Program-made: the position numbers and the translations under genes | Shown here: positions 1 through 64,000 of the stretch, one piece after another | Position numbering within the stretch: the first letter of the stretch is position 1 | Layout of the letters: each line of letters opens with the position of its first letter | The notes under the pieces: generated by a model | Databases searched by the model: none | What the model saw: the letters and a program-made list of their open reading frames with translations, nothing else | What the model was told of the DNA's origin: nothing | Source: Pseudomonas xantholysinigenes | GTDB taxonomy: Bacteria > Pseudomonadota > Gammaproteobacteria > Pseudomonadales > Pseudomonadaceae | Direction: 5' to 3' | Assembly (NCBI RefSeq): GCF_014268885.2 | Contig: NZ_CP077095.1 | Location: forward strand, 4,309,001 to 4,373,000 | DNA: 64,000 nt

Positions 1-468
1 GTGGGTGCCACGGAAGGAGTTGCGCCCATACATCCCCTGCTCGCCCTTAGCCACCGAGCTGGGACTGATGTCGATACCGTCGATGCGGAACGCACCCGGG
101 TTGATGCCGGCATCGAGCAGCGCCATGGCGATCGAATAAGGCTCCTCGCCGGTCGAACATGGCAGGCTGAGGATCCGCAAAGGCCTGGCGCCGGCCAGCT
201 CGGCCACGTGCTTCTGCGCAAGCCCGGCCAGGGCCGTGAAGGATTCGGGGTAGCGGAAGAACCAGGTCTCCGGGACGACGACAGCCTCGATCAGGGCCTG
301 CTGTTCATCGGCGGATTGCTGCAGACGCAGCCAGTAGTCATCCAGGTCGACAGCGCACGCGACCGTGCAACGCTGGCGCAAGGCGCGCTCGATCATGGCA
401 GTGCCGACCGACTCCACGTCCAGGCCGATGCGCTCCTGCAGAAAGCGGAAGAAACGTTGTTCGTTCAT
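1..468 (-). CDS. wspC: CheR-type chemoreceptor methyltransferase WspC (3' part beyond window)
   Basis: Methylates glutamates on the WspA chemoreceptor using S-adenosylmethionine. Only the first 156 residues are in the window. The reverse-strand reading starts MNEQRFFRFLQ, carries the CheR alpha N-terminal domain, then the SAM-binding stretch SLPCSTGEEPYSIAMALL (about residues 100-117), and reaches the conserved YGRNSFRG at the window edge. The ATG (466-468) overlaps the wspB stop in an ATGA arrangement, indicating translational coupling. Identity as WspC rather than the flagellar CheR rests on the wspA-wspB neighbours. The TPR domain usual at the WspC C-terminus would lie outside the window. 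Confidence 0.9.
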   Translation of the reverse strand, partial: MNEQRFFRFLQERIGLDVESVGTAMIERALRQRCTVACAVDLDDYWLRLQQSADEQQALIEAVVVPETWFFRYPESFTALAGLAQKHVAELAGARPLRILSLPCSTGEEPYSIAMALLDAGINPGAFRIDGIDISPSSVAKGEQGMYGRNSFRGTH

Positions 469-971
469 GCCGGCACCTGTCCGGGCTCAGGCGGATACAG
501 CAGCGCACGCACTTCATCGCTGAGCAGGTCATCCACGCGGATCAGTTGCAGCAGCCCACGCGCATCCTGGCGCACCGGCCCCAGGTAGCGTGCCTCGCCA
601 TTGTCCAGGCCGTAAGGCTGGAAGGTATCGGGGTCACAACGCAGGGTGTCGGTGGCCTGTTCAAGGATCAACCCCAGCTGCAAGCCATGGCCATAACGCA
701 CCAGGACCAGACGCGTGCTACTGCGCGCGGCCGCCGCCGCGCCGAAACTCAGCGCCGAGAGGTCGATCACCGGTATCAGCGCGCCGCGATGGGCGAGCAC
801 GCCGGCTACCCAGGCCGGGGCCTGGGCGATGGGTTTGAGGGTACGGCGTGGCAGCACCTCGATTACCTCGCGCGCATCCAGGGCAAAGCGCTGGTCGGCG
901 ATGCGAAACAGCAGGTACAGCACACCATGGTCAGCCGAAGCTTGAGGCGCGCGGGCGGGCAAGTCGTTCAT
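465..971 (-). CDS. wspB: CheW-like coupling protein WspB
   Basis: Couples the WspA receptor to the WspE histidine kinase in the Wsp pathway, which raises c-di-GMP through WspR on surface contact (family knowledge). It is 168 residues with a CheW SH3-like fold: YLLFRIADQRFALDAREV near the N-terminus, then VLAHRGALIPVIDLSAL and RLVLVRYGHGLQLGLILE. A proline-rich tail follows LIRVDDLLSDEV. It lies 5 bp after wspA and overlaps wspC by 4 bp, so the three are one transcription unit reading toward the left edge. Confidence 0.9.
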   Translation of the reverse strand: MNDLPARAPQASADHGVLYLLFRIADQRFALDAREVIEVLPRRTLKPIAQAPAWVAGVLAHRGALIPVIDLSALSFGAAAAARSSTRLVLVRYGHGLQLGLILEQATDTLRCDPDTFQPYGLDNGEARYLGPVRQDARGLLQLIRVDDLLSDEVRALLYPPEPGQVPA

Positions 972-976
972 CGCCG

Positions 977-2599
977 TCAGACTTTGAACCGCGACACACC
1001 ACCACGCAGGCCCGCCGCCACCTGGCTCAGCTCGTCGATGGCAAAGCTCGCCTGGCGCAGCGATTCCACGGTCTGGGTGCTGGCATCGCTGAGCTGGGCC
1101 AGCGCCTGGTTGATCTGCTCGGCGCCGGTGGCCTGGGCCTGCATGCCCTCGTTGACCATCAGCACCCGCGGCGCCAGGGCCTGGACCTGATGAATGATCT
1201 GGCTGAGCTGCTCGCCCACCTGCTGCACCTCGAACATGCCGCGACGCACTTCCTCGGAGAACTTGTCCATGCCCATGACCCCCGCCGACACCGCCGACTG
1301 GATCTCGCGCACCATCTGTTCGATATCGTAGGTGGCCACGGCGGTCTGGTCGGCCAGGCGGCGCACCTCGGTGGCGACCACGGCGAAGCCACGGCCATAC
1401 TCACCGGCCTTTTCCGCCTCGATAGCGGCATTGAGCGACAGCAGGTTGGTCTGGTCGGCGACCTTGACGATGGTGACCACCATCTGGGTGATGTTGCTGG
1501 CCTTCTCGTTGAGGATCGCCAGCTTGGCATTGACCAGGTCGGCGGCGCCCATCACCTGGTGCATGGTTTCCTCCATGCGCGCCAAGCCCTGCTGGCCGGA
1601 GCCGGCCAGGCTGGAGGCCTGGTCGGCGGCGCTGGTGACCTCGGTCATGGTGCGCACCAGGTCGCGGGAGGTGGCGGCGATTTCGCGCGAAGTGGCGCCG
1701 ATCTCGGTGGTGGTGGCGGCGGTTTCGGTGGCGGTGGCCTGTTGCTGCTTGGAGGTGGCGGCAATCTCGGTGACCGAGGTGGTCACCTGCACCGACGAAC
1801 GCTGGGCCTGGGACACCAGGTTGGCCAGCGATTCGGCCATTTCGTTGAAGCCGCCTTCGATGGCGCCGAACTCGTCCTTGCGGTCCAGGCTCAGGCGCAT
1901 GCTCAGGTCACCCGAGCGTAGGCGGTCGAGCGCGTGCACGATACGTTGCATGGGCGCGGTGATCGCGCGCATCAACAGCAGGCCGCAAACGCCTGCGGCG
2001 ACAATGGCCAGCAACAGCGAGACGATCATGCTGCCCTTGGCGGTATTCACCGCGCTGACGATCTCATTGGTGGCGTTGTCGGCGGATTCGCGATTGCGCT
2101 CGATCACTTCATTGAGGTGCTGGCGACCTTCCTTCCAGGCCGGCGTCAGGACCTCCATGATCAAACGCTGGGCTTCGGCATAGTTTTTCTGTTGGTAGGT
2201 TTCCAGTACTTGGTCGACAAGCTTGACGTATTCCTGCTCCAACCGCGTGAAATCGTCGAACGCGGCCTGGTCGGCGGCGTCGCGAATGGTTGCCTGGTAG
2301 CTGGCCATGTGCTGCTTGAGGCGGTCGTCGAAGCTCTTGAACAGCTCCTTGTCGGCCGAGGTGAACTCACGGTGGTTCGACAGCCCGACCAGTTGCTGGC
2401 TATTGACGTAGCTGTCGACCCAGGCGCTGCGGATCATCGAGCTGTAGTAGACGCCGGGAATGCTGTCGGACCCCACCGCCTCCTCGCTGGACTCGATCGC
2501 CACCAGCCGCGAATAGGCGGCCACGATCATCAGCAGCATGATGGCGATGATCACGGCGAAACTTGCCAGGATCCGTTGGCGCAAAGTCCAGTTCTTCAC
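977..2599 (-). CDS. wspA: Methyl-accepting chemotaxis protein WspA
   Basis: Membrane receptor of the Wsp surface-sensing system. The 540 residues show an N-terminal membrane segment (about 11-30), a periplasmic four-helix sensor with many Q/E/D residues, a second membrane segment (about 190-212), a HAMP domain, and a cytoplasmic signalling domain. The conserved hairpin tip is [20 protein letters not shown] (about residues 383-402). The start is GTG at 2597-2599, chosen because GAGGG lies 7 nt upstream. It is the first gene of wspA-wspB-wspC. The 127 bp upstream separate it from the DUF533 gene and should hold the promoter, which I could not assign. Confidence 0.92.
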
Positions 2600-2726
2600 A
2601 TTCAGCCCTCAGGAATTCGATACGAGCGGGAAAATCGCCGAAGTATAGCCCAGGCTTCCTACGTATTTGCGGCTGAATGCAGCGCTATTCAGGCGTCCCT
2701 GCCTGGCGAAGTGGCCAAATGCCGGT

Positions 2727-3410
2727 TCATTGACCCGGCGCAAGCCTGACCTGGTTCTCCAGCTCCAGGCGCAGGGCCGGGTCGAGACGCAGCTGACGGG
2801 CCAGTTCATCGAGATAGGCGCGCTCCATGAAGTTCTCCTGGTCGACCATCATCACACTGGCCAGGTACATCTCGGCGGCCATCTCGGGTGTCTGCGCGGC
2901 GCGGGCCACCTCGGCCGGGTCCAGTGGTTTGTTCAGTTCGGCGTGCAGCCAGTGCTGCAACTCGCGGTCGTTGTCCAGGCGGGTGAACTCGCCCTCGATC
3001 AAGGCCCGCTCGCGGTCATCGATATGACCATCGGACTTGGCCGCCGCCACCAATGCCCGCAATACCGCCTGACTGTGCTGTTCGGCCTGGGCTGGTGGCA
3101 GGCGATCGAGGGTCTGCGGCTCGCGATTGCCCTCGCCCTGGCGCGCCTGCCAGTTGCCATAGGCCTTGTAGGCCAGCACACCGAGCGCGGCCAGGCCGCC
3201 ATAGGTGAGGACCTTGCCGCCATACTTGCGCGCTTGCTTGTTGCCCAGCAGCAGGCCCATGGCGCCGGCCGCCAGGGCGCCGCCGCCGGCACCGGAAAGC
3301 AGGCCACCGAGGCCGCCCGCGCCTTTGCCATCGGCGCGTTTGCCCTGGTGTTCCTGCAACAGCGACTGACCGGACCTGAGCAGCTGATCGAGCAAACCGC
3401 GAGTGTTCAT
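2727..3410 (-). CDS. DUF533 (YebE-type) inner-membrane protein
   Basis: Protein of 227 residues with a basic N-terminus, a glycine/alanine-rich membrane stretch (LLSGAGGGALAAGAMGLLLG, about residues 38-57) and a second hydrophobic stretch (TYGGLAALGVLAY). The acidic C-terminal alpha-helical domain has LRALVAAAKSDGHIDDRE, as in TerB/DUF533 proteins. The family is widespread in proteobacteria and has no settled function. It is transcribed in the same direction as wspA but separated from it by 127 bp, so it is probably independent. Confidence 0.85.
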   Translation of the reverse strand: MNTRGLLDQLLRSGQSLLQEHQGKRADGKGAGGLGGLLSGAGGGALAAGAMGLLLGNKQARKYGGKVLTYGGLAALGVLAYKAYGNWQARQGEGNREPQTLDRLPPAQAEQHSQAVLRALVAAAKSDGHIDDRERALIEGEFTRLDNDRELQHWLHAELNKPLDPAEVARAAQTPEMAAEMYLASVMMVDQENFMERAYLDELARQLRLDPALRLELENQVRLAPGQ

Positions 3411-3527
3411 CTGGCGTACCTCCTGAGGGTGAGGTAGTCAGGGTAGGCCCACTCGCTGAATCCTCGCTTAACGCATTTGCATCCGGATGTTGCTCCTGTG
3501 CCTTCGGTCATCCGGCCTTCGGCGGAA

Positions 3528-4634
3528 TCAATCGCGCAGGTCCGACTCGTGGATCGGGTTGGCTCGGCTGGTGGCCCGCTGGTACTGGGCCGGCCAGGTC
3601 GCCTTGTTGCCACCGAGGTCATCATCGGCATGCAACGGCCAGTACGGATCGCGCAATAGCTCGCGCGCGAGGAAGATCACATCGGCCTGCCCAGTGCGCA
3701 GGATGTGCTCGGCCTGGGCGGGTTCGGTAATCATACCGACAGTGCCGGTGGCGATTTCCGACTCCTTGCGCACGCGCTCGGCAAAGCGGGTCTGATAGCC
3801 GGGGCCGGTGGGGATCTCGGCGTTGACCGAGGTGCCGCCGGAGGAAACGTCGATCAGGTCGACGCCCAAGGCGCGCAGGCGGCGGGCCAGTTCTACGGTT
3901 TCGTCGGGGTTCCAGCCGTCTTCCACCCAGTCGGTGGCCGATACCCGCACGAACAGCGGCAATTCCTGGGGCCATGCCTTACGTACCGCCTCGGTGACCT
4001 GCAGGGTCAGGCGGATGCGGTTCTCGAAGCAGCTGCCGTAGTCATCGCGGCGCTGGTTGCTCAGTGGCGAGAGGAATTGGTGCAGCAGGTAGCCATGGGC
4101 GGCATGAATTTCGACGACTTTGAAGCCGGCTTTCAGGGCACGCTCGGTGGCCGTCACGAAGGCGTCGATAACGTCCTGGATTTCTTGTTGGGTCAGTTCC
4201 CGTGGAGGTGTGTGTTCGGGGTCGAACGCGATCTTCGACGGCCCCACCGGTTGCCAGCCGCCATCCTCGGGCTTCACGCTGCCGTGCTTGCCTAGCCATG
4301 GGCGATGGGTACTGGCCTTGCGTCCGGCATGGGCCAGCTGGATGCCGGGGACGGCGCCCTGAGCGGTGATGAAGCGGGTGATGCGTTGCAGGGGGGTGAT
4401 CTGGTCGTCATTCCACAAGCCGAGGTCTTCAGCGGTGATGCGACCGTCGGCGGTCACTGCGACAGCCTCGCTGATCACCAGGCCGGCGCCACCTACGGCG
4501 CGGCTGCCCAGGTGGACCAGGTGCCAGTCGTTGGCCAGGCCGTCCACGGCGGAGTACTGGCACATGGGGGAGACGGCGATGCGGTTGGGCAAGGTCAGCT
4601 GACGCAGGGTGTAGGGCTCAAGCAGCAGGCTCAT
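3528..4634 (-). CDS. NADH:flavin oxidoreductase, old yellow enzyme family (YqjM/XenA-like class)
   Basis: FMN-dependent ene-reductase that reduces activated C=C bonds or nitro compounds with NAD(P)H (family knowledge). The reading MSLLLEPYTLRQLTLPNRIAVSPMCQYSA is the classic N-terminus. IQLAHAGRKAS, HAAHGYLLHQFLSP (His pair binding substrate) and NRIRLTLQV mark the TIM barrel, and the C-terminus has VIFLARELLRDPYWPLH. The start at 4634 has GGGAGG 7 nt upstream. The frame stays open another 55 codons upstream, but those translate repeat-like, proline-rich sequence and were not used. The product is 368 residues, normal for the class. The physiological substrate is unknown. Confidence 0.9.
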   Translation of the reverse strand: MSLLLEPYTLRQLTLPNRIAVSPMCQYSAVDGLANDWHLVHLGSRAVGGAGLVISEAVAVTADGRITAEDLGLWNDDQITPLQRITRFITAQGAVPGIQLAHAGRKASTHRPWLGKHGSVKPEDGGWQPVGPSKIAFDPEHTPPRELTQQEIQDVIDAFVTATERALKAGFKVVEIHAAHGYLLHQFLSPLSNQRRDDYGSCFENRIRLTLQVTEAVRKAWPQELPLFVRVSATDWVEDGWNPDETVELARRLRALGVDLIDVSSGGTSVNAEIPTGPGYQTRFAERVRKESEIATGTVGMITEPAQAEHILRTGQADVIFLARELLRDPYWPLHADDDLGGNKATWPAQYQRATSRANPIHESDLRD

Positions 4635-4791
4635 GAGGGCACCTCCCAGGGACTCCAATGGTTTTTTCCGGTCCGGGGTTCGTTTTTTTCGGTGGGGTGG
4701 GCTCGGATCCGGTAGTTTCAGACTAGACCATGGGGGCGGGGGTGGTTTTGGGATCGGGATCGAGTTCAATAGCGTAGGTTTTGATCTCTTT

Positions 4792-5063
4792 ATGCGCATT
4801 CATAGATGATGTCGACATTCAGTCACCTTTTCGCCCTTACGGCGACCTACTTTTGCACGCGGGCAAAAGTAGGCAAAAACCGCTCGCTCCATTCATCCGG
4901 CCCCTGCGCTTCGCTCCGGGGTCCCCTCGCTCCGTTCTTGCTCCCGGGAGGACCGCGCTGAACGCCCCATCCTGGGGCGCAGCGCTTGACGGGCATCCAT
5001 GCCCGTCACCTCCCTACGCCAGAACTCCGCTCGGCCTCCTGAAGTCGCAATTGGCGGCGCCTG
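4792..5063 (+). repeat. Left arm of a ~275-bp long inverted repeat
   Basis: This arm, beginning ATGCGCATTCAT and ending GGCGGCGCCTG, is matched in reverse complement by 5286-5560. Long blocks are nearly identical, for example CTTGCTCCCGGGAGGACCGC and GACGGGCATCCATGCCCGTC. The arms differ most around the small stem ACCTACTTTTGC / GCAAAAGTAGG inside this arm. The short open frames here are translations of the repeat and are not genes. From memory, similar blocks recur in P. putida genomes, which I cannot verify here. Confidence 0.85.
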
Positions 5064-5149
5064 AACTATCGCGCGCTTGGAAGCAAGAACAAGAACAAGA
5101 ACAGAAGCTTTAATTGATTTCTGGCAGTTGTTTAAATATTGACTGCTCC

Positions 5150-5243
5150 GGCCCTTTCGCGGGTAAACCCGCTCCCACAGGGTTATGTATATTTTCAACT
5201 TCCACCACTCTCCTGTGGGAGCGGGCTTGCCCGCGAAAGGGCC
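5150..5243 (+). repeat. REP pair (GGGTAAACCCGCTCCCACAG class) in the spacer
   Basis: Two inverted copies of the Pseudomonas palindrome, from GGCCCTTTCGCGGG to CCCGCGAAAGGGCC, enclose a short AT-rich loop. The pair sits near the centre of the 222-bp spacer between the two long inverted arms, so the whole 769-bp region is a nested palindrome. Confidence 0.9.
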
Positions 5244-5285
5244 CTGGAGATCACAGATATGCAACTAGCGACAGCTGCGCCAGTG

Positions 5286-5560
5286 CAGGCGCCGCCCCTA
5301 ACTTCGCGACTTCAGGAGGCCGAACGCAGGTCTTGCGGAGGGAGGTGACGGGCATGGATGCCCGTCAAGCGCTGGGGCCCAGGATGGGCCCTACAGCGCG
5401 GTCCTCCCGGGAGCAAGGCCGGAGTGAGGGAACCCGGAGCGTAGCGGAGGGCCGGATGAACGGAGCGAGGATTTTTTGGTGACTTTTTGATCCTTCAAAA
5501 AGTTACCCGCCGTAAGGGCGGAAAGGTGACTATCCGTCGACATCGCAAATGAATGCGCAT
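5286..5560 (-). repeat. Right arm of the long inverted repeat
   Basis: Reverse complement of 4792-5063 with scattered substitutions and small indels. It starts CAGGCGCC and ends at ATGCGCAT next to the recJ 3' end. Its own terminal stem (CTTTTTGATCC...AAAAAGTTAC) differs from that in the left arm, as if compensatory changes kept a hairpin at that position. The stretch 4635-5612 holds no convincing gene. Confidence 0.85.
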
Positions 5561-5570
5561 ACAACTTTCA

Positions 5571-5601
5571 AAACAAACAAACAAACAAACAAACAAACAA
5601 A
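5571..5601 (+). repeat. AAAC tetranucleotide microsatellite
   Basis: Seven perfect AAAC units plus a partial one lie between the end of the long inverted repeat and the recJ stop codon, about 12 bp downstream of recJ. On the recJ coding strand this reads as a GTTT tract. No open frame crosses it, so a change in length would not frameshift a protein. Confidence 0.95.
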
Positions 5602-5612
5602 GGATACGCGAC

Positions 5613-7322
5613 CTACCGCGCCTCAATATGCGCAATCATCAACTGCACACTCTCATTCCCCCGAAACTCATTAACATCCAACTTATAAGCCAACTCCACC
5701 CACCGCACAGTAGGATTCGGCCACACCTCCCGGTCAACCCCAAAGGCAATCCCATCCAACCGCACCGTCCCACATTCGCTCTTGAGCACCACCTTCAGAT
5801 GCCGCTCCCCCACGACCCGTTGCTCGACCAACTGGAACACCCCATGGAACAACGGCTCCGGAAAATGCTGCCCCCAGGGCCCGGCATTGCGCAGAGCCCG
5901 CGCCAGGTCCAGGTGGAACTCCTCCACCGCCAGCGTGCCATCGGACAGCAACCGCCCTGTCAGGTCTTCCTCCCGCAACTGGCGCCGGACCTCCTCATCG
6001 AAGGCCTCGGCAAACGCCGGGAAGTGCTCGGCCGGCAGTGACAGCCCCGCCGCCATGGCATGCCCGCCAAACTTGCTGATCAGCGCCGGGTGCCGCGCCG
6101 CCACCGCATCCAGCGCATCACGAATATGGAACCCCGCCACCGACCGCGCCGAGCCCTTGAGCATGCCCTCCCCGGCATCGGCAAAGGCTATGGTCGGGCG
6201 GTGATAGCGCTCCTTCAAGCGCGAGGCAAGAATGCCGATCACCCCTTGGTGCCAATCAGCATCGAACAAGCACAGCCCATAGGGCATCGACTCCACCGGC
6301 AGGTCCTTGAGCTGGGCCAGCGCCTCACGCTGCATGCCCTGCTCGATGGACTTGCGATCCTGGTTCAGACCATCGAGCTGCTGGGCCATGTCCAACGCCA
6401 ACGCCGCGTCCTCGCACAACAAGCACTCAATACCCAGGCTCATGTCATCCAACCGGCCGGCGGCATTGAGCCGAGGGCCAAGGATGAACCCCAGGTCGGT
6501 GGAAGTAATACGCCGGTGATCGCGCCGCGCCACCTCGAGAATGGCCTTGAGCCCCGGGCGGGCACGACCGGCACGGATACGCTCCAAGCCCTGGTGCACC
6601 AGGATGCGGTTGTTGGCATCCAGCGGCACCACGTCGGCGACACTGCCCAGCGCCACCAGGTCGAGCAACTCACCGATGTTCGGCTGCGCCTGTGTTTCAT
6701 AGCGGCCCAGACTGCGCAGGCGAGCCCGCAAGGCCATCAGCACATAGAAGATCACCCCGACCCCTGCCAGCGACTTGCTCGCAAAGGCGCAGCCCGGCTG
6801 GTTCGGGTTGACGATGGCGTCCGCCTCCGGCAAATGCTCGCCCGGCAAATGGTGGTCGGTGACCAGCACCTTGAGCCCCGCCGCCTTGGCCGCCGCCACG
6901 CCCTCGACGCTGGAGATGCCATTGTCCACGGTGATCAGCAACTGCGGCTGGCGCTGCAGGGCCACCTCGACGATCTCCGGGGTCAGCCCATAGCCGTACT
7001 CGAAGCGATTGGGCACCAGGTAGTCGACCTGCGCCGCGCCCAGCAGGCGCAACCCCAGTACACCGACCGTACTGGCCGTGGCGCCGTCGGCGTCGAAGTC
7101 ACCGACAATAAGGATGCGCTGACGCAGGTCCAGGGCCTCGACCAACAGCTCCACCGCCGCGTCGATACCCTTGAGCTGCTGGTACGGCAACAGCCGCGCC
7201 AGGCTCTTGTCCAGTTCGGCTTCGGACTGTACGCCACGGGCGGCATACAAGCGGGTCAGCAAGGGAGGCAGGTTGCCCAGCAAGGGCAAGGGCGATGGCA
7301 GGGGACGAGGCTCGATGCGCAT
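5613..7322 (-). CDS. recJ: Single-stranded-DNA-specific exonuclease RecJ
   Basis: 5'-3' ssDNA exonuclease of recombination and mismatch repair, Mn2+/Mg2+ dependent. The 569 residues show the DHH-family order: ILIVGDFDADGATAS (motif I, about 70-84), LLITVDNGISS, VLVTDHHLPG (the DHH signature), the DHHA1 motif FGGHAMAAGLSLP and an OB-like C-terminal domain. Length is normal. The neighbouring yaeQ gene is 29 bp upstream in the same direction, so the two may be cotranscribed. Confidence 0.96.
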   Translation of the reverse strand: MRIEPRPLPSPLPLLGNLPPLLTRLYAARGVQSEAELDKSLARLLPYQQLKGIDAAVELLVEALDLRQRILIVGDFDADGATASTVGVLGLRLLGAAQVDYLVPNRFEYGYGLTPEIVEVALQRQPQLLITVDNGISSVEGVAAAKAAGLKVLVTDHHLPGEHLPEADAIVNPNQPGCAFASKSLAGVGVIFYVLMALRARLRSLGRYETQAQPNIGELLDLVALGSVADVVPLDANNRILVHQGLERIRAGRARPGLKAILEVARRDHRRITSTDLGFILGPRLNAAGRLDDMSLGIECLLCEDAALALDMAQQLDGLNQDRKSIEQGMQREALAQLKDLPVESMPYGLCLFDADWHQGVIGILASRLKERYHRPTIAFADAGEGMLKGSARSVAGFHIRDALDAVAARHPALISKFGGHAMAAGLSLPAEHFPAFAEAFDEEVRRQLREEDLTGRLLSDGTLAVEEFHLDLARALRNAGPWGQHFPEPLFHGVFQLVEQRVVGERHLKVVLKSECGTVRLDGIAFGVDREVWPNPTVRWVELAYKLDVNEFRGNESVQLMIAHIEAR

Positions 7323-7351
7323 GGGTCTTCGGTATTCCGCTTAAAGAGATA

Positions 7352-7894
7352 TCAGCCGCGCTCACCGAGCAGCCACTGCAACTGCACTTCGTGCTGGCCA
7401 CGGTCGTCGGTGACGAACACCGTGCCTTCGCTGATCATCACATCCCACTTGATCGCACGCGGCATGTCGGTGGCCAGGGTTTCCAGCACCTCCTGCGGCA
7501 CGGCGGCGACGTTCAGGTTCTTCAGGCCCTTGACCGCGCCCAGCACCTTGGTCTCCCAGACGCGCAGGCTGCCGTAGGCCAGCAGGCTGGTACGTTCGGT
7601 TCGACGCGAGCACCAGGTCAACCGGTCGGCGTCGGGCTGGCCGACCTCGATCCAGTGCAGGATGCGATCATCCAGGCTCTTTTCCCACACCGCGGCCTCG
7701 TCGACATCCGACAGGCCCCGGCCGAACGCCAGGTTTTCGTTGTACCAGAGGGCATAGGCCAACAGGCGCACGGCCATGCGCTCTTCGGTTTCCGAAGGGT
7801 GACGGGCGATGGTCTGCTTGACGCTCTCGTACACGCCGCGGTCGAGGTCGGTCAGATTCAGTTCGAACTTGTAGGTGGTGGACGGCTGGGCCAT
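7352..7894 (-). CDS. yaeQ: YaeQ family protein
   Basis: 180-residue protein with the family start MAQPSTTYKFELNLTDLDRG and the central ERMAVRLLAYALWY. The family has a PD-(D/E)XK nuclease-like fold and no firmly assigned role; a link to RfaH-dependent haemolysin transcription was once proposed. The start at 7894 was chosen because it matches the family N-terminus; the longer open frame upstream is antisense to the CoA-transferase gene. It is divergent from that gene. Confidence 0.92.
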   Translation of the reverse strand: MAQPSTTYKFELNLTDLDRGVYESVKQTIARHPSETEERMAVRLLAYALWYNENLAFGRGLSDVDEAAVWEKSLDDRILHWIEVGQPDADRLTWCSRRTERTSLLAYGSLRVWETKVLGAVKGLKNLNVAAVPQEVLETLATDMPRAIKWDVMISEGTVFVTDDRGQHEVQLQWLLGERG

Positions 7895-8024
7895 GAGTGA
7901 TGGGCTTCTTGCGGGGGAAAAGTCGCACAGTCTAACCGATAGCGCCGCCTCGGACGACGCCGGTATACCTGCCACCGTCGAGCTGTGATACAACCTGCGC
8001 ACGCCCAGCCGTAACGGATGCCCC

Positions 8025-9224
8025 ATGCCCACGCCCAGCAAACCCCTCGCCGGCCTGAAAGTCATCGAACTCGGCACCCTGATCGCCGGCCCCTTCGCCT
8101 CGCGCATCTGCGCCGAATTCGGCGCCGAAGTGATCAAGGTCGAATCACCGGACGGCGGCGACCCGCTGCGTAAATGGCGCAAGTTGTATGAAGGCACTTC
8201 GCTGTGGTGGTTCGTCCAGGCGCGCAACAAGCAGTCGCTGACCCTCAACCTCAAGCACCCGGACGGCCGCGAAGTGCTCAAGCGCCTGCTCGCCGAGGCC
8301 GACATCCTGATCGAGAACTTCCGCCCCGGCGTGCTGGAAAAACTCGGCCTGGGCTGGGACGTACTGCATGCGCTCAACCCGCGCCTGGTCATGGTGCGCC
8401 TGTCGGGCTTCGGCCAGACCGGGCCGATGAAAGACCAGCCGGGCTTCGGCGCGGTCGGCGAATCCATGGGCGGCCTGCGCTACATCACTGGCTTCGAGGA
8501 CCGCCCGCCGGTACGCACGGGGATCTCCATCGGCGACTCGATCGCCGCGCTGTGGGGCGTGATCGGCGCGCTGATGGCCCTGCGTCATCGCGAGGTCAAC
8601 GGCGGCCAAGGGCAAGTGGTGGACGTGGCGCTGTACGAGGCGATCTTCGCCATGATGGAGAGCATGGTCCCGGAGTTCGACGTGTTCGGTTTCATCCGCG
8701 AACGCACCGGCAATATCATGCCGGGCATCACCCCCTCCTCCATCCACACCACCGCCGATGGTCGCCACGTGCAGATCGGCGCCAATGGCGATGCGATCTT
8801 CAAGCGCTTCATGCAGGCCATCGGCCGCGCCGACCTGGCCAACGATGCCACGCTGTCCACCAACGACGGCCGCGATGCTCGCCGTGACGAGCTCTACGGG
8901 GTGATCGACCGCTGGGCCAACAGCCTGTCACTGGCCGAGGTGATGCAGGTGCTCACCGACGCCGAGGTGCCAGCCAGCCGCATCTATTCTGCCGAGGACA
9001 TGCTGGGCGATCCGCAATTCCTCGCCCGCGAGATGTTCCTCCACGCCCGCCTGCCGGATGGCAAGCCGTTCAAGATGCCCGGCATCGTGCCCAAGCTGTC
9101 CGAGACCCCAGGCAGTGCCGAATGGATCGGCCCGTCCCTGGGTGAACACACCAATGCGCTGCTCACCACGCTGGGTTACGACACAGCCGCCATCGCCCGC
9201 TTGCGCGCCGACGGCGCGGTCTGA
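8025..9224 (+). CDS. CaiB/BaiF (class III) CoA-transferase
   Basis: Transfers CoA between carboxylic acids. The 399 residues show PLAGLKVIELGTLIAGPFAS at the N-terminus, GAEVIKVESPDGGDPLR, LIENFRPGVLEKLGLG, and the RLSGFGQTGPMKDQPGFGA segment typical of the superfamily. The substrate cannot be told from sequence. No acyl-CoA dehydrogenase or regulator is adjacent, so context does not help. It is followed 21 bp later by a binding-protein gene on the same strand. Confidence 0.9.
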   Translation: MPTPSKPLAGLKVIELGTLIAGPFASRICAEFGAEVIKVESPDGGDPLRKWRKLYEGTSLWWFVQARNKQSLTLNLKHPDGREVLKRLLAEADILIENFRPGVLEKLGLGWDVLHALNPRLVMVRLSGFGQTGPMKDQPGFGAVGESMGGLRYITGFEDRPPVRTGISIGDSIAALWGVIGALMALRHREVNGGQGQVVDVALYEAIFAMMESMVPEFDVFGFIRERTGNIMPGITPSSIHTTADGRHVQIGANGDAIFKRFMQAIGRADLANDATLSTNDGRDARRDELYGVIDRWANSLSLAEVMQVLTDAEVPASRIYSAEDMLGDPQFLAREMFLHARLPDGKPFKMPGIVPKLSETPGSAEWIGPSLGEHTNALLTTLGYDTAAIARLRADGAV

Positions 9225-9245
9225 ATCCAAGCGGCTGCCTGGCTC

Positions 9246-10106
9246 ATGCGTATCGCGCACCTGCCTGCCCTGCTCTGCCTGCTGCTTGCCAGCGTGCACA
9301 TCGCCGAGGCCAAGGAACGCCTGCTGTGGCTGGTGCGCGACCTGCCGCCCTTCACCATCTTCGAAGGGCCGGCCAAGGGAAGCGGTGTGATCGACCAGTT
9401 GCTGCCGCAATTGATCGCGCAGATGCCGGAGTACGAGCACAGCATCATTCGGGTCAACCGCGCGCGTGGCATCCAGATGCTCCAGGAGCGCAGTTTCACC
9501 TGCGATCCGACTCTGCTGTGGACCCCCGAACGCGCCCGCTACGTGCACTTTTCCACGCCTTCACTGGGTGTGCTCAGCAGTGGCCTGGTAATCCGCAAGC
9601 AGGACTTGGCTTTGCTCAGCCCCTACCTCGAAGGCCAACAGGTCGACTTGCAACAATTGCTGGCGCAGACCCAGTTGAAACTCGGCATCGTCGCCGAACG
9701 CAGCTACAGCGTGCAGGTCGATCAGGTCCTGCGCCAGTTGCCCGATAGCGCCTTCAGCCGCCATTACGGCAACGATGCCACCGCCAACCTGCTGCAGATG
9801 CAGCGACTGGGGCGCCTGCAACTGGTACTGGGCTATTGGCCAGAGGTGCGTTACCTGATCCAGCAGCAAGGTGGTTCGCTGGATGACTACAGCTTCCACC
9901 CGATCCGCGGCGTCGACCGCTATCAGTTTCTTCATGTCGGCTGCTCGGACACCGCCCAGGGACGGGAGGCCATCGCCCATATCGATCGATTGTTACCCGC
10001 GTTGCGCGAGCAGACCCTGCCCGAGCTGTATGCCGGCTGGCTGGACCCGGCGCTGCGGCAGGACTACCTCGAACAAGCCCGGTATTTCTTCGAACCCAGG
10101 CATTGA
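9246..10106 (+). CDS. Periplasmic substrate-binding protein (SBP_bac_3-like, TIGR02285-type)
   Basis: 286 residues with a Sec signal peptide (MRIAHLPALLCLLLASVHIAEA, cleavage near residue 22). The mature domain starts KERLLWLVRDLPPFTIFEG, as in extracellular solute-binding family 3 proteins of the TIGR02285 kind. No ABC permease or ATPase is nearby, so it is an orphan binding protein; ligand unknown. It may be cotranscribed with the CoA-transferase gene 21 bp upstream. Confidence 0.8.
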   Translation: MRIAHLPALLCLLLASVHIAEAKERLLWLVRDLPPFTIFEGPAKGSGVIDQLLPQLIAQMPEYEHSIIRVNRARGIQMLQERSFTCDPTLLWTPERARYVHFSTPSLGVLSSGLVIRKQDLALLSPYLEGQQVDLQQLLAQTQLKLGIVAERSYSVQVDQVLRQLPDSAFSRHYGNDATANLLQMQRLGRLQLVLGYWPEVRYLIQQQGGSLDDYSFHPIRGVDRYQFLHVGCSDTAQGREAIAHIDRLLPALREQTLPELYAGWLDPALRQDYLEQARYFFEPRH

Positions 10107-10180
10107 AGCACCAGCCACCGACAGTGGTTCGCCAACAAGGCTGGAACCTACAGGCCGTGGTCGCCGGCAAGCAAAAAGAA

Positions 10181-10210
10181 ACCCCGGCCGCTGGGGAAGA
10201 CGACCGGGGT
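10181..10210 (-). terminator. Rho-independent terminator for the DUF3509 gene
   Basis: On the minus strand ACCCCGG and CCGGGGT form a 7-bp GC stem with a 16-nt loop, followed by TTTCTTTTT. It lies about 90 bp past the DUF3509 stop, in the convergent gap 10107-10301. Confidence 0.75.
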
Positions 10211-10301
10211 CAAACGAAAGCCCTTGGGACTTCCAGTGGCAACCTGGGCGATACCGGAGCAAAGCATCGCCAGACTGCCCTTACTGTGTCTGATAAGAGC
10301 G

Positions 10302-10583
10302 TCAGGCAAAGGTTCCCTGCGGCTGCTGACGCTGTTGCAACGCCGCGATCATGCAAGGTTGCAGACGCCCTTCGGCGATCTGCAGATCGCGGTGCAAGCC
10401 ATCCACCAAGTCCACCAGCAACTGTTGCTCCAGCAACTGCCGCGCGCACACCTTGCGCTGCAGAACCTGTGCGCCATGCGTGTCATACAGGGTCAATTGG
10501 CGATGGCCACTGGCATCGAGCGCGCCGAGCGCGGCCTGGTAGGGAGTCAAGGCATCGTTGAGCAGTCTGCAGATCGTTTCCAT
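10302..10583 (-). CDS. DUF3509 domain protein
   Basis: 93 residues starting METICRLLNDALTPYQAALG, with the family-typical LLVDLVDGLHRDLQIAEGRL near the C-terminus. DUF3509 is a small Pseudomonas family of unknown function. The SD in front of ATG 10583 is weak (GAGTGA); a longer start upstream is possible but would add sequence unlike the family. Confidence 0.8.
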   Translation of the reverse strand: METICRLLNDALTPYQAALGALDASGHRQLTLYDTHGAQVLQRKVCARQLLEQQLLVDLVDGLHRDLQIAEGRLQPCMIAALQQRQQPQGTFA

Positions 10584-10674
10584 CCGGATCACTCGCTGGC
10601 TAGGGACATGATTGAACTGACCGCCGACCATGATGGAAAGTTCGCATCCGGGCCGTTCCAGCGAGCATGCGCGG

Positions 10675-11085
10675 TCAACATGACAGCTTCGATAACCGCC
10701 CTTGCCGGCCCATCGCCAAGCAGTCGAGAGCCCGCCCCAAGGCCACCGCCAGCCTGGCCCAGGGCACATCCACCAGCACCCACAGGCCATGCCGACGCGC
10801 CTCGTGCGCCAGGCTCGCCCCGGCTTGCGCCTGACCGACGAACAGCAACGCCCGCACCAAGGGCGCACAGGACAACCGCGCGAACAACGACAACGCCTCG
10901 TCGCGTGGCATCCGGTGGTCAAGGACCAGCAGGTCCAGGGACAGCCCGCACTCCAGACCACGGATCACGTCGGCTATGTCATCACTCAAGCGGATGTTGT
11001 AGGCGCCCTGGGCATTGAAGGCCTGGTGCAGGCGAATCTGATGGAAGGCACGCGTCTGATGGATAAGCACATGGAGATTGTGCAT
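10675..11085 (-). CDS. Degenerate single-domain response-regulator receiver
   Basis: 136 residues in one CheY-like domain with no output domain. MHNLHVLIHQTRAFHQIRLH aligns with beta1-alpha1 of receivers, and LDLLVLDHRMPRDEALSLF contains the phosphoacceptor-like Asp. The acidic pair normally following beta1 (as in VLEDH) is replaced by IHQTR. A downstream ALLFVGQAQ sits where the conserved T/S should be, so Mg2+ binding is doubtful. ATG 11085 has AGGAG 7 nt upstream, which fixes the start. It lies 91 bp upstream of DUF3509, same strand. Confidence 0.7.
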   Translation of the reverse strand: MHNLHVLIHQTRAFHQIRLHQAFNAQGAYNIRLSDDIADVIRGLECGLSLDLLVLDHRMPRDEALSLFARLSCAPLVRALLFVGQAQAGASLAHEARRHGLWVLVDVPWARLAVALGRALDCLAMGRQGRLSKLSC

Positions 11086-11177
11086 GGGCCGGCTCCTGGG
11101 CAATGCGCCGCGAAAGACATGGCCGCCACTGTAGGAAGGAGGACGCAGGCAGAGCTATAGGAAATGTCCGAAAACGA

Positions 11178-11200
11178 CGAGGACCGCAAAGCGGCCCTCG
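11178..11200 (-). terminator. Terminator downstream of thrC
   Basis: A 10-bp stem (CGAGGGCCGC / GCGGTCCTCG, one G-T type mismatch) with a 3-nt loop is followed on the minus strand by TCGTTTT. It lies 26 bp past the thrC stop. Confidence 0.7.
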
Positions 11201-11225
11201 TACGATGGATGCAAACGCCTGCGCC

Positions 11226-12635
11226 TTACAAGGGCTTGCCGCGATTGCCATGCTGGCTGACGAAGGCCTGCACGGTCTTCAGGTCGTTGGCCAGCACCGT
11301 GCAACGCTCTTCACGGCTGAACAGATCGCTCAGGTGTGCCGGCAGCTCCAGGGCCTTGTCGACCCCGGCCTTCTCGACCGCCTCGGGGAACTTGACCGGG
11401 TGCGCGGTGCCCAGCACCACCATCGGCGTGTCCAGGCTGCGGCGGCACTCGCGGGCGGCCTTGACGCCGATCGCGGTGTGCGGGTCGAGCACTTCGCCAG
11501 TGCTGGCGAACACCTCGGCGATGGTCTCGCAGGTCTGTGCGTCGGTCACCGCCAGCGAGTCGAACAGTTTGCGCGCCTCGGTCCAACGGTCCTGCTCGAC
11601 GCTGAAACCACCGCCCTGCTTGAAGGTGTCCATCAACTGCGCAACCGCCGCGCCGTTGCGCCCGTGCAGGTCGAACAGCAGGCGCTCGAAGTTCGACGAC
11701 ACCATGATGTCCATCGACGGCGACAGGGTCGGGTGCAAAGCATCCTTGACGTACTGGTTGCCGCTCATGAAGCGATGCAGGATGTCGTTGCGGTTGGTCG
11801 CGACCACCAGCTGGCTGATCGGCAGGCCCATGTTGCGCGCCAGGTAGCCGGCGAAGATGTCGCCGAAGTTGCCGGTCGGCACCGAGAACGCCACCGAGCG
11901 CGCCGGGCCACCGAGCTGCAGCGCAGCATGGAAGTAATAGACGATCTGGGCCATGATCCGCGCCCAGTTGATCGAGTTGACCGCCACCAGGCGAGTGCCC
12001 TTGAGGAACGACTGGTCGGCGAAGCTGGCCTTGACCATCTCCTGGCAGTCGTCGAAGTTGCCCTCGATGGCAATGTTGTGGATGTTGTCACCGAGGATGG
12101 TGGTCATCTGCCGGCGCTGTACTTCCGACACGCGCTGATGCGGGTGCAGGATGAAGATGTCGACGTTGTCGCAACGGCGGCAGCCTTCGATGGCGGCCGA
12201 GCCGGTGTCGCCACTGGTGGCGCCGACAATGACCACGCGCTCGCCGCGCTTGACCAGCACATGGTCGAGCAGGCGCCCGAGCAGTTGCAGGGCGAAGTCC
12301 TTGAAGGCCAGGGTCGGGCCGTGGAACAGCTCCATCACCCACTCGTTGCCATTGAGCTGGCGCAGCGGCGCCACTGCGACATGGGCGAAGTTGCCGTAGG
12401 TCTCTTCGAGAATTTTCTTGAAATCAGCGTCGGCGATGCTGCCGTCGACGAACGGGCGCATCACCCGGAAGGCCAGTTCGTGGTAGGGCAGGCCGGCCCA
12501 GGAGGCGATTTCCTCCTGGGTGAAGCGTGGCAGGTTCTCGGGCACGTACAGGCCGCCATCGCTGGCCAGGCCAGCCAGCAGGACGTCTTCGAAGTTCAGG
12601 GCCGGAGCCTGGCCGCGGGTACTGATATAGCGCAT
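11226..12635 (-). CDS. thrC: Threonine synthase
   Basis: PLP enzyme converting O-phospho-L-homoserine to threonine. The 469 residues begin MRYISTRGQAPALNFEDVLL. HGPTLAFKDFALQLLG holds the PLP lysine and VIVGATSGDTGSAAIEG is the phosphate-binding loop. The start at 12635 matches the family; the frame stays open further upstream into repeat sequence. hom lies directly upstream on the same strand, the usual hom-thrC arrangement, with a 167-bp gap occupied by an inverted repeat. Confidence 0.96.
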   Translation of the reverse strand: MRYISTRGQAPALNFEDVLLAGLASDGGLYVPENLPRFTQEEIASWAGLPYHELAFRVMRPFVDGSIADADFKKILEETYGNFAHVAVAPLRQLNGNEWVMELFHGPTLAFKDFALQLLGRLLDHVLVKRGERVVIVGATSGDTGSAAIEGCRRCDNVDIFILHPHQRVSEVQRRQMTTILGDNIHNIAIEGNFDDCQEMVKASFADQSFLKGTRLVAVNSINWARIMAQIVYYFHAALQLGGPARSVAFSVPTGNFGDIFAGYLARNMGLPISQLVVATNRNDILHRFMSGNQYVKDALHPTLSPSMDIMVSSNFERLLFDLHGRNGAAVAQLMDTFKQGGGFSVEQDRWTEARKLFDSLAVTDAQTCETIAEVFASTGEVLDPHTAIGVKAARECRRSLDTPMVVLGTAHPVKFPEAVEKAGVDKALELPAHLSDLFSREERCTVLANDLKTVQAFVSQHGNRGKPL

Positions 12636-12659
12636 GGGTACAAACCTTTGGTTTGAGCG

Positions 12660-12799
12660 GCAAGCTTCGAGCTGCAAGCTACAAGTCAAAGCCGATTGGC
12701 GTTGCTCTCGCGCTCTGCGTCTCACCTTGCCGCGAATGTATTCTATTCAAGCCCCAACACCGCACTGCCTTTACTTGCAGCTTGCAGCTTGAAGCTTGC
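12660..12799 (+). repeat. Inverted repeat between hom and thrC
   Basis: GCAAGCTTCGAGCTGCAAGC at 12660 is repeated in reverse complement at 12773-12799 (about 25 of 27 positions), with internal AGCTTGCAGCTTG iterations. On the minus strand it lies in the hom-thrC intergenic transcript, where it could form a stable stem around an 86-nt loop. Confidence 0.8.
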
Positions 12800-12802
12800 C
12801 GC

Positions 12803-14107
12803 TTAGTTGAGCTGTTCGACGCGGATGCGCACGACGTTGCCGACTACATCCTGCAAGCCTTCGAGGGCGACGATGGCATCGTCGATGCGCTGCTCGACCA
12901 CACGGTGGGTCAGCAGGATCATCGGCACCAGGCCATCCTGCTCCTCGGCTTCCTTCTGCATGATCGACTCGATGTTGATGCCGCGTTCCGAGAGGATGCT
13001 GGCGACCTGAGCCAGCACGCCCGGGTGGTCCTTGGCCTGGATACGCAGGTAGTAGGCACTCTCGCAGGCTTCGATCGGCAGGATCGGGTGGGCCGACAGC
13101 GCGTCCGGCTGGAAGGCCAGGTGCGGCACGCGGTTCTCTGGATCGGAGGTCATGGCACGCACCACGTCGACCAGGTCGGCGACCACCGACGAGGCGGTCG
13201 GCTCCATGCCGGCACCGGCGCCGTAGTACAGGGTCGAGCCTGCGGCATCACCGTTGACCATCACCGCGTTCATCACGCCGTTGACGTTGGCGATCAGGCG
13301 ATCATTAGGGATCAGCGTCGGGTGCACGCGCAGCTCGATGCCTTCGGCGGTGCGACGGGCCACGCCCAGGTGCTTGATGCGGTAACCCAGGGCCTCGGCG
13401 TAGTTGACGTCGGCGGTGGTCAGGCGGGTGATGCCTTCGGTGTAGGCCTTGTCGAACTGCAGCGGAATACCGAAGGCGATGGACGCCAGGATGGTCAGCT
13501 TGTGCGCGGCGTCGATGCCTTCGACGTCGAAGGTCGGATCGGCCTCGGCATAGCCGAGCGCCTGGGCTTCGGCCAGCACATCGGGGAAGGTGCGGCCCTT
13601 GTCGCGCATTTCGGTGAGGATGAAGTTGCCGGTGCCGTTGATGATCCCGGCCAGCCAGTTGATGCGGTTGGCCGACAGGCCTTCGCGGATCGCCTTGATC
13701 ACCGGGATACCACCGGCCACCGCGGCTTCGAAGGCAACGATGACGCCCTTCTCACGGGCCTTGGCGAAGATCTCGTTGCCGTGCACGGCGATCAACGCCT
13801 TGTTGGCGGTGACCACATGCTTGCCGTTTTCGATGGCCTTGAGCACCAGGTCGCGGGCGATGGTATAGCCGCCGATCAGCTCGATGACGATATCGATCTC
13901 GGGGTTGCTCGCGACTTCGAACACATCAGCGGTAATGGGGGTACCGGTAATCTGGCAGTTCGGGTTCGACGAGCGCATGGCAATCTGTGCCACTTCAATA
14001 CCGCGCCCGGCACGGCGGGCAATCTCCTCGGCGTTGCGCTTGAGTACATTGAAGGTTCCGCCACCGACGGTCCCCAACCCACAGATGCCTACTTTGACCG
14101 GATTCAC
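12803..14107 (-). CDS. hom: Homoserine dehydrogenase
   Basis: NAD(P)H-dependent reduction of aspartate semialdehyde to homoserine. The 434 residues have VKVGICGLGTVGGGTFNVL (Rossmann loop), IDIVIELIGGYT, NGKHVVTANKALIA and the catalytic-domain AEADPTFDVEGIDAAHKL. A C-terminal ACT domain (KDHPGVLAQVASILSERGI) suggests threonine feedback. The start is GTG 14107 with GGGGAG upstream; this gives the family start (M)NPVKVGICG. Confidence 0.96.
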   Translation of the reverse strand: MNPVKVGICGLGTVGGGTFNVLKRNAEEIARRAGRGIEVAQIAMRSSNPNCQITGTPITADVFEVASNPEIDIVIELIGGYTIARDLVLKAIENGKHVVTANKALIAVHGNEIFAKAREKGVIVAFEAAVAGGIPVIKAIREGLSANRINWLAGIINGTGNFILTEMRDKGRTFPDVLAEAQALGYAEADPTFDVEGIDAAHKLTILASIAFGIPLQFDKAYTEGITRLTTADVNYAEALGYRIKHLGVARRTAEGIELRVHPTLIPNDRLIANVNGVMNAVMVNGDAAGSTLYYGAGAGMEPTASSVVADLVDVVRAMTSDPENRVPHLAFQPDALSAHPILPIEACESAYYLRIQAKDHPGVLAQVASILSERGINIESIMQKEAEEQDGLVPMILLTHRVVEQRIDDAIVALEGLQDVVGNVVRIRVEQLN

Positions 14108-14189
14108 AGTGAACTCCCCATTGAACGGCCGGCACCTGCGCCGACCGTGAAACATGCCGTCACCCCATGACGACGGCGTACTGAATAGA

Positions 14190-14951
14190 TTACTTGGCGG
14201 CTTGCTGCTGGCCAGCCAGGGCCAGCTTGGCCACCTGGGGCGCCGGCTGGTAGCCCGGAATCACCTGGCCGCTTTCGAGCACGATCGCCGGCGTGCCGCT
14301 GACACCGATCGACTGGCCCAGGGCGAACTGCTTGCTCACCGGGTTGGCGCACTTGGCGGCCTTGATCTCTTTGCCATCGACCATTTTGTCCAGTGCCGCG
14401 CGGCGGTCGCTGGAGCACCACACCGCCTGCAACTGTTCGTCACCCGGCGAACCCAGGCCCTGGCGCGGGAAGGCGACATAACGCACTTCGATGCCACGAC
14501 GGTTGAGCTCGGGCACTTCGGCGTGCAGCTTGTGGCAATACGGGCAGGTGGTGTCGGTGAACACGGTGATGTGCGACTTGGTTTCGCCCTTGGCCGGATA
14601 GACCACCATCTCCCCTTGCGGGATGCCATTGATCAACTTGGCGACACCTTCGCGCTCGGTCTTCTCGGTGAGGTTGACCGGCTTGCCGTCCTGGATCTGG
14701 AACAGGTAGCCCTGCATGACGAACTGGCCGTCGGCGCTGGCGTACAGCACGCGACCGCCCTGCAACTTGACCTCGTAGAGGCCATTGAGCGGGCTGCTGG
14801 CAACGCTCTCGACCGGTACTTCCAACTCGAGGTTCTGCAGCGATTTGCGGATCGCCTGCTCGGCGCCGGCGTTGGCGTCGCTCGCGGCGGCGACAGCAAA
14901 GGTACTGGCCAGCGCCAAGGCGGCGGCGGCGAAAATCTGGGTCACGCGCAT
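14190..14951 (-). CDS. dsbC: Thiol:disulfide interchange protein DsbC
   Basis: Periplasmic disulfide isomerase. 253 residues with a signal peptide (cleavage near AVAAA, residue 22), an N-terminal dimerisation domain (GRVLYASADGQFVMQGYLFQ) and a thioredoxin domain whose active site is FTDTTCPYCHKLH (CPYC), with the cis-Pro loop GVSGTPAIVL. The start has AGGAG upstream. It lies 82 bp upstream of hom on the same strand and probably shares the transcript. Confidence 0.95.
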   Translation of the reverse strand: MRVTQIFAAAALALASTFAVAAASDANAGAEQAIRKSLQNLELEVPVESVASSPLNGLYEVKLQGGRVLYASADGQFVMQGYLFQIQDGKPVNLTEKTEREGVAKLINGIPQGEMVVYPAKGETKSHITVFTDTTCPYCHKLHAEVPELNRRGIEVRYVAFPRQGLGSPGDEQLQAVWCSSDRRAALDKMVDGKEIKAAKCANPVSKQFALGQSIGVSGTPAIVLESGQVIPGYQPAPQVAKLALAGQQQAAK

Positions 14952-15105
14952 GGGGTACTCCTGAAGGCGGACGGGGCCGTTGGGACATCGCTCGCGCGTG
15001 GCGCACGGCGAACAACAGGCCCTTGCAACAAACCGTCCAAGCCTACCACAACCGACCGGCGCAGTAGGGGTCCTCAGGCACCGGTCGGCGGAACATGAAA
15101 ATCAT

Positions 15106-16002
15106 TCATCCTCGCGGATGGTGCTGGGCGTGCAGCTGTTGCAGGCGGGCCTTGGCGACGTGGGTGTAGATCTGCGTGGTGGAGAGGTCGCTGTGCCCCA
15201 GCAGCATCTGCACCACGCGCAGGTCGGCGCCGTGGTTGAGCAGATGGGTGGCAAAGGCATGGCGCAGCGTGTGCGGCGACAGCGCCTTGCCGATCCCGGC
15301 GACCTGGGCGTGGTGCTTGATACGGTGCCAGAAGGTTTGGCGGGTCATCTGCTCGCCACGCTGACTGGGGAACAGCACATCGCTGGGCCGGCCATTGAGC
15401 AGTTCGGCGCGGCCATCACGCAGGTAGCGCTCGATCCATACCACGGCTTCCTCGCCCATCGGCACCAGGCGCTCCTTGCTGCCCTTGCCCATCACCCGCA
15501 GCACGCCCTGGCGCAGGTTGACCTGATCGAGGGTCAGGCTGACCAGCTCGGTGACCCGCAGGCCGCAGGCATACAGGACCTCGAGCATCGCCCGGTCACG
15601 CTGGCCGATGGCCTCGCCTAGCTCCGGCGCCTGCAGCAGGGCTTCGACGTCGGCCTCCGAGAGGGACTTGGGCAAGGGTCGACCCAACTGCGGCATGTCG
15701 ACCTGCAGGGTCGGATCGACCGCGATCATCCGTTCGCGCAGCAAATAGCGAAAAAAGCCACGCACCCCCGAGAGGAACCGCGCCGTGGAACGCGGCTTGT
15801 AGCCCTGGTCGAAGCGCCAGGCCAGGTGATCGAGGATCAACTCGCGGCCAGCGTCGGGCAACAGCACGTGCTTTTCCTGCAGCCAGCCGTTGAACAGCGC
15901 CAGGTCGCTGCGGTACGAGGCGCGCGTGTTGTCCGACAGCCCCTTCTCCAGCCACAGGGCGTCGAGGAACTGGTCGATCAGGGGGTGGTCCAGTGCAGGC
16001 AT
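15106..16002 (-). CDS. xerD: Site-specific tyrosine recombinase XerD
   Basis: With XerC resolves chromosome dimers at dif under FtsK control. 298 residues: an N-terminal SAM-like domain (ALWLEKGLSDNTRASYRSDL) and a catalytic domain with ACGLRVTELVSL (first Arg), LSPHTLRHAFATHLLNHGAD (HxxR), GHSDLSTTQIYTHVA (His and the Tyr nucleophile). It lies upstream of dsbC as in other pseudomonads. The chromosomal xerD position argues against a mobile-element integrase. Confidence 0.95.
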   Translation of the reverse strand: MPALDHPLIDQFLDALWLEKGLSDNTRASYRSDLALFNGWLQEKHVLLPDAGRELILDHLAWRFDQGYKPRSTARFLSGVRGFFRYLLRERMIAVDPTLQVDMPQLGRPLPKSLSEADVEALLQAPELGEAIGQRDRAMLEVLYACGLRVTELVSLTLDQVNLRQGVLRVMGKGSKERLVPMGEEAVVWIERYLRDGRAELLNGRPSDVLFPSQRGEQMTRQTFWHRIKHHAQVAGIGKALSPHTLRHAFATHLLNHGADLRVVQMLLGHSDLSTTQIYTHVAKARLQQLHAQHHPRG

Positions 16003-16070
16003 GAAGACTCGATGGCAAACGACGAAAAGGCGCTTAGTCTTTCATAACCAGGCATGCAGAGGGAGCCCGC

Positions 16071-17891
16071 GTGAACGAACAGCAAATTCTTTTGAGTGTC
16101 GGCGGCATCGGCGCGGCCGCCCTGCTCTGCCAATGGCTGGCCTGGCGCCTGAAATTGCCGGCGATCCTGTTCCTGCTGCTGTGCGGCATACTTGCCGGGC
16201 CGATTCTGGGCTGGCTGCAGCCCCAGGCCCTGTTCGGTCCGCTGCTCATGCCGCTGGTTTCCCTGGCGGTGGCGCTGATCCTGTTCGAAGGCAGCCTCAC
16301 CCTGCACCTGTCGCAGTGGCGCGAGATCGGCAGCGTGGTGCATCGCCTGGTCACCCTCGGGGCGCTGAGCACCTGGCTGGTGATCGCCCTGGCCACCCAT
16401 TGGCTGCTGGGTTTCGATTGGCCCCTGGCAATCCTGTTCGGCACCCTGACCCTGGTCACCGGCCCCACGGTGATCGTGCCCATGCTGCGGGTGGTGCGGC
16501 CGAAGGCGGCGATTGCCAACATCCTGCGCTGGGAAGGCATTGTCATCGACCCGATCGGCGCCTTGCTGGCGGTGGTGGTCTACAGCTTCATCATCGCCAG
16601 CGCCGCCGACAATGGCCTGAGCCAGAGCCTGGTGACCTTCGCCGGGGTGATCCTCTGCGGCAGCGCGCTCGGCGCCGCGGGTGGCTGGGTGCTGGGGCAG
16701 GTGATGCGCGAGCAGTGGCTGCCGGAATACCTGCACAACCTCGCCTCGCTGGCAGCGGTACTGGGCATTTTCATCGCCGCCAACCAGATCGTCCATGAGT
16801 CAGGGCTGCTGGCAGTCACCATCATGGGCATGTGGCTGGCCAACATGCCCGGCGTGGATGTGCGGCAGATCCTGCACTTCAAGGAAAACCTCAGCGTATT
16901 GCTGATCTCCGGCCTGTTCATCCTGCTGGCGGCGCGGCTTGACCTGCATGCGTTGCTGGCCCTGGGCCCGGCGGTGCTGGCACTGCTGCTGGTGATCCAG
17001 TTGCTGGCGCGGCCGCTGAACGTCTGGCTGTCGACCCTGGGTTCGCCATTGAACTGGCGCGAGCGCGCGCTATTGGCCTGGATTGCGCCACGGGGCATCG
17101 TCGCCGCGGCGGTATCGGCGATCTTCGCCATCCGCCTGGACGAGGCCGGTCATGAAGGCGCGCTGCTGCTGGTGCCGCTGACCTTCGCCGTGATCATCGG
17201 CACCGTGGTACTGCAAAGCGCCACGGCAAGGCCCCTGGCTCGCCTGCTCAAGGTTGCGGAGCCGGCACCCAGCGGGTTTCTCATCGTGGGCGCCAACCCA
17301 CCCGCGCGCGCTATCGCCAAGGCGCTGCAACAACTCGGCTGCCGGGTGCTGCTGACCGATTCGAGCTGGGAGAACATTCGTGCCGCGCGCATGGATAACC
17401 TGCCGACCTACTTTGGCAACCCCGCCTCGCAGCACGCCGATGCCCACCTTGACCTGGTTGGCCTGGGCCATCTGCTCGGGCTGTCACCGGCGGGCGAGCT
17501 CAATGCGCTGGCCTGTGCGCGCTTTCGCCATGACTTCGGCCAGGCCCGGTTGTTCGTGCTGGCCAGCGGTCTGGAAAAACAGCGCAGCGACAAGCACCGG
17601 GCCAGCGAGGAACACCGTGGGCAATTGCTCGGATCGAGCCCGATGACCTATGGACAACTGGCCAAGCTGCTGCACCAGGGTGCCGAGCTTTACAGCACCA
17701 CACTGACCGAGGCCTTCGATTGGGGTGACTACCAACAACTGCATGGCTCGCGGGCCACGCTGCTGTTCGCCCGGGACGGGCAAGGCTGGGTGCATGTGGC
17801 CAGCCCGGACAATCCGCTCAAACCGCAGCCTGGGTGGACACTGGTGGCGCTGGTGGAGCCGGAGCTGACCGAGCAGCCTGTGGCGCATTGA
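16071..17891 (+). CDS. CPA1-type sodium/proton antiporter with C-terminal nucleotide-binding domain
   Basis: 606 residues: about 12 membrane segments in the first ~400 residues, with LTLVTGPTVIVPMLRVVRPK and WEGIVIDPIGALLAVVVY, the CPA1 exchanger signatures. A TrkA-N-like Rossmann region begins near residue 404 (FLIVGANPPARAIAKALQQL). The start is GTG 16071 with GAGGGAG upstream. Divergent from xerD with a 68-bp gap. Probably exchanges Na+ or K+ for protons at the inner membrane; the cation is not decidable by eye. Confidence 0.88.
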   Translation: MNEQQILLSVGGIGAAALLCQWLAWRLKLPAILFLLLCGILAGPILGWLQPQALFGPLLMPLVSLAVALILFEGSLTLHLSQWREIGSVVHRLVTLGALSTWLVIALATHWLLGFDWPLAILFGTLTLVTGPTVIVPMLRVVRPKAAIANILRWEGIVIDPIGALLAVVVYSFIIASAADNGLSQSLVTFAGVILCGSALGAAGGWVLGQVMREQWLPEYLHNLASLAAVLGIFIAANQIVHESGLLAVTIMGMWLANMPGVDVRQILHFKENLSVLLISGLFILLAARLDLHALLALGPAVLALLLVIQLLARPLNVWLSTLGSPLNWRERALLAWIAPRGIVAAAVSAIFAIRLDEAGHEGALLLVPLTFAVIIGTVVLQSATARPLARLLKVAEPAPSGFLIVGANPPARAIAKALQQLGCRVLLTDSSWENIRAARMDNLPTYFGNPASQHADAHLDLVGLGHLLGLSPAGELNALACARFRHDFGQARLFVLASGLEKQRSDKHRASEEHRGQLLGSSPMTYGQLAKLLHQGAELYSTTLTEAFDWGDYQQLHGSRATLLFARDGQGWVHVASPDNPLKPQPGWTLVALVEPELTEQPVAH

Positions 17892-17910
17892 TCCATGTAT
17901 GGCGCGGCAA

Positions 17911-18321
17911 TCAGGCCAACGGCAGCACCGGCACCGGGCGCTTGTCTTCGTCGATGGCGACGAAGCTGAACACGCCGTGAATGGCGCGCTCGCGGCCATC
18001 CAGGTACATGTTCTCGACGAACACATCCACCTGTACCTGCAAGCTGGTGTTGCCAACCTTGACCACGCTGCCGACCAGCTCGACGATCGAACCGGCCGGA
18101 ATCGGGTGCTTGAAATCGATGCGGTCGGTGGACACGGTCACCAGCGGCAGACGGCAGAAGCGCGTAGCGGCGATGAACGACACTTCGTCCATCCAGGCCA
18201 GCGCCGTGCCGCCGAACAGGGTGTTGTGGTGGTTGGTGGTGTTGGGGAACACCGCCTTGGTCACGCGGGTCACCGACAACTCGGTGCGGCGCTGGATTTC
18301 CTGGTCTCGGGACGTCGTCAT
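17911..18321 (-). CDS. Acyl-CoA thioesterase (hotdog fold, YciA/BFIT-like)
   Basis: About 136 residues, single hotdog domain: NHHNTLFGGTALAWMDEVSF contains the catalytic-region N/D and GG, followed by RIDFKHPIPAGSIVELVG. Hydrolyses acyl-CoA thioesters; substrate range unknown. ATG 18321 gives MTTSRDQEIQ; a second ATG 9 bp upstream is possible, and neither has a clear SD. Convergent with the antiporter gene. Confidence 0.85.
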   Translation of the reverse strand: MTTSRDQEIQRRTELSVTRVTKAVFPNTTNHHNTLFGGTALAWMDEVSFIAATRFCRLPLVTVSTDRIDFKHPIPAGSIVELVGSVVKVGNTSLQVQVDVFVENMYLDGRERAIHGVFSFVAIDEDKRPVPVLPLA

Positions 18322-18357
18322 GAGGTTCACATCGCTAAGTCTGAAAACAAGGTCACC

Positions 18358-18418
18358 TGCTTCGCGGGTAAACCCGCTCCCACAGGTTCATGATGCTCTG
18401 CGGGTGTACCCGCGAAGC
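18358..18418 (+). repeat. REP pair (GGGTAAACCCGCTCCCACAG class)
   Basis: TGCTTCGCGGG...CCCGCGAAGCA flank the pair; the right half is more diverged (GGGTGTACCC). It lies between the thioesterase start and the rplS terminator. Confidence 0.85.
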
Positions 18419-18441
18419 AGCCAACACAAAACGCAAAATGC

Positions 18442-18469
18442 AAAAAAGCAGCCCGAAGGCTGCTTTTTT
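18442..18469 (-). terminator. Bidirectional-looking terminator of the rpsP-rplS operon
   Basis: AAAAAAGCAGCC, CGAA tetraloop, GGCTGCTTTTTT: a perfect stem flanked by A and T tracts, 37 bp past the rplS stop. The symmetrical tracts mean it could also work on the opposite strand. Confidence 0.93.
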
Positions 18470-18505
18470 CTCGCATGGGGCCTCAGGCCGCCAGGCAAAC
18501 TGTAC

Positions 18506-18856
18506 TCAGGACAGTTTTTCCTTGATGCGAGCGGCTTTGCCGGACAGGTCGCGCAGGTAGTACAGCTTGGCTTTACGCACGTCACCACGACGTTTCACGG
18601 CCAGGCTGTCGATCTGCGGGCTGTAGGTCTGGAAGGTACGCTCTACACCAACGCCGCTGGAGATCTTGCGCACGGTGAAGGCGCTGTTCAGACCGCGGTT
18701 ACGCTTGGCGATAACGACGCCTTCGAACGCCTGCAGACGCGAGCGGTCGCCTTCCTTCACTTTAACCTGGACGACAACGGTGTCGCCTGGTGCGAAGGTC
18801 GGGATCTCTTTGCTCATCTGCTCGGCTTCGAGCTGCTGGATGATCTTGTTGGTCAT
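18506..18856 (-). CDS. rplS: 50S ribosomal protein L19
   Basis: 116 residues, last gene of rpsP-rimM-trmD-rplS. Recognised by [37 protein letters not shown] and [20 protein letters not shown]. It sits at the interface of the 30S and 50S subunits. Start at 18856; it lies 43 bp after trmD and is followed by a strong terminator. Confidence 0.97.
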
Positions 18857-18899
18857 GCTGTGCTCCTAAGATGGATAACGCGATCCACCATCGATACGT

Positions 18900-19652
18900 T
18901 TAACTATCGTCCCGCTCGCGAAGGTATTCGTCGAGCAGCTTCTTCTCTTCTCCAGAAAGCGAGCGACTTTCCAGAAGATCGGCGCGTCGTTCGAAGGTCC
19001 TACCAAGGGACTGCTTCATCCGCCAACGCCGGATATGTGCATGGTTGCCACTTAGCAACACGTCGGGAACACGCTGATCCGCATACACCTCAGGTCGGGT
19101 GTAGTGCGGGCAATCCAGCAGACCGTCGGTGAAAGAATCTTCCTCCGCCGAGTCCACATGCCCTAAAGCTCCGGGCAGCAGCCGTGTAACCGCATCGATC
19201 AGTACCATGGCCGGCAGCTCGCCACCGGAAAGCACATAGTCGCCAATCGACCACTCCTCATCGACATGAGCCTCGATAAAACGCTCGTCGATGCCTTCAT
19301 AACGACCGGCGATCAGGATCAACGATTCCTGTTCGGCCAGGCCTTTGACCGCTTGCTGAGTCAGCTTGCGGCCTTGCGGCGAAAGGTAGATCACCTTTGC
19401 CGTTGCTCCGGCGACCTGCCTGGCGTTGACCAGGGCGTCTTCCAGAGGCTTGATTTTCATCACCATGCCCGGACCACCGCCAAACGGCCGATCATCTACC
19501 GTATGGTGACGATCTGTGGTGTAGTCCCGCGGGTTCCAGCAAGTCACCTGAAGCAACCCCTGTTTCACCGCACGGCTGGTAATGCCGTACTCCGTGATGG
19601 CCGAGAACATCTCGGGGAACAACGTGATGACGTCTACGCGAAGGTTACCCAT
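18900..19652 (-). CDS. trmD: tRNA (guanine-N1-)-methyltransferase
   Basis: SPOUT-class enzyme making m1G37 in tRNAs, which prevents +1 frameshifting. 250 residues with [17 protein letters not shown] start, [30 protein letters not shown] and [17 protein letters not shown] forming the trefoil-knot SAM site. It lies 3 bp after rimM, indicating coupled translation. Confidence 0.97.
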
Positions 19653-19655
19653 CGT

Positions 19656-20192
19656 TTAGAAGTCCGCGTCCCACTCAACCCGCATCACGCCTGCTTCCAG
19701 GTCGATACCGAGCACGCATTGCGCCGTATAGGGCAACAGACGCTCGCGATCATCCAGGCTGCCTGCGCAGGGCTTGACCACCATTACATCGTTCGCGCCG
19801 GTCTCCAACAGGTGATCGATCGTGCCGAACAGTTGTTCGTCCTGATTGATGACCTTCAGGCCCACCAACTGGTACCAGTAGTACTCGTCGGCTGCCAGGT
19901 TGGGCAAAAGGCTCCGCGCAATGCAGATTTCGTAACCGCTCAGAAGACGGGCTTCATCACGATCATCGAGGCCTTTGAGCTTCACGACCAGGCCCTTCTG
20001 GGAGCCACGACCGCTGACCAGCTCGACCTGCTTTACCTTGCCTTCATGCCGAAGCATCCAGCGCGGATAATCCAACAGGTTTTCAATCGGATCGGTAAAG
20101 GAGTACACCTTCACCTCGCCGCGAACGCCGTGAACCGAAAAAATCTTGCCAACGACGATGAGGTCGTCAGCCTTTTCTGGCGTCGCGTTCAT
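19656..20192 (-). CDS. rimM: 16S rRNA processing / 30S maturation factor RimM
   Basis: 178 residues: N-terminal RimM barrel (LIVVGKIFSVHGVRGEVKVY) and C-terminal PRC barrel (ADEYYWYQLVGLKVINQDEQ). It binds S19 during 30S head assembly. It lies 5 bp after rpsP and 3 bp before trmD. Confidence 0.96.
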   Translation of the reverse strand: MNATPEKADDLIVVGKIFSVHGVRGEVKVYSFTDPIENLLDYPRWMLRHEGKVKQVELVSGRGSQKGLVVKLKGLDDRDEARLLSGYEICIARSLLPNLAADEYYWYQLVGLKVINQDEQLFGTIDHLLETGANDVMVVKPCAGSLDDRERLLPYTAQCVLGIDLEAGVMRVEWDADF

Positions 20193-20197
20193 ACTGC

Positions 20198-20449
20198 TCA
20201 GGCTGCAGCCTTGGCAGCTTCCTTCAGCAGCTGAGCAACACGCTCAGACGGCTGTGCGCCCTGGCTCAGCCAGTAGGTGACGCGCTCTTGGTTGACCGAC
20301 AGCTTGACTTCGGCGCCCGATGCGATCGGGTTGAAGAAGCCAACGCGCTCAACGAAACGGCCGTCACGGGCGTTACGCGAGTTGGTCACGGTCAGGTGGT
20401 AGAATGGGCGCTTTTTCGAGCCGCCACGGGCCAGACGAATGGTTACCAT
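20198..20449 (-). CDS. rpsP: 30S ribosomal protein S16
   Basis: 83 residues beginning [20 protein letters not shown], first gene of the operon. Start 20449 is fixed by the family N-terminus. The ~230 bp upstream, before ffh, should hold the operon promoter and leader; I saw no convincing -10/-35. Confidence 0.97.
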
Positions 20450-20643
20450 GTGAACATCGTTCCTATAGTCGGTGCTGCAAAACTGAATGCCCAATGGGCA
20501 CACGGGTGCCCAAAAGGCCGCATATTCTCGGGGAATACACGGACATTTGCAAATGCCTTTTTCGGCAAGCCGTTGGCCCACCGTTCAGTTCCGCCGGTTT
20601 CAGCCGCCTCGCGGCGGCCATGTTCCCGCTTGAGCGGGGTCTG

Positions 20644-20672
20644 GCCAGCCTCCTTGATACAAGGAAGCCGGC
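20644..20672 (-). terminator. Hairpin after ffh, possible terminator
   Basis: GCCGGCTTCCTTG, TAT loop, CAAGGAGGCTGGC on the minus strand, starting about 10 bp past the ffh stop. There is no U tract, so it may act as a transcript-end stabiliser rather than an intrinsic terminator. Confidence 0.5.
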
Positions 20673-20681
20673 CGGATTCGT

Positions 20682-22058
20682 TTACAGTTTCGGCATGCCG
20701 CCGCCTGGCAGCATTCCGCCAAGGCCGCGCATCATCTTGGCCATGCCGCCCTTGGCGGAGAATTTCTTCATCATCTTCTGCATCTGTTTGTGCTGCTTGA
20801 TCAGCCGACCGATGTCCTGCACCTGGGTGCCGGAGCCCAGGGCGATACGGCGCTTGCGCGAACCGCTGATCAGGTCGGGGTCGCGACGCTCGGCCGGGGT
20901 CATGGAGTTGATGATCGCCTCCATCTGCTTGAACTGCTTCTCGGCAGCGCCCTGGGCATTGCCCATTTGCGACAGGTTGACGCCGCCGATGCTCGGCAGC
21001 TTGTCCATCAGGCCGCCGAGGCCGCCCATGTTCTTCATCTGTTGCAACTGGTCGCGGAAGTCCTCGAGATCGAAGCCCTTGCCCTTCTTCAGCTTCTTGG
21101 CCAGCTTGTCGGCCTTGGCCTTGTCGATGTTCTGCTCGGCCTGCTCGATCAGGCTGAGCACATCGCCCATGCCGAGGATGCGCGAGGCAATACGATCAGG
21201 GTGGAACGGCTCGAGGGCCTCGGTCTTCTCACCCATACCGATGAACTTGATCGGCTTGCCGGTGATAGCACGCACCGACAGCGCGGCACCACCCCGGGCG
21301 TCACCGTCGACCTTGGTCAGCACCACGCCGGTCAGCGGCAGGGCATCGCCGAAGGCCTTGGCGGTGTTGGCGGCGTCCTGGCCGGTCATGGCATCGACCA
21401 CGAACAGGGTTTCGATCGGCTTGACCGCGGCGTGCAGGGCCTTGATCTCATCCATCATGTCGGCATCGACGTGCAGGCGACCGGCGGTATCGACGATCAC
21501 CACGTCGATGAACTTGAGCTTGGCCTCGCGGATCGCCGCCTCGGCGATGGCCACCGGCTTCTGGCTGATGTCGGACGGGAAGAAGGTCACGCCGATATCG
21601 TTGGCCAGGGTCTCGAGCTGCTTGATCGCCGCCGGGCGGTAGACGTCGGCGGACACCACCATCACGCTCTTTTTCTTGCGTTCTTTCAGGTGGCGCGCCA
21701 GCTTGCCGGCGGTGGTGGTCTTACCAGCACCCTGCAGACCGGCCATCAGCACCACGGCGGGCGGGGCGGCATTGAGGGCCAGCTCTTCGTTGGCCGCGCC
21801 CATCAGGCTTTCCAGCTCGGCCTGGACGATCTTCACGAACGCCTGGCCCGGAGTCAGGCTGCGCGACACCTCGGTGCCGACCGCGCGCTCCTTGATGCTG
21901 TTGACGAAATCCTTGACCACCGGCAGGGCGACGTCGGCCTCGAGCAGGGCCATGCGCACTTCGCGCAGCGTGTCCTTGATGTTGTCTTCGGTCAGCTTGG
22001 CCTTGCCGGTGACATGGCGCAGCGTCTGTGACAGGCGGTCGGTCAGGTTTTCGAACAT
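20682..22058 (-). CDS. ffh: Signal recognition particle protein Ffh
   Basis: GTPase subunit of SRP that targets nascent inner-membrane proteins. 458 residues starting MFENLTDRLSQTLRHVTGKA (N domain). The G domain has GLQGAGKTTTAGKLA (P-loop), DVYRPAAIKQLETLA and VDTAGRLHVDADMMDE. The methionine-rich M domain carries the RKRRIALGSGTQVQD RNA-binding motif and a GGMLPGGGMPKL tail. Start 22058 matches the family; the 38 upstream codons are not part of it. Confidence 0.97.
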   Translation of the reverse strand: MFENLTDRLSQTLRHVTGKAKLTEDNIKDTLREVRMALLEADVALPVVKDFVNSIKERAVGTEVSRSLTPGQAFVKIVQAELESLMGAANEELALNAAPPAVVLMAGLQGAGKTTTAGKLARHLKERKKKSVMVVSADVYRPAAIKQLETLANDIGVTFFPSDISQKPVAIAEAAIREAKLKFIDVVIVDTAGRLHVDADMMDEIKALHAAVKPIETLFVVDAMTGQDAANTAKAFGDALPLTGVVLTKVDGDARGGAALSVRAITGKPIKFIGMGEKTEALEPFHPDRIASRILGMGDVLSLIEQAEQNIDKAKADKLAKKLKKGKGFDLEDFRDQLQQMKNMGGLGGLMDKLPSIGGVNLSQMGNAQGAAEKQFKQMEAIINSMTPAERRDPDLISGSRKRRIALGSGTQVQDIGRLIKQHKQMQKMMKKFSAKGGMAKMMRGLGGMLPGGGMPKL

Positions 22059-22216
22059 GGTGATCCTTACAGGCCCAGTGAAGCCGAGGTTTTTCAGGTG
22101 CCCGGGGGAAAGTACACGCGCGCCGGGCACAGCAAGGCGGCGATTATAGCGGAGAGCGGCGGCGGCGCACACCTTGGAGCAGACCCTGTGGATATTCGGT
22201 GACCAGGCCGGCCTGA

Positions 22217-22281
22217 TTCGCGGGTAAACCCGCTCCCACAGAGATCATGCACGCCCCTGTGGGAGCGGGTTTACCCGCGAA
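22217..22281 (+). repeat. REP pair (GGGTAAACCCGCTCCCACAG class)
   Basis: Near-perfect inverted pair TTCGCGGGTAAACCCGCTCC ... GGGTTTACCCGCGAA between the divergent ffh and ypjD genes, 120 bp from ypjD. Confidence 0.92.
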
Positions 22282-22400
22282 GTGGCCGGCATATAAGGTA
22301 CAAGTCGCTCGCCAGGCACCGGTGCAAGGCTTCCCGGTCTTCCTTGCCCACCGCGATCTATGCCAAACTTCGTCCCTTTAGGGCTTGCCTGCCAGGACTT

Positions 22401-23210
22401 ATGTTCTCTTCACCCAGCCTCATTCCCAATCTGATCGCCGCCTTCCTTTATCTGGCTGCGACCGTCTACCAGGCCACCGGCCTGGCCCGTGGTGCCCGAG
22501 CCGACAAACGGCTGCTCGGCGTGCTCGGCGCCCTGGCGGTCGTCGCCCAGGGCGGCGCCCTGTTCTTCCAGCTGATCACGCCGCTGGGCCTGAGCCTGGA
22601 CTTCTTCAGCGCGGCCAGCCTGATCGCCGCGGCGGTCATCGGCCTGACCTTGCTTGCCTGCCTGAGCATCCCGGTGGAAAACCTGCTGGTGCTGCTGTTC
22701 CCGCTTGGCGCCGTCACCGCGCTGCTGGCGCAGTTTGCCCCACCCGGCACGGTGCCGCTGATCAACGAAGAGCCCGGTATCCTCGCGCACATCCTGCTGT
22801 CGATCCTGGCCTACGGCCTGTTCACCATCGCGGTGTTCCAGGCGTTGCTGCTGTTGCTGCAGGACCACCAACTGAAGAACAAGCACCCATCCGGGCTGAT
22901 CCGCAACTTCCCGCCGCTGCAGACCATGGAAAGCCTGCTGTTCGGCTTCCTCTGGGCCGGTTGGGGCCTGCTGTCGCTGTCACTGGTTTCCGGCTGGTTG
23001 TTCCTCGACAACCTGTTCGCCCAGCACCTGGTGCACAAGACCCTGCTGGCCTGCGTGGCCTGGGTGGTGTTCAGCGTGCTGCTGTGGGGCCGCACCCGCC
23101 TCGGCTGGCGCGGCCACAAGGCAATCCGCTGGACCCTGGCCGGTTTCTGCCTGCTGATGCTGGCCTATTTTGGCAGCAAGCTGGTCCGCGAATTCATCCT
23201 GCATATCTGA
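22401..23210 (+). CDS. ypjD: Cytochrome c assembly (CcsA/YpjD-like) inner-membrane protein
   Basis: 269 residues with about eight membrane segments. It has the CcsA-like core (HILLSILAYGLFTIAVFQAL, then LFGFLWAGWGLLSLSLVSGW and HLVHKTLLACVAWVVF) with conserved histidines that bind haem in family members. Start 22401 follows AGGA. Gene pair ffh / ypjD / corB is conserved in pseudomonads. Whether it has any cytochrome c role is unknown. Confidence 0.88.
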   Translation: MFSSPSLIPNLIAAFLYLAATVYQATGLARGARADKRLLGVLGALAVVAQGGALFFQLITPLGLSLDFFSAASLIAAAVIGLTLLACLSIPVENLLVLLFPLGAVTALLAQFAPPGTVPLINEEPGILAHILLSILAYGLFTIAVFQALLLLLQDHQLKNKHPSGLIRNFPPLQTMESLLFGFLWAGWGLLSLSLVSGWLFLDNLFAQHLVHKTLLACVAWVVFSVLLWGRTRLGWRGHKAIRWTLAGFCLLMLAYFGSKLVREFILHI

Positions 23211-23219
23211 CGGCCAACC

Positions 23220-24407
23220 ATGGACAGCCTGCCGTACGCCCCGCTGCTCGGCATCATCGCACTGGCCCTGTTGTGGTCGGCGCTGTTCACCGCAGTGGAC
23301 GTCGCCCGCCAGCACCTCAACGGCCATGGCGAACCGCCCCTGCCCGCCCAAGGCCTGGTGCTCGGCGCCAGCTTCGGCAAGCTGTTGGTGCTGGGCCTGG
23401 CCTGCCTGGTCGGCCAGCGCCTCAGCGGCGAGCACGGTTTCTGGCTGGCCGGCCTGGGTGCCGCGCTAGGCCTGCTGGTACTTGCCGAATACCTGCCACG
23501 GCGCCTGGCCCGGCGTAATCCACAAGCGTTCATCAGCCTCGGCGCCAGCCTGCTCAAGCTGCCGTTGGCCATACTGCAGCCGTTGGGCTGCGTGCTCGAC
23601 GGCTGCGCCCGGCTGATCCTGCGCCCGTTCCGCGTGCAGCCCATGGCCGTGGCCGTGCATCCGCTGCAGGAAGAGGCACATGACGAGGACGAGTCCGGTG
23701 ACAACAATCGCCATGGCCTGCTCGACGGCTTGCAGGCGCTGGACAAGATCACCGTCAACGACATCCTGGTGCCGCGCAACGAAGTCGATGGCATCAACCT
23801 CGACGACGCCATCGAGCGCATCATCGAGCAGTTGATCGTCAGCCGCCACACCCGCCTGCCGGTCTATCACAGCGACATCAACCAGGTAGAAGCGGTCCTC
23901 AACACCAAGCTGATCAGCCACCTGCTGCCACGGGGCGAACTGACCCTGGAGAAACTCCAGGCGGCCTGCTATGAGCCCTACTTCGTCCCCGAGAGCACCC
24001 CGCTGCAAGTGCAGTTGCTGAACTTCCACAAGCAGCAGCGGCGCATGGGCGTGGTGGTCGACGAGTACGGCGAAGTGCTGGGGATCGTCACCCTGGAAGA
24101 TATCCTCGAGGAGATCGTCGGCGAGTTCGAGGACGAACACAGCCTGGACAACCCCCATGTCCACCCCCAGGCGGATGGCCGTTTCATCATCGAAGGCACC
24201 GCCTCGCTGCGGGAAATCAACCGCACGCTCGGCTGGCACCTGCCCTGCGATGGCGGGCCGAAGACCCTGAACGGCCTGGTCACCGAAGCCCTGGAAAGCA
24301 TCCCCGCCAGCGCAGTTTGCCTGAGAATTGGCAGATATCGGCTGGAAATCCTCGAAACCGAGGATAATTGCGCAAGCAAGGTACTGGTCTGGACAGTAAC
24401 TCGGTAG
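23220..24407 (+). CDS. CorB/HlyC-family protein with CBS domains
   Basis: 395 residues: hydrophobic N-terminal DUF21-like part (three or four segments to about residue 145), a CBS pair (KITVNDILVPRNEVDGINLD, then RRMGVVVDEYGEVLGIVTLE) and a C-terminal CorC/HlyC domain (DGRFIIEGTASLREINRTLG). Related proteins take part in Mg2+/Co2+ transport. It begins 9 bp after ypjD, same operon. Confidence 0.9.
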   Translation: MDSLPYAPLLGIIALALLWSALFTAVDVARQHLNGHGEPPLPAQGLVLGASFGKLLVLGLACLVGQRLSGEHGFWLAGLGAALGLLVLAEYLPRRLARRNPQAFISLGASLLKLPLAILQPLGCVLDGCARLILRPFRVQPMAVAVHPLQEEAHDEDESGDNNRHGLLDGLQALDKITVNDILVPRNEVDGINLDDAIERIIEQLIVSRHTRLPVYHSDINQVEAVLNTKLISHLLPRGELTLEKLQAACYEPYFVPESTPLQVQLLNFHKQQRRMGVVVDEYGEVLGIVTLEDILEEIVGEFEDEHSLDNPHVHPQADGRFIIEGTASLREINRTLGWHLPCDGGPKTLNGLVTEALESIPASAVCLRIGRYRLEILETEDNCASKVLVWTVTR

Positions 24408-24649
24408 CTATACTCGGACCACGCTTACCCAGCCCTGCCGTCCCGCCTGCTACCCGCACCCGGCGCCCCACGGCCAATGTGCACCACTGACACGCCCCGT
24501 GGCCCTGCTTCAACACCCCGAACAGCGCCCGCTCCCGCCTACCCCTTGGGCTATCGTCAGTCACGCGACTCATAACAATTCGCTCCGGCTCCCGTGTGCC
24601 CGCCACATGGGCCGTGCCCCATGGAGCAACGACTGTCAGGGACCTTTGC

Positions 24650-25954
24650 ATGACTACCAGCAGCACCTACGCCGAACCTGCCACGGCCACCCCGGTCAAT
24701 TCACCTGCCCGGGTGGCCACCGCCAGCTTTATCGGCACCGCCATCGAGTTCTACGATTTCTATGTCTACGCCACTGCCGCCGCGCTGGTGATCGGCCCGG
24801 TGTTCTTCCCCTCCGGCTCCGGCACCGCGCAAATGCTCGCGGCCTTCCTCACCTTTGGCATTGCCTTCCTCGCCCGGCCTCTGGGCTCGGCGCTGTTCGG
24901 CCACTTCGGCGACCGCATCGGGCGTAAATCGACCTTGGTTGCCTCGCTACTGTTGATGGGCGTCTCCACCACGCTGATTGGCGTACTGCCCGGCTACGAC
25001 AGCATCGGCGTCTGGGCGCCGATCCTTCTGTGCCTGCTGCGCTTCGGCCAAGGCCTGGGGTTGGGTGGCGAATGGGGTGGCGCGGCGCTGCTGGCCACCG
25101 AGAACGCCCCTGAAGGCAAGCGTGCCTGGTTCGGCATGTTCCCCCAGCTTGGTCCATCGATTGGTTTTCTCGCCGCCAACGGCCTGTTCCTGACCCTGGC
25201 CCTGGTACTCAGCGACGAACAGTTCCGCGAGTGGGGCTGGCGCATTCCCTTCCTGCTCAGCGCCGCGCTGGTCCTGGTCGGGCTCTACGTGCGCCTGAAA
25301 CTGGAAGAGAGCCCAGTCTTCGCCAAGGCCGTGGCGCGCCACGAGCGGGTGAAGATGCCGGTGATCGACCTGTTCGCCCGCTATTGGCTGCCGACCCTGC
25401 TCGGCGCCGCGGCCATGGTGGTGTGCTATGCGCTGTTCTACATCTCCACGGTGTTCTCGCTCAGCTACGGCGTGACCACGCTGGGCTACAGCCGTGAAAC
25501 CTTCCTTGGCCTGCTGTGCTTCGCCGTGGTCTTCATGGCCCTGGCCACGCCGCTGTCGGCCTGGCTCAGCGACCGCTACGGGCGCAAGCCGGTGCTGATC
25601 GTCGGCGGCCTGCTGGCCATTGCCTCGGGCTTCACCATGGAGCCGCTGTTGACCTCGGGGTCGACCACCGGGGTGGCGCTGTTCCTGGCCATCGAACTGT
25701 TCCTGATGGGGGTGACCTTCGCGCCGATGGGCGCGCTGCTGCCGGAGCTGTTCCCGACCCATGTACGCTACACCGGCGCCTCGGCAGCCTATAACCTGGG
25801 CGGCATCGTTGGCGCCTCGGCGGCACCGTTCTTTGCCCAGAAACTGGTGAGCATGGGGGGATTGAGCTGGGTGGGCGGGTATGTATCGGTGGCGGCGGTG
25901 ATCAGTCTGATTGCCGTTTTGTGCCTTAAAGAGACCCGCGATACCGCGCTTTGA
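24650..25954 (+). CDS. MFS transporter, metabolite:H+ symporter (MHS) family
   Basis: 434 residues, 12 membrane segments. TASFIGTAIEFYDFYVYATA and the loop GHFGDRIGRKSTLV are the MHS signatures; a second loop SDRYGRKPVLIVGG and ELFPTHVRYTGAS follow. Relatives carry alpha-ketoglutarate, proline/betaine or shikimate; substrate not determinable here. Start 24650 follows AGGGA; the open frame upstream lacks family similarity. Region 24408-24649 shows nothing I can name. Confidence 0.88.
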   Translation: MTTSSTYAEPATATPVNSPARVATASFIGTAIEFYDFYVYATAAALVIGPVFFPSGSGTAQMLAAFLTFGIAFLARPLGSALFGHFGDRIGRKSTLVASLLLMGVSTTLIGVLPGYDSIGVWAPILLCLLRFGQGLGLGGEWGGAALLATENAPEGKRAWFGMFPQLGPSIGFLAANGLFLTLALVLSDEQFREWGWRIPFLLSAALVLVGLYVRLKLEESPVFAKAVARHERVKMPVIDLFARYWLPTLLGAAAMVVCYALFYISTVFSLSYGVTTLGYSRETFLGLLCFAVVFMALATPLSAWLSDRYGRKPVLIVGGLLAIASGFTMEPLLTSGSTTGVALFLAIELFLMGVTFAPMGALLPELFPTHVRYTGASAAYNLGGIVGASAAPFFAQKLVSMGGLSWVGGYVSVAAVISLIAVLCLKETRDTAL

Positions 25955-25960
25955 AACCTT

Positions 25961-26065
25961 GGGGCTGCTTTGCAGCCCTTTCGCGGCACAAGGCCGCTCC
26001 TACAGGAGATTATGCGATCCCTGTAGGAGCGGCCTTGTGCCGCGAAAGGGGCGCGAAGCGCCCCC
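25961..26065 (+). repeat. REP pair (GCACAAGGCCGCTCCTACAG class)
   Basis: CCTTTCGCGGCACAAGGCCG and its inverse flank a 20-bp loop, with outer stems GGGGCTGC/GCAGCCC and GGGGCGCGAAGCGCCCC. It sits between the convergent MHS transporter gene and purT and may act as transcript terminus for both. Confidence 0.92.
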
Positions 26066-26077
26066 AGCAGTATCAGG

Positions 26078-27259
26078 TCAGAACTCGACTTTGACGGCTT
26101 GCGAGGCACGGGTCGCCTTGGCCCGGGCGGCCTCGACCGACTCGTCGCGGGCCAGGCACACGCCCATGCGACGGGTGCCGTTGATCTCTGGCTTGCCGAA
26201 CAGGCGAATGGCGGTATCCGGCTCGCTCAGGGCGGCGCCAAGGTTGGCGAAACTGGTCTGCTGCGACTGGCCTTCCGGCAGGATCACCGCCGACGCCGAC
26301 GGGCCGAACTGGCGCACCACCGGGATCGGCAGGCCGAGAATGGCCCGGGCATGCAGGGCGAACTGCGACAGGTCCTGGGAAATCAAGGTCACCAGGCCAG
26401 TATCGTGCGGGCGTGGCGAGACTTCGCTGAACCACACCTGGTCGCCCTTGACGAACAACTCCACGCCAAACAGGCCACGCCCGCCCAGCGCATCGGTGAC
26501 CGCCTGGGCCACCCGCTGCGACTCGGCCAGCGCCTTCGGGCTCATGGCCTGGGGCTGCCACGACTCCTGGTAGTCGCCCTTCTCCTGGCGGTGGCCGACC
26601 GGCGCGAGGAAGGTGGTACCGCCAACATGGCGCACGGTCAGCAGGGTGATTTCGTATTCGAAGTCGATGAAGCCCTCGATGATCACCCGCCCCTTGCCGG
26701 CGCGGCCGCCTTCCTGGGCATAGTCCCAAGCCTTTTGTAGATCGTCGGCGCTACGTAGCAGGCTCTGGCCCTTGCCCGAGGAACTCATCACCGGCTTGAC
26801 CACGCAGGGGTAGCCGAGGTCGGCGACGGCCTTGCTGTAATCCTCGAAGGTGTCGGCGAAGTGATACGGCGAAGTGGGCAAGTCCAGCTCTTCAGCGGCC
26901 AGGCGGCGGATGCCTTCGCGGTTCATGGTCAGCTGGGTGGCACGGGCAGTGGGCACCACGTTGAAGCCTTCGTTTTCCAGCTCCACCAGGGTAGCGGTGG
27001 CGATGGCCTCGATCTCGGGGACGATGTAGTGCGGCTTCTCCGCCTCGATCACCGCACGCAGGGCGACGCCGTCGAGCATGTTGATCACGTGGCTGCGGTG
27101 CGCGACCTGCATGGCCGGAGCATTGGCGTAGCGGTCCACGGCGATGACCTCGACACCCAGGCGCTGCAACTCGATCACCACTTCCTTGCCCAGCTCGCCG
27201 CAGCCGCACAGCAGTACACGGGTCGCAGTGGGCGACAATGGGGTTCCGATACGGGTCAT
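26078..27259 (-). CDS. purT: Formate-dependent phosphoribosylglycinamide formyltransferase
   Basis: ATP-grasp enzyme making FGAR from GAR, formate and ATP in purine synthesis. 393 residues: [58 protein letters not shown], then the ATP-grasp core [18 protein letters not shown] and [20 protein letters not shown] with [11 protein letters not shown]. Length is normal. Confidence 0.96.
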
Positions 27260-27333
27260 TTCAGGTCCTCGAAGGCGTCCGGGGCCGCGCCACGCTGGCT
27301 GCCGCCCGCTGAAAAATGGACCGGTATTCTACA

Positions 27334-27801
27334 TCAGGATGTGGCCACCGCGCGCCGTGCGCGCCAGGCCATGATCAGCCAGACCGCCGTGACCCCGGCG
27401 AACTTCGAGGCCAGCGCGGTGCCGACCACCGCGGGCGTCAGCGCGCCGATCATGCCGAAGAAGATGAAGGTGTCCACCGGGATGCTCAACGCCGAACTCA
27501 GCCACAGGCGGTCCCGCAGCGGGCGGCGGGTAACACTGAACACCAGCCAGTCGATCAGCTCGGAGACAAAGAACGCGGTGGCGCTGGCCAGGGCGATGGC
27601 CGGCTCCGAGGTGGCATAGGACAACACCAGCGCCATCAGCATCGCCAGCAGCGCGCCGTGGCCGTAGCGGGTCTGCACCATGTCGCGCAGGATGAACACC
27701 AGGCCGCCCCAGGCGGACCAGATAACGTCCAGGTGCGGTGCGCTGGAGAAGGCGTAGTTGATCAGCACCACGCTGCTGATGTAGGCGATGAGATAGAACA
27801 T
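27334..27801 (-). CDS. Queuosine-precursor (VUT/YhhQ-like) transporter
   Basis: 155 residues, five or six membrane segments, starting MFYLIAYISSVVLINYAF. TAFFVSELIDWLVFSVTRR and SIPVDTFIFFGMIGAL match the VUT family to which the preQ0/preQ1 transporter YhhQ belongs. A GTG 27 bp upstream could be an alternative start. It reads toward purT, 74 bp away. Confidence 0.75.
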   Translation of the reverse strand: MFYLIAYISSVVLINYAFSSAPHLDVIWSAWGGLVFILRDMVQTRYGHGALLAMLMALVLSYATSEPAIALASATAFFVSELIDWLVFSVTRRPLRDRLWLSSALSIPVDTFIFFGMIGALTPAVVGTALASKFAGVTAVWLIMAWRARRAVATS

Positions 27802-27861
27802 GGTTTGTGTGTTCGGTGGGCCAGCCACACAGAGTACTTGAATTTGCAGTCAGCGCCAGAC

Positions 27862-27928
27862 TCTTCGCGGGTAAACCCGCGCCCACAGCAGGGGTGCGAT
27901 CCCTGTGGGAGCGGGTTTACCTGCGAAG
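27862..27928 (+). repeat. REP pair (GGGTAAACCCGCTCCCACAG class)
   Basis: CTTCGCGGGTAAACCCGCGC pairs with GCGGGTTTACCTGCGAAG; it lies just upstream of the transporter gene and downstream of DUF1289. Confidence 0.9.
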
Positions 27929-27943
27929 ATGCCCGCGCAGATT

Positions 27944-28138
27944 CTACGATCCGATGATCAGCCCGGCCGCCAGCGCCCGCTCATGGCACTTCTTCAGCAC
28001 CTCTCGGCGCTGCTCGTTGTCCATCCGCCCCCAGCGGGTGATCTCGTCGACCGTGCGCTGGCAGCCGGTGCAGATGTCCTGCTCGTCCAGCGCACAGACG
28101 CTGACACAAGGCGAGGCGACCGGCTTTTCATCACTCAT
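27944..28138 (-). CDS. DUF1289 small cysteine-rich protein
   Basis: 64 residues, [20 protein letters not shown] then [19 protein letters not shown]. The C-x3-C-x8-C-x2-C pattern is the DUF1289 hallmark and suggests metal or iron-sulfur binding, unproven. ATG 28138 overlaps the 3' end of the carbonic anhydrase gene by 8 bp, so expression is probably coupled. Confidence 0.88.
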
Positions 28139-28655
28139 CGTCAAGCACCAGGTCGCGGGCGTAGCGCTGGGCGTTATGCACGTAATGGGCGGCGCTGGCC
28201 TCGAGCATGCGTTTCTGCTGCTCGGTCAGCTCGCGCACCACCTTGCCCGGCGAGCCCATCACCAGCGAACCGTCGGGAATTTCCTTGCCCTCGGGAATCA
28301 ACGCATTGGCGCCGATGATGCAGTACTTGCCGATACGCGCGCCGTTGAGAATCACCGCATTGATGCCGACCAGGCTGTAGTCGCCCACATCGCAGCCATG
28401 CAGCATGGCGTTATGGCCGATGGTCACGCCCTTGCCGATGTTCAGCGGCGCGCCCATGTCAGTGTGCATCACCGTGCCGTCCTGGACGTTGCTGTCCTCG
28501 CCGATGTCGATCAGCTCGTTGTCGCCCCGTAGCACCGCGCCGAACCAGACGCTGGCCCCGGCCTGCAGGCGCACCTTGCCGATCAGAGTAGCGTTGGGTG
28601 CGGCCCAACTGCTGGGATGGGTCTCGACGCGCAGGTCGCCCAGGCGGTATTTCAT
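28131..28655 (-). CDS. Gamma carbonic anhydrase family protein (left-handed beta helix)
   Basis: 174 residues of hexapeptide repeats. [32 protein letters not shown] and [20 protein letters not shown] carry the three zinc histidines (H in MHTD, IGHN, LHGC) of the gamma-CA fold. Members include CaiE/YrdA-like proteins, many of unproven activity. Start 28655 follows GGAG. Confidence 0.92.
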
Positions 28656-28698
28656 GTGTTGCTCCTCACGGTGAAGGCGTTGGCGGGGTCGGCCCCGC

Positions 28699-29298
28699 TC
28701 AGTTCTTGATGAAACGCTCTGGGGGTTGGTGCAGGCTGATGCCGGCATCGAACAGCAGGTTGACCAGCTCGACGATCATGATCGCCGACAGCCCCCAGAT
28801 CTTGTAGTCGCCGTAGCGATAGCTGGGCACGTACCAACTGCGACCCTGGTAGTCGATACGGTGGGTATGGTCGCGGGGGTCCTGGCGGAAGAACTCCAGC
28901 GGTACGCTGAAGACGGCGGCAATTTCCGCATCGTTGGCCCGGTATTCGACATAGTCGGGAATCAAGCCGACGAACGGAGTCACCTTCAGCCCATGCAACG
29001 ACACCAACGGACTGAGCGGCCCGACGACCTCGACCAGTCCAGGCGGCAGGCCGATTTCTTCTTCGGCCTCGCGCAGGGCGGTGAACACCAGGTCCGGGTC
29101 TTCCGGATCACGCCGTCCGCCGGGGAACGCCACTTCGCCACCATGGGTGGACAGCCCCTTGGCGCGCAACGTCAGGACCAGCTCCGGGTCTTCGCTGCGG
29201 GTAATGGGCAGCAGCACCGCCGCTTCGGGGAAACGGCGATCCGTCTCCAGTGACGCGGGGGTATGGTTGCTCATTCGGCGAAGAAGCTCGTCCAGCAT
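28699..29298 (-). CDS. Nudix hydrolase, CoA pyrophosphatase type (NudL-like)
   Basis: 199 residues. The Nudix box reads [20 protein letters not shown] followed by EEIGLPP, with an upstream [20 protein letters not shown], the CoA-pyrophosphatase (UPF0035) signature. It would cleave CoA to phosphopantetheine and 3',5'-ADP. It lies 43 bp upstream of the carbonic anhydrase homologue on the same strand. Confidence 0.9.
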
Positions 29299-29433
29299 TA
29301 CGCACTCTCGATTCCAAGGCCTGCCCCGCATGATGCACCAAAGCCGCCAAGCACCCAAGCCCCGCCCGGGGGCGCTTGCGGTGGCCGGGCCAGGCACGCC
29401 AAGATAACCCGATCCCACAGGAATGAATAAAGC

Positions 29434-29988
29434 ATGAAATTCTGCAGCGCGTGCGGCCAACCGGTTACCCAACGGATCCCCGAAGGCGACAGCCGCCTGC
29501 GGTATGTCTGCGACCACTGCCAGACTGTCCACTACCAGAACCCCAATATCGTTGCCGGGGTGCTGCCCACCTGGGGCAGCCAGGTGCTGCTGTGCCGCCG
29601 CGCCATCGAGCCACGCCGAGGCTTCTGGACCCTACCCGCCGGTTTCATGGAGAACGGCGAGACCCTGGACCAGGCCGCCCGTCGCGAAACCGTCGAGGAA
29701 GCCTGCGCCCGGGTCGGTGAAACGCACCTGTACCAGCTGTTCGATCTGCCGCACATCAACCAGGTGCACGTGTTCTTCCGCGCCGAACTGGCCGACCTGG
29801 ACTTCGCCGTGGGGGTCGAGAGCCTGGAGGTGCGCCTGTTCGAGGAACATGAGATCCCCTGGGGCGAGCTGGCTTTCCGCACCGTCACACGCACACTAGA
29901 ATGCTATTATCGCGACCGCATCAGGCAGCACTACCGGATAGGCCATGAATACCTGCCGCCGATGAACGTTTCGTCGCCCACCATTTAA
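29434..29988 (+). CDS. Nudix hydrolase with N-terminal zinc ribbon
   Basis: 184 residues. MKFCSACGQPVTQRIP and YVCDHCQTVHYQNP form a four-cysteine zinc ribbon. The Nudix box is PAGFMENGETLDQAARRETV followed by EEACA. Resembles NudC/ADP-ribose pyrophosphatase-like proteins; substrate unknown. Divergent from the NudL-like gene. Confidence 0.9.
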   Translation: MKFCSACGQPVTQRIPEGDSRLRYVCDHCQTVHYQNPNIVAGVLPTWGSQVLLCRRAIEPRRGFWTLPAGFMENGETLDQAARRETVEEACARVGETHLYQLFDLPHINQVHVFFRAELADLDFAVGVESLEVRLFEEHEIPWGELAFRTVTRTLECYYRDRIRQHYRIGHEYLPPMNVSSPTI

Positions 29989-30008
29989 GTCTTCAGGGAT
30001 ACGGTTTC

Positions 30009-30572
30009 ATGCGCTGGTTGCTTGCCCTCTTCTGCCTCAGTGTCGCCTCGGTGTCGCAAGCCGCCTTCACCGAGACCATCATCCGCAAGACGCCGTCGGC
30101 CGCGCCTTCGCCGGTCCAGCCCGCCGCTGGCAGCGCTCAGCAGGAACGGCTGATCGACAAGGTGCTGGTAATCAAGTCGGAGCGGCGCCTGCAACTGATC
30201 AGCCGCGGCGAACCGCTCAAGACCTACCGCATCTCCCTTGGCAAGCAGCCCAAGGGCGCCAAGGAACGCGAAGGCGACAAGAAGACCCCCGAAGGCCTTT
30301 ATTGGCTGGACTGGCGCAAAGTCAGCGACCGCTACAACCTGGCCATGCACATTTCCTACCCTAATATCAGTGATGCCGCCAAGGCGCGCAGCGAAGGAGT
30401 GCCGGCCGGCAGCATGATCATGATCCACGGCACGCCGATCAACGAGGAATACCCGGAGTGGTACTTCCACACCCTGGACTGGACCGAAGGCTGTATCGCC
30501 ATGCGCAACGACGACATGCGCGAGGTGTGGAGCATGGTCAAGGATGGGACCATGATCGAGATTCGACCCTGA
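30009..30572 (+). CDS. L,D-transpeptidase family protein (YkuD domain)
   Basis: 187 residues with a signal peptide (cleavage after SVSQA, residue 18). VLVIKSERRLQLISRGEPLK opens the YkuD domain; the active site is MIMIHGTPINEE ... DWTEGCIAMRNDDM with catalytic Cys after a conserved His. Cross-links peptidoglycan or attaches lipoprotein in the periplasm. It begins 20 bp after the Nudix gene and may share its transcript. Confidence 0.9.
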   Translation: MRWLLALFCLSVASVSQAAFTETIIRKTPSAAPSPVQPAAGSAQQERLIDKVLVIKSERRLQLISRGEPLKTYRISLGKQPKGAKEREGDKKTPEGLYWLDWRKVSDRYNLAMHISYPNISDAAKARSEGVPAGSMIMIHGTPINEEYPEWYFHTLDWTEGCIAMRNDDMREVWSMVKDGTMIEIRP

Positions 30573-30639
30573 TGGTCAATCACGCCTCGATGAGGCAGCC
30601 CCCCTCGGCATAAGCGCCAGCACGCCCTTTACAGCGCCT

Positions 30640-31904
30640 TCAACCGTCAAAAGGCTTGCCTGGAACTGAGGCGAGAAAATCATCAAGGTACTGCTTGTTG
30701 CTTGCCGCTTGCTCCCGCTCGGCGGGCGAGACCCAACGGTACTGGGGCGGTGTCGTGGGCCGCGCCACCCCCGGCGGCAAATCGAAGCGTCTGAGCCAAG
30801 CATTGCTGAGAAACTGATTCATCCGTAGCTCCCCCCACGACCGAACCATAGTGCATCGCCCCCAGATCCATCACCCGCAAAGCCTTGATGGTCTCGTTGA
30901 CGCTTACATAATGCTCGGGCCGCGTATCGACGCCCACTTTCCACAGTGCCGGCCAATCGCCTGCGCGCAACAACGTCCCCGACGCTAACGGCCAAACGCC
31001 AATCCTTACATCATTCAGCGCCTGCAACAGCTCGTCATGGCTACCTAGGCTCTGTATGAAAAGTCTTGAGACGAAGGTCAGGCAAGGCGAAAACAGCCGA
31101 GGAACGGTCGGAGTCGCGCACGACTTTACGGGTTGTAAATGAGCATTCCGAGGCTGTTTTCAACGCAGCATCACCGAGTACCAAGGCTTTTCGTACAGAG
31201 CCTAACTTCCGCATCCACGCGCTATTGATATAGGTATACCAATTCAAATTGCTGTACCCCAACCGCCACCCCGGATGAGCCCGGGGTCGAGCGATATCCA
31301 GGCCCTGGTAAGCCGTCGCTAGTTCAAATTCAATATGTTGAAAGTCTTCCCATTGGTAGGTGTGTTGTATGCCCAGGCCTGCCGCCGCATGCAAAGGCTC
31401 AAGCAGGCTGCACATCTCCTTGAACAACCCTTCGAAATGCGTCTTTCGTCCGTCGAGGATTTCCTCTACAGGCAGGTAGAAACGCAGGGGCGTCAAGGTA
31501 CCGTGGATATCTTCCATCCAACCTGCTGGTGAATAGCCGTCGATCATGTAGCTGGGTACTGCGCCAAACCCCTTCACAAAGGCCCAACGGAAGGCCAGGG
31601 GCTCAGCGACACCGTCCCCCGCCAGGTACACCAGCGTTGCCTTTGCAGTCTGAGCGCTATAGTCATGCACCTGCAGCTCATCGGCACCGATATACCCCCA
31701 TTACAGATGGCCACCGTATTCACGGCAAAATACCTCCACAGCCTGCACAATGCGTCGCCGTCCCTCTGGGGTATACGCGCGTGCGATATGAAAGGCTGCC
31801 ACCAGCCCAACATTGATGACCACGCATTCTTCATCCAATTCATCGTAATAAACGAAGTCTTCACGCCAGGCCTCGAACGCCTCAACAAACGTATTTTCAT
31901 TCAT
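30640..31904 (-). pseudogene. DUF3396-type type VI immunity protein, broken in three ways
   Basis: A single ancestral reading can be rebuilt. Codon 1 is ATG 31904 (MNENTFVEAFEAWREDF). The frame is stopped by TAA at 31701-31703 where the sense would be GGHL-x-WGYIGADELQ, continues in the same frame to NSAWMRKLG, is interrupted by a 155-bp MITE (31048-31202), and resumes at SHDELLQALNDVRIGVWPL once one TA is removed. A +1 shift in a run of six Gs on the coding strand (30831-30836) then separates it from the C-terminal GELRMNQFLSNAWLRRFDLP. The W..RFD ending and central domain resemble DUF3396 immunity proteins of T6SS effectors. It has certainly lost function as a full protein. Confidence 0.78.
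31048..31202. mobile_element. 155-bp MITE with 20-bp terminal inverted repeats and TA duplication
   Basis: Ends GGCTCTGTATGAAAAGTCTT and (reverse complement of the right end) GGCTCTGTACGAAAAGCCTT match at 18 of 20 positions. Further internal inverted similarity (GAAAACAGCC near 31089 and GGCTGTTTTC near 31151) makes the element nearly palindromic. It is flanked by TA on both sides (31046-31047 and 31203-31204). Removing the element and one TA restores the immunity gene frame exactly. No transposase is encoded, so it must be mobilised in trans; a TA-targeting transposase is suggested. Confidence 0.85.
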
Positions 31905-31966
31905 CGAGATTCACCGTTGCATTCTCCCAAAGCACATAGGTTGTTGCAGAGGTCGATGATTGATAG

Positions 31967-32212
31967 TCACGCCATGAAGGTGCTCACGAAACCGTGTACA
32001 TGGCGCAGGGGACGCTCACCGGCGTAGAGGGTGAACAATGCAGGCTTATCGAGCACAAGGCCAAAATCGATATTATCTTCATGGCTGACCAACTGCAGAG
32101 TCAATGTGAACGGTGCGCTGATCGCTTCGACCAGCGTGAATGAGACCACCTCGAACTCGATCGGCCCAGCCAAGGGTTGGAAGCTGAAACGTAGACCTGA
32201 CTGTCTGTACAT
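31967..32212 (-). pseudogene. VgrG (type VI spike) N-terminal remnant
   Basis: Translation from ATG 32212: MYRQSGLRFSFQPLAGPIEF, EVVSFTLVEAISAPFTLTLQ, ALFTLYAGERPLRHVHGFVS, then TFMA and stop. This matches only the first ~75 residues of VgrG (the gp27-like start with the RHVHG motif); the remaining several hundred residues are missing. It lies 62 bp upstream of the immunity pseudogene on the same strand, so the rest of vgrG and the effector between them appear to have been deleted. Confidence 0.8.
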
Positions 32213-32636
32213 AGACTTTCTTCCGGCCAGGGTTCGCAAAAGAGAATGTTTCACAGACTAAGCAGACGAAGGGCTCAGTTAAACAAACCATTTGATCACT
32301 AAAAATTGCAAACCCCAGGAAAAACCTAACACCCACTCAAGAAAAATCGTTCAACTACAAACTTCAGCCCCTTCCGATTAAACGTCCACATACACCTTTG
32401 CCCTCGCCAATCATATTTAGACCCATGCTGCCCCGTTCAAGGCCAAGCCCACAAACCTTTGAGCGCAATCAAGTTTTCTTGCGATTTCCAGCCCTGCTTA
32501 CAGACTTTTCCCACGTAGCACGCCAATACCCTCCCACATCCAAGGTGGGAATTTGAGACATTCAAATGAATGTTTATTTTTTTAGAGTGCTCGCAAGTTC
32601 TACGTAGCTTCCTACATATATTTGCGAGGTTCCTAG
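32213..32636. other. AT-richer intergenic region ahead of the two-partner secretion locus
   Basis: About 420 bp without a gene, visibly lower in GC than its neighbours. Just before tpsB, CTCGCAA (32590-32596) and TTGCGAG (32622-32628) form an inverted pair spaced 25 bp that could be an operator. No CTGTCAT-type Pho half-sites were found. tpsB has only a weak SD (GAGG, 8 nt upstream). Confidence 0.6.
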
Positions 32637-34316
32637 ATGTTGTCGTGGGAAATCCCCCACAGGGTAATCCTGTGCGCCGCTATGGCACTGCTCCCCCTCA
32701 CCAGCCTCAAGGCCGATCCAGCCAGCCAGCAACTGCGTGAGCAACAGCAGGGGCTGCACCAACAGGAACGCCTGCAACAGCTGGAACGCTGGCAGCGTGC
32801 GCCGCTCATCGAGCCCCATGCTGACTACGACACCGCCAACCCTCGGCGTGGCTCGCGCTGCTGGTCGATCACCGGCGTGCGACTGGACGGCAATCGACAC
32901 CTCGGCCAGGCGCAGTTACAGCCTGTGGTCCAAGCCCTTTCACAACCTTGCATGGGTGTCGCCGACATCCAGCGGCTGCTCGTAGGGCTGACCCAGCGCT
33001 ATGTCGAGGCAGGCTACCCCACTGCCCGCCCGTACCTGGCCCGCTACCCGGAGCACGGCCAACCACTCGATATCACCCTCGTCGAGGGTTTCATCGAGTC
33101 GATCGAACTGGCAGACCCCGACCTGCCCCTGTCGCTACGCGGTGCCTTTCCCGACATACCGGGCAACGCCCTGTACCTGCCCGACCTCGAACAGGGGCTT
33201 GATCAGCTCAATCGGCTAAGGGCGTACGACCTGGGTATCGAACTGCTGCCCGGCACGCAATTGGGTGGCACCCGGGTGATCGTCGAACCACGCCGGGTAA
33301 GCGCACCCTGGCACCTGGACGCGCGCTTTGACAACCGCGGCAGCGCACTGACCGGACGCCATCGCCTGAGCCTGGGCTTGGGCCTGGACAGCCCGCTGGG
33401 CCTGAACGACGACCTGCGCCTTTCACTGGTTTCCACGGTGTTCGATGCCCCCGGTCGAAGCCAGGGCGCCAGCCTTTACTACGGCCTGCCCTACGGCCCC
33501 TGGACCTTCAGCCTCAATGCCAGCCAGATGCGTTATCACGCCCCGCTGGCGCAGACCCGCTTCACCAGCAGTGGCCAAAGCGAACTCTTCGCCCTAGGTA
33601 GCGAGCGTGTGCTCTGGCGTAACCAACGGGGCATGCTCAGCGCCAGCGCACGGGTGGAACATAAGCAACTGACTAACCACATCGGCCGCACGCTCATCGC
33701 TCTGCAAAGCCCCACCCTCTCCAGCGTGGAAGCCGGCCTCAACCTGCTGTGGCTCGACCATGGCCTCTGGAGCGCCTACGCCGGCGTCAGCCAGGGCGTG
33801 GACTGGTTCGGCGCCGACCAGCCACTGCCAGATGCCAGGGCCCCTCGCCCAGACTTCACCAAGTACCGCGCCAACCTGTTGCACCTGCGCCAGGGCTCCG
33901 CTCAATGGCCCTGGCACTGGCAGAGCGAGCTGGCCCTGCAATACAGCCGCGACCTGCTGCCCGCCGTAGAACAAGTGCAACTCACCGACCACACGGCGGT
34001 GCGTGGTTTTCGCCAGCACACCATGGCCGGTGCCAGCGCCGCCGTGTGGCGCAACACCCTCAGCCAGCCACTGCCGCTGGATTGGGCCCGGCCTCTGCAA
34101 ATGCGCCCAAGCATCGGCCTGGACATAGGCTGGACCCGCTTCAGCCAAGACAGCCCTTCACAACGCCTGGCCAGCGCCAGCGCGGGGCTCGAACTGACCC
34201 TGCCACCGACCAGCCGACTGCGCCTCGACTACCAGCAAGCCCTGTATGCCAGCGATCGTCCAACCAAGACCTTGGAAAAAGGGTTCTGGGTCATGGAGTG
34301 GACCCTCGCGCTCTGA
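32637..34316 (+). CDS. TpsB outer-membrane transporter of two-partner secretion (FhaC/ShlB family)
   Basis: 559 residues with a signal peptide (cleavage near SLKA, about 25), a Q/E-rich plug-helix region, and POTRA domains (SRCWSITGVRLDGNRHLGQA; TLVEGFIESIELADPDL). A 16-strand barrel follows, with RVSAPWHLDARFDNRGSALT and the conserved AVRGF loop motif (HTAVRGFRQHTM, about residue 455). The C-terminus KGFWVMEWTLAL is a barrel-ending signature. Secretes the TpsA encoded 32 bp downstream. Confidence 0.93.
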   Translation: MLSWEIPHRVILCAAMALLPLTSLKADPASQQLREQQQGLHQQERLQQLERWQRAPLIEPHADYDTANPRRGSRCWSITGVRLDGNRHLGQAQLQPVVQALSQPCMGVADIQRLLVGLTQRYVEAGYPTARPYLARYPEHGQPLDITLVEGFIESIELADPDLPLSLRGAFPDIPGNALYLPDLEQGLDQLNRLRAYDLGIELLPGTQLGGTRVIVEPRRVSAPWHLDARFDNRGSALTGRHRLSLGLGLDSPLGLNDDLRLSLVSTVFDAPGRSQGASLYYGLPYGPWTFSLNASQMRYHAPLAQTRFTSSGQSELFALGSERVLWRNQRGMLSASARVEHKQLTNHIGRTLIALQSPTLSSVEAGLNLLWLDHGLWSAYAGVSQGVDWFGADQPLPDARAPRPDFTKYRANLLHLRQGSAQWPWHWQSELALQYSRDLLPAVEQVQLTDHTAVRGFRQHTMAGASAAVWRNTLSQPLPLDWARPLQMRPSIGLDIGWTRFSQDSPSQRLASASAGLELTLPPTSRLRLDYQQALYASDRPTKTLEKGFWVMEWTLAL

Positions 34317-34348
34317 ATCCCCTTCCCTCCCATCATGAGAACTTCGTC

Positions 34349-37300
34349 ATGACTCGATCAACCTGTACTTACACCGCCACCAAACCCAACAAGCTGCGCT
34401 GGGCAATCGCTCTCGCCATCCTGGGTAGCACCCACGCCCAGGCGGAAGTTCTGCTCAGGCCAGAAACCGATAATCCACAAATCATCGACCACAGCCATGC
34501 CGCGCCTGTGGTCAACATCGCCGCCCCTGATGCCAATGGCCTGTCCCACAACAAATTCCTCGACTACAACGTCGGTCAGGTGGGCCTGGTCTTGAACAAT
34601 GCCCTGGGGAACGGGCTGTCGACCCTGGTCGGTGAGCTGTCCGCCAACCCCCGATTCCAGAGCCAGGCGGCCTCGACCATCCTCAACGAAGTGGTCGGCC
34701 ACAGTGCATCGCTCATCGCAGGGCCTCAGGAAATATTTGGCCAGCGCGCCGACTACCTGCTCGCAAACCCCAATGGCATTGCCGTCAACGGTGGGCACTT
34801 CATCAATACCGCCACCGCCAGCCTCGTGGTCGGCACGCCCGTCTTCCAGGACAATAAACTGCACCGTCTTTCGACCGAACACGCCAAGGGAGCCCTGCAA
34901 GTACAAGCGCGCGACAAGGACAATCCCGGCCTACGCAACATGGAGGGCGCCCTGCACTTGATCGCGCCGCGCCTGGATAGCACAGGACAACTCGCGGCGA
35001 AGGATGAACTACAGGTCGTCGTGGGGCGCAATCGTGTCGACAGCGCCACAGCCGAGATCGCTGAAATCTTCCAGCCCGAATCGGTCAGTATCGATGCACA
35101 GCTGCTGGGCGCGATGAACGCGGGCCGCATTCGCCTGAAGAGCACGGCCTTGGGCGCGGGCGTGCGCATGGGGCCGACCTGGGTCACCTCGGGCAGCGAC
35201 ATCAGCCTCGAGTCTGCCGGGGCGCTGGACATCGTCGGCGAGCATGATCGCCCGGTATACCTCGATGCCAAGCACGGCGCGTTAAGCCTGAGAAGCGTCG
35301 ATGATATGCAATTGACGTCTGTCGGCGCCCGTGCCCAACACATCGCGATAGAATCGGGCAATAAGCTGAACGTGAATGCGTCAGGACTGAATCTCCCTAC
35401 GCAATCGCCTCCTGACCACATCACAAAGTATGAAGCCAACAAGCTTCGAAGCGCTGGCGACGTTACGCTGACATCCGCTGACCACATGAAATTGACAGGC
35501 GTCCAAGTGGTCGCTGCGGGGACGCTACACCTCGAAAGCAACGACAGCGTGGAGATTCTTGCCGGCCTGTATGAAGGACAATCCGAACAGGACGCTGAAG
35601 ACCATCACAGTATCCATACCAGGCAAACCGCGATCAGTAGCCGACTACAAGCACAGGACATAGACATTGAGGCGGCTGCAGATTTGATTGTCCGAGGCAG
35701 CGCGCTCAACAGTTCCGGCGCCCTGAAGGCCAACGCCAAAACGGTTACCCTGGAGCACCAGACGCTGTTTGAACGCTCAGACACAAACCGTCAGAGCGGG
35801 CACCTCAATAGCACGTATACATGGAGCGCCGCCGCCAGTGCTCTACAAGGCCAATCCCTGGATATCAGAGGCGAAGACGTCAGAATCACCAACAGCCATC
35901 TGACCAGTTACGGCGACGCCCATCTGGAAGCCAGCGCGGGCCCACTGGTGCTGGAAAGCGCTGAAACGACCACGAGGTCTAGTCAGTTCACGCCAGGCTT
36001 GACATTCTTCGACAAACCGATCGGTCACGAGAGTACGCAGACCACGAGCAAGAAGGCTCGCCACAGCACTGTCACCTCACAAGGCAACCTTGCGCTGAAG
36101 AGCGCCGGCGAGTTGCGGATACACGGCGCCGACCTCAAGGCTACACGTGATCTCAGCTTGCGTGCCGGTGGTGAACTGACCCTCGACAGCAGTACGTCGA
36201 GCCTCGCAAGCACCCAATCGATTCTGGACCCTGGCTTCGCCGCAGGCATTCGAGAAACGCTGGATCCGCAGGATGGCAAGCCTGGCTCCCGCCAGTGGGA
36301 ATTTTATGTGGGTATCGAGCGCCCCGAGCAGACCACCGAGAAATCAGAGACCACACAAAACGCCAGCACGGTGAAGGGCGCAACCGTGAGCCTCGAAAGT
36401 GGCAGCCTCGTACTGGCCAATGGCGCCCAGATCAGCGCCAGCCAGGGTGATCTAACCCTGAAAGGCCCGACCGTTTCCATTTCCGCCGCCTATGACAAAG
36501 CAGAGGGCAAACTGCAGCTCTCCAACCTCGGCGCAGGCTTGTCATACAGCGCGGGCGTCGAGCGAATCGGCAGCGCCTGGGAGGGCAGCCGCGAAAATCA
36601 AATGTCGCATGCCACCATCAGCAAAGCGTTGCTCAGTGAGCTCTCGGCTAACGGCAACATTACTATCACCAGCGACAGGCTGCTCACCGAAGGCGCCCGG
36701 GTCACGGCTGGCAAGGCTCTGCAGATCGATACCGGCAACATCAGCAACCGCGCCGCCAAGGAAGTCGTCGAGCGCACCAGCCTGATCGACAGATGGCGAG
36801 CCAGCATCGGTGTCAGCTTGGAGTACTTCGGCTGGACCAAACCAATAATCGAAGTCATTGACAACAAGCCCGCCGATCGCTTCCAGCAGGCCTCCATAGA
36901 GGAAGCGCTTTCGCCGCCTAGCATCGGCGTAGATGTAACCTGGCGCATGAAGGACCGCGTCGAGTCCGAGCATGACTCCAGGGCCAAGGTAAGCGAACTG
37001 AACGGCGCGACGATCAAGGTCAATGCGGATGTCATCGATGACCAAGGCACCGTCTGGCGCGCGAACACCGGCACACTGGACATCACTGCCAGACAGCACC
37101 TCCACCTGGCGGCCGAGAACAGCAGCGAACGCCACGTGAAAAATCTGGATGCCAGTGCCGACCTGCGCGTGGACACGACTACCGGCAAGGATGTTGGCAT
37201 TCGCATCGCAGGCAAGAGCGAGGCACTCGACAGCCTGCAATCGACCAGCACCGCCGTGCGTGGCCATCTTGACGGGCATGGAGGGGTGTCACTGAAGCTC

Positions 37301-38749
37301 AGCGGTGATGGCCTTTACAAAGGCAGCCAGATCACCTCGAAAGACGGAAAGGTAACCATACGCGCCGGCGGCGATCTTGCCTTTACCCCAGGCACCGACG
37401 TCAGCGGTTCGACCGAAGAGCAAGTGAAGCGCAACGGCCGGATCAAGCTCAGCACCAAACCGGGTGAGAAAGGCGGCGAAGCTCGCGGCTACGTGGACCT
37501 GAACAATAAGTACACCACGCAGACCACTGCCCAGGTGGCGCAAATCGACAGTAAAGGCGAAGTCATGATCAGCAGTGGTCTCGAGCAATCACACGAAGGC
37601 ACACGCATCAACAGTGAACAAGGCATCAGTCTGTACAGTGGCAAGCGCCTGAGCATTACGGAGGCGCGCAATGTCCAACAGGTTGACGGCAACCGCTATG
37701 ACGGTGGCTTCGAGCTGGTCGCCAAGCTGGGCGCCACCCGGGGCGGTGGACTTGGCGGCCACCTTGGTACAGGCACCCTGGATGAGAATGACAGCCAGGC
37801 CGTAGGGGCAATATTGAGTACCGAGGGCAAGCTGACGCTCAGCAGCCGTGCACAAGATGACCAGGCCCTGCACCTGCGTGGGGTGCAGGCCTCAAGCGGC
37901 CTTCTGGACCTGCAAGCAGGCATGGGTGGCATGCTGATCGAAGCATCGGACGACCGCGAGCTGCATGACAGCCTCGATGTGACCGGTGGCCTGGGCGTGA
38001 TCAGCACCAAGGGCGGCACCGATACCCGAGGCATCTTCGCTCGCGCCAAGGTCGAACTGGATCGACGCGACAACCAGACCTGGAATGCCAGCACCCTGAA
38101 GGCCAACCATATCAATCTGAACAGCCTAGGCGATACGCGCCTGGAAGGCGTAAGCCTGCAAACCGGGACCCTCGACGCCAAGATTGGCGGTGATCTGCAC
38201 ATTGCCAGCCGCCAGGACAAGGTCAATACCTTGACGGTGAAGACCGACCTGGGCGGCAGTCATGAAAGAAACCCTCAAGGTTTCCTGACCGCCGTCAACG
38301 CTGTGGGTGGACGTTGGGGCAAGGAAGCCAAGGAGCAATTGGGCGACCTGCACAAGCAGAGCGAGCATGGCACGTTGATGGTCGATGTGTTGCGCGAGGT
38401 GCGCGATGATGTGCAGCACCAAGCCGTCATCGCGGCCAGCGAAGGTATGAATCTGAAGGTCGGCGGCACCACGCGCTTGGTAGGCGCCCGCCTGGAATCC
38501 GCCGCAGGTGATGTCAACCTCGAGACGGGCGAGACCTCCACTGAAACGTTGAACGGCAGCAGCTACCATCGCGCGGTAGCGGTCAACCTGACCAACTACC
38601 TGCCCGAACTGGTCATGATGGTGGGCCGTAGCGCGCAGAATCAGGACCCTCTCAAAGGCGAAAATCCGGTGGATCTGCTTCTGCTCAAGACCAGTGGTCA
38701 TGCTGTCGAAGGGCAGTGGACGCCCTATGTCAAAGGTCAGATTGACTGA
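34349..38749 (+). CDS. TpsA secreted filamentous-haemagglutinin-like protein without visible toxin tip
   Basis: 1466 residues. A signal peptide (LRWAIALAILGSTHAQA, cleavage about residue 31) is followed by the TPS domain with HNKFLDYNVGQVGLVLNN and ADYLLANPNGIAVNGGHFIN (NPNG motif near 140), the recognition site for TpsB. The rest is a predicted right-handed beta helix of degenerate repeats (SLESAGALDIVGE, LALKSAGELRIHGADLKA, MNLKVGGTTRLVGARLES). It ends HAVEGQWTPYVKGQID with no VENN motif, no pretoxin domain and no recognisable toxin. The start at 34349 gives the signal peptide; an open frame further upstream lies inside tpsB and was rejected. A REP element follows. Confidence 0.85.
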   Translation: MTRSTCTYTATKPNKLRWAIALAILGSTHAQAEVLLRPETDNPQIIDHSHAAPVVNIAAPDANGLSHNKFLDYNVGQVGLVLNNALGNGLSTLVGELSANPRFQSQAASTILNEVVGHSASLIAGPQEIFGQRADYLLANPNGIAVNGGHFINTATASLVVGTPVFQDNKLHRLSTEHAKGALQVQARDKDNPGLRNMEGALHLIAPRLDSTGQLAAKDELQVVVGRNRVDSATAEIAEIFQPESVSIDAQLLGAMNAGRIRLKSTALGAGVRMGPTWVTSGSDISLESAGALDIVGEHDRPVYLDAKHGALSLRSVDDMQLTSVGARAQHIAIESGNKLNVNASGLNLPTQSPPDHITKYEANKLRSAGDVTLTSADHMKLTGVQVVAAGTLHLESNDSVEILAGLYEGQSEQDAEDHHSIHTRQTAISSRLQAQDIDIEAAADLIVRGSALNSSGALKANAKTVTLEHQTLFERSDTNRQSGHLNSTYTWSAAASALQGQSLDIRGEDVRITNSHLTSYGDAHLEASAGPLVLESAETTTRSSQFTPGLTFFDKPIGHESTQTTSKKARHSTVTSQGNLALKSAGELRIHGADLKATRDLSLRAGGELTLDSSTSSLASTQSILDPGFAAGIRETLDPQDGKPGSRQWEFYVGIERPEQTTEKSETTQNASTVKGATVSLESGSLVLANGAQISASQGDLTLKGPTVSISAAYDKAEGKLQLSNLGAGLSYSAGVERIGSAWEGSRENQMSHATISKALLSELSANGNITITSDRLLTEGARVTAGKALQIDTGNISNRAAKEVVERTSLIDRWRASIGVSLEYFGWTKPIIEVIDNKPADRFQQASIEEALSPPSIGVDVTWRMKDRVESEHDSRAKVSELNGATIKVNADVIDDQGTVWRANTGTLDITARQHLHLAAENSSERHVKNLDASADLRVDTTTGKDVGIRIAGKSEALDSLQSTSTAVRGHLDGHGGVSLKLSGDGLYKGSQITSKDGKVTIRAGGDLAFTPGTDVSGSTEEQVKRNGRIKLSTKPGEKGGEARGYVDLNNKYTTQTTAQVAQIDSKGEVMISSGLEQSHEGTRINSEQGISLYSGKRLSITEARNVQQVDGNRYDGGFELVAKLGATRGGGLGGHLGTGTLDENDSQAVGAILSTEGKLTLSSRAQDDQALHLRGVQASSGLLDLQAGMGGMLIEASDDRELHDSLDVTGGLGVISTKGGTDTRGIFARAKVELDRRDNQTWNASTLKANHINLNSLGDTRLEGVSLQTGTLDAKIGGDLHIASRQDKVNTLTVKTDLGGSHERNPQGFLTAVNAVGGRWGKEAKEQLGDLHKQSEHGTLMVDVLREVRDDVQHQAVIAASEGMNLKVGGTTRLVGARLESAAGDVNLETGETSTETLNGSSYHRAVAVNLTNYLPELVMMVGRSAQNQDPLKGENPVDLLLLKTSGHAVEGQWTPYVKGQID

Positions 38750-38856
38750 AACCCGTACCGCCGGCTCCCGCAGCACTTGAGGCCTGCCTCGACCTGCAGG
38801 AGCCAGCCTTGCTGACGAATCAGGCGACGCGGGGCCTGGCACCGGCTGCGCCGGTG

Positions 38857-38884
38857 TTCGCGGGCAAGCCCGCTCCCACAGTGG
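38857..38884 (+). repeat. Single REP element (GGCAAGCCCGCTCCCACAG variant)
   Basis: TTCGCGGGCAAGCCCGCTCC in the 169-bp convergent gap between tpsA and gspN. Only one arm of the usual pair is clear. Confidence 0.75.
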
Positions 38885-38918
38885 GCGTGCCAGATTGAAA
38901 GATCCAGCAAGACAGTTG

Positions 38919-39578
38919 CTACCACCTGACGGTCTTGCGCCCCGCCCGGCTGTCCTCACCCAGCCATTGACCCGCGCGCAGCACAGGGATCAATGCCGCA
39001 TCCGCCTGCAACTCGAGGTCGACCTGCGCCGAACGCCTAGCCAGGTCGGCCTCCAGGCGCAGCTGGTGCTGCCCGTCCTGACTCAACTGCGCAATGGCGT
39101 GCACACCCTTGGCACAAGCCACGACCAGCGAACCATGGCCCAACGCCAACGACCATGGCTCGCGCATGGCCAGGTCGGTCACCATGATGCTGCCCGTTGC
39201 CCGTTGGCAGCTAAACCCTGCGCCCTGCACATCAATCCTCCCCTGCCACTGGCCAGCCAAACGGTAACCCGCCGCGACACTGTGCTGCGCGCCCAACGCC
39301 TGCAACTCGGCCTGCCAGCGCCAGGGCCAACCGCCAAGGCCCAACTGCCAGGCCTGGCCCTGGAAGCCCAGGCGAATGTGCAGGTCCCGCTGCCAGGGAC
39401 GCCAGTGCCATTGAATCGGCCCGACATCAGCGACCTGCAACACCTGTCCCTGCCACAGCGTGCCTGATACGCCCTGGGCAGGCAGCCGCATGCCGGCGGC
39501 CAGCCAGCTTGCCGGCAGTTCGGCCAACAGGGTCAAGCCAAACACCAGGCTCACCCAACACAGCGCGCGCCGCTTCAT
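38919..39578 (-). CDS. gspN: Type II secretion protein GspN
   Basis: 219 residues: one N-terminal membrane segment (CWVSLVFGLTLLAELPASWL), then LPAQGVSGTLWQGQVLQVAD, the GspN signature. Periplasmic accessory protein of the T2SS platform, absent from many systems. ATG 39578 overlaps the gspM stop (ATGA). Last gene of the operon. Confidence 0.85.
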   Translation of the reverse strand: MKRRALCWVSLVFGLTLLAELPASWLAAGMRLPAQGVSGTLWQGQVLQVADVGPIQWHWRPWQRDLHIRLGFQGQAWQLGLGGWPWRWQAELQALGAQHSVAAGYRLAGQWQGRIDVQGAGFSCQRATGSIMVTDLAMREPWSLALGHGSLVVACAKGVHAIAQLSQDGQHQLRLEADLARRSAQVDLELQADAALIPVLRAGQWLGEDSRAGRKTVRW

Positions 39579-39961
39579 GGCCGTACCCGCACATCGAAGC
39601 GCAGGCCATCGGTTTCCCGCGCCAGCGCCCACTGCAAGGGTTGCGCGCCCTCCTCGGCCAAGGCCTGAAGCCAACCTTGCAGGGCCTGCGCCTGGGCAAC
39701 CTTGCCACGCACCTGCCACCCCTCGCCTTCTGGCTGTACATCATCCAGGGCGATACCGCGGGCCTGGGCCGACTGGCGCAGGCGCTCCAGGCTCATGGGT
39801 GCTCCAGGCTCAAGCGTAGCCACCGACTCAGCCAGGCTCCGCCACTGGCCCTGCTCCCGCCACCAGGCCATGCCCTCGCGCAATGCCAGCACGGCGAGCA
39901 ACAACCCCACCAGCCCCCAGGCCAGCGACATGCGTTTGCGCTGCAACCACTCGCCCCGCAT
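39575..39961 (-). CDS. gspM: Type II secretion protein GspM
   Basis: 128 residues, short cytoplasmic start MRGEWLQRKR, one membrane segment (LAWGLVGLLLAVLALREGMA), periplasmic domain ending WLQALAEEGAQPLQWALARE. Assigned by size, topology and position after gspL; sequence signature is weak as usual. Start overlaps the gspL stop by 1 nt (TGATG). Confidence 0.82.
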   Translation of the reverse strand: MRGEWLQRKRMSLAWGLVGLLLAVLALREGMAWWREQGQWRSLAESVATLEPGAPMSLERLRQSAQARGIALDDVQPEGEGWQVRGKVAQAQALQGWLQALAEEGAQPLQWALARETDGLRFDVRVRP

Positions 39962-41034
39962 CACGCGCCCTCCAAGTCGAACGATGCCTGGCGTGAGGTC
40001 ATGTCGACCGTCACCTGTGCCCCCTGCGCCGCCGCCATGGCCTGCCACGGCGGCGCTTCGCCGTCACCCTCCAGTTCCAGGTGCCAACGTTGGCCATCGA
40101 AGCGCACTGCGCGCAGTTGCCAACCGGGATGTTCGCTCAACCAGTCTTGCAACTGCGCTTGCAGCCCATCGAGCCGCTGCAGGCGCACCTGGTGTTCCTG
40201 TTGCGCGCCACGTAGTCGCCGCAGCGCCTGGGCGGCCTGCCCGGGTGAGGCCTGGACGCCGGTCACGGCCACGACTTGCTCGCGGTAGAGCTGTGCCTGG
40301 CGCCACTGCTGGATACCCCACACGCTCCCCCAGGTCGCTGCCAGCAACAGGCAAGCAGCCATCAGACGCCGCTGGGCCAGCGAAAGCCGAATGCTGGCTC
40401 TGGCCCGACGGGTCTCGAACAAGCCCGGCAAGTTTTCGAAGTTGGCCAGGGTTTCTGGCCATCGCCCTTGCACACGGTGCAGGGAGCCTTGCAACCCAGT
40501 CAATGCTGGTCTGAAGGTCGCTTGCCTCGGCCAGGCCAACCAGCGCGTCCTGCCCGTCGGGTCGCGCCCCTGAAAGAGGTCCATCTCCCCACGTTGCCAC
40601 TGCCAGGCCTCACCCTGCCCAAGCTCGGGCAGCAACTGGAACTCGGCCCAGCAGCGCTCCACCAGCAACCCCCATTGGGCACATTGCTCCCGCCAGCGCG
40701 CCAGTGCCTGCTGACTGACCACCCAAAAGCGCAGCTCGCCCGCTTGCCGGCCCAGGCCGGCACACACCACCTCATCGCAGGCTTGAGCCAGACGATCCTC
40801 GAGCAATAACGGCCACTCCTCGCGCTTGAGCCCAGGTGGCGCGGTCAACTGGAAATGGCTGCAATGTTCCCCCGGCACAACCAGAGCAACCCGTGCATCG
40901 AGCCCGGTCGGCGGCGCCCCGGTTCCTTCACGCACAGGCAAGCCGTGCTCGACCAGCAACCAGCCCCAGGCTTCGCCGGGACGGACCAGCAACCAAGGCT
41001 GGCGCGCTGCGCGACGCCACCACTCACGCTTCAT
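39961..41034 (-). CDS. gspL: Type II secretion protein GspL
   Basis: 357 residues: cytoplasmic actin-like domain (about 1-220, LKREEWPLLLEDRLAQACDE is typical), one membrane segment (RLMAACLLLAATWGSVWGI) and a periplasmic ferredoxin-like domain. Bridges the GspE ATPase to the inner-membrane platform. ATG 41034 overlaps the gspJ stop by 4 bp. gspK, normally between gspJ and gspL, is missing here and lies at 52118-53083. Confidence 0.88.
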   Translation of the reverse strand: MKREWWRRAARQPWLLVRPGEAWGWLLVEHGLPVREGTGAPPTGLDARVALVVPGEHCSHFQLTAPPGLKREEWPLLLEDRLAQACDEVVCAGLGRQAGELRFWVVSQQALARWREQCAQWGLLVERCWAEFQLLPELGQGEAWQWQRGEMDLFQGRDPTGRTRWLAWPRQATFRPALTGLQGSLHRVQGRWPETLANFENLPGLFETRRARASIRLSLAQRRLMAACLLLAATWGSVWGIQQWRQAQLYREQVVAVTGVQASPGQAAQALRRLRGAQQEHQVRLQRLDGLQAQLQDWLSEHPGWQLRAVRFDGQRWHLELEGDGEAPPWQAMAAAQGAQVTVDMTSRQASFDLEGA

Positions 41035-41621
41035 GAGCGCCCCCACGGCAGAACGAAAGTACAGGCATAAGGTGCTCCATCACGCACAAGCTCCACGCGC
41101 ACGCCACGCCCAGGGTGCGCGGGTTGATCGGAAGGCCAGGCCAGCCAGCGGCCTGCCTGGTGGTAAAGCACACGCAGGTCACTGACCCGCTCCAGGCGCT
41201 CGCGCACCACCCATTGCGGCAGCGCTGCCGCATAGAGATCGGCTGAGCTTTCCAGCAGCAGGCGCTGTTCACGAGCCTCGAAACGCAAACGCTGGCGTTG
41301 CAGGCGCGAACCGCCCTCGGCCTCGGGCCAGGCCGCAGCGGCCACCCACAGCAGCTGCTGGCGGTCGGGCTGCCAGTCAAGCCAGCGCACCGCCAATGGC
41401 AGGCGCTGTTCGTACAGACGCCGCAGCACTGGGTTGTCGAAGCGCCGCTCCAAAGCCAGGCAGAAATCCAGCACACCGGTTTCCCGCACCTGCTCATCAA
41501 GGCGCTCCCGCACCTTCAGCCAGCCATTGACCAGCGCGGCCAGCATCACGCCCAGCAAGGCGGTCAAGGCCAGGGCCACCAGCAACTCGATCAGGGTCAT
41601 GCCCACCTGACGTCGTTTCAT
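41031..41621 (-). CDS. gspJ: Minor pseudopilin GspJ
   Basis: 196 residues with prepilin leader MKRRQVG / MTLIELLVALALTALLG (cleavage after Gly7, Glu at +5). The globular part has RQQLLWVAAAAWPEAEGGSR and a C-terminal GVRVELVRDGAPY. Forms the pseudopilus tip with GspI and GspK. Confidence 0.9.
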   Translation of the reverse strand: MKRRQVGMTLIELLVALALTALLGVMLAALVNGWLKVRERLDEQVRETGVLDFCLALERRFDNPVLRRLYEQRLPLAVRWLDWQPDRQQLLWVAAAAWPEAEGGSRLQRQRLRFEAREQRLLLESSADLYAAALPQWVVRERLERVSDLRVLYHQAGRWLAWPSDQPAHPGRGVRVELVRDGAPYACTFVLPWGRS

Positions 41622-41986
41622 GGCCGCTCCAGGAAGACCTTGTACTGCCCCAGCGGCAAGCGCTGGTCACGGTCGGCATACAGCAACAGCTCGCCCCGAC
41701 GCAGGTCACGCACACCGGTGCGGCGCAACTGCAGTTGCCAATGGCAGTCCTGGCCACCCTCGGCCAAGACGCCACGGTCCTGGTCGGCTGCCGGCCAGTA
41801 CTGCTCGACCACGAAACGCGCTTGCAGCTCCCGCGCGCACAACAGGCCCAGGCGATGTTGCTGCACGGTGTCCTGCACCGCCAGGCGCTGGCGCAGGACC
41901 TGGCTGGTGATCACCGCGAGGACTGCTGCAATGCCGAGGGCAACACTCACTTCGAGCAAGGTAAACCCGCGTTGCCTGCGCTTCAT
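41618..41986 (-). CDS. gspI: Minor pseudopilin GspI
   Basis: 122 residues, leader MKRRQRG / FTLLEVSVALGIAAVLA (cleavage after Gly7). Overlaps gspH and gspJ by 4 bp each. Confidence 0.9.
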   Translation of the reverse strand: MKRRQRGFTLLEVSVALGIAAVLAVITSQVLRQRLAVQDTVQQHRLGLLCARELQARFVVEQYWPAADQDRGVLAEGGQDCHWQLQLRRTGVRDLRRGELLLYADRDQRLPLGQYKVFLERP

Positions 41987-42555
41987 GGCATCACGCTCAC
42001 GCGTAATTGCCCGCTGCGCTCCCAGTCCCAGCGCCGGCCGCCCTCGGCCCAGCGCCAACGCACCGTGCCCGGGCGGGCCCAACCATCGGGGGTGAACAGC
42101 AGCGCGGGTGTCTGGCTGGCTGGCCAGTCGGGGCGCAGGCCTTTTGGCCAATCGCCCAGCGCCACGGCCTCTACCTGCCATCGGTCACCCTGCCGACGGA
42201 CGAACTCGGGGCGCTGGCCGTTCCAGCGCAAGCCCCGCAGGTGCCCGGCATGCCGGGCCAGGTCTGCCTGAGCCAGTGTGCTGGCGGCCAGACGGTCAAG
42301 CGCTTGGTCGACGCTGCTCCTGCCGCTGTCGAGCCAGGCCACGGCCAAGCTGGTCATCAGCGCGGCGATGGCCAGTACCACCAGCAGTTCGAGTAGGCTG
42401 AAGCCGCGCTGGAGACACAGTGAAGCGGGGGCTGCGTTGCAGCCCTTTCGCGGCACAAGGCCGCTCCTACAAGAGAACGCGATCGCCTGTAGGAGCGGCC
42501 TTGTGTCGCGAAAGGGCCGCGAAGCGGCCCCGGCAATGCCAAGCCAGGCACCCAT
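41983..42555 (-). CDS. gspH: Minor pseudopilin GspH with a REP-encoded N-terminal extension
   Basis: 190 residues as read from ATG 42555. The pseudopilin core is FSLLELLVVLAIAALMTSLA preceded by QRG, the prepilin peptidase site. The native-looking SD GAGGTGA (42561-42567) overlaps the gspG stop and points to ATG 42555, but a REP pair (42427-42533) lies between this ATG and the core and is read in frame without a stop, giving a 51-residue leader where about 6-25 is usual. The only near alternative start adjacent to the core is CTG 42420, with no SD. GspH function may be reduced, or the leader may be tolerated because it is cut off. Confidence 0.85.
   Translation of the reverse strand: MGAWLGIAGAASRPFRDTRPLLQAIAFSCRSGLVPRKGCNAAPASLCLQRGFSLLELLVVLAIAALMTSLAVAWLDSGRSSVDQALDRLAASTLAQADLARHAGHLRGLRWNGQRPEFVRRQGDRWQVEAVALGDWPKGLRPDWPASQTPALLFTPDGWARPGTVRWRWAEGGRRWDWERSGQLRVSVMP
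42427..42533 (+). repeat. REP pair (GCACAAGGCCGCTCCTACAA class) inside the gspH 5' end
   Basis: GCAGCCCTTTCGCGGCACAA and its inverse AAGGCCGCTCCTAC/GTAGGAGCGGCC around an 18-bp loop, ending GCCGCGAAGCGGCCCC. It has the same structure as 25961-26065 and 55304-55411. Confidence 0.93.
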
Positions 42556-42565
42556 TCCAGTCACC

Positions 42566-43000
42566 TCAAAGCGCCCAGTTGCCCAAATCGGCATCCAACC
42601 CGTCACCACCGGGCTGGCCATCGGCGCCCAGCGAATACACATCGACCCGCCCATGCTCACCCGGCATGCGGTACTGGTACGGCGTCCCCCACGGATCTTC
42701 CGGCAAACGACGGATGTAACCATCACTGCGCCAACTGCGCGGCAGCGGTTCCTGGGTCGGCTTCTTCGCCAGCGCCGCCAGCCCCTGTTCGTTGCTGGGG
42801 AAACGCAGGTTGTCCAGACGATACATGTCCAGCGCCTGCTCCAGGGTCGCAAGGTCGGCCATGACCTTCTGCTTCATGGCCTTGTCCTGGTTGCCCAGCA
42901 CGCTGGGCGCGACCACCGCGATCAGCAGGCCGATGATGAAGATCACCACCATGATTTCCATCAGCGTGAAGCCACGTTGGCGGGTAGGTCGTCGTTGCAT
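42566..43000 (-). CDS. gspG: Major pseudopilin GspG
   Basis: 144 residues: leader MQRRPTRQRG / FTLMEIMVVIFIIGLLIA, then the GspG core with KAMKQKVMADLATLEQALDM, LPEDPWGTPYQYRMPGEHG and VDVYSLGADGQPGG (calcium-site region). ATG 43000 has AGGAGA 6 nt upstream, preferred over the GTG at 43018. Confidence 0.95.
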   Translation of the reverse strand: MQRRPTRQRGFTLMEIMVVIFIIGLLIAVVAPSVLGNQDKAMKQKVMADLATLEQALDMYRLDNLRFPSNEQGLAALAKKPTQEPLPRSWRSDGYIRRLPEDPWGTPYQYRMPGEHGRVDVYSLGADGQPGGDGLDADLGNWAL

Positions 43001-43014
43001 GAAAGGTCTCCTGG

Positions 43015-44211
43015 TCACAGTTGCAATCCCTGGTTGAGCTGCATGATCGGCAGCAGTACCGCCAGCACGATGAACAGCACTACCGCGCCCATCAGCAGAA
43101 TCATCAACGGTTCGAACAACGCCATGGCGGTGTCCACCTGGCGGGCGAAGCCGCGCTCCTGGTCATCGGCCACCCGTTCGAGCATGTCAGCCAGGGTGCC
43201 GCTGGCCTCGCCGCTGCCGACCATGTTCACCAGCAGCGGTGGAAACTGCCGGGCGTTGTCCAGCGCCCGGTGCAGGCTGGCGCCGCCCTGCACCTGCTGG
43301 CGCACCTGTTCCATGGCCGCGCGGATGCGCCGATTGCCGACCGTCTCGGTGGCCACCTGCAAGGCTTCGAGCAGGGCCACGCCACTGCCGCAGAGAATCG
43401 CCAGGCTACGCGCCAGGCGGGCGCTCTCCAGCACCTGCAACACAACGCCGACACGTGGCAGGCGCAGCAACAGCTCATCGCGGCGCAGGCACCAATGCGG
43501 TTTGCGTAGCAGCCAGCCGCCGAACACAGTCAGGCCGATCGCCAGCGCCAGCAGGTACGGCCCGGCATGCACCAGCCCCTGACTGATGCCGATCAGCAGC
43601 GCGGTAATGAACGGCAGGCTCTGCCCGGAATGGGCGAACTGCTCGGTGAGCTTAGGCACCACGAAGGTCATCAGGCCAACCACCACGGCCAGGGACACGC
43701 CCATCAGCACCGCCGGGTAGATCAGCGCGGTGCGTGCCTTGTGGCGCTGGCGCTGGACCTGTTCAAGATGATCGGCCAAGCGGCTCAGCACCTGGCCCAA
43801 ACGCCCGGAGCGTTCCCCGGCCTCGACCAGCGCGCAGTACAACCCGGTAAACGGCGCCCCCTGGCGGGCCAGGCTACGCGCCAACCCAAGGCCTTCGGCA
43901 AGCGAACCGCGCAGCGTCACCAGCACCGCATGCAAGGCCGGCTGGCGCAGTTGCCGCTCCAGGGTGGCCAGGGCATCGACCAGGGGGATGCCGGCGCCGA
44001 CCAGGGTCGCCAACTGACGGGTCAGCTCGCACAGTTGAGCGCGGCTCAGGCGCTGGCGACGGGGCTGATCGCCGTCATGGCGCTGCATCTGCCGGGCGAA
44101 CAGCCCCTGCTCGCGCAACAACTGCCGCGCATGGCGTTCGCTGTCGGCCTGCACGCTGGCCTTGCGCGTCTTGCCGGCCAGGTCCACGGCCTGGTAGCGA
44201 TAGGTCGGCAT
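43015..44211 (-). CDS. gspF: Inner-membrane platform protein GspF
   Basis: 398 residues starting MPTYRYQAVDLAGKTRKASV. Two repeated GspF domains (ELTRQLATLVGAGIPLVDAL; LARSLAILCGSGVALLEALQ) and membrane segments including YPAVLMGVSLAVVVGLMTFV and a C-terminal LMGAVVLFIVLAVLLPIMQL. Lies 2 bp after gspE. Confidence 0.95.
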   Translation of the reverse strand: MPTYRYQAVDLAGKTRKASVQADSERHARQLLREQGLFARQMQRHDGDQPRRQRLSRAQLCELTRQLATLVGAGIPLVDALATLERQLRQPALHAVLVTLRGSLAEGLGLARSLARQGAPFTGLYCALVEAGERSGRLGQVLSRLADHLEQVQRQRHKARTALIYPAVLMGVSLAVVVGLMTFVVPKLTEQFAHSGQSLPFITALLIGISQGLVHAGPYLLALAIGLTVFGGWLLRKPHWCLRRDELLLRLPRVGVVLQVLESARLARSLAILCGSGVALLEALQVATETVGNRRIRAAMEQVRQQVQGGASLHRALDNARQFPPLLVNMVGSGEASGTLADMLERVADDQERGFARQVDTAMALFEPLMILLMGAVVLFIVLAVLLPIMQLNQGLQL

Positions 44212-44213
44212 GC

Positions 44214-45662
44214 TCAGCCCTGCACCACGCGCAGCACTTCGGCCAGGCTGGTCTCGCCCCGTGCCAGGCAATCGCTGGCCATCGCCACCAGGCTCTGCCG
44301 GCGGCCATCCAGATAAGCCTGCATGGCCAATTCGCTTTCGCCGGCGTAGAGCAGCGCCACCAGCCCGGCATCCAGTTCGATGAATTCGTACAGCCCCAGT
44401 CGGCCGACATAGCCGCTGCCCTGGCAGTGCTCGCAGCCAACCGGATGGTAGCTCTCGCGCAGGCTGCCCAGCTCGGGCCACAACTCGCGCTCGGCGCGTT
44501 GCAGAGGCTGCGCCACGGCACAGGCACATAGGCGGCGCACCAAGCGCTGGGCCAACACGCCGCGCAGGCACGAAGCGATCAGAAAGGGTTCGATGCCCAT
44601 ATCGCGCAAGCGAGTCACCGCGCCCACGGCGCTGTTGGTGTGCAAGGTCGACAGCACCAAATGCCCGGTGAGGCTGGCCTGCACGGCAATCTGCGCGGTC
44701 TCCTGGTCGCGAATTTCGCCGAGCATGATCACGTCCGGGTCCTGGCGCAGGATGGCGCGCAGGCCACTGGCGAAGGTCAGCCCGGCACGCGGGTTGATGG
44801 CGGTCTGGCCGATGCCGGCGATGGCGTATTCCACCGGATCCTCGACGGTCAGGATATTGCGGCTACCGTCATTGAGACTGTTGAGGCTGGCGTACAGCGT
44901 GGTGGTCTTGCCCGAACCGGTGGGGCCAGTGGACAGCACGATGCCGTTGGGCCGCGCCAGGCATGTGCGCAGGCCGCGCAGCACGGCGGCGGGCATGCCC
45001 AGGTTGTCCAGCGCCAGCAGGCTGGCCTGTTTGTCGAGCACACGCATCACCACCCGCTCGCCATGGATGCCGGGCAGGGTCGAGACCCGCACATCCACCT
45101 CGCGCCCAGCGGCGCGCAGGGTGATGCGCCCATCCTGGGGCTGGCGCTTCTCAGCGATATCCAGCCGGGCCATGACCTTGATCCGCGACACCAGCATCGC
45201 CGACAGCGCCCGTGGCGGGCGCAGCACCTCGCGCAGGTGGCCATCGATGCGCAGGCGCACCAACAGGCTCTGCTCGAAGGTCTCGATATGAATGTCCGAG
45301 GCACGCAGGCGCAAGGCCTGGCCGAACAGGCCGTTGATCAGGCGGATCACCGGGGCTTCGTCATCGCTTTCCAGCAAGTCCTCGATGCGTGGCATCTCGC
45401 TCATCAGGCTGTCCAGATCGACCTGCTCGCCAATACCCTCGATCAACGCCTCGGTCGCCGCTTCGCCGGCCTGGTAGAGCTGGCCGAGGCGCTCGTCGAA
45501 GCGCGCGGCGTCGAGCTGCTCGACAGCAACCGGCGGCCCCTGCACGCGCAACAGCTCCTGCAACTGATCGCTGTCGGCATCGCTGCGCAGCCACAGCTGC
45601 CAGCCACCTTCGGCCGGCGCCATGGCCACGCCGCTCTGGCGTGCCAGGCGATAGGGCAGCAT
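44214..45662 (-). CDS. gspE: Type II secretion ATPase GspE
   Basis: 482 residues: N1E domain, then IRLINGLFGQALRLRASDIH, Walker A GIVLSTGPTGSGKTTTLYAS, Asp box (TVEDPVEYAIAGIGQ), Walker B (DPDVIMLGEIRDQETAQIA), His box (LVLSTLHTNSAVGAV). The C-terminal zinc region has GCEHC, but the first pair reads LCACAV (C-x-C instead of C-x2-C). ATG 45662 overlaps the gspD stop by 1 nt and has AAGGCGG upstream; a GTG one codon earlier is possible. Confidence 0.95.
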   Translation of the reverse strand: MLPYRLARQSGVAMAPAEGGWQLWLRSDADSDQLQELLRVQGPPVAVEQLDAARFDERLGQLYQAGEAATEALIEGIGEQVDLDSLMSEMPRIEDLLESDDEAPVIRLINGLFGQALRLRASDIHIETFEQSLLVRLRIDGHLREVLRPPRALSAMLVSRIKVMARLDIAEKRQPQDGRITLRAAGREVDVRVSTLPGIHGERVVMRVLDKQASLLALDNLGMPAAVLRGLRTCLARPNGIVLSTGPTGSGKTTTLYASLNSLNDGSRNILTVEDPVEYAIAGIGQTAINPRAGLTFASGLRAILRQDPDVIMLGEIRDQETAQIAVQASLTGHLVLSTLHTNSAVGAVTRLRDMGIEPFLIASCLRGVLAQRLVRRLCACAVAQPLQRAERELWPELGSLRESYHPVGCEHCQGSGYVGRLGLYEFIELDAGLVALLYAGESELAMQAYLDGRRQSLVAMASDCLARGETSLAEVLRVVQG

Positions 45663-47614
45663 CACCAGTCACCGCCTTCTAGGCGCGCACGGCTGGCGGG
45701 GAACACCTGCAACAGTGGCAGCCCCTCGGCCAGGGCCGGCACCTTGAGCGGGGTGTTCTGCTGCAGGCTCTGGTACTTCTGCTGGCTCAGGCCGGCCAGG
45801 CTCTCGCCGTCGCGCAGGATGCGCGGGCGGATGAACACCATCAGGTTCTGCTTGGTGTTCTTGCTGGCGTCGGAGCGGAACAGCCGGCCCAGGTAGGGAA
45901 TATCGCCGAGCAACGGCACACGCTGGTTGCTGGTGGCAAGCTCGTCGCTGATCAGCCCGCCGAGGATCACCAGGCCGTTGTCCTCGACCATCACCTTGGT
46001 CTTGATCTCGCGCTTGTTGGTGATCACATCGCTGGCGGCGCTGGAGTCGGCGATCGACGACACCTCCTGGACGATGTCCAGGCGCACGCTGTTGTCGATG
46101 TTGACCTGCGGCTTGATGCGCAACTTCACCCCGACTTCCTTGCGCTCGATGGTCTGGTAGGGGTTGGCGTTGTTCTGGGTGACGGAGCCGGTGACGAAGG
46201 GCACCTCCTGGCCGACCAGGATCGATGCCTCGGCGTTGTCCAGGGTCAGCAGGGTCGGCGTGGACAGCAGGTTGAAACCACTCTTGCCCTTGAGCGCGTT
46301 GACCAGCATGGCGAAGTTAAAACCGCCCCCGAAGTGGCCGATGCCAGCGGTGGCGCCGGAGGTGGCCGAGAGCAGCTTGCCGAGTTTTTCGTTGTCGCCG
46401 CTGCTGGCGGCCCCGGCGATGCTGGCGATGTTCACCCCGTTGCTGCCGAAATTGACGATGCCGGCGCCGAACTTTTCGTCGGCGAACAGCCACTGCACCC
46501 CCAGCTCCTGGGCGCTGCTGTCGGACACCTCGGCGATGATCGCCTCGACCACCACCTGCGCCCGACGGATATCCAACTGCTCGACAATGCTGCGATAAGC
46601 CGCCAGCTCGCTGTCCGGGCCGACCATCACCACCGCGTTGGTGCCCTCCTCGTACTCCAGGCGAATACCCGAGTCGCTGGCCGCCTGCACCGGCGCCTCC
46701 TTGTTTTCGCCCTCGGCGGCCGGCACCGTGCCAGCCTGGCTCAGGCCGCGCAGCACCTTGACCACTTCGGCGGCGTTGGCATGGCGCAGGTAGATGACCT
46801 GGGTGTTGCTGCTGCGCAGGTTGTCGCTGGGCCGGTCGAGCTGGGCCAACAGCGCCCGCACCCGCTCACGGCTGTCGGCACTGCCACGCACCAGCAGCGC
46901 GTTGCTGCGTGGGTCGGCGACCACTTGGGCGGCATCGCTGCCCTGCTCGCGGGCCAGCAACCGGGTCACCAGGCCAGCGGTGTCGGCGGCGCTGGCATGC
47001 TTGAGCGGCATCACCTGCAACGGCTCGTCGCTGACCTGGTCGAGCTGGCGCAACAGGCTGTCGATGCGCTCCAGGTTGCTGCGCCAGTCAGTGACCACCA
47101 GCAGGTTGGCCGCCGGGTACGGGGTGATCACCCCGACCCGCGGATCGATCAACGGTTTGAGAATACCGAGCATCTGCTCGCTGGCGGCGTTGCGCACATT
47201 GAACACTCGGGTGGCCACGCCGTCGCTGCCTTCAGCCTTTTTGCCCGCGGTTTCCACCGGCACCGGCTCCAACCGCGCGGCCTGGTCGGGGACGATCTTC
47301 ACGCTGCCATTGGGCAGGTCCACCGCGGCGAAGCCCTGGGCACGTAACTGGGCGAGGAAGATGTCGTAGATGGCATCGGCGTCGTGGCGATCGACCGTGC
47401 GCACGGTGACCTTGCCCTGCACCCGCGGGTCGACGATGAAGGTGGTGCCGGTGATGCGCGACACACTGTCGATGAACTCACCGAGCTCGGTGTCGACGAA
47501 GTTCACCTCGTACAGCGGCGTGCCATCGTCGGCGAACACCTCCGGCTCTTCGGCCTGGACCAGGGATACGCCGAACATCAACAGCCCGGCCAGACAGTAC
47601 CTTGCGATCATCAT
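45662..47614 (-). CDS. gspD: Type II secretion outer-membrane secretin GspD
   Basis: 650 residues with signal peptide (cleavage after VQA, residue 21), N0 domain (NFVDTELGEFIDSVSRITGT), repeated N1-N3 domains (VMPLKHASAADTAGLVTRLL; VIYLRHANAAEVVKVLRGL) and the secretin core: LLSTPTLLTLDNAEASILVG, QEVPFVTGS, VMVEDNGLVILGGLISDE, VPLLGDIPYLGRLFRS. Forms the outer-membrane channel. Confidence 0.96.
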   Translation of the reverse strand: MMIARYCLAGLLMFGVSLVQAEEPEVFADDGTPLYEVNFVDTELGEFIDSVSRITGTTFIVDPRVQGKVTVRTVDRHDADAIYDIFLAQLRAQGFAAVDLPNGSVKIVPDQAARLEPVPVETAGKKAEGSDGVATRVFNVRNAASEQMLGILKPLIDPRVGVITPYPAANLLVVTDWRSNLERIDSLLRQLDQVSDEPLQVMPLKHASAADTAGLVTRLLAREQGSDAAQVVADPRSNALLVRGSADSRERVRALLAQLDRPSDNLRSSNTQVIYLRHANAAEVVKVLRGLSQAGTVPAAEGENKEAPVQAASDSGIRLEYEEGTNAVVMVGPDSELAAYRSIVEQLDIRRAQVVVEAIIAEVSDSSAQELGVQWLFADEKFGAGIVNFGSNGVNIASIAGAASSGDNEKLGKLLSATSGATAGIGHFGGGFNFAMLVNALKGKSGFNLLSTPTLLTLDNAEASILVGQEVPFVTGSVTQNNANPYQTIERKEVGVKLRIKPQVNIDNSVRLDIVQEVSSIADSSAASDVITNKREIKTKVMVEDNGLVILGGLISDELATSNQRVPLLGDIPYLGRLFRSDASKNTKQNLMVFIRPRILRDGESLAGLSQQKYQSLQQNTPLKVPALAEGLPLLQVFPASRARLEGGDW

Positions 47615-48034
47615 TCATCCTTGGCGCTTGAAGCCGGTCACGGCGGGGCGCGGCGGCCAGGGCAGGCGCTCGCGCCGGCCGTTGTTGTCGAAAACCAGGC
47701 CATCGCCGTCGATGTCCTGCAGCACGATGCCCGGCGCCAAACGCTGGCCACGGCCAAGGGTGCGCACCTGCTGGCCGTGGCGCAGCACCACCACGCTGGC
47801 CGACAGCGGCTGGGCCTTGAGCCCGCCCAGGTAGACCAGGGGCAATCGGGTGAGCGGGATACGGCCATCGTCCAGCGGTGCCTGCCAGTGCTCGACCAGC
47901 AAGCCGGGCAATGCTGACGGCACCGGCAAAGGCGCGCTGGCCGGCTGTGGCTGGCGGCTGAGCAGCAGCATGCACTGCGCCGCCAGCCAGCCAGCCAGGG
48001 TCAGCAGGGCGAAGCTGAACAGCCGCGAGGTCAC
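47615..48034 (-). CDS. gspC: GspC-like type II secretion protein, short form
   Basis: 139 residues from GTG 48034: membrane segment (LFSFALLTLAGWLAAQCMLL) and an HR domain (LTRLPLVYLGGLKAQPLSAS, GQRLAPGIVLQDIDGDGLVF) that contacts the secretin N0 domain. There is no room for the C-terminal PDZ or coiled-coil domain seen in longer GspC. The start overlaps the upstream stop by 4 bp (GTGA). Confidence 0.82.
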   Translation of the reverse strand: MTSRLFSFALLTLAGWLAAQCMLLLSRQPQPASAPLPVPSALPGLLVEHWQAPLDDGRIPLTRLPLVYLGGLKAQPLSASVVVLRHGQQVRTLGRGQRLAPGIVLQDIDGDGLVFDNNGRRERLPWPPRPAVTGFKRQG

Positions 48035-49677
48035 GCGGCCACCTGGTGCGGGTGCCAGCCGGGGTGCCCCTGCACGTAGCGCACGGCTGGCAGTTGCAAG
48101 GGCGCCAAGGCCCAGCCCGGAGTCTGTCGGCTCAGCCAGGCTTCCAACGTCTGCCACAGCGGCGCACCGGCCTGGGCATCGAAGTGCAGGCCGAAGGTAC
48201 GGCACAGCCCTTCGACCGGTTGCAGGCCGATGATGCGTTTGCCGTTGGGGCTGTAGCTCACCTGCCAATCCTGGCTTTGCCAGCGCGGCAGGTCCTGGCT
48301 GTTATCCAGCAGCAACGGGTCGCCGAACAACTGCTCGGCGGCGTTCTCCAGCACCTGCTCGACCTGGCGCGCCGGGGCCTCGACCACCGGGGCGGCGTAA
48401 CCACCAGTCAGGCTGATCAGGTGTTCGCGGGTGATCGGCTGGCCGGCTTGCAGAGGGTAGTCGTAACGCAGGCCGGGCAACAGCACCGGCATGCTGGAGT
48501 CATCGGCCAGGGCCTGATGCAGCAGGCGGTCCCAACTGCCGCCACGGGTATCGCGGCGCCACAGCGCCTCGGGAGCGTGCGCCAACGGCTGGTCGAGCCA
48601 GGCGGCATGGCCACTGCGTTGGCGTTGCAGCTCGCCACGCAACTGACTGGCGCGAGCCATCGCCTGAGGCCCGAGGCTGTGCTCGAAGGCCGGGAAGAAG
48701 CGCGCCTCGAACTGCCACTGATCACCCGCCTGGCGACAGCGCAGGCGAAACGCGCCGCTGGCCCGGCAGCCAGCGAACAGTACCGGCACTCGGCGACCGC
48801 TGGCCTGGGTGGCCTGCACGGGCGCCGGCCACAGGTCCTGGCCACGGGCACACAACAGCACATCCACCTCCGGCACGCGCTCGGCCAGCCACAGCCCAGG
48901 GCCGGTGCCGACATCCGCCAGCGCCACCACCAGGTCGGCCTCGCGCCGGGCTTGCTCGAAGCTCGGTTGCAGGGATTGGTACCACTGTTTGAGCGAAGCT
49001 TTCTGGTCCTGGGCATAAGGGTCGGTGACGCCGACCACGGCGATCCGCACGCCGCCGCGCTGGAATACTTTAAGCCCCTCGACCCCCAATGCCTTGGCCT
49101 GGCCATCGGCCAAGCCGGCGCCGAGGGTAATAGAACAAGACTGGCGATAAAGCCCGGTACTGCGCTGCGGCCACAACACCCGCTCGTCACTGCTGACCCG
49201 CACCTCGCTGCCGAGCAACTGGCTGCCCTGCACACCGCTTTCACCCTGGGTGAGATAGGCCAGGCCGCTGCCATTCCAGCACTGGCCATTTTCCAGGGTC
49301 AGGTATTGCTCGCGGCCTGCCTCGAGCCGCAGTTGCTCGAGCAGCGCCGCCAATACCGCATACCCACCGGTGCGGGCTTGCCCGGCAAGGCCGGCATCGA
49401 GCAGCGGCGCCAGCTCGGGCTGCCCGGCACTGGCGTTCGGCCCGCTCATCCACGGCGCGCGGCCCAGGTGGCTGACCGGCCCCAAACGCGTCGCCGGTAC
49501 CACCGCCAGGCCCGGCTGGCGGGCATCGAGGGTATCGGCGACATACAGCAGGTCCACCGCCCGCTCGCCGCCACCGCGGGGCATGGGCAAGGCCGAGCAG
49601 GCGCCGAGCAACGGTGCCAAGGCACCGACACCCATCCAGCTGATCACTTCGCGCCTGCTCGCCATCGACTCCGCCAT
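48031..49677 (-). CDS. Tat-type lipoprotein of the SoxB/5'-nucleotidase fold, catalytic motifs lost
   Basis: 548 residues (or 544 from ATG 49665). The N-terminus ASRREVISWMGVGALAPLLG then AC (Cys27) combines a twin-arginine motif with a lipobox. The body follows SoxB/UshA layout, but the metallophosphatase ligands are altered. Motif DxH reads ADTL (48-50), GGDTW-like reads ENGQCW (129-134), the SHNG-type segment reads ADVG (254-257) and GHTH reads CARGQ (276-280). The C-terminal 5'-nucleotidase domain (LISLTGGYAAPVV, VSYSPNGKRIIGL) is kept. First gene of the gsp operon; a Pho box lies about 40 bp upstream. In P. putida, phosphatases encoded beside the Xcp T2SS are secreted under phosphate limitation; this may be the counterpart of one of them. 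A catalytic role is doubtful. Confidence 0.72.
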   Translation of the reverse strand: MAESMASRREVISWMGVGALAPLLGACSALPMPRGGGERAVDLLYVADTLDARQPGLAVVPATRLGPVSHLGRAPWMSGPNASAGQPELAPLLDAGLAGQARTGGYAVLAALLEQLRLEAGREQYLTLENGQCWNGSGLAYLTQGESGVQGSQLLGSEVRVSSDERVLWPQRSTGLYRQSCSITLGAGLADGQAKALGVEGLKVFQRGGVRIAVVGVTDPYAQDQKASLKQWYQSLQPSFEQARREADLVVALADVGTGPGLWLAERVPEVDVLLCARGQDLWPAPVQATQASGRRVPVLFAGCRASGAFRLRCRQAGDQWQFEARFFPAFEHSLGPQAMARASQLRGELQRQRSGHAAWLDQPLAHAPEALWRRDTRGGSWDRLLHQALADDSSMPVLLPGLRYDYPLQAGQPITREHLISLTGGYAAPVVEAPARQVEQVLENAAEQLFGDPLLLDNSQDLPRWQSQDWQVSYSPNGKRIIGLQPVEGLCRTFGLHFDAQAGAPLWQTLEAWLSRQTPGWALAPLQLPAVRYVQGHPGWHPHQVAA

Positions 49678-49715
49678 CCCTGTTCTCGTTGGGCTCCGGA
49701 TATTGCGGCGCTTGC

Positions 49716-49733
49716 GTGACAGTTTGATGGCAG
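49716..49733 (-). promoter_or_regulatory. Pho box upstream of the gsp operon
   Basis: On the minus strand CTGCCAT-CAAA-CTGTCAC matches the PhoB consensus CTGTCAT-N4-CTGTCAC at 13 of 14 half-site positions. About 10 bp downstream lies CAATAT as a poor -10. It ends 39 bp before the start of the SoxB-like gene. Confidence 0.8.
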
Positions 49734-49811
49734 AAAACCGACGGTAATTCCAAAAGCAACTTGATTAAGCCTTTAGTAATAGCCGTGAGTTTTAAACGCG
49801 CGTTAACAATT

Positions 49812-49829
49812 CTGACAATCAATCATCAT
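49812..49829 (+). promoter_or_regulatory. Candidate weak Pho box upstream of phoX
   Basis: CTGACAA-TCAA-TCATCAT on the plus strand resembles two PhoB half-sites (the first 5 of 7, the second weaker), followed 10 bp later by TACAGT as a possible -10. It ends 54 bp before the phoX start. The strong box at 49716-49733 may serve both directions instead. Confidence 0.4.
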
Positions 49830-49883
49830 ACTTGCCGTCTACAGTCGCGGTTTCCTTCAACTCAGCCAAAAAAGGACACCCTG

Positions 49884-51935
49884 ATGAGTCGAGACAGCGG
49901 CGATAACCTGGACCGCAACCCGAGCGGCAACCTGCCGATGGCCAGCGTCATGGACGCCTACCTGAGCCGTCGCGCCGTGGTCCGCGGCAGCCTCGGCGCC
50001 GCCATCGCCATGATCGCCGGTACCGGCCTGAGCGGTTGCTTTGACGGCGGCGGCGGCTCCAACCACGACGACCCGGCACCGCCCACCACGCCGGAGAAAC
50101 CCAAACTCAAGCTGGGCTTCAACTCGATCACCGGCTCGCGCACCGACGCCTGCGTGGTCGCCACCGGCTACAGCGCCTACGTCCTGGCGCCCTGGGGCAC
50201 GCCGCTGAACGCCACCGCCAACCCGTGGAAGGCCGACGGCAGCAACACCTCCACCGACCAGGCCAACGCCATGGGCATGCACCATGACGGCATGCACTTC
50301 TTCCCCATCAACGGCAGCTCCAGCGACGGCCTGCTGGCGATCAACTTCGAGTACATCGACACCGCCGCCCTGCACCCGAGCGGGCCCACCACCGTCGCCG
50401 GCAAGCGCCCGGTCGAGGAGGTGCGCAAGGAGATCAACGCCCACGGCGCCGGCGTGGTGCGCATCAGCAAGGTCGCCGGGCGCTGGCAGGTGGTCGACAA
50501 CGACCCGCTCAATCGCCGCTTCACCACCGTCTCGCTGATGGATATCGCCGGCCCCATGCGCGGCACCGACCACGTCAAGACCAAGTTCTCGCCCACCGGC
50601 ACCCAGTGCCGCGGCACCAACAACAACTGCGGCAACGGCTACACCCCGTGGGGCACCTACCTGACTTGCGAGGAGAACTGGCCCGGCATCTTCGTCAACA
50701 AAGGCACGCGCCCGGCCAACCAGGTGCGCATCGGCGTGTCCAGCAGCAGTGGCCAGTACAAATGGGAGACAGCCGCCGGTGACGCCAGCGAAGTGGCCGG
50801 CGAATTCGCCCGCTTCGACATCACCCCCACCGGCGCCAGCGCCACCGACGACTTCCGCAACGAAGCCAGCACCTACGGCTACATCGTCGAGATCGACCCC
50901 TACAACGCCGCCACCCTGGCCGTGAAGCGCACCGCCCTGGGCCGCTTCCGCCACGAAGGCTGCTGCCCGGGCCTGCCGGTGGCCGGCAAGCCGCTGGTCT
51001 GGTACACCGGCGACGACTCCAACAACGAGTACCTGTACAAGTTCGTCTCCGACGCGCTGTGGGACCCGGCCGACGCCAACCCGGCCGACCGCCTGGCCAC
51101 CGGCGCCAAGTACCTGGACAAAGGCAAACTGTACGTGGCCCGCTTCGACGCCAACGGCACGGGTGTCTGGCTGCTGCTCGACGTCGCCACCGCGACCACC
51201 GCTGGCAGCACCCTGGGCGCCCAGTTCGGCGACCTGCCGGGGATCATCCTCAACACCCGCGGCGCCGCCGACGCCGTGGGTGCCACGCCCATGGATCGCC
51301 CGGAGTGGACCGCCGTCAACCCGCTCAACGGCGACGTCTACCTGACCCTGACCAACAACAGCGCGCGCACCGCCGCCAAGGTCGACGCGGCCAACCCGCG
51401 CGGGCCGAACCGCCACGGCCATATCATTCGCTGGCACGACAGCGCCGACCACAAGACCTTCACCTGGGACATCTTCGTGTTCGGTGCCAACGCCGCTGGC
51501 ACCCCGGACATCAACCGCTCGGGCCTGACCGAACTGAACCAGTTCGCCAGCCCCGACGGCATGAGCTTCGATAGCCGTGGCGTGCTGTGGTTCGAGACCG
51601 ACAACGGCGAAGCCACCTTGACCAGCTATACCAACGATCAGTTGCTGGCGGTGATCCCCACCGACCTGGTGGATGCCAACGGCAAGCAGATCCCGATCAA
51701 CGCCACCAACCAGGTGGACCTGCGCCGCTTCTTCGTCGGGCCGAATGGTTGCGAGGTGACGGGCATTACCTTCACCCCAGACAACAAGACGCTATTCGTC
51801 AACATCCAGCACCCGGACAACTGGCCGAGCACCGACAAGGCCACCGACGTCACGCCGGCCGGCAGCTCGGTGCGGCCACGTTCGTCGACCGTGGTGATCC
51901 AGCGTAACGATGGCGGGGAGATCGGCACCGCCTGA
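49884..51935 (+). CDS. phoX: PhoX-family alkaline phosphatase (DUF839), Tat lipoprotein
   Basis: 683 residues. Twin-arginine motif SRRAVVRGSLGAAIAMIAG, then a lipobox LSGC (Cys about 52) and a GGGG spacer, so it should be exported folded and lipidated. PhoX core: TPWGTYLTCEENWPGIFVN, GRFRHEGCC, WYTGDDSNNEYLYKFVSDAL, PEWTAVNPLNGDVYLTLTNN, SPDGMSFDSRGVLWFETDNG and GCEVTGITFTPDNKTLFVNI, with Glu/Asp/Cys residues that bind the Fe/Ca cofactor in this family. ATG 49884 follows AAAGGA. Divergent from the gsp operon, with tatABC and gspK downstream. Confidence 0.93.
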   Translation: MSRDSGDNLDRNPSGNLPMASVMDAYLSRRAVVRGSLGAAIAMIAGTGLSGCFDGGGGSNHDDPAPPTTPEKPKLKLGFNSITGSRTDACVVATGYSAYVLAPWGTPLNATANPWKADGSNTSTDQANAMGMHHDGMHFFPINGSSSDGLLAINFEYIDTAALHPSGPTTVAGKRPVEEVRKEINAHGAGVVRISKVAGRWQVVDNDPLNRRFTTVSLMDIAGPMRGTDHVKTKFSPTGTQCRGTNNNCGNGYTPWGTYLTCEENWPGIFVNKGTRPANQVRIGVSSSSGQYKWETAAGDASEVAGEFARFDITPTGASATDDFRNEASTYGYIVEIDPYNAATLAVKRTALGRFRHEGCCPGLPVAGKPLVWYTGDDSNNEYLYKFVSDALWDPADANPADRLATGAKYLDKGKLYVARFDANGTGVWLLLDVATATTAGSTLGAQFGDLPGIILNTRGAADAVGATPMDRPEWTAVNPLNGDVYLTLTNNSARTAAKVDAANPRGPNRHGHIIRWHDSADHKTFTWDIFVFGANAAGTPDINRSGLTELNQFASPDGMSFDSRGVLWFETDNGEATLTSYTNDQLLAVIPTDLVDANGKQIPINATNQVDLRRFFVGPNGCEVTGITFTPDNKTLFVNIQHPDNWPSTDKATDVTPAGSSVRPRSSTVVIQRNDGGEIGTA

Positions 51936-51974
51936 GCGACTGTCTTGCTCAACTGCTAAAGCTAGCGCGGTCGC

Positions 51975-52090
51975 TGTAGGAGCGGCCTTGCGTCGCGAAA
52001 GGGCTGCGCAGCAGCCCCGGCGATTTTGATGGTGGCTCAGTATCTGGGGCCGCTGCGCGCCCCTTTCGCGACGCAAGGCCGCTCCTACAC
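51975..52090 (+). repeat. REP pair in outward orientation (CGCAAGGCCGCTCCTAC class)
   Basis: GTAGGAGCGGCCTTGCGTCG at the left and CGACGCAAGGCCGCTCCTAC at the right enclose GGGCTGCGCAGCAGCCCC and GGGGCCGCTGCGCGCCCC. Here the conserved cores face outward, opposite to most other pairs in the window. It fills the convergent gap between phoX and gspK. Confidence 0.92.
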
Positions 52091-52117
52091 AGATTGCGCA
52101 TAGCCTGCGATTGCCTG

Positions 52118-53083
52118 CTACCAGGCCACCGGCTCCCGCCCCCTGACCCGCACCTGCTGCGCCGGCACCCGCGCATGCCACTGCACCACGCCCAGCGCCT
52201 CGATCTGGAACTGACTGCGCAACGTGCGCCCCTCCTCCTCGAACGACAGCTGCAACAAAAAATGCCCGCTGTTGAGCAACAACCCTTCGCTCAACCGGGC
52301 AAACGTCTCGTCATCCACGGCGCCCAAGGCCTGGCGCAACGCTGCCGCATCCACATACCCCGCCGCCGGCCGGCCGCTGATGATGCGGCTGAGCATCGAC
52401 CGCGAGAACCGCCCCTCGTACATCGCCTCCAGCAACGGCAAGTGCTCCAGCCCCAGGGCATTGGCATTGAGCCGCCAGCCCGTGGTCACGGGCAGCGCGC
52501 AGAGCATCCGGTAGCGCCCCTGCCGGCCACTGTCGGGCGCCAGCAGCAGGTTCAATTCGCTGCTGTCGAGCATCGGCTGGTTGGCCGCCAGGCGCGGCGG
52601 TTGCTGGCGCAGGTACTGGGCACTCTCGGCCCCCTGCAGGCGGGTATCGCTGTCGGCGTCCAACCAGTCGACCAAGGTATCGACCAGTTGCTCGGCGGCC
52701 ATGTCGCCTCCCAGTAGATAAAGCAATTGCCGCTCGGCCCGCGGGCCGTCCTCGCTCACCAAGGCATTGACGTTGAAGCAGCTGTGCTGGTCGACGACCC
52801 GCAACTGCGCCTTGCCGGCCCCAAAGTCATAAGCCAGCGCCTGCCCGCGCAGGGCCTGCCAGAACAGCGGGCTGGCACGCCATGCGGGATCGCGCAGGGC
52901 CTGGGAGGCATAGGCCAGGCCAGCCTGTTCCATGGCCCGCACCTGCACTCGCTGCTGCAGCAGGCGCAGCGCATCCACCTGGCGCCGGCCATCCTCCACC
53001 AGCCAGGCCAGCCCCGCCGCGAGCATCGCCACTGCCACCAGCACCATCAACAGTGCCGCGCCCTGTTGTTGCCTGCGCCCCAT
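52118..53083 (-). CDS. gspK: Minor pseudopilin GspK
   Basis: 321 residues. MGRRQQQG / AALLMVLVAVAMLAAGLAWL is a pseudopilin leader lacking Glu5, as usual for GspK. The body has SCFNVNALVSEDG, VDTLVDWLDADSDTRLQGAE and the helix-hairpin-like SSELNLLLAPDSG. Separated from its partner genes gspI-gspJ-gspL by phoX and the operon head. Start 53083 matches the leader; the frame extends upstream without similarity. Confidence 0.92.
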   Translation of the reverse strand: MGRRQQQGAALLMVLVAVAMLAAGLAWLVEDGRRQVDALRLLQQRVQVRAMEQAGLAYASQALRDPAWRASPLFWQALRGQALAYDFGAGKAQLRVVDQHSCFNVNALVSEDGPRAERQLLYLLGGDMAAEQLVDTLVDWLDADSDTRLQGAESAQYLRQQPPRLAANQPMLDSSELNLLLAPDSGRQGRYRMLCALPVTTGWRLNANALGLEHLPLLEAMYEGRFSRSMLSRIISGRPAAGYVDAAALRQALGAVDDETFARLSEGLLLNSGHFLLQLSFEEEGRTLRSQFQIEALGVVQWHARVPAQQVRVRGREPVAW

Positions 53084-53218
53084 CCTTGCCTTCCTGTCGC
53101 CGGTAAAAACGCCAGTCAACACGCCGGTTGTTGCAGGCACATGGCAGTCATGTGCCCGTCATCTGCGCAGGGCAGGATTGGCCTTCCCTTTTTATCGACC
53201 TGACAGGAGTTGTCTGAC

Positions 53219-53437
53219 ATGGGTGGCATCGGAATCTGGCAATTGGTGATTGTGCTGTTGATCGTCTTCCTGCTGTTCGGCACCAAGCGCCTCAAGGGGC
53301 TGGGCAGCGATGTGGGCGAGGCGATCCAGGGCTTTCGCAAGTCCATGGGGCCCAACACTGGCGAACCGGTCGCGCAGCAACAATCGCCCCAGAACAACCC
53401 GCCGCTGCAACAGGCGCAAACGGATCGCCAGGCCTGA
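53219..53437 (+). CDS. tatA: Twin-arginine translocase subunit TatA (second set)
   Basis: 72 residues: [20 protein letters not shown] membrane helix, [20 protein letters not shown] amphipathic helix with the FG(T)K hinge, Q-rich tail. ATG 53219 has AGGAG 9 nt upstream. First of tatABC next to a Tat substrate (phoX). Confidence 0.92.
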
Positions 53438-53715
53438 TGTTCGAGATCGGCTTCACCGAACTGCTGCTGGTGGGCATCGTCGCCCTGCTGGTGCTCGGCC
53501 CCGAGCGCCTGCCGATGGCCGCGCGCGGCCTCGGCCGCGGCCTGGGCCAGGCGCGCCGGGCAATGAACGCGCTCAAGGCCCAGGTACAACGGGAAATCGA
53601 CATGCCCGCCCTGGACGCGGCACCGCTGCAACGCCTGGAACAGCAGATCCGCCAGGGCATCCAGCTCGACGCGGCGCCCGCCCATGATGCGGCCCCAGCC
53701 AAGGAGCAGGCCTGA
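53437..53715 (+). CDS. tatB: Twin-arginine translocase subunit TatB
   Basis: 92 residues: [20 protein letters not shown] then [20 protein letters not shown]. The GFTELL-GPERLP features mark TatB rather than TatA. Start overlaps the tatA stop by 1 nt (TGATG) and its own stop abuts tatC. Shorter than the usual ~140-residue TatB. Confidence 0.9.
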
Positions 53716-54449
53716 TGTCGGTTGCCCTCGAACAACCGGGCCGCATGCCGCTGACCGAGCATCTGCGCGATCTGCGCAAGCGCCTGGTACGCTGCCTGCT
53801 ACTGATCGCACTGGTGTTCTGCGGTTTGTTCCCCTTCGCCCAGACGCTCTACACCTACATCTCCGAACCGCTGCGCCGCTACCTGCCCGAAGGCGCCAGC
53901 ATGATCGCCACCAGCGTCACCTCGCCGTTTCTGGCGCCGTTCAAGCTGACCGCAATGTGCGCGCTGTTCCTCGCCATGCCGCTGTTGCTGCACCAGGCCT
54001 GGGGCTTCATCGCCCCGGGGCTGTACCGCCGCGAGCGGCGCATCGCCCTGCCGTTGCTGCTGTCGAGCATCGTGCTGTTCTACGGCGGCATGGCGTTCGC
54101 GTTCTTCCTGGTGTTCCCGATGATGTTCGGCTTTTTCGCCAGCGTGACCCCGGAAGGGGTGGCGATGATGACCGATATCGGCTTGTACCTGGACTTCATC
54201 CTGGCGCTGTTTTTGGCGTTCGGCCTGGCCTTCGAGATCCCGGTGGCGACCTTCATCGTGGTCTGGGCGGGGTTGACCGACGTGGCCACCCTGCGGCGCA
54301 GCCGGCCCTATGTGATCGTCGGGTGTTTCGTGGTGGGGATGATCCTGACGCCGCCGGATGTGTTTTCCCAGACCATGCTGGCGGTGCCGATGTGGGTACT
54401 GTTCGAGGTGGGGTTGCTGGCGTGCGGGTGGGTGCGCCGGGCGGGGTAG
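53715..54449 (+). CDS. tatC: Twin-arginine translocase subunit TatC
   Basis: 244 residues, six membrane segments. MPLTEHLRDLRKRLVRCLLL contains the conserved HLxELRxR-type start; FLAPFKLTAMCALFLAMPLL, WGFIAPGLYRRERR and AFGLAFEIPVATFIVV (with the conserved F-E) complete the twin-arginine-peptide receptor. Confidence 0.93.
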   Translation: MSVALEQPGRMPLTEHLRDLRKRLVRCLLLIALVFCGLFPFAQTLYTYISEPLRRYLPEGASMIATSVTSPFLAPFKLTAMCALFLAMPLLLHQAWGFIAPGLYRRERRIALPLLLSSIVLFYGGMAFAFFLVFPMMFGFFASVTPEGVAMMTDIGLYLDFILALFLAFGLAFEIPVATFIVVWAGLTDVATLRRSRPYVIVGCFVVGMILTPPDVFSQTMLAVPMWVLFEVGLLACGWVRRAG

Positions 54450-54460
54450 ACCGATGGATT

Positions 54461-54504
54461 GCCGGGGCTGCCTTGTGCCGCGAAAGGGACGCAAAGCGGC
54501 CCCA
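54461..54504 (+). repeat. Single REP element after tatC
   Basis: CTTGTGCCGCGAAAGGGACG and GCAAAGCGGCCCC match one arm of the CAAGGCCGCTCC class; the partner is absent. Located in the 60-bp convergent gap between tatC and the DUF3077 gene. Confidence 0.75.
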
Positions 54505-54508
54505 GGTG

Positions 54509-54751
54509 TCATGAGGTCTTCCTGTTCAACCCCACCTCCATATCATCGATCAGCGCCTTGGCCATGGCGCTGAGCATGCGCGCCGAACTGCCGGCCAGCA
54601 GGTCGCCTTCCATCTCGGCCTCGGCGGTGAGGTGACGGATGCAGCCAAGCAGGATCGACAGCTCGCTGAAGGCATCGTCGAAGGCAATGCCCGGGCGCAC
54701 GCTGAACAGCTCCATGCAGGTGGTCCGGCCGGCGGTATGAGCTTGGCTCAT
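54509..54751 (-). CDS. DUF3077 small protein
   Basis: 80 residues. LFSVRPGIAFDDAFSELSIL and LLGCIRHLTAEAEMEGDLLA are the DUF3077 pattern; function unknown, common and multicopy in pseudomonads. ATG 54751 overlaps the preceding gene by 4 bp, so the two are coupled. Confidence 0.82.
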   Translation of the reverse strand: MSQAHTAGRTTCMELFSVRPGIAFDDAFSELSILLGCIRHLTAEAEMEGDLLAGSSARMLSAMAKALIDDMEVGLNRKTS

Positions 54752-54978
54752 GGCGTGAGCCTCCCGATGTGCTGCTGCAAAGGGGCAAGCGTATGGGCGA
54801 GGTAGAACAGGCCAGTGAGCAGCGTGTCGCGCTGGCTGGGCTCGTCGGTCCGGTAATAGAGTTCGCAGACGTCGTTGATGCAATCCATCAGGCCGGCGGC
54901 CCGGTTGCGGGCGTCTTCGAGGGAGATATCGGGGGAAACGCTGAGGTAGAAGGGCGGATCGGGGACGATCTTTTTCAT
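54748..54978 (-). CDS. Small hypothetical protein (possibly DUF6124-like), paired with DUF3077
   Basis: 76 residues, MKKIVPDPPFYLSVSPDISL then EDARNRAAGLMDCINDVCEL, mostly helical, no membrane segment. The MKKIVPDPP opening recalls the small DUF6124 proteins that often stand next to DUF3077 genes in P. putida; this is from memory and uncertain. ATG 54978 follows GGAG. Upstream leader contains interleaved inverted repeats. Confidence 0.7.
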   Translation of the reverse strand: MKKIVPDPPFYLSVSPDISLEDARNRAAGLMDCINDVCELYYRTDEPSQRDTLLTGLFYLAHTLAPLQQHIGRLTP

Positions 54979-55019
54979 GGTGAAACTCCTTCGTGGATAA
55001 CAGGAGCCGCCACTTGATC

Positions 55020-55149
55020 GTTCTCACATGATTTGGGTGGCAGCCGTGCACGGAGTGAGAACCCGGCCACGAAGTAAACCGGTCAGGAAGAACCTGCCCG
55101 CGCACGGCTGCCATAGCAGAGCGGCGATCATCGTGGAGCGGGTTCTCAC
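55020..55149 (-). promoter_or_regulatory. Leader with interleaved inverted repeats
   Basis: In minus-strand order: GTGAGAACCCG (55139-55149), GGCAGCCGTGC (55102-55112), CCGGGTTCTCAC (55055-55066), GCACGGCTGCC (55039-55049), GTGAGAAC (55020-55027). The central GTTCTCAC can pair with either flanking GTGAGAAC, and the two GGCAGCCGTGC/GCACGGCTGCC arms pair across it. Such mutually exclusive pairings suggest a structured 5' leader or a set of protein-binding sites before the small-protein pair. Between here and nagR, 55150-55303 shows nothing else I can name. Confidence 0.6.
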
Positions 55150-55303
55150 ACCCGGTCACCCTATGAGGCGACCCGGTGAAGTTATCCCTGGGGTATCTCC
55201 CCGACAACGCGGCAGCTTCCGGCAAGCGCGTAGGATAGTTCCCAAGCAGGCCTTGCTGAAGCATTTGGATTCAGGTTCGGAAATGTCTGACAGCCTTCAA
55301 GAT

Positions 55304-55411
55304 CGCCGGGGCTGCTGCGCAGCCCTTTCGCGACACGAGGCCGCTCCTACAGGAGTACGCGCATCCCTGTAGGAGCGGCCTTGTGTCGCGAAAGGGGCGC
55401 AAAGCGCCCCC
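55304..55411 (+). repeat. REP pair (GACACAAGGCCGCTCCTACAG class)
   Basis: CCCTTTCGCGACACGAGGCC with its inverse, loop AGTACGCGCATC, outer stems GGGGCTGCTGCGCAGCCC and GGGGCGCAAAGCGCCCC. Lies between the divergent DUF pair and nag operon. Confidence 0.92.
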
Positions 55412-55443
55412 AGAATCAAAAACGAGATTCCTGATCAGACCAG

Positions 55444-55496
55444 TGGTATTGACCTGGTATTAAAGTGGTATTAATTTTCCACCCAACAACAATACC
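55444..55496 (+). promoter_or_regulatory. Candidate NagR operator array
   Basis: TGGTATT occurs three times at 55444, 55455 and 55466, exactly 11 bp apart and so on one face of the helix, with an inverted AATACC at 55491-55496. It ends 11 bp before the nagR start. GntR/HutC-type GlcNAc regulators bind TGGT-containing sites, so autoregulation and control of the operon by NagR is the likely role. Confidence 0.65.
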
Positions 55497-55507
55497 GGAC
55501 TCCGCCC

Positions 55508-56239
55508 ATGCGTCCTCTCTCGGCCCTGCGCCCCGACGACACCAGCGCCACCCCGCTCTACCTGCAACTGGCGCGCAACCTCGAACAGGCCATCCACGCC
55601 GGCCAGTGGACCGCTGACCAGGCCCTGCCCTCGGAGCGCACTCTCAGCGACACCCTGGACATCTCCCGGGTCACCGCGCGCAAGGCCCTCGAAGTCCTGC
55701 TCGAACAAGGCCTGATCCACCGCATCCAGGGCTCCGGCACCTTCATCACGCCCCGCCTGGAACAACCCCTGTCGCGCCTGTCGAGCTTCAGCGAAATGCT
55801 CCGCATGAAAGGCTTCGTGCCCAGCTCCCAGTGGCTTGAACGCCGCATCGGCACCCCGAGCAACGACGAACTGATCCGCCTCGGCCTGTCGCCCACCGAC
55901 CAGGTGGTCCACCTCAAGCGCCTGCGCAAGGCCGACGACATCGTCATGGCGGTGGAGGTCAGCACCTTGCCCGCGCGCCTGCTCGGCGACCCACAGGCGA
56001 TCGGCGACTCGCTCTACCAGTACCTCGATCAACTCGGCCGCCCGGTGGTCCGCGCCCTGCAACACATCCGCGCGATCAATGCCAGCGACGAACTGGCCGC
56101 CCAGGTGGGCATCGCCCCCGGCACCGCCATGCTGCTGATGACCCGGATCGGCTACCTCGACGACAACACCCCGATCGAGCTGACCGACACCTACTGCCGC
56201 AACGACTACTACGACTTCGTCGCCGAACTGCGACGCTGA
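55508..56239 (+). CDS. nagR: GntR/HutC-family regulator of GlcNAc utilisation
   Basis: 243 residues: GntR winged helix (TPLYLQLARNLEQAIHAGQW, LPSERTLSDTLDISRVTARK, ALEVLLEQGLIHRIQGSGTF) and a UTRA effector domain (LIRLGLSPTDQVVHLKRLRK, ELTDTYCRNDYYDFVAELRR). It probably senses GlcN-6-P or GlcNAc-6-P. First gene of the operon and directly behind the TGGTATT array. Confidence 0.92.
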   Translation: MRPLSALRPDDTSATPLYLQLARNLEQAIHAGQWTADQALPSERTLSDTLDISRVTARKALEVLLEQGLIHRIQGSGTFITPRLEQPLSRLSSFSEMLRMKGFVPSSQWLERRIGTPSNDELIRLGLSPTDQVVHLKRLRKADDIVMAVEVSTLPARLLGDPQAIGDSLYQYLDQLGRPVVRALQHIRAINASDELAAQVGIAPGTAMLLMTRIGYLDDNTPIELTDTYCRNDYYDFVAELRR

Positions 56240-56250
56240 CCGGAGCCCCC

Positions 56251-57339
56251 ATGGACATCGCCAACATCCTCACCCCCGACGGCTGGGTGCGCGGACAACT
56301 GCACCTCGAAAACGGCCGCATCCAGGCCATCGACGGCACGCCGTGCGACCCGCAGGCCAACGACCTGCCGTACCTGCTGCCCGGCTTCATCGACCTGCAT
56401 GTGCACGGCGGCGGTGGCAGCGACATCATGCAGGGTGGCGACGCCTTCGCCACCATCGCCCGCACCCACCGGCGCTTCGGCACCACTTCGCTGCTGGCCA
56501 CCACCATGACCGCGCCGCGCGAGGAGCTGGCCTGCGTGCTCGCCGAACTGGGCGCGCACCTCAAGCAGCCACGCCAGGGCGCGCGCATTCTCGGCGTGCA
56601 CCTGGAAGGCCCGTACATCAACCCCGGCAAGCTCGGCGCGCAGCCAAACTTCGCCCACCAGGCGCTGCTCGAAGAAGTGGAGCACTACCTGGCCCTGGCG
56701 CCGATCAAGGTCATCACCATTGCCCCGGAAGTCGCCGGCCACCTGCCGTTGATCCAGGCCCTGAGCCAGCGCGGCATCCGCCTGCAGATCGGCCACACCC
56801 TGGGCAGCTATGAGGAAGGCGTTGCCGCCCTTGAAGCCGGCGCCACCAGCTTCACCCACCTGTACAACGCCATGAGCCCGCTGCACCACCGCGAGCCGGG
56901 CATCGTCGGCGCGGCCCTGGCCCATGCCCGCTACGCCGAGCTGATCCCCGACCTGCTGCACGTGCACCCCGGCGCCATGCGCGTGGCCCTGCGTTCGATC
57001 CCGTGCCTGTACTGCGTGACCGACTCCACCGCCGCCGCCGGCATGCCCGATGGCGAGTACCGCCTGGGCAGCCACACCGTGACCAAGTGCCTGGGTGGCG
57101 TGCGCCTGGCTGACGGCACCCTGGCCGGCAGTACCCTGACCATGGACCAGGCCCTGCGCAACCTGGTGAAGATCGGCCTGCCGCTGGCCGAAGCCTCCGC
57201 GCGCCTGTCCCGCTATCCCGCCGATTACCTCGGCATCGCCGACCGTGGCCGCCTGCAACCGGGCGCCTGGGCCGACGCGGTGCTGCTCGACCGCCAACTG
57301 AACCTGACCGCCGTGATGGTCGAAGGAGAAACCGCATGA
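56251..57339 (+). CDS. nagA: N-acetylglucosamine-6-phosphate deacetylase
   Basis: 362 residues, amidohydrolase barrel: LPGFIDLHVHGGGGSDIMQG (metal HxH), GVHLEGPYINPGKLGAQ (Glu ligand), ATSFTHLYNAMSPLHHREPG, and the catalytic Asp in CVTDSTAAAGMPDGEY. Makes GlcN-6-P plus acetate. Starts 11 bp after nagR and overlaps the next gene by 4 bp. Confidence 0.95.
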   Translation: MDIANILTPDGWVRGQLHLENGRIQAIDGTPCDPQANDLPYLLPGFIDLHVHGGGGSDIMQGGDAFATIARTHRRFGTTSLLATTMTAPREELACVLAELGAHLKQPRQGARILGVHLEGPYINPGKLGAQPNFAHQALLEEVEHYLALAPIKVITIAPEVAGHLPLIQALSQRGIRLQIGHTLGSYEEGVAALEAGATSFTHLYNAMSPLHHREPGIVGAALAHARYAELIPDLLHVHPGAMRVALRSIPCLYCVTDSTAAAGMPDGEYRLGSHTVTKCLGGVRLADGTLAGSTLTMDQALRNLVKIGLPLAEASARLSRYPADYLGIADRGRLQPGAWADAVLLDRQLNLTAVMVEGETA

Positions 57340-58358
57340 GTTCAAGGATGCTCGAAGAAGCCCGCGCCTGCGCCGATGTCGTCGCACGCCAGATGCACAC
57401 GCTGGACCCACGCCTGGAAACCCTGGGCGAGCAGTTGCGCCGGCTCGACCCGCAAGTGGCGCTGACCGTGGCCCGGGGCAGCTCGGACCACGCCGCCAGC
57501 TACTTCGCCTACATCGCCATGCAGCAGCTGGGCCTGCCGGTGGCTTCGCTGCCGATGTCGGTGGTGACCCTGCAACAAGCGCCGCTGCGTGTACGTGGCC
57601 AAGTGGCGCTGGGCTTTTCGCAGTCGGGCCAGAGCCCCGACCTGGTCGACAGCCTGCGCCGCTTGAACCAGTGCGGTGCGACCACGGTTGCGCTGGTCAA
57701 TGCCGAAGGCTCGCCCCTGGAGCAGGCCTGCCAACACCACTTGCCGCTGTGCGCCGGCCCCGAGCTGTCGGTGGCCGCGACCAAGAGCTTCGTCGCCACC
57801 CTCAGCGCCAGCGCGCGCCTGGTCGCCCACTGGGACCAGGACCGCGCCCTGCTGGACGCTGGCCTGGCCCTGCCCGAACAACTACGCGAGGCCACCGCCC
57901 AGGACTGGAGCCTGGCCATCGACACCCTGCGCGATGCCGAACGACTGATGGTGATCGGCCGCGGCGCGGGCTTCGCCATTGCCCAGGAGGCCGCGCTGAA
58001 GTTCAAGGAAACCTCGGTGATCCAGGCCGAGGCCTTCAGCAGCGCCGAGGTACGCCATGGTCCCATGGCGCTGATCGACGCGCAGTACCCACTGCTGGTG
58101 TTCGCCCCCCGTGGCGTCGAGCAGGCCGGCCTGCTGCAACTGGCCACCGACATGCGCCAACGCGGCGCCCGGGTGCTGCTGGCGGCGCCGGCCGATATCG
58201 TCGGGCGCGACCTGACCCTGAGCTGCGCCGAGCATCCGGCCCTGGACCCGCTGCTGGCGATCCAGAGCTTCTACATAATGGCCGCGGCCCTGGCCGAGGC
58301 CCGTGGCCTGGACCCTGACCAGCCGCGTCACCTGAGCAAAGTGACCTGCACGCAGTGA
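57336..58358 (+). CDS. SIS-domain glucosamine-6-phosphate deaminase (NagB-II/AgaS-like)
   Basis: 340 residues, two SIS domains: VALTVARGSSDHAASYFAYI, LGFSQSGQSPDLVDSLR, GPELSVAATKSFVATLSASA, then MVIGRGAGFAIAQEAALKFK and SSAEVRHGPMALIDAQYPL. Resembles the isomerase half of GlmS without the glutaminase. In this operon it would convert GlcN-6-P to fructose-6-P and ammonia, replacing classical NagB. Confidence 0.9.
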   Translation: MSSRMLEEARACADVVARQMHTLDPRLETLGEQLRRLDPQVALTVARGSSDHAASYFAYIAMQQLGLPVASLPMSVVTLQQAPLRVRGQVALGFSQSGQSPDLVDSLRRLNQCGATTVALVNAEGSPLEQACQHHLPLCAGPELSVAATKSFVATLSASARLVAHWDQDRALLDAGLALPEQLREATAQDWSLAIDTLRDAERLMVIGRGAGFAIAQEAALKFKETSVIQAEAFSSAEVRHGPMALIDAQYPLLVFAPRGVEQAGLLQLATDMRQRGARVLLAAPADIVGRDLTLSCAEHPALDPLLAIQSFYIMAAALAEARGLDPDQPRHLSKVTCTQ

Positions 58359-58376
58359 AGCCGCGAGGAACGACGC

Positions 58377-60920
58377 ATGCCCAACAATAACAAGATCATC
58401 CTCCATGCCCCGCTCGCCGGCCCGCAGGTACCGCTAGACCAGGTGCCGGACCCGGTATTCAGCAGCGGCACACTGGGCGACGGCGTCGCCATCGACCCGG
58501 TGAACGACGTGCTGCACGCGCCCTGCGCGGGCGAGGTGGTGCAACTGGCCCGCACCGGCCACGCACTGACCCTGCGCGCGGCCAACGGCGCGGAGGTCCT
58601 CCTGCATATCGGTGTCGACACCGTGCAGCTACAGGGCCGTGGTTTTTCGCCGCTGGTGGCGCTGGGTGACCAGGTAACCCAAGACCAACCGCTGATCCGC
58701 TTCGACATGGACCTGGTGGCACAGCACTGCGTCAGCCTGGTCACCGTGATGCTGATCAGCAATGGCCCGGGCTTTGGCCTCAAGCGTTTGGAGACCCGCT
58801 GCGCGCAGCTGGGCGTGGCCTTGCTGGAAGTCGAGGCCACGGGCAACACGGTGCAGGCGCAGGCGGCCAGCCATGAAAGCGCCCGAGGCCATGCCCGGGT
58901 CGCCCATCACGGCGGCCTGCACGCACGCCCTGCCGCCCTGCTGCGCCAGACTGCGCAAGGCTTCCAGAGCCAGGCCGTGCTGCGTTTCGCCGAGCGCGAG
59001 GCCGACCTCGGCAGCCTGGTGGCAGTCATGGGCCTGGGCGTTGGCGAAGGTGCCGAGGTCGAGCTGATCTGTCGCGGGCCGGATAGCCAGGCCGCGCTCC
59101 AGGCGTTGATCGCCGCCGTGCAGACCGCCTCGGTCAGCGAACACGCCGCCAAGCCGGCCCCCTTGCCAGCCATCAAGCCCTCGCCGAATGCCGAGCCGGG
59201 CATGCTCAACGGCGTCTGCGCCGCCCCAGGCCTGGCCTTGGGACCACTGGCACGCCTGGATGGCATCAGCCTGCCAGCGGACAGCGGCGACAACGACCCC
59301 GCCGAGCAGCACCAGGCACTGAACAGCGCCCTGGCCGAGGTCCGCCATGCCATCGACCGGGACTGGCGCCATCTGCCACGCGGCCAGGAAGACGCGGCGG
59401 CGATCCTCGAGGCCCACCTGGCGTTGCTCGACGATCCGGCCCTGCTCGGCGACGCCCGCCAGCACATCGCCAGTGGCGTTGCCGCCGGCCATGCCTGGAG
59501 CCACGCCATCGATACCCAGTGCCAGGTCCTGCGCAGCCTCGGCAACCCATTGCTGGCCGAGCGCGCCAACGACCTGTACGACCTGCAGCAACGGGTGCTG
59601 CGCGCCTTGCTCGGCGAAACCCGCCAGTTGCGCCTGCCGCCCTCGGCCATCGTCGTCGCCCACGAACTGACCCCCTCCGACCTGCTGCTGCTCGCCCGCC
59701 ACGATGTCGCTGGGCTGTGCATGGCCGCCGGTGGGGCTACCTCGCACGTCGCCATCCTCGCCCGTGCGCGCGGCCTGCCGTGCCTGGTGGCCGTGGGCGA
59801 AGCGCTGCTCGAACTGCCTGCCGGCACGCCGCTGGTGCTGGATGCCGACCAGGGCCGCCTGGAAACCCAGGCCACCGCACAGCGCCTGGCCGAGGTCCAG
59901 CGCCAGGTGCAGCAGCGCCGCGAAATCCGCCAGCGCCAGCAGGCCGCCGCCCAGGCCAGCGCCCGCACCCGCGATGGCCAGCTGATCGAGGTGGCGGCCA
60001 ACGTCGCCAGCGCCGAAGAGGCCGCCCAGGCCTTGGCCGAAGGCGCCGACGGCATCGGCCTGCTGCGCAGCGAATTCCTGTTCATCGACCGCCCCACCGC
60101 GCCCGACGAAGCCGAGCAACGCAGTGCCTACCAGGCAGTGCTCGACGCCATGGCCGAGCGCCCGGTGATCATCCGCACCATCGATGTGGGTGGCGACAAA
60201 CAGCTCGACTACCTGCCGCTGCCCGCCGAGGCCAATCCGGTCCTGGGCTTGCGCGGCATCCGCCTGGGCCAGATGCGCCCGGAACTGCTCGACCAGCAAC
60301 TGCGCGCGCTGCTGCAAGTCAGCCCGCAGCAGCGCTGCCGGATCATGCTGCCGATGGTCACCGAGGTCGATGAGCTGGTCGCCATCCGCCAGCGCCTGGA
60401 CCGCCTGGCCGACGAACTCGGCGTGACCGCGCGCGCCGAACTGGGGGTGATGATCGAGGTGCCCGCCGCGGCGCTGCTCGCCGAGCGCCTGGCCGAACAT
60501 GCCGACTTCTTCTCCATCGGCACCAACGACCTGTCGCAGTACACCCTGGCCATGGACCGTGACCATGCCGGGCTGGCGGCGCGGGTCGATGCCCTGCACC
60601 CGGCGCTGCTGCGCCTGATCGAGCTGACCTGCCAGGGCGCGGCAAAGCATGATCGTTGGGTGGGTGTATGCGGCGCGTTGGCGTCCGACCCACTGGCCAC
60701 CCCGGTGCTGGTCGGCCTGGGCGTGGCCGAACTGTCGGTCAGCGCGCCGCAGATCGGTGAGATCAAGGCCCTGGTCCGCCAGCTCGACGCCAGTGCCTGT
60801 CGCCGCTTCAGCCAAGGCCTGCTGGGCCTGTCCAGCGCCGCCGCGGTACGCCAGGCCTGCCGCGACTTCGCCGCCCTGGCCCATGCCCAACCCGCCGCCG
60901 CCGCGGCCCTACAACAATAA
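58377..60920 (+). CDS. nagF: PTS EIIA-HPr-EI fusion for N-acetylglucosamine
   Basis: 847 residues with three modules. EIIA-Glc-type (about 1-150) has the phospho-His in GAEVLLHIGVDTVQL. HPr (about 168-250) has HHGGLHARPAALLRQTAQGF. EI (about 285-840) has the active His in AAGGATSHVAILARARGLPC, the PEP site LLRSEFLFIDRPTAPDEAEQ, VRTIDVGGDK-like IRTIDVGGDKQLDYLP, and the C-terminal FFSIGTNDLSQYTLAMDRDH. It supplies all soluble phosphotransfer steps to NagE. Confidence 0.95.
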   Translation: MPNNNKIILHAPLAGPQVPLDQVPDPVFSSGTLGDGVAIDPVNDVLHAPCAGEVVQLARTGHALTLRAANGAEVLLHIGVDTVQLQGRGFSPLVALGDQVTQDQPLIRFDMDLVAQHCVSLVTVMLISNGPGFGLKRLETRCAQLGVALLEVEATGNTVQAQAASHESARGHARVAHHGGLHARPAALLRQTAQGFQSQAVLRFAEREADLGSLVAVMGLGVGEGAEVELICRGPDSQAALQALIAAVQTASVSEHAAKPAPLPAIKPSPNAEPGMLNGVCAAPGLALGPLARLDGISLPADSGDNDPAEQHQALNSALAEVRHAIDRDWRHLPRGQEDAAAILEAHLALLDDPALLGDARQHIASGVAAGHAWSHAIDTQCQVLRSLGNPLLAERANDLYDLQQRVLRALLGETRQLRLPPSAIVVAHELTPSDLLLLARHDVAGLCMAAGGATSHVAILARARGLPCLVAVGEALLELPAGTPLVLDADQGRLETQATAQRLAEVQRQVQQRREIRQRQQAAAQASARTRDGQLIEVAANVASAEEAAQALAEGADGIGLLRSEFLFIDRPTAPDEAEQRSAYQAVLDAMAERPVIIRTIDVGGDKQLDYLPLPAEANPVLGLRGIRLGQMRPELLDQQLRALLQVSPQQRCRIMLPMVTEVDELVAIRQRLDRLADELGVTARAELGVMIEVPAAALLAERLAEHADFFSIGTNDLSQYTLAMDRDHAGLAARVDALHPALLRLIELTCQGAAKHDRWVGVCGALASDPLATPVLVGLGVAELSVSAPQIGEIKALVRQLDASACRRFSQGLLGLSSAAAVRQACRDFAALAHAQPAAAAALQQ

Positions 60921-60932
60921 TCGGAGCGCACC

Positions 60933-62597
60933 ATGTACCAGCACTTCATCCAGGGCCTGCAACGGCTGGGCCGCGCCTTGATGCTGCCCATCGCCATCCT
61001 GCCCATCGCCGGCCTGCTGCTGCGCCTGGGCGATACCGACCTGCTCGACATCGCCCTGGTGCATGACGCCGGGCAAGCGATCTTCGCCAACCTGGCACTG
61101 ATCTTCGCCGTCGGCATTGCAGTGGGCTTCGCCCGCGACAACAACGGCACCGCCGGGCTTGCCGGCGCCATCGGCTACCTGGTGCTGGTGGCGACGCTGA
61201 AGGTGATCGATCCGCAGATCGACATGGGCATGCTCGCCGGCATCATCTGCGGCTTGCTCGGTGGCGGCCTGTACAACCGTTTCAAGGACATCCAGCTGCC
61301 GGACTACCTGGCGTTCTTCGGCGGCCGGCGCTTCGTGCCGATCGCCACCGGGGTGTCGGCGGTGTTCCTCGGCCTGCTGTTCGGCTTGATCTGGCCGCCG
61401 ATCCAACACGGCATCAACGCGCTCGGCCAACTGATGCTGGAGAGCGGCAGCATCGGCGCATTCTTCTTCGGCGTGCTCAACCGGCTGCTGATCATCACCG
61501 GCCTGCACCATATCCTCAACAACCTGGTGTGGTTCGTCTTCGGCAGCTTCCAGGCGGCCAGCGGGCAAGTGGTCACCGGCGACCTGGCGCGTTATTTTGC
61601 CGGCGATCCGAACGCCGGGCAGTTCATGACCGGCATGTTCCCGATGATGATCTTCGGTTTGCCCGCCGCCTGCCTGGCCATGTACCGCCATGCCCTGCCG
61701 GGCCGACGCAAGCTGATCGGCGGGGTGCTGTTGTCGATGGCGCTGACCTCGGCGCTGACCGGGGTGACCGAGCCGATCGAATTCGCCTTCATGTTCCTGG
61801 CGCCACTGCTGTACCTGATCCATGCCGTGCTGACCGGGCTGTCCATGGCCATCTGCGACCTGCTGGGCATCCGCCTGGGCTTCACCTTCTCCGGCGGCGC
61901 CATCGACATGGCCCTGGGCTGGGGACGCTCGAGCAACGGCTGGCTGGTGTTCCCGGTGGGTGTGCTGTATGGCCTGCTCTACTACTTCGTGTTCGACTTC
62001 TGTATTCGCCGCTTCGACCTGAAGACACCGGGGCGTGAGGAGCAGCCCGCCACGCAGAACGAGAGTGATATCAATAGCTCTCGCGCCCGACGCTTCATCG
62101 ACGCCCTCGGCGGCGCCGTCAATCTGAGTGGCGTGGATGCCTGCACCACCCGTTTGCGCCTGGTCGTGGTCGATCGCAATCTGGCAGACGACCAGGCGCT
62201 GAAAGCGCTTGGCGCCATGGCGGTGGTCCGCCCCGGTAGCGGCGGCAGCCTGCAAGTGGTGGTGGGGCCGATGGCCGACGCATTGGCGGACGAGATTCGC
62301 AGCGAGCTGCCTCATGCCCTGGCGCCGATCAGCACCACCGAGCGCACCTGTGCCGACGCTCTTCCAACGTTGCCCAAGGAAGCCTGGTTGCAAGCATTGG
62401 GAGGGCACGACAACCTGAGCAAGGTAGAGTGCGTGGCGCACAGCCGGGTAAGGTTGCAGGTCAAGGACGATACCCGGGTACAACGTGAACAGCTCGTCGC
62501 ACTAGGCTGCCAAGGCATCAGCCCACAGGCAGGTGGCGTCTGGCACCTGCTGATGGGGTCACAGGCTCGGGCCCTGAGCCTGGCCCTGCAGCGCTGA
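60933..62597 (+). CDS. nagE: PTS EIICB, N-acetylglucosamine-specific, with a second cysteine-less EIIB module
   Basis: 554 residues. EIIC (about 1-360) has LQRLGRALMLPIAILPIAGL, NGTAGLAGAIGYLVLVATLK, LHHILNNLVWFVFGSF and TGVTEPIEFAFMFLAP. EIIB (about 380-460) has LSGVDACTTRLRLVVVDR with the phosphorylated Cys. A second EIIB-like repeat at the C-terminus (ALGGHDNLSKVECVAHSRVR) aligns Ala where the first has the active Cys. Transports and phosphorylates GlcNAc to GlcNAc-6-P for nagA. Last gene of the operon; the 214 bp behind it contain a GGCCGAAG...CCTCGGCC hairpin but no clear terminator. Confidence 0.94.
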   Translation: MYQHFIQGLQRLGRALMLPIAILPIAGLLLRLGDTDLLDIALVHDAGQAIFANLALIFAVGIAVGFARDNNGTAGLAGAIGYLVLVATLKVIDPQIDMGMLAGIICGLLGGGLYNRFKDIQLPDYLAFFGGRRFVPIATGVSAVFLGLLFGLIWPPIQHGINALGQLMLESGSIGAFFFGVLNRLLIITGLHHILNNLVWFVFGSFQAASGQVVTGDLARYFAGDPNAGQFMTGMFPMMIFGLPAACLAMYRHALPGRRKLIGGVLLSMALTSALTGVTEPIEFAFMFLAPLLYLIHAVLTGLSMAICDLLGIRLGFTFSGGAIDMALGWGRSSNGWLVFPVGVLYGLLYYFVFDFCIRRFDLKTPGREEQPATQNESDINSSRARRFIDALGGAVNLSGVDACTTRLRLVVVDRNLADDQALKALGAMAVVRPGSGGSLQVVVGPMADALADEIRSELPHALAPISTTERTCADALPTLPKEAWLQALGGHDNLSKVECVAHSRVRLQVKDDTRVQREQLVALGCQGISPQAGGVWHLLMGSQARALSLALQR

Positions 62598-62811
62598 CCT
62601 ATCCTGAAGGATGGCCGAAGATTCGTCAGGTGCTCGACCTGCCGGCCTCGGCCCCTCTACACTGTAGGCAAATTCAACATTGTGCGTGCGCAATGCAAGA
62701 GGTAGCCCGTAGCTTCAGTCCTGCATAGCCGTAGGGCAGTGGTTCCATATTTTTCTACCACCGCCAACAGCTCAACCTGAGCGTCCCCATTTATTGATAA
62801 GGGATGCTCCC

Positions 62812-64000
62812 ATGAACGACCTGCAAACCTCCCCCGTGCTGGAAAGCACATTCGCCCTGGACCAGCTCACCCACATTGCCAACGATATGGACGAACATCA
62901 GTTCGCACTCCTGTTCAAACCCATCTTTGGTAGCGACATATCCGAATCGATCTACCTGGACATCTGGCAGGCACTGCGTGACGGCACGTTCCAGGGGCCT
63001 GCATACACCGTGGCCGAGCAAAGCGAAGCGTTTCGCAGCGCTCGCTATGACCACGAGAATGACACGCTGCTTGTCACCCGCGATGTCATCGAGCTGGCCC
63101 TGAACCAGCCAAATACTTCTCCTGGCCTGCTGCTGGCGTTGATCGGTGGGTTCGGCCAATACCTGGCGGACTACATCCACACCAAGCGCTTCGCCAAAGA
63201 TGAAACCGACTTACCCGAGCTGGAGGTCGAGGATACCAAGGAGGCAGGATCGAAATATGCGAGCCTGATGGCATTCCTGGACAGCTCTCCCACAGACGGT
63301 ACAGAGTTTGCCCATTACACCCAGAACGATCTGCCGGCGCCGTTGGTCTTGGACCTGAGTGATGCACCAGATCTTAAAGAAATTCTTCCCAAGCCCCCTC
63401 TACAATTTAGCGTAGGCGACGGCGGTCACGAGACGATCGAGCACGTGCTCAAGGAAGTCGGCTTTGATGACCAGGAAATCAAGTCCATCTATTTTGGCAA
63501 CTGGCTGCGCGATCACTCGCAACTGGTAGATCCCAAGTTGGTCAGGCGCGAAGATGAGCCAAGGAATTTCCCCAACCAGTTTTCCCGGAAAGCACTCACT
63601 GAAATCGTCGATATCCTGGCGGCCAAGGCATTCCGTAGCCAACTGAATGACGATGAAAAGCAAGATGATTTCCGAGTATCACCTGAAATCCTGGGGGTCT
63701 ATAAGGCCTCCGAGCACATCGATAACCCCACCAACCACGATGAGTCACCTGTCGACCCGACAGAAATCGATCCTGACTTCGAGGAACCGGTGCTTCCGGG
63801 CACCGAAAGGACAGGGGTGTATTACACAAGCTCGATGAAGGTGTACATCGAAAAGCCGATTGTACAAATGCGCGCCAAGATCTGGGAGGCTGCCAGGGAG
63901 GGCAAGACCGCCGCCGGCATGCGTGCCTTCGGTGAGGCGCTGCATATATTGGAAGACTACTTCGCGCATTCCAACTTCGTGGAATTGAGCCTGCACAAAC
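62812..64000 (+). CDS. HET-C family protein, 5' part (runs off the window)
   Basis: Open for 396 codons to the window end, starting MNDLQTSPVLESTFALDQLT behind AGGGA. Two HET-C hallmarks are visible: IYFGNWLRDHSQLVD (GNWLRD at 229-234) and ALHILEDYFAHSNFVELSL (H378, E381-D382, H386, N388, E391). YKASEHIDNPTNH (about 290-302) lies between them. The His/Asp/Asn set resembles metal ligands of zinc phospholipase-like folds; bacterial HET-C proteins are suspected membrane-active or competition proteins, activity unproven. No signal peptide. Separated from nagE by 214 bp. What follows, including any cognate immunity or T6SS gene, is outside the window. Confidence 0.8.
   Translation, partial: MNDLQTSPVLESTFALDQLTHIANDMDEHQFALLFKPIFGSDISESIYLDIWQALRDGTFQGPAYTVAEQSEAFRSARYDHENDTLLVTRDVIELALNQPNTSPGLLLALIGGFGQYLADYIHTKRFAKDETDLPELEVEDTKEAGSKYASLMAFLDSSPTDGTEFAHYTQNDLPAPLVLDLSDAPDLKEILPKPPLQFSVGDGGHETIEHVLKEVGFDDQEIKSIYFGNWLRDHSQLVDPKLVRREDEPRNFPNQFSRKALTEIVDILAAKAFRSQLNDDEKQDDFRVSPEILGVYKASEHIDNPTNHDESPVDPTEIDPDFEEPVLPGTERTGVYYTSSMKVYIEKPIVQMRAKIWEAAREGKTAAGMRAFGEALHILEDYFAHSNFVELSLHK

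Follow-up and report, generated by a model that had tools for sequence, protein, structure and literature searches.

Why is a T2SS operon headed by the gene of a SoxB-fold lipoprotein, and what could this protein do beside a phosphatase gene? The question is raised by a locus of Pseudomonas xantholysinigenes (contig NZ_CP077095.1) at positions 38919-54449 of the 64,000-nucleotide stretch that we analysed, here called the window. The first-pass annotation had placed a T2SS, phoX, a SoxB-fold gene, gspK, and a second tatABC in one block. Profile matches and open frames confirm this: the T2SS is complete, the PhoX and the SoxB-fold protein each carry a Tat signal and a lipobox, and gspK is detached from the operon.

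A phosphate-starvation secretion module

The T2SS operon lies on the minus strand. It is headed by uxpA (48031..49677; TIGR04486, 118 bits), which encodes a SoxB-lineage Tat lipoprotein whose metal site has been re-coded. The stop of uxpA overlaps by 4 nt with gspC (47615..48034; GTG start; T2SSC 23.9 bits, under the cut-off of 27). Further along are the genes of the secretin gspD (45662..47614; PF00263, 168 bits), the ATPase gspE (44214..45665; PF00437, 451 bits), gspF (43015..44211; PF00482, 202.6 bits), and the major pseudopilin gspG (42566..43000; TIGR01710, 215 bits). Three minor pseudopilins come after them: gspH (41983..42420), with the prepilin signal RGFSLLE and a frame that opens with CTG, its start codon being uncertain, gspI (41618..41986; PF02501, 43.2 bits), and gspJ (41031..41621), with an N-methylation motif above cut-off and T2SSJ at 21.2 bits, under the cut-off of 28. 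The operon ends with gspL (39961..41034; PF12693, 64.1 bits), gspM (39575..39961), an open frame named from its position between gspL and gspN without a family scan, and gspN (38919..39578; PF01203, 40.5 bits against a cut-off of 29.6), whose product, a part of the T2SS, has lately been connected with the transport of lipoproteins.

Divergent from uxpA, uxpB (phoX) encodes a phosphatase that is a Tat lipoprotein and has, behind the lipidated Cys, a stretch rich in D/G/S/N (49884..51935, plus strand; PF05787, 451.7 bits). Apart from the operon lies gspK, or xcpX (52118..53083, minus strand; NF037980, 168.8 bits against a cut-off of 130). The second Tat cluster, tat-1, is on the plus strand and comprises tatA (53219..53437; PF02416, 41 bits), tatB (53437..53715; TIGR01410, 68.5 bits), and tatC (53715..54449; TIGR00945, 230.6 bits). 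A near-consensus Pho box had been proposed between the divergent genes. It is indeed there, facing uxpA-gsp (49716..49733, minus strand), and we found another upstream of tatA (53145..53162, plus strand; tatA starts 57 bp downstream). Both match at 12 of 14 positions and recur among relatives. These sites are seen in the window; the phosphate response itself is published for P. putida BIRD-1 (passages of PMC5082522).

This locus is the Xcp/uxpA/uxpB/tat-1 module, which serves secretion under phosphate starvation in the P. putida group and is already described. The window has the P. putida architecture, with a uxpA-headed T2SS operon, divergent uxpB, detached gspK, and tatABC, and homologues at 95% identity and lower bear the source name "lipoprotein UxpA". 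According to passages of the papers concerned, UxpB is PP_1043, a phosphatase secreted via Tat (PMC12700990), and Xcp secretes this PhoX-type protein at low phosphate (PMC4509608). In BIRD-1, where the locus is under PhoBR control, PhoX, UxpA, and the annotated GspK and GspG (there named tatA and tatG) are missing from a phoBR mutant; the exoproteins include PhoX, while UxpA is in the whole-cell set only (PMC5082522). For PhoX/UxpB, the route predicted by the first-pass annotation, from phosphate control through Tat export and lipidation to transport by the T2SS, agrees with both sequence and P. putida literature, and since it fits published work it is not a new prediction. Putker et al. reportedly described in 2013 the UxpB lipobox and its processing by signal peptidase II, as well as two tat clusters, either able to carry UxpB, of which tat-1 is said to adjoin uxpB and xcp and to be induced by low phosphate. 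That study may already treat UxpA. Passages on the P. putida locus in citing papers make no mention of a loss of UxpA ligands, a GspN link, or a difference between the UxpA and UxpB starts. What is new relative to the known module is that UxpA, labelled a phosphatase, appears from alignment to lack most metal-binding residues of such enzymes.

For comparison, we used the best 80 of 112 related loci. They were retrieved by patterns that include two re-coded UxpA motifs (LENGQ[CG]WN and ARGQD[LF]WP), and for this reason the fixation of motifs was judged on another set. Among these best 80 of 112, the gene order of the window is repeated in 61, a similar sequence occupies the place of gspM in 73, PhoX neighbours uxpA in 79, and in all 80 the module gene that follows uxpA is gspC. 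An apparent case of a T2SS and uxpA without PhoX in Azomonas (L074) was rejected: PhoX is found at G470:C5:204706-206412, about 0.7 kb beyond the end of the locus (204001), provided C5 is the same contig. In a survey of 198 Pseudomonadaceae genomes, which scored first-look candidates only (at most 7 per genome), uxpA was found in 12, and this GspD/T2SS clade in exactly those 12 (GspD at least 641 bits, the next 463). UxpA and the module GspD lie on one contig, less than 0.9 kb apart, in every one of them. Across 274 genomes of the class, a UxpA-level score was reached by the window's own protein only (952 bits, the next 187). Mirror-tree signals were weak, the top partial correlations of UxpA being with GspJ (0.36) and PhoX (0.30) over 71 loci and the window. 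As operon linkage alone gives co-occurrence, the 12 of 12 is no proof of a physical partnership between UxpA and the T2SS.

The re-coded metal site of UxpA

The two phosphatase-labelled proteins of the module differ in their motifs. UxpB is a PhoX alkaline phosphatase by its profile match and by similarity to P. fluorescens PhoX 3zwu across most of the chain (7e-105, residues 77-681 aligned), and it keeps PhoX motifs such as TPWGTYLTCEEN and MDRPEW. For UxpA, the two-domain SoxB/5'-nucleotidase fold that had been proposed is present; its match to the SoxB thiosulfohydrolase family (2wdc, TIGR04486), however, is 118.3 bits, far under the curated cut-off of 550. Metal motifs of SoxB and 5'-nucleotidases are D-x-H, GGD, H/N-x-E, H, and G-H-x-H/Q. 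All 29 SoxB-like proteins that we compared (the best-scoring loci among 112 other genomes with a match) share D-x-H, GGD, H-W-E, H-N-G, and G-H-T-H. UxpA departs from this set: six of the seven metal-motif positions are exchanged for other residues, themselves fixed in 117-121 UxpA sequences. These are L50 (117/117 sequences that have a residue at this site), Q132 and S163 (120/120 each), and D255, R278, and Q280 (121/121). Only D48 is retained among the seven (117/117), and E165 and D281 are also kept and fixed. The counts come from the window and 120 listed of 175 phmmer matches, with partial sequences scored as gaps. None of the SoxB ligand histidines is left, and Leu50 and Arg278 occupy two of their positions.

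Not every exchange counts against a metal. Asp, Gln, and Ser are possible metal ligands; in E. coli 5'-nucleotidase a Gln equivalent to Q280 serves as one, and some 5'-nucleotidases tolerate it. The telling exchanges, on a ligand assignment made from alignment and known motifs and not from coordinates, would be L50, Q132, and R278. Decay of UxpA was considered and rejected, as the re-coded pocket is among its most conserved stretches. In 40 sequences below 85% identity, mean conservation is 0.93 near the former ligands against 0.73 elsewhere, and six of the seven near-invariant runs of at least 5 residues sit in the old metal motifs; the longest, LLPGLRYD at 399-406, lies outside them. Because six of seven metal-motif residues have given way to a new fixed set, UxpA is most likely not a metal-dependent phosphatase. 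Some sources label it a 2',3'-cyclic-nucleotide 2'-phosphodiesterase or 5'-nucleotidase, and a passage of one proteome paper terms it a putative phosphatase. The first-pass annotation had taken it for a cofactor-loaded protein, but with most metal ligands absent SoxB-type cofactor loading is not expected.

Lipoprotein starts, GspN, and the second Tat cluster

The proposed combination of twin arginine and lipobox in both proteins holds across relatives: among the best 80 of 112 loci, it is found in 79 of 79 PhoX and, by pattern, in 79 of 80 UxpA, the 80th being recognised by eye. The residues behind the lipidated Cys differ. Leaving aside L047 for UxpA and L077 for PhoX, Asp stands at +3 in 76 of 78 parsed UxpB, whereas none of 79 parsed UxpA has an acidic residue at +2 to +4; the fraction of D/N/G/S at +2 to +9 is 0.83 in UxpB and 0.38 in UxpA. 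Two of these PhoX (AVV, HLA) and four UxpA (APW) were probably parsed at the wrong Cys. Passages of a 2025 study describe G/D/S/N-rich starts in T2SS lipoproteins, which need GspN, and a sorting motif that is necessary, not sufficient; the Pseudomonas retention rule discussed there concerns GGG or GDD and Ser/Lys, and would have to extend to FDGG and FDSG to apply here (PMC12802150). Since UxpA lacks the Asp and the D/G/S/N-rich segment of UxpB, its sorting to the outer membrane is predicted, and this goes against the earlier proposal that the T2SS displays or releases it.

UxpB resembles InvL of Acinetobacter and PulA of Klebsiella, GspN-dependent T2SS lipoproteins, in having gspN in the operon and a G/D/S/N-rich lipidated start (passages of PMC12802150). 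It differs from them by its Tat signal and upstream Pho box, and its display is only predicted to depend on GspN. By similarity to the window's gene, a gspN counterpart is present in 77 of the best 80 of 112 loci; the one related gspN that was scanned (L074) matched no family. Among the 198 Pseudomonadaceae genomes, PF01203 matches occur in 37, of which 32 belong to one genus without UxpA; among the 12 UxpA genomes, no more than 3 match (2 above cut-off). We therefore rejected the idea that gspN is specific to this T2SS.

The private tatABC is optional for the module. In the 198-genome survey, two tatC were found in 3 of 12 module-bearing genomes and a single one in 9. A full tatABC lies on the gspK side in 62 of the best 80 of 112 loci, is absent there in 10 (L058, L062, L067, L075, L078-L081, L072, and L077, the last two keeping a lone tatA), and is undecided in 8: four are cut by the contig (L004, L007, L025, L038), L008 and L066 show neither gspK nor tat within 10 kb, and in L074 and L082 gspK stands at the opposite end, where the DNA examined stops. 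These counts exclude an essential tatABC. Where it is present, the TatC of tat-1 forms one clade (63 tips against 30 other TatC, FastTree support 0.993) when the tree is rooted on the window genome's own second TatC; under midpoint rooting it looks mixed. Of the dedicated route that the first-pass annotation proposed, the PhoX/UxpB steps are supported, and a private Tat as a general feature is not.

A probable non-catalytic partner for a predicted surface phosphatase

On balance we favour, with some reserve, a reading in which UxpB is a GspN-dependent surface phosphatase and UxpA a non-catalytic partner dedicated to the T2SS. Low phosphate would turn the module on through PhoB sites upstream of uxpA-gsp and tatA. 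UxpB, its PhoX motifs intact, would fold in the cytoplasm, leave through Tat, and be lipidated; either Tat cluster reportedly suffices for its export. Its Asp and D/G/S/N-rich start would hold it back from ordinary outer-membrane sorting, and the T2SS would deliver it to the surface, a step for which GspN is predicted to be necessary. UxpA, a second Tat lipoprotein descended from the SoxB/5'-nucleotidase superfamily, is predicted to lie on the periplasmic face of the outer membrane. There its re-coded pocket may serve to bind a ligand or a protein partner, with UxpB and the pseudopilus tip as the likeliest candidates. More tentatively, the metal-free UxpA might be a T2SS component in its own right, an outer-membrane receptor or escort. 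It would hold either the pseudopilus tip or UxpB in its folded and lipidated form, and thereby let GspN and the secretin carry an entire lipidated metalloenzyme to the surface. A likeness of description is offered by ElpS of Caulobacter crescentus, a phosphate-induced outer-membrane lipoprotein with a gene beside a T2SS that has been suggested to activate a phosphatase without being one; it differs in having no functional domain found except the lipobox (passages of PMC2996285).

Other roles for UxpA can be weighed against the same data. If it were itself displayed by the T2SS, its pocket (Arg, Gln, Ser, Asp) could bind phosphate esters or nucleotides and pass them to UxpB; the high conservation of the pocket, the invariant Arg where SoxB has a ligand His, and the near-constant neighbourhood of PhoX would suit such a function, but we hold it unlikely, as UxpA has no T2SS-type segment behind its Cys and was not found among the exoproteins in passages of PMC5082522. 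That both proteins are cofactor-loaded enzymes, exported by a private Tat and then displayed, is less probable still. Their shared twin arginine and lipobox, the single tat-1 TatC clade, and the tatABC beside gspK in most loci are in its favour; the loss of most metal ligands and of the UxpB-type start in UxpA, the single tatC of 9 of 12 module genomes, and the presence of PhoX and not UxpA among the exoproteins argue against it. We give an equally small chance to UxpA being an enzyme with altered chemistry or one that holds a hard-ligand metal, such as calcium, instead of manganese. The oxygen donors Q132, S163, D255, and Q280, all fixed next to the retained D48, E165, and D281, would allow this, as would the ligand role of Gln at the Q280 place in E. 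coli 5'-nucleotidase, whereas Leu50 and Arg278 at two former His positions speak against it. We know of no superfamily enzyme with the residue set of UxpA.

The enzyme labels that UxpA bears conflict with the absence of all SoxB ligand histidines. If our reading of UxpA is true, the helpers of the T2SS would include a new type: a pseudoenzyme whose gene has a fixed place as the first of the operon. UxpA and UxpB also form a pair from one locus, both with Tat signal and lipobox, and with different starts after the Cys. Together with the recent GspN result, this pair would, in a laboratory strain, make the discrimination by the T2SS between surface and resident lipoproteins directly testable.

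Gene content of the locus and published work on the module

The T2SS, PhoX, SoxB-fold, and tatABC block described in the first-pass annotation is real and complete, with all of its parts found in the window (G000:C1:4309001-4373000, within a single-contig genome of 5.6 Mb). The gene uxpA (48031..49677, minus strand) comes first in the minus-strand T2SS operon gspCDEFGHIJLMN, which ends with gspN at 38919, and its stop overlaps the gspC start. Divergent from this operon lies phoX, also named uxpB (49884..51935, plus strand). The gene gspK (52118..53083, minus strand) is separate from the operon and is followed by the tatABC cluster tat-1 (53219..54449, plus strand); one further tatC is present elsewhere in the genome. 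Among the best 80 of 112 related uxpA loci, the closest (93-96%) are from Pseudomonas soli, P. mosselii, P. peradeniyensis, and other Pseudomonas, which places the window in the P. putida group.

Paired inverted REP-like repeats occur at 42460-42500, 51975-52088, and 55340-55378, one pair being inside the T2SS operon (gspG-gspH gap) and another in the uxpB-gspK gap. Between the former and the prepilin signal of gspH (42420) there is no in-frame ATG, GTG, or TTG, so this gene would need a CTG or a start farther upstream. Past the end of the operon and convergent with gspN, a stretch of lower G+C holds a 1614-residue frame (33905-38749, plus strand). It encodes a two-partner-secretion exoprotein, as shown by its TPS secretion domain and its haemagglutinin repeats.

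The module as such is already known. In passages of one paper, UxpB is equated with PP_1043, an extracellular phosphatase that has been characterised and that leaves by the Tat route (PMC12700990). According to parts of another, PhoX, UxpA, and T2SS proteins annotated as GspK and GspG (there named tatA and tatG) are phosphate-responsive in strain BIRD-1 and missing from its phoBR mutant (PMC5082522). A third refers to Putker et al. (2013) when describing lipoproteins that are exported by Sec or Tat, bear a signal for retention in the inner membrane, and are brought to the surface by the T2SS (PMC5472700). Given this work on UxpB, Xcp, and PhoBR, the central prediction made for PhoX, phosphate-controlled Tat export and T2SS display, is more than ten years old. 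Phosphate control and UxpB secretion are published results; our analysis shows the gene set, the Pho-box-like sites, the export signals, the lost metal ligands, gspN, and the coupling of UxpA to the T2SS. The 2013 abstract of Putker et al. is said to report a lipobox in UxpB, processing by signal peptidase II, and two tat clusters, either able to transport UxpB, with tat-1 induced by low phosphate.

Pho boxes, module core, and tat-1

The Pho box noted between the divergent uxpA and uxpB was recovered at 49716-49733 (12/14, directed at uxpA), and a second site directed at tatA lies at 53145-53162 (12/14). Such 12/14 sites arise by chance at a rate of 0.2 per window (five simulated windows). Among related loci from the best 80 of 112, the best site reaches at least 11 in 72/79 uxpA-phoX intervals, mostly 50-90 bp before uxpA, and in 28/64 gspK-tatA intervals.

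In these best 80 of 112 loci, all from named genomes, gspC is always the next module gene after uxpA (80/80), PhoX is on the opposite side of uxpA in 79/80, and a full tatABC adjoins gspK in 62/80, being missing in 10 and undecided in 8. In an evenly drawn sample of 198 Pseudomonadaceae genomes, UxpA was found in 12. GspD of this clade occurs in exactly the same 12 and in no others (641 to 1394 bits, the next match scoring 463), and the two genes are on one contig at most 0.9 kb apart in all of them. Two tatC genes were found in 3 of the 198 genomes, all among the 12. Hence, the absence of a full tatABC from 10 loci, together with two tatC in only 3/12 genomes, indicates that tat-1 is often retained but dispensable to the module, and a private, dedicated tatABC is not supported as a general trait. 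The invariant core is uxpA, the T2SS, and PhoX, without Tat. In the tree, tat-1 TatC proteins form a single clade, separate from 30 other TatC, which fits one origin of tat-1; the closest outsider is the sole TatC of G027, a genome with UxpA.

Some loci are arranged differently. The only tatC of one sampled module genome (G172:C2:1512018-1512716) is about 10 kb from uxpA, past the T2SS operon, and in Stutzerimonas nosocomialis a tatC end is likewise beyond the operon (L077:21480-21593), with a lone tatA adjoining gspK. Litchfieldella xinjiangensis carries uxpA-T2SS-PhoX outside Pseudomonas and its kin, with gspK inside the operon between gspJ and gspL.

The exchanged metal site of UxpA

UxpA has a SoxB fold, its residues 43-465 aligning with solved SoxB. 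The SoxB-like proteins of other genomes of the class carry D-x-H, GGD, HWE, HNG, and GHTH in 29/29 best-scoring loci. The UxpA counterparts are ADTLD, ENGQ, SSDE, ADVG, and ARGQD. Ligand positions were assigned from the alignment and the superfamily motif. On this assignment, the first Asp is the sole survivor of the seven positions D/H/D/H/H/H/H; the Glu of HWE, outside this count, is also retained. Each exchange is fixed: no UxpA sequence with a letter at the position departs from it (117 to 121 sequences, from the window and the 120 listed of 175 matches). Among the six, Q280 can be tolerated, as Gln serves as a ligand at that place in the E. coli 5'-nucleotidase. With six of seven metal positions replaced, the view of UxpA as a second, cofactor-loaded SoxB-type protein is not supported, and its annotation appears to be wrong, the fold being kept but the metal ligands exchanged.

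Conservation is 0.93 around the former ligand positions versus 0.73 elsewhere, which points to a re-used pocket and not to a decaying gene. Of the seven near-invariant runs of at least 5 residues, six are within the old metal motifs; the longest (399-406) is outside them. Among the open-licence PMC papers listed, no statement was found that UxpA, its metal site exchanged, serves as a companion of the T2SS; the older literature on the xcp genes of P. putida may contain more.

GspN and the putative role of UxpA

The two lipoproteins start differently after the lipidated Cys. UxpB begins with Cys-Phe-Asp (Cys-Ser-Asp in one), followed by a stretch rich in D, G, S, and N (CFDGGGGSNHDD in the window), and of the 78 sequences parsed, 76 have Asp at +3 and the remaining two seem to be mis-parsed. 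UxpA starts with CSAL, CSSL, and similar, and none of 79 parsed sequences has an acid at +2 to +4. Passages of a 2025 study state that T2SS transport of such lipoproteins requires GspN in Acinetobacter, that a GspN homologue is needed for pullulanase in Klebsiella, and that the motif after the Cys is necessary but insufficient by itself; the study names neither UxpB nor P. putida (PMC12802150). The gene gspN is present in the window's operon, and Pfam detects it in only 3/12 UxpA genomes because it is strongly divergent in this T2SS clade. Considering the different starts, the work on GspN, and the gspN of the operon, UxpB is predicted to be a GspN client, its transport depending on GspN, and UxpA is predicted not to be one. 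The BIRD-1 data, as given in parts of the paper, place PhoX among the exoproteins, and list UxpA for whole cells alone (PMC5082522).

UxpA is instead predicted to be a GspN-independent lipoprotein of the outer membrane, where it may act as a non-catalytic partner. It may pair with UxpB or with the tip of the pseudopilus; mirror-tree correlations of UxpA with GspJ (0.36) and PhoX (0.30) give a weak hint.
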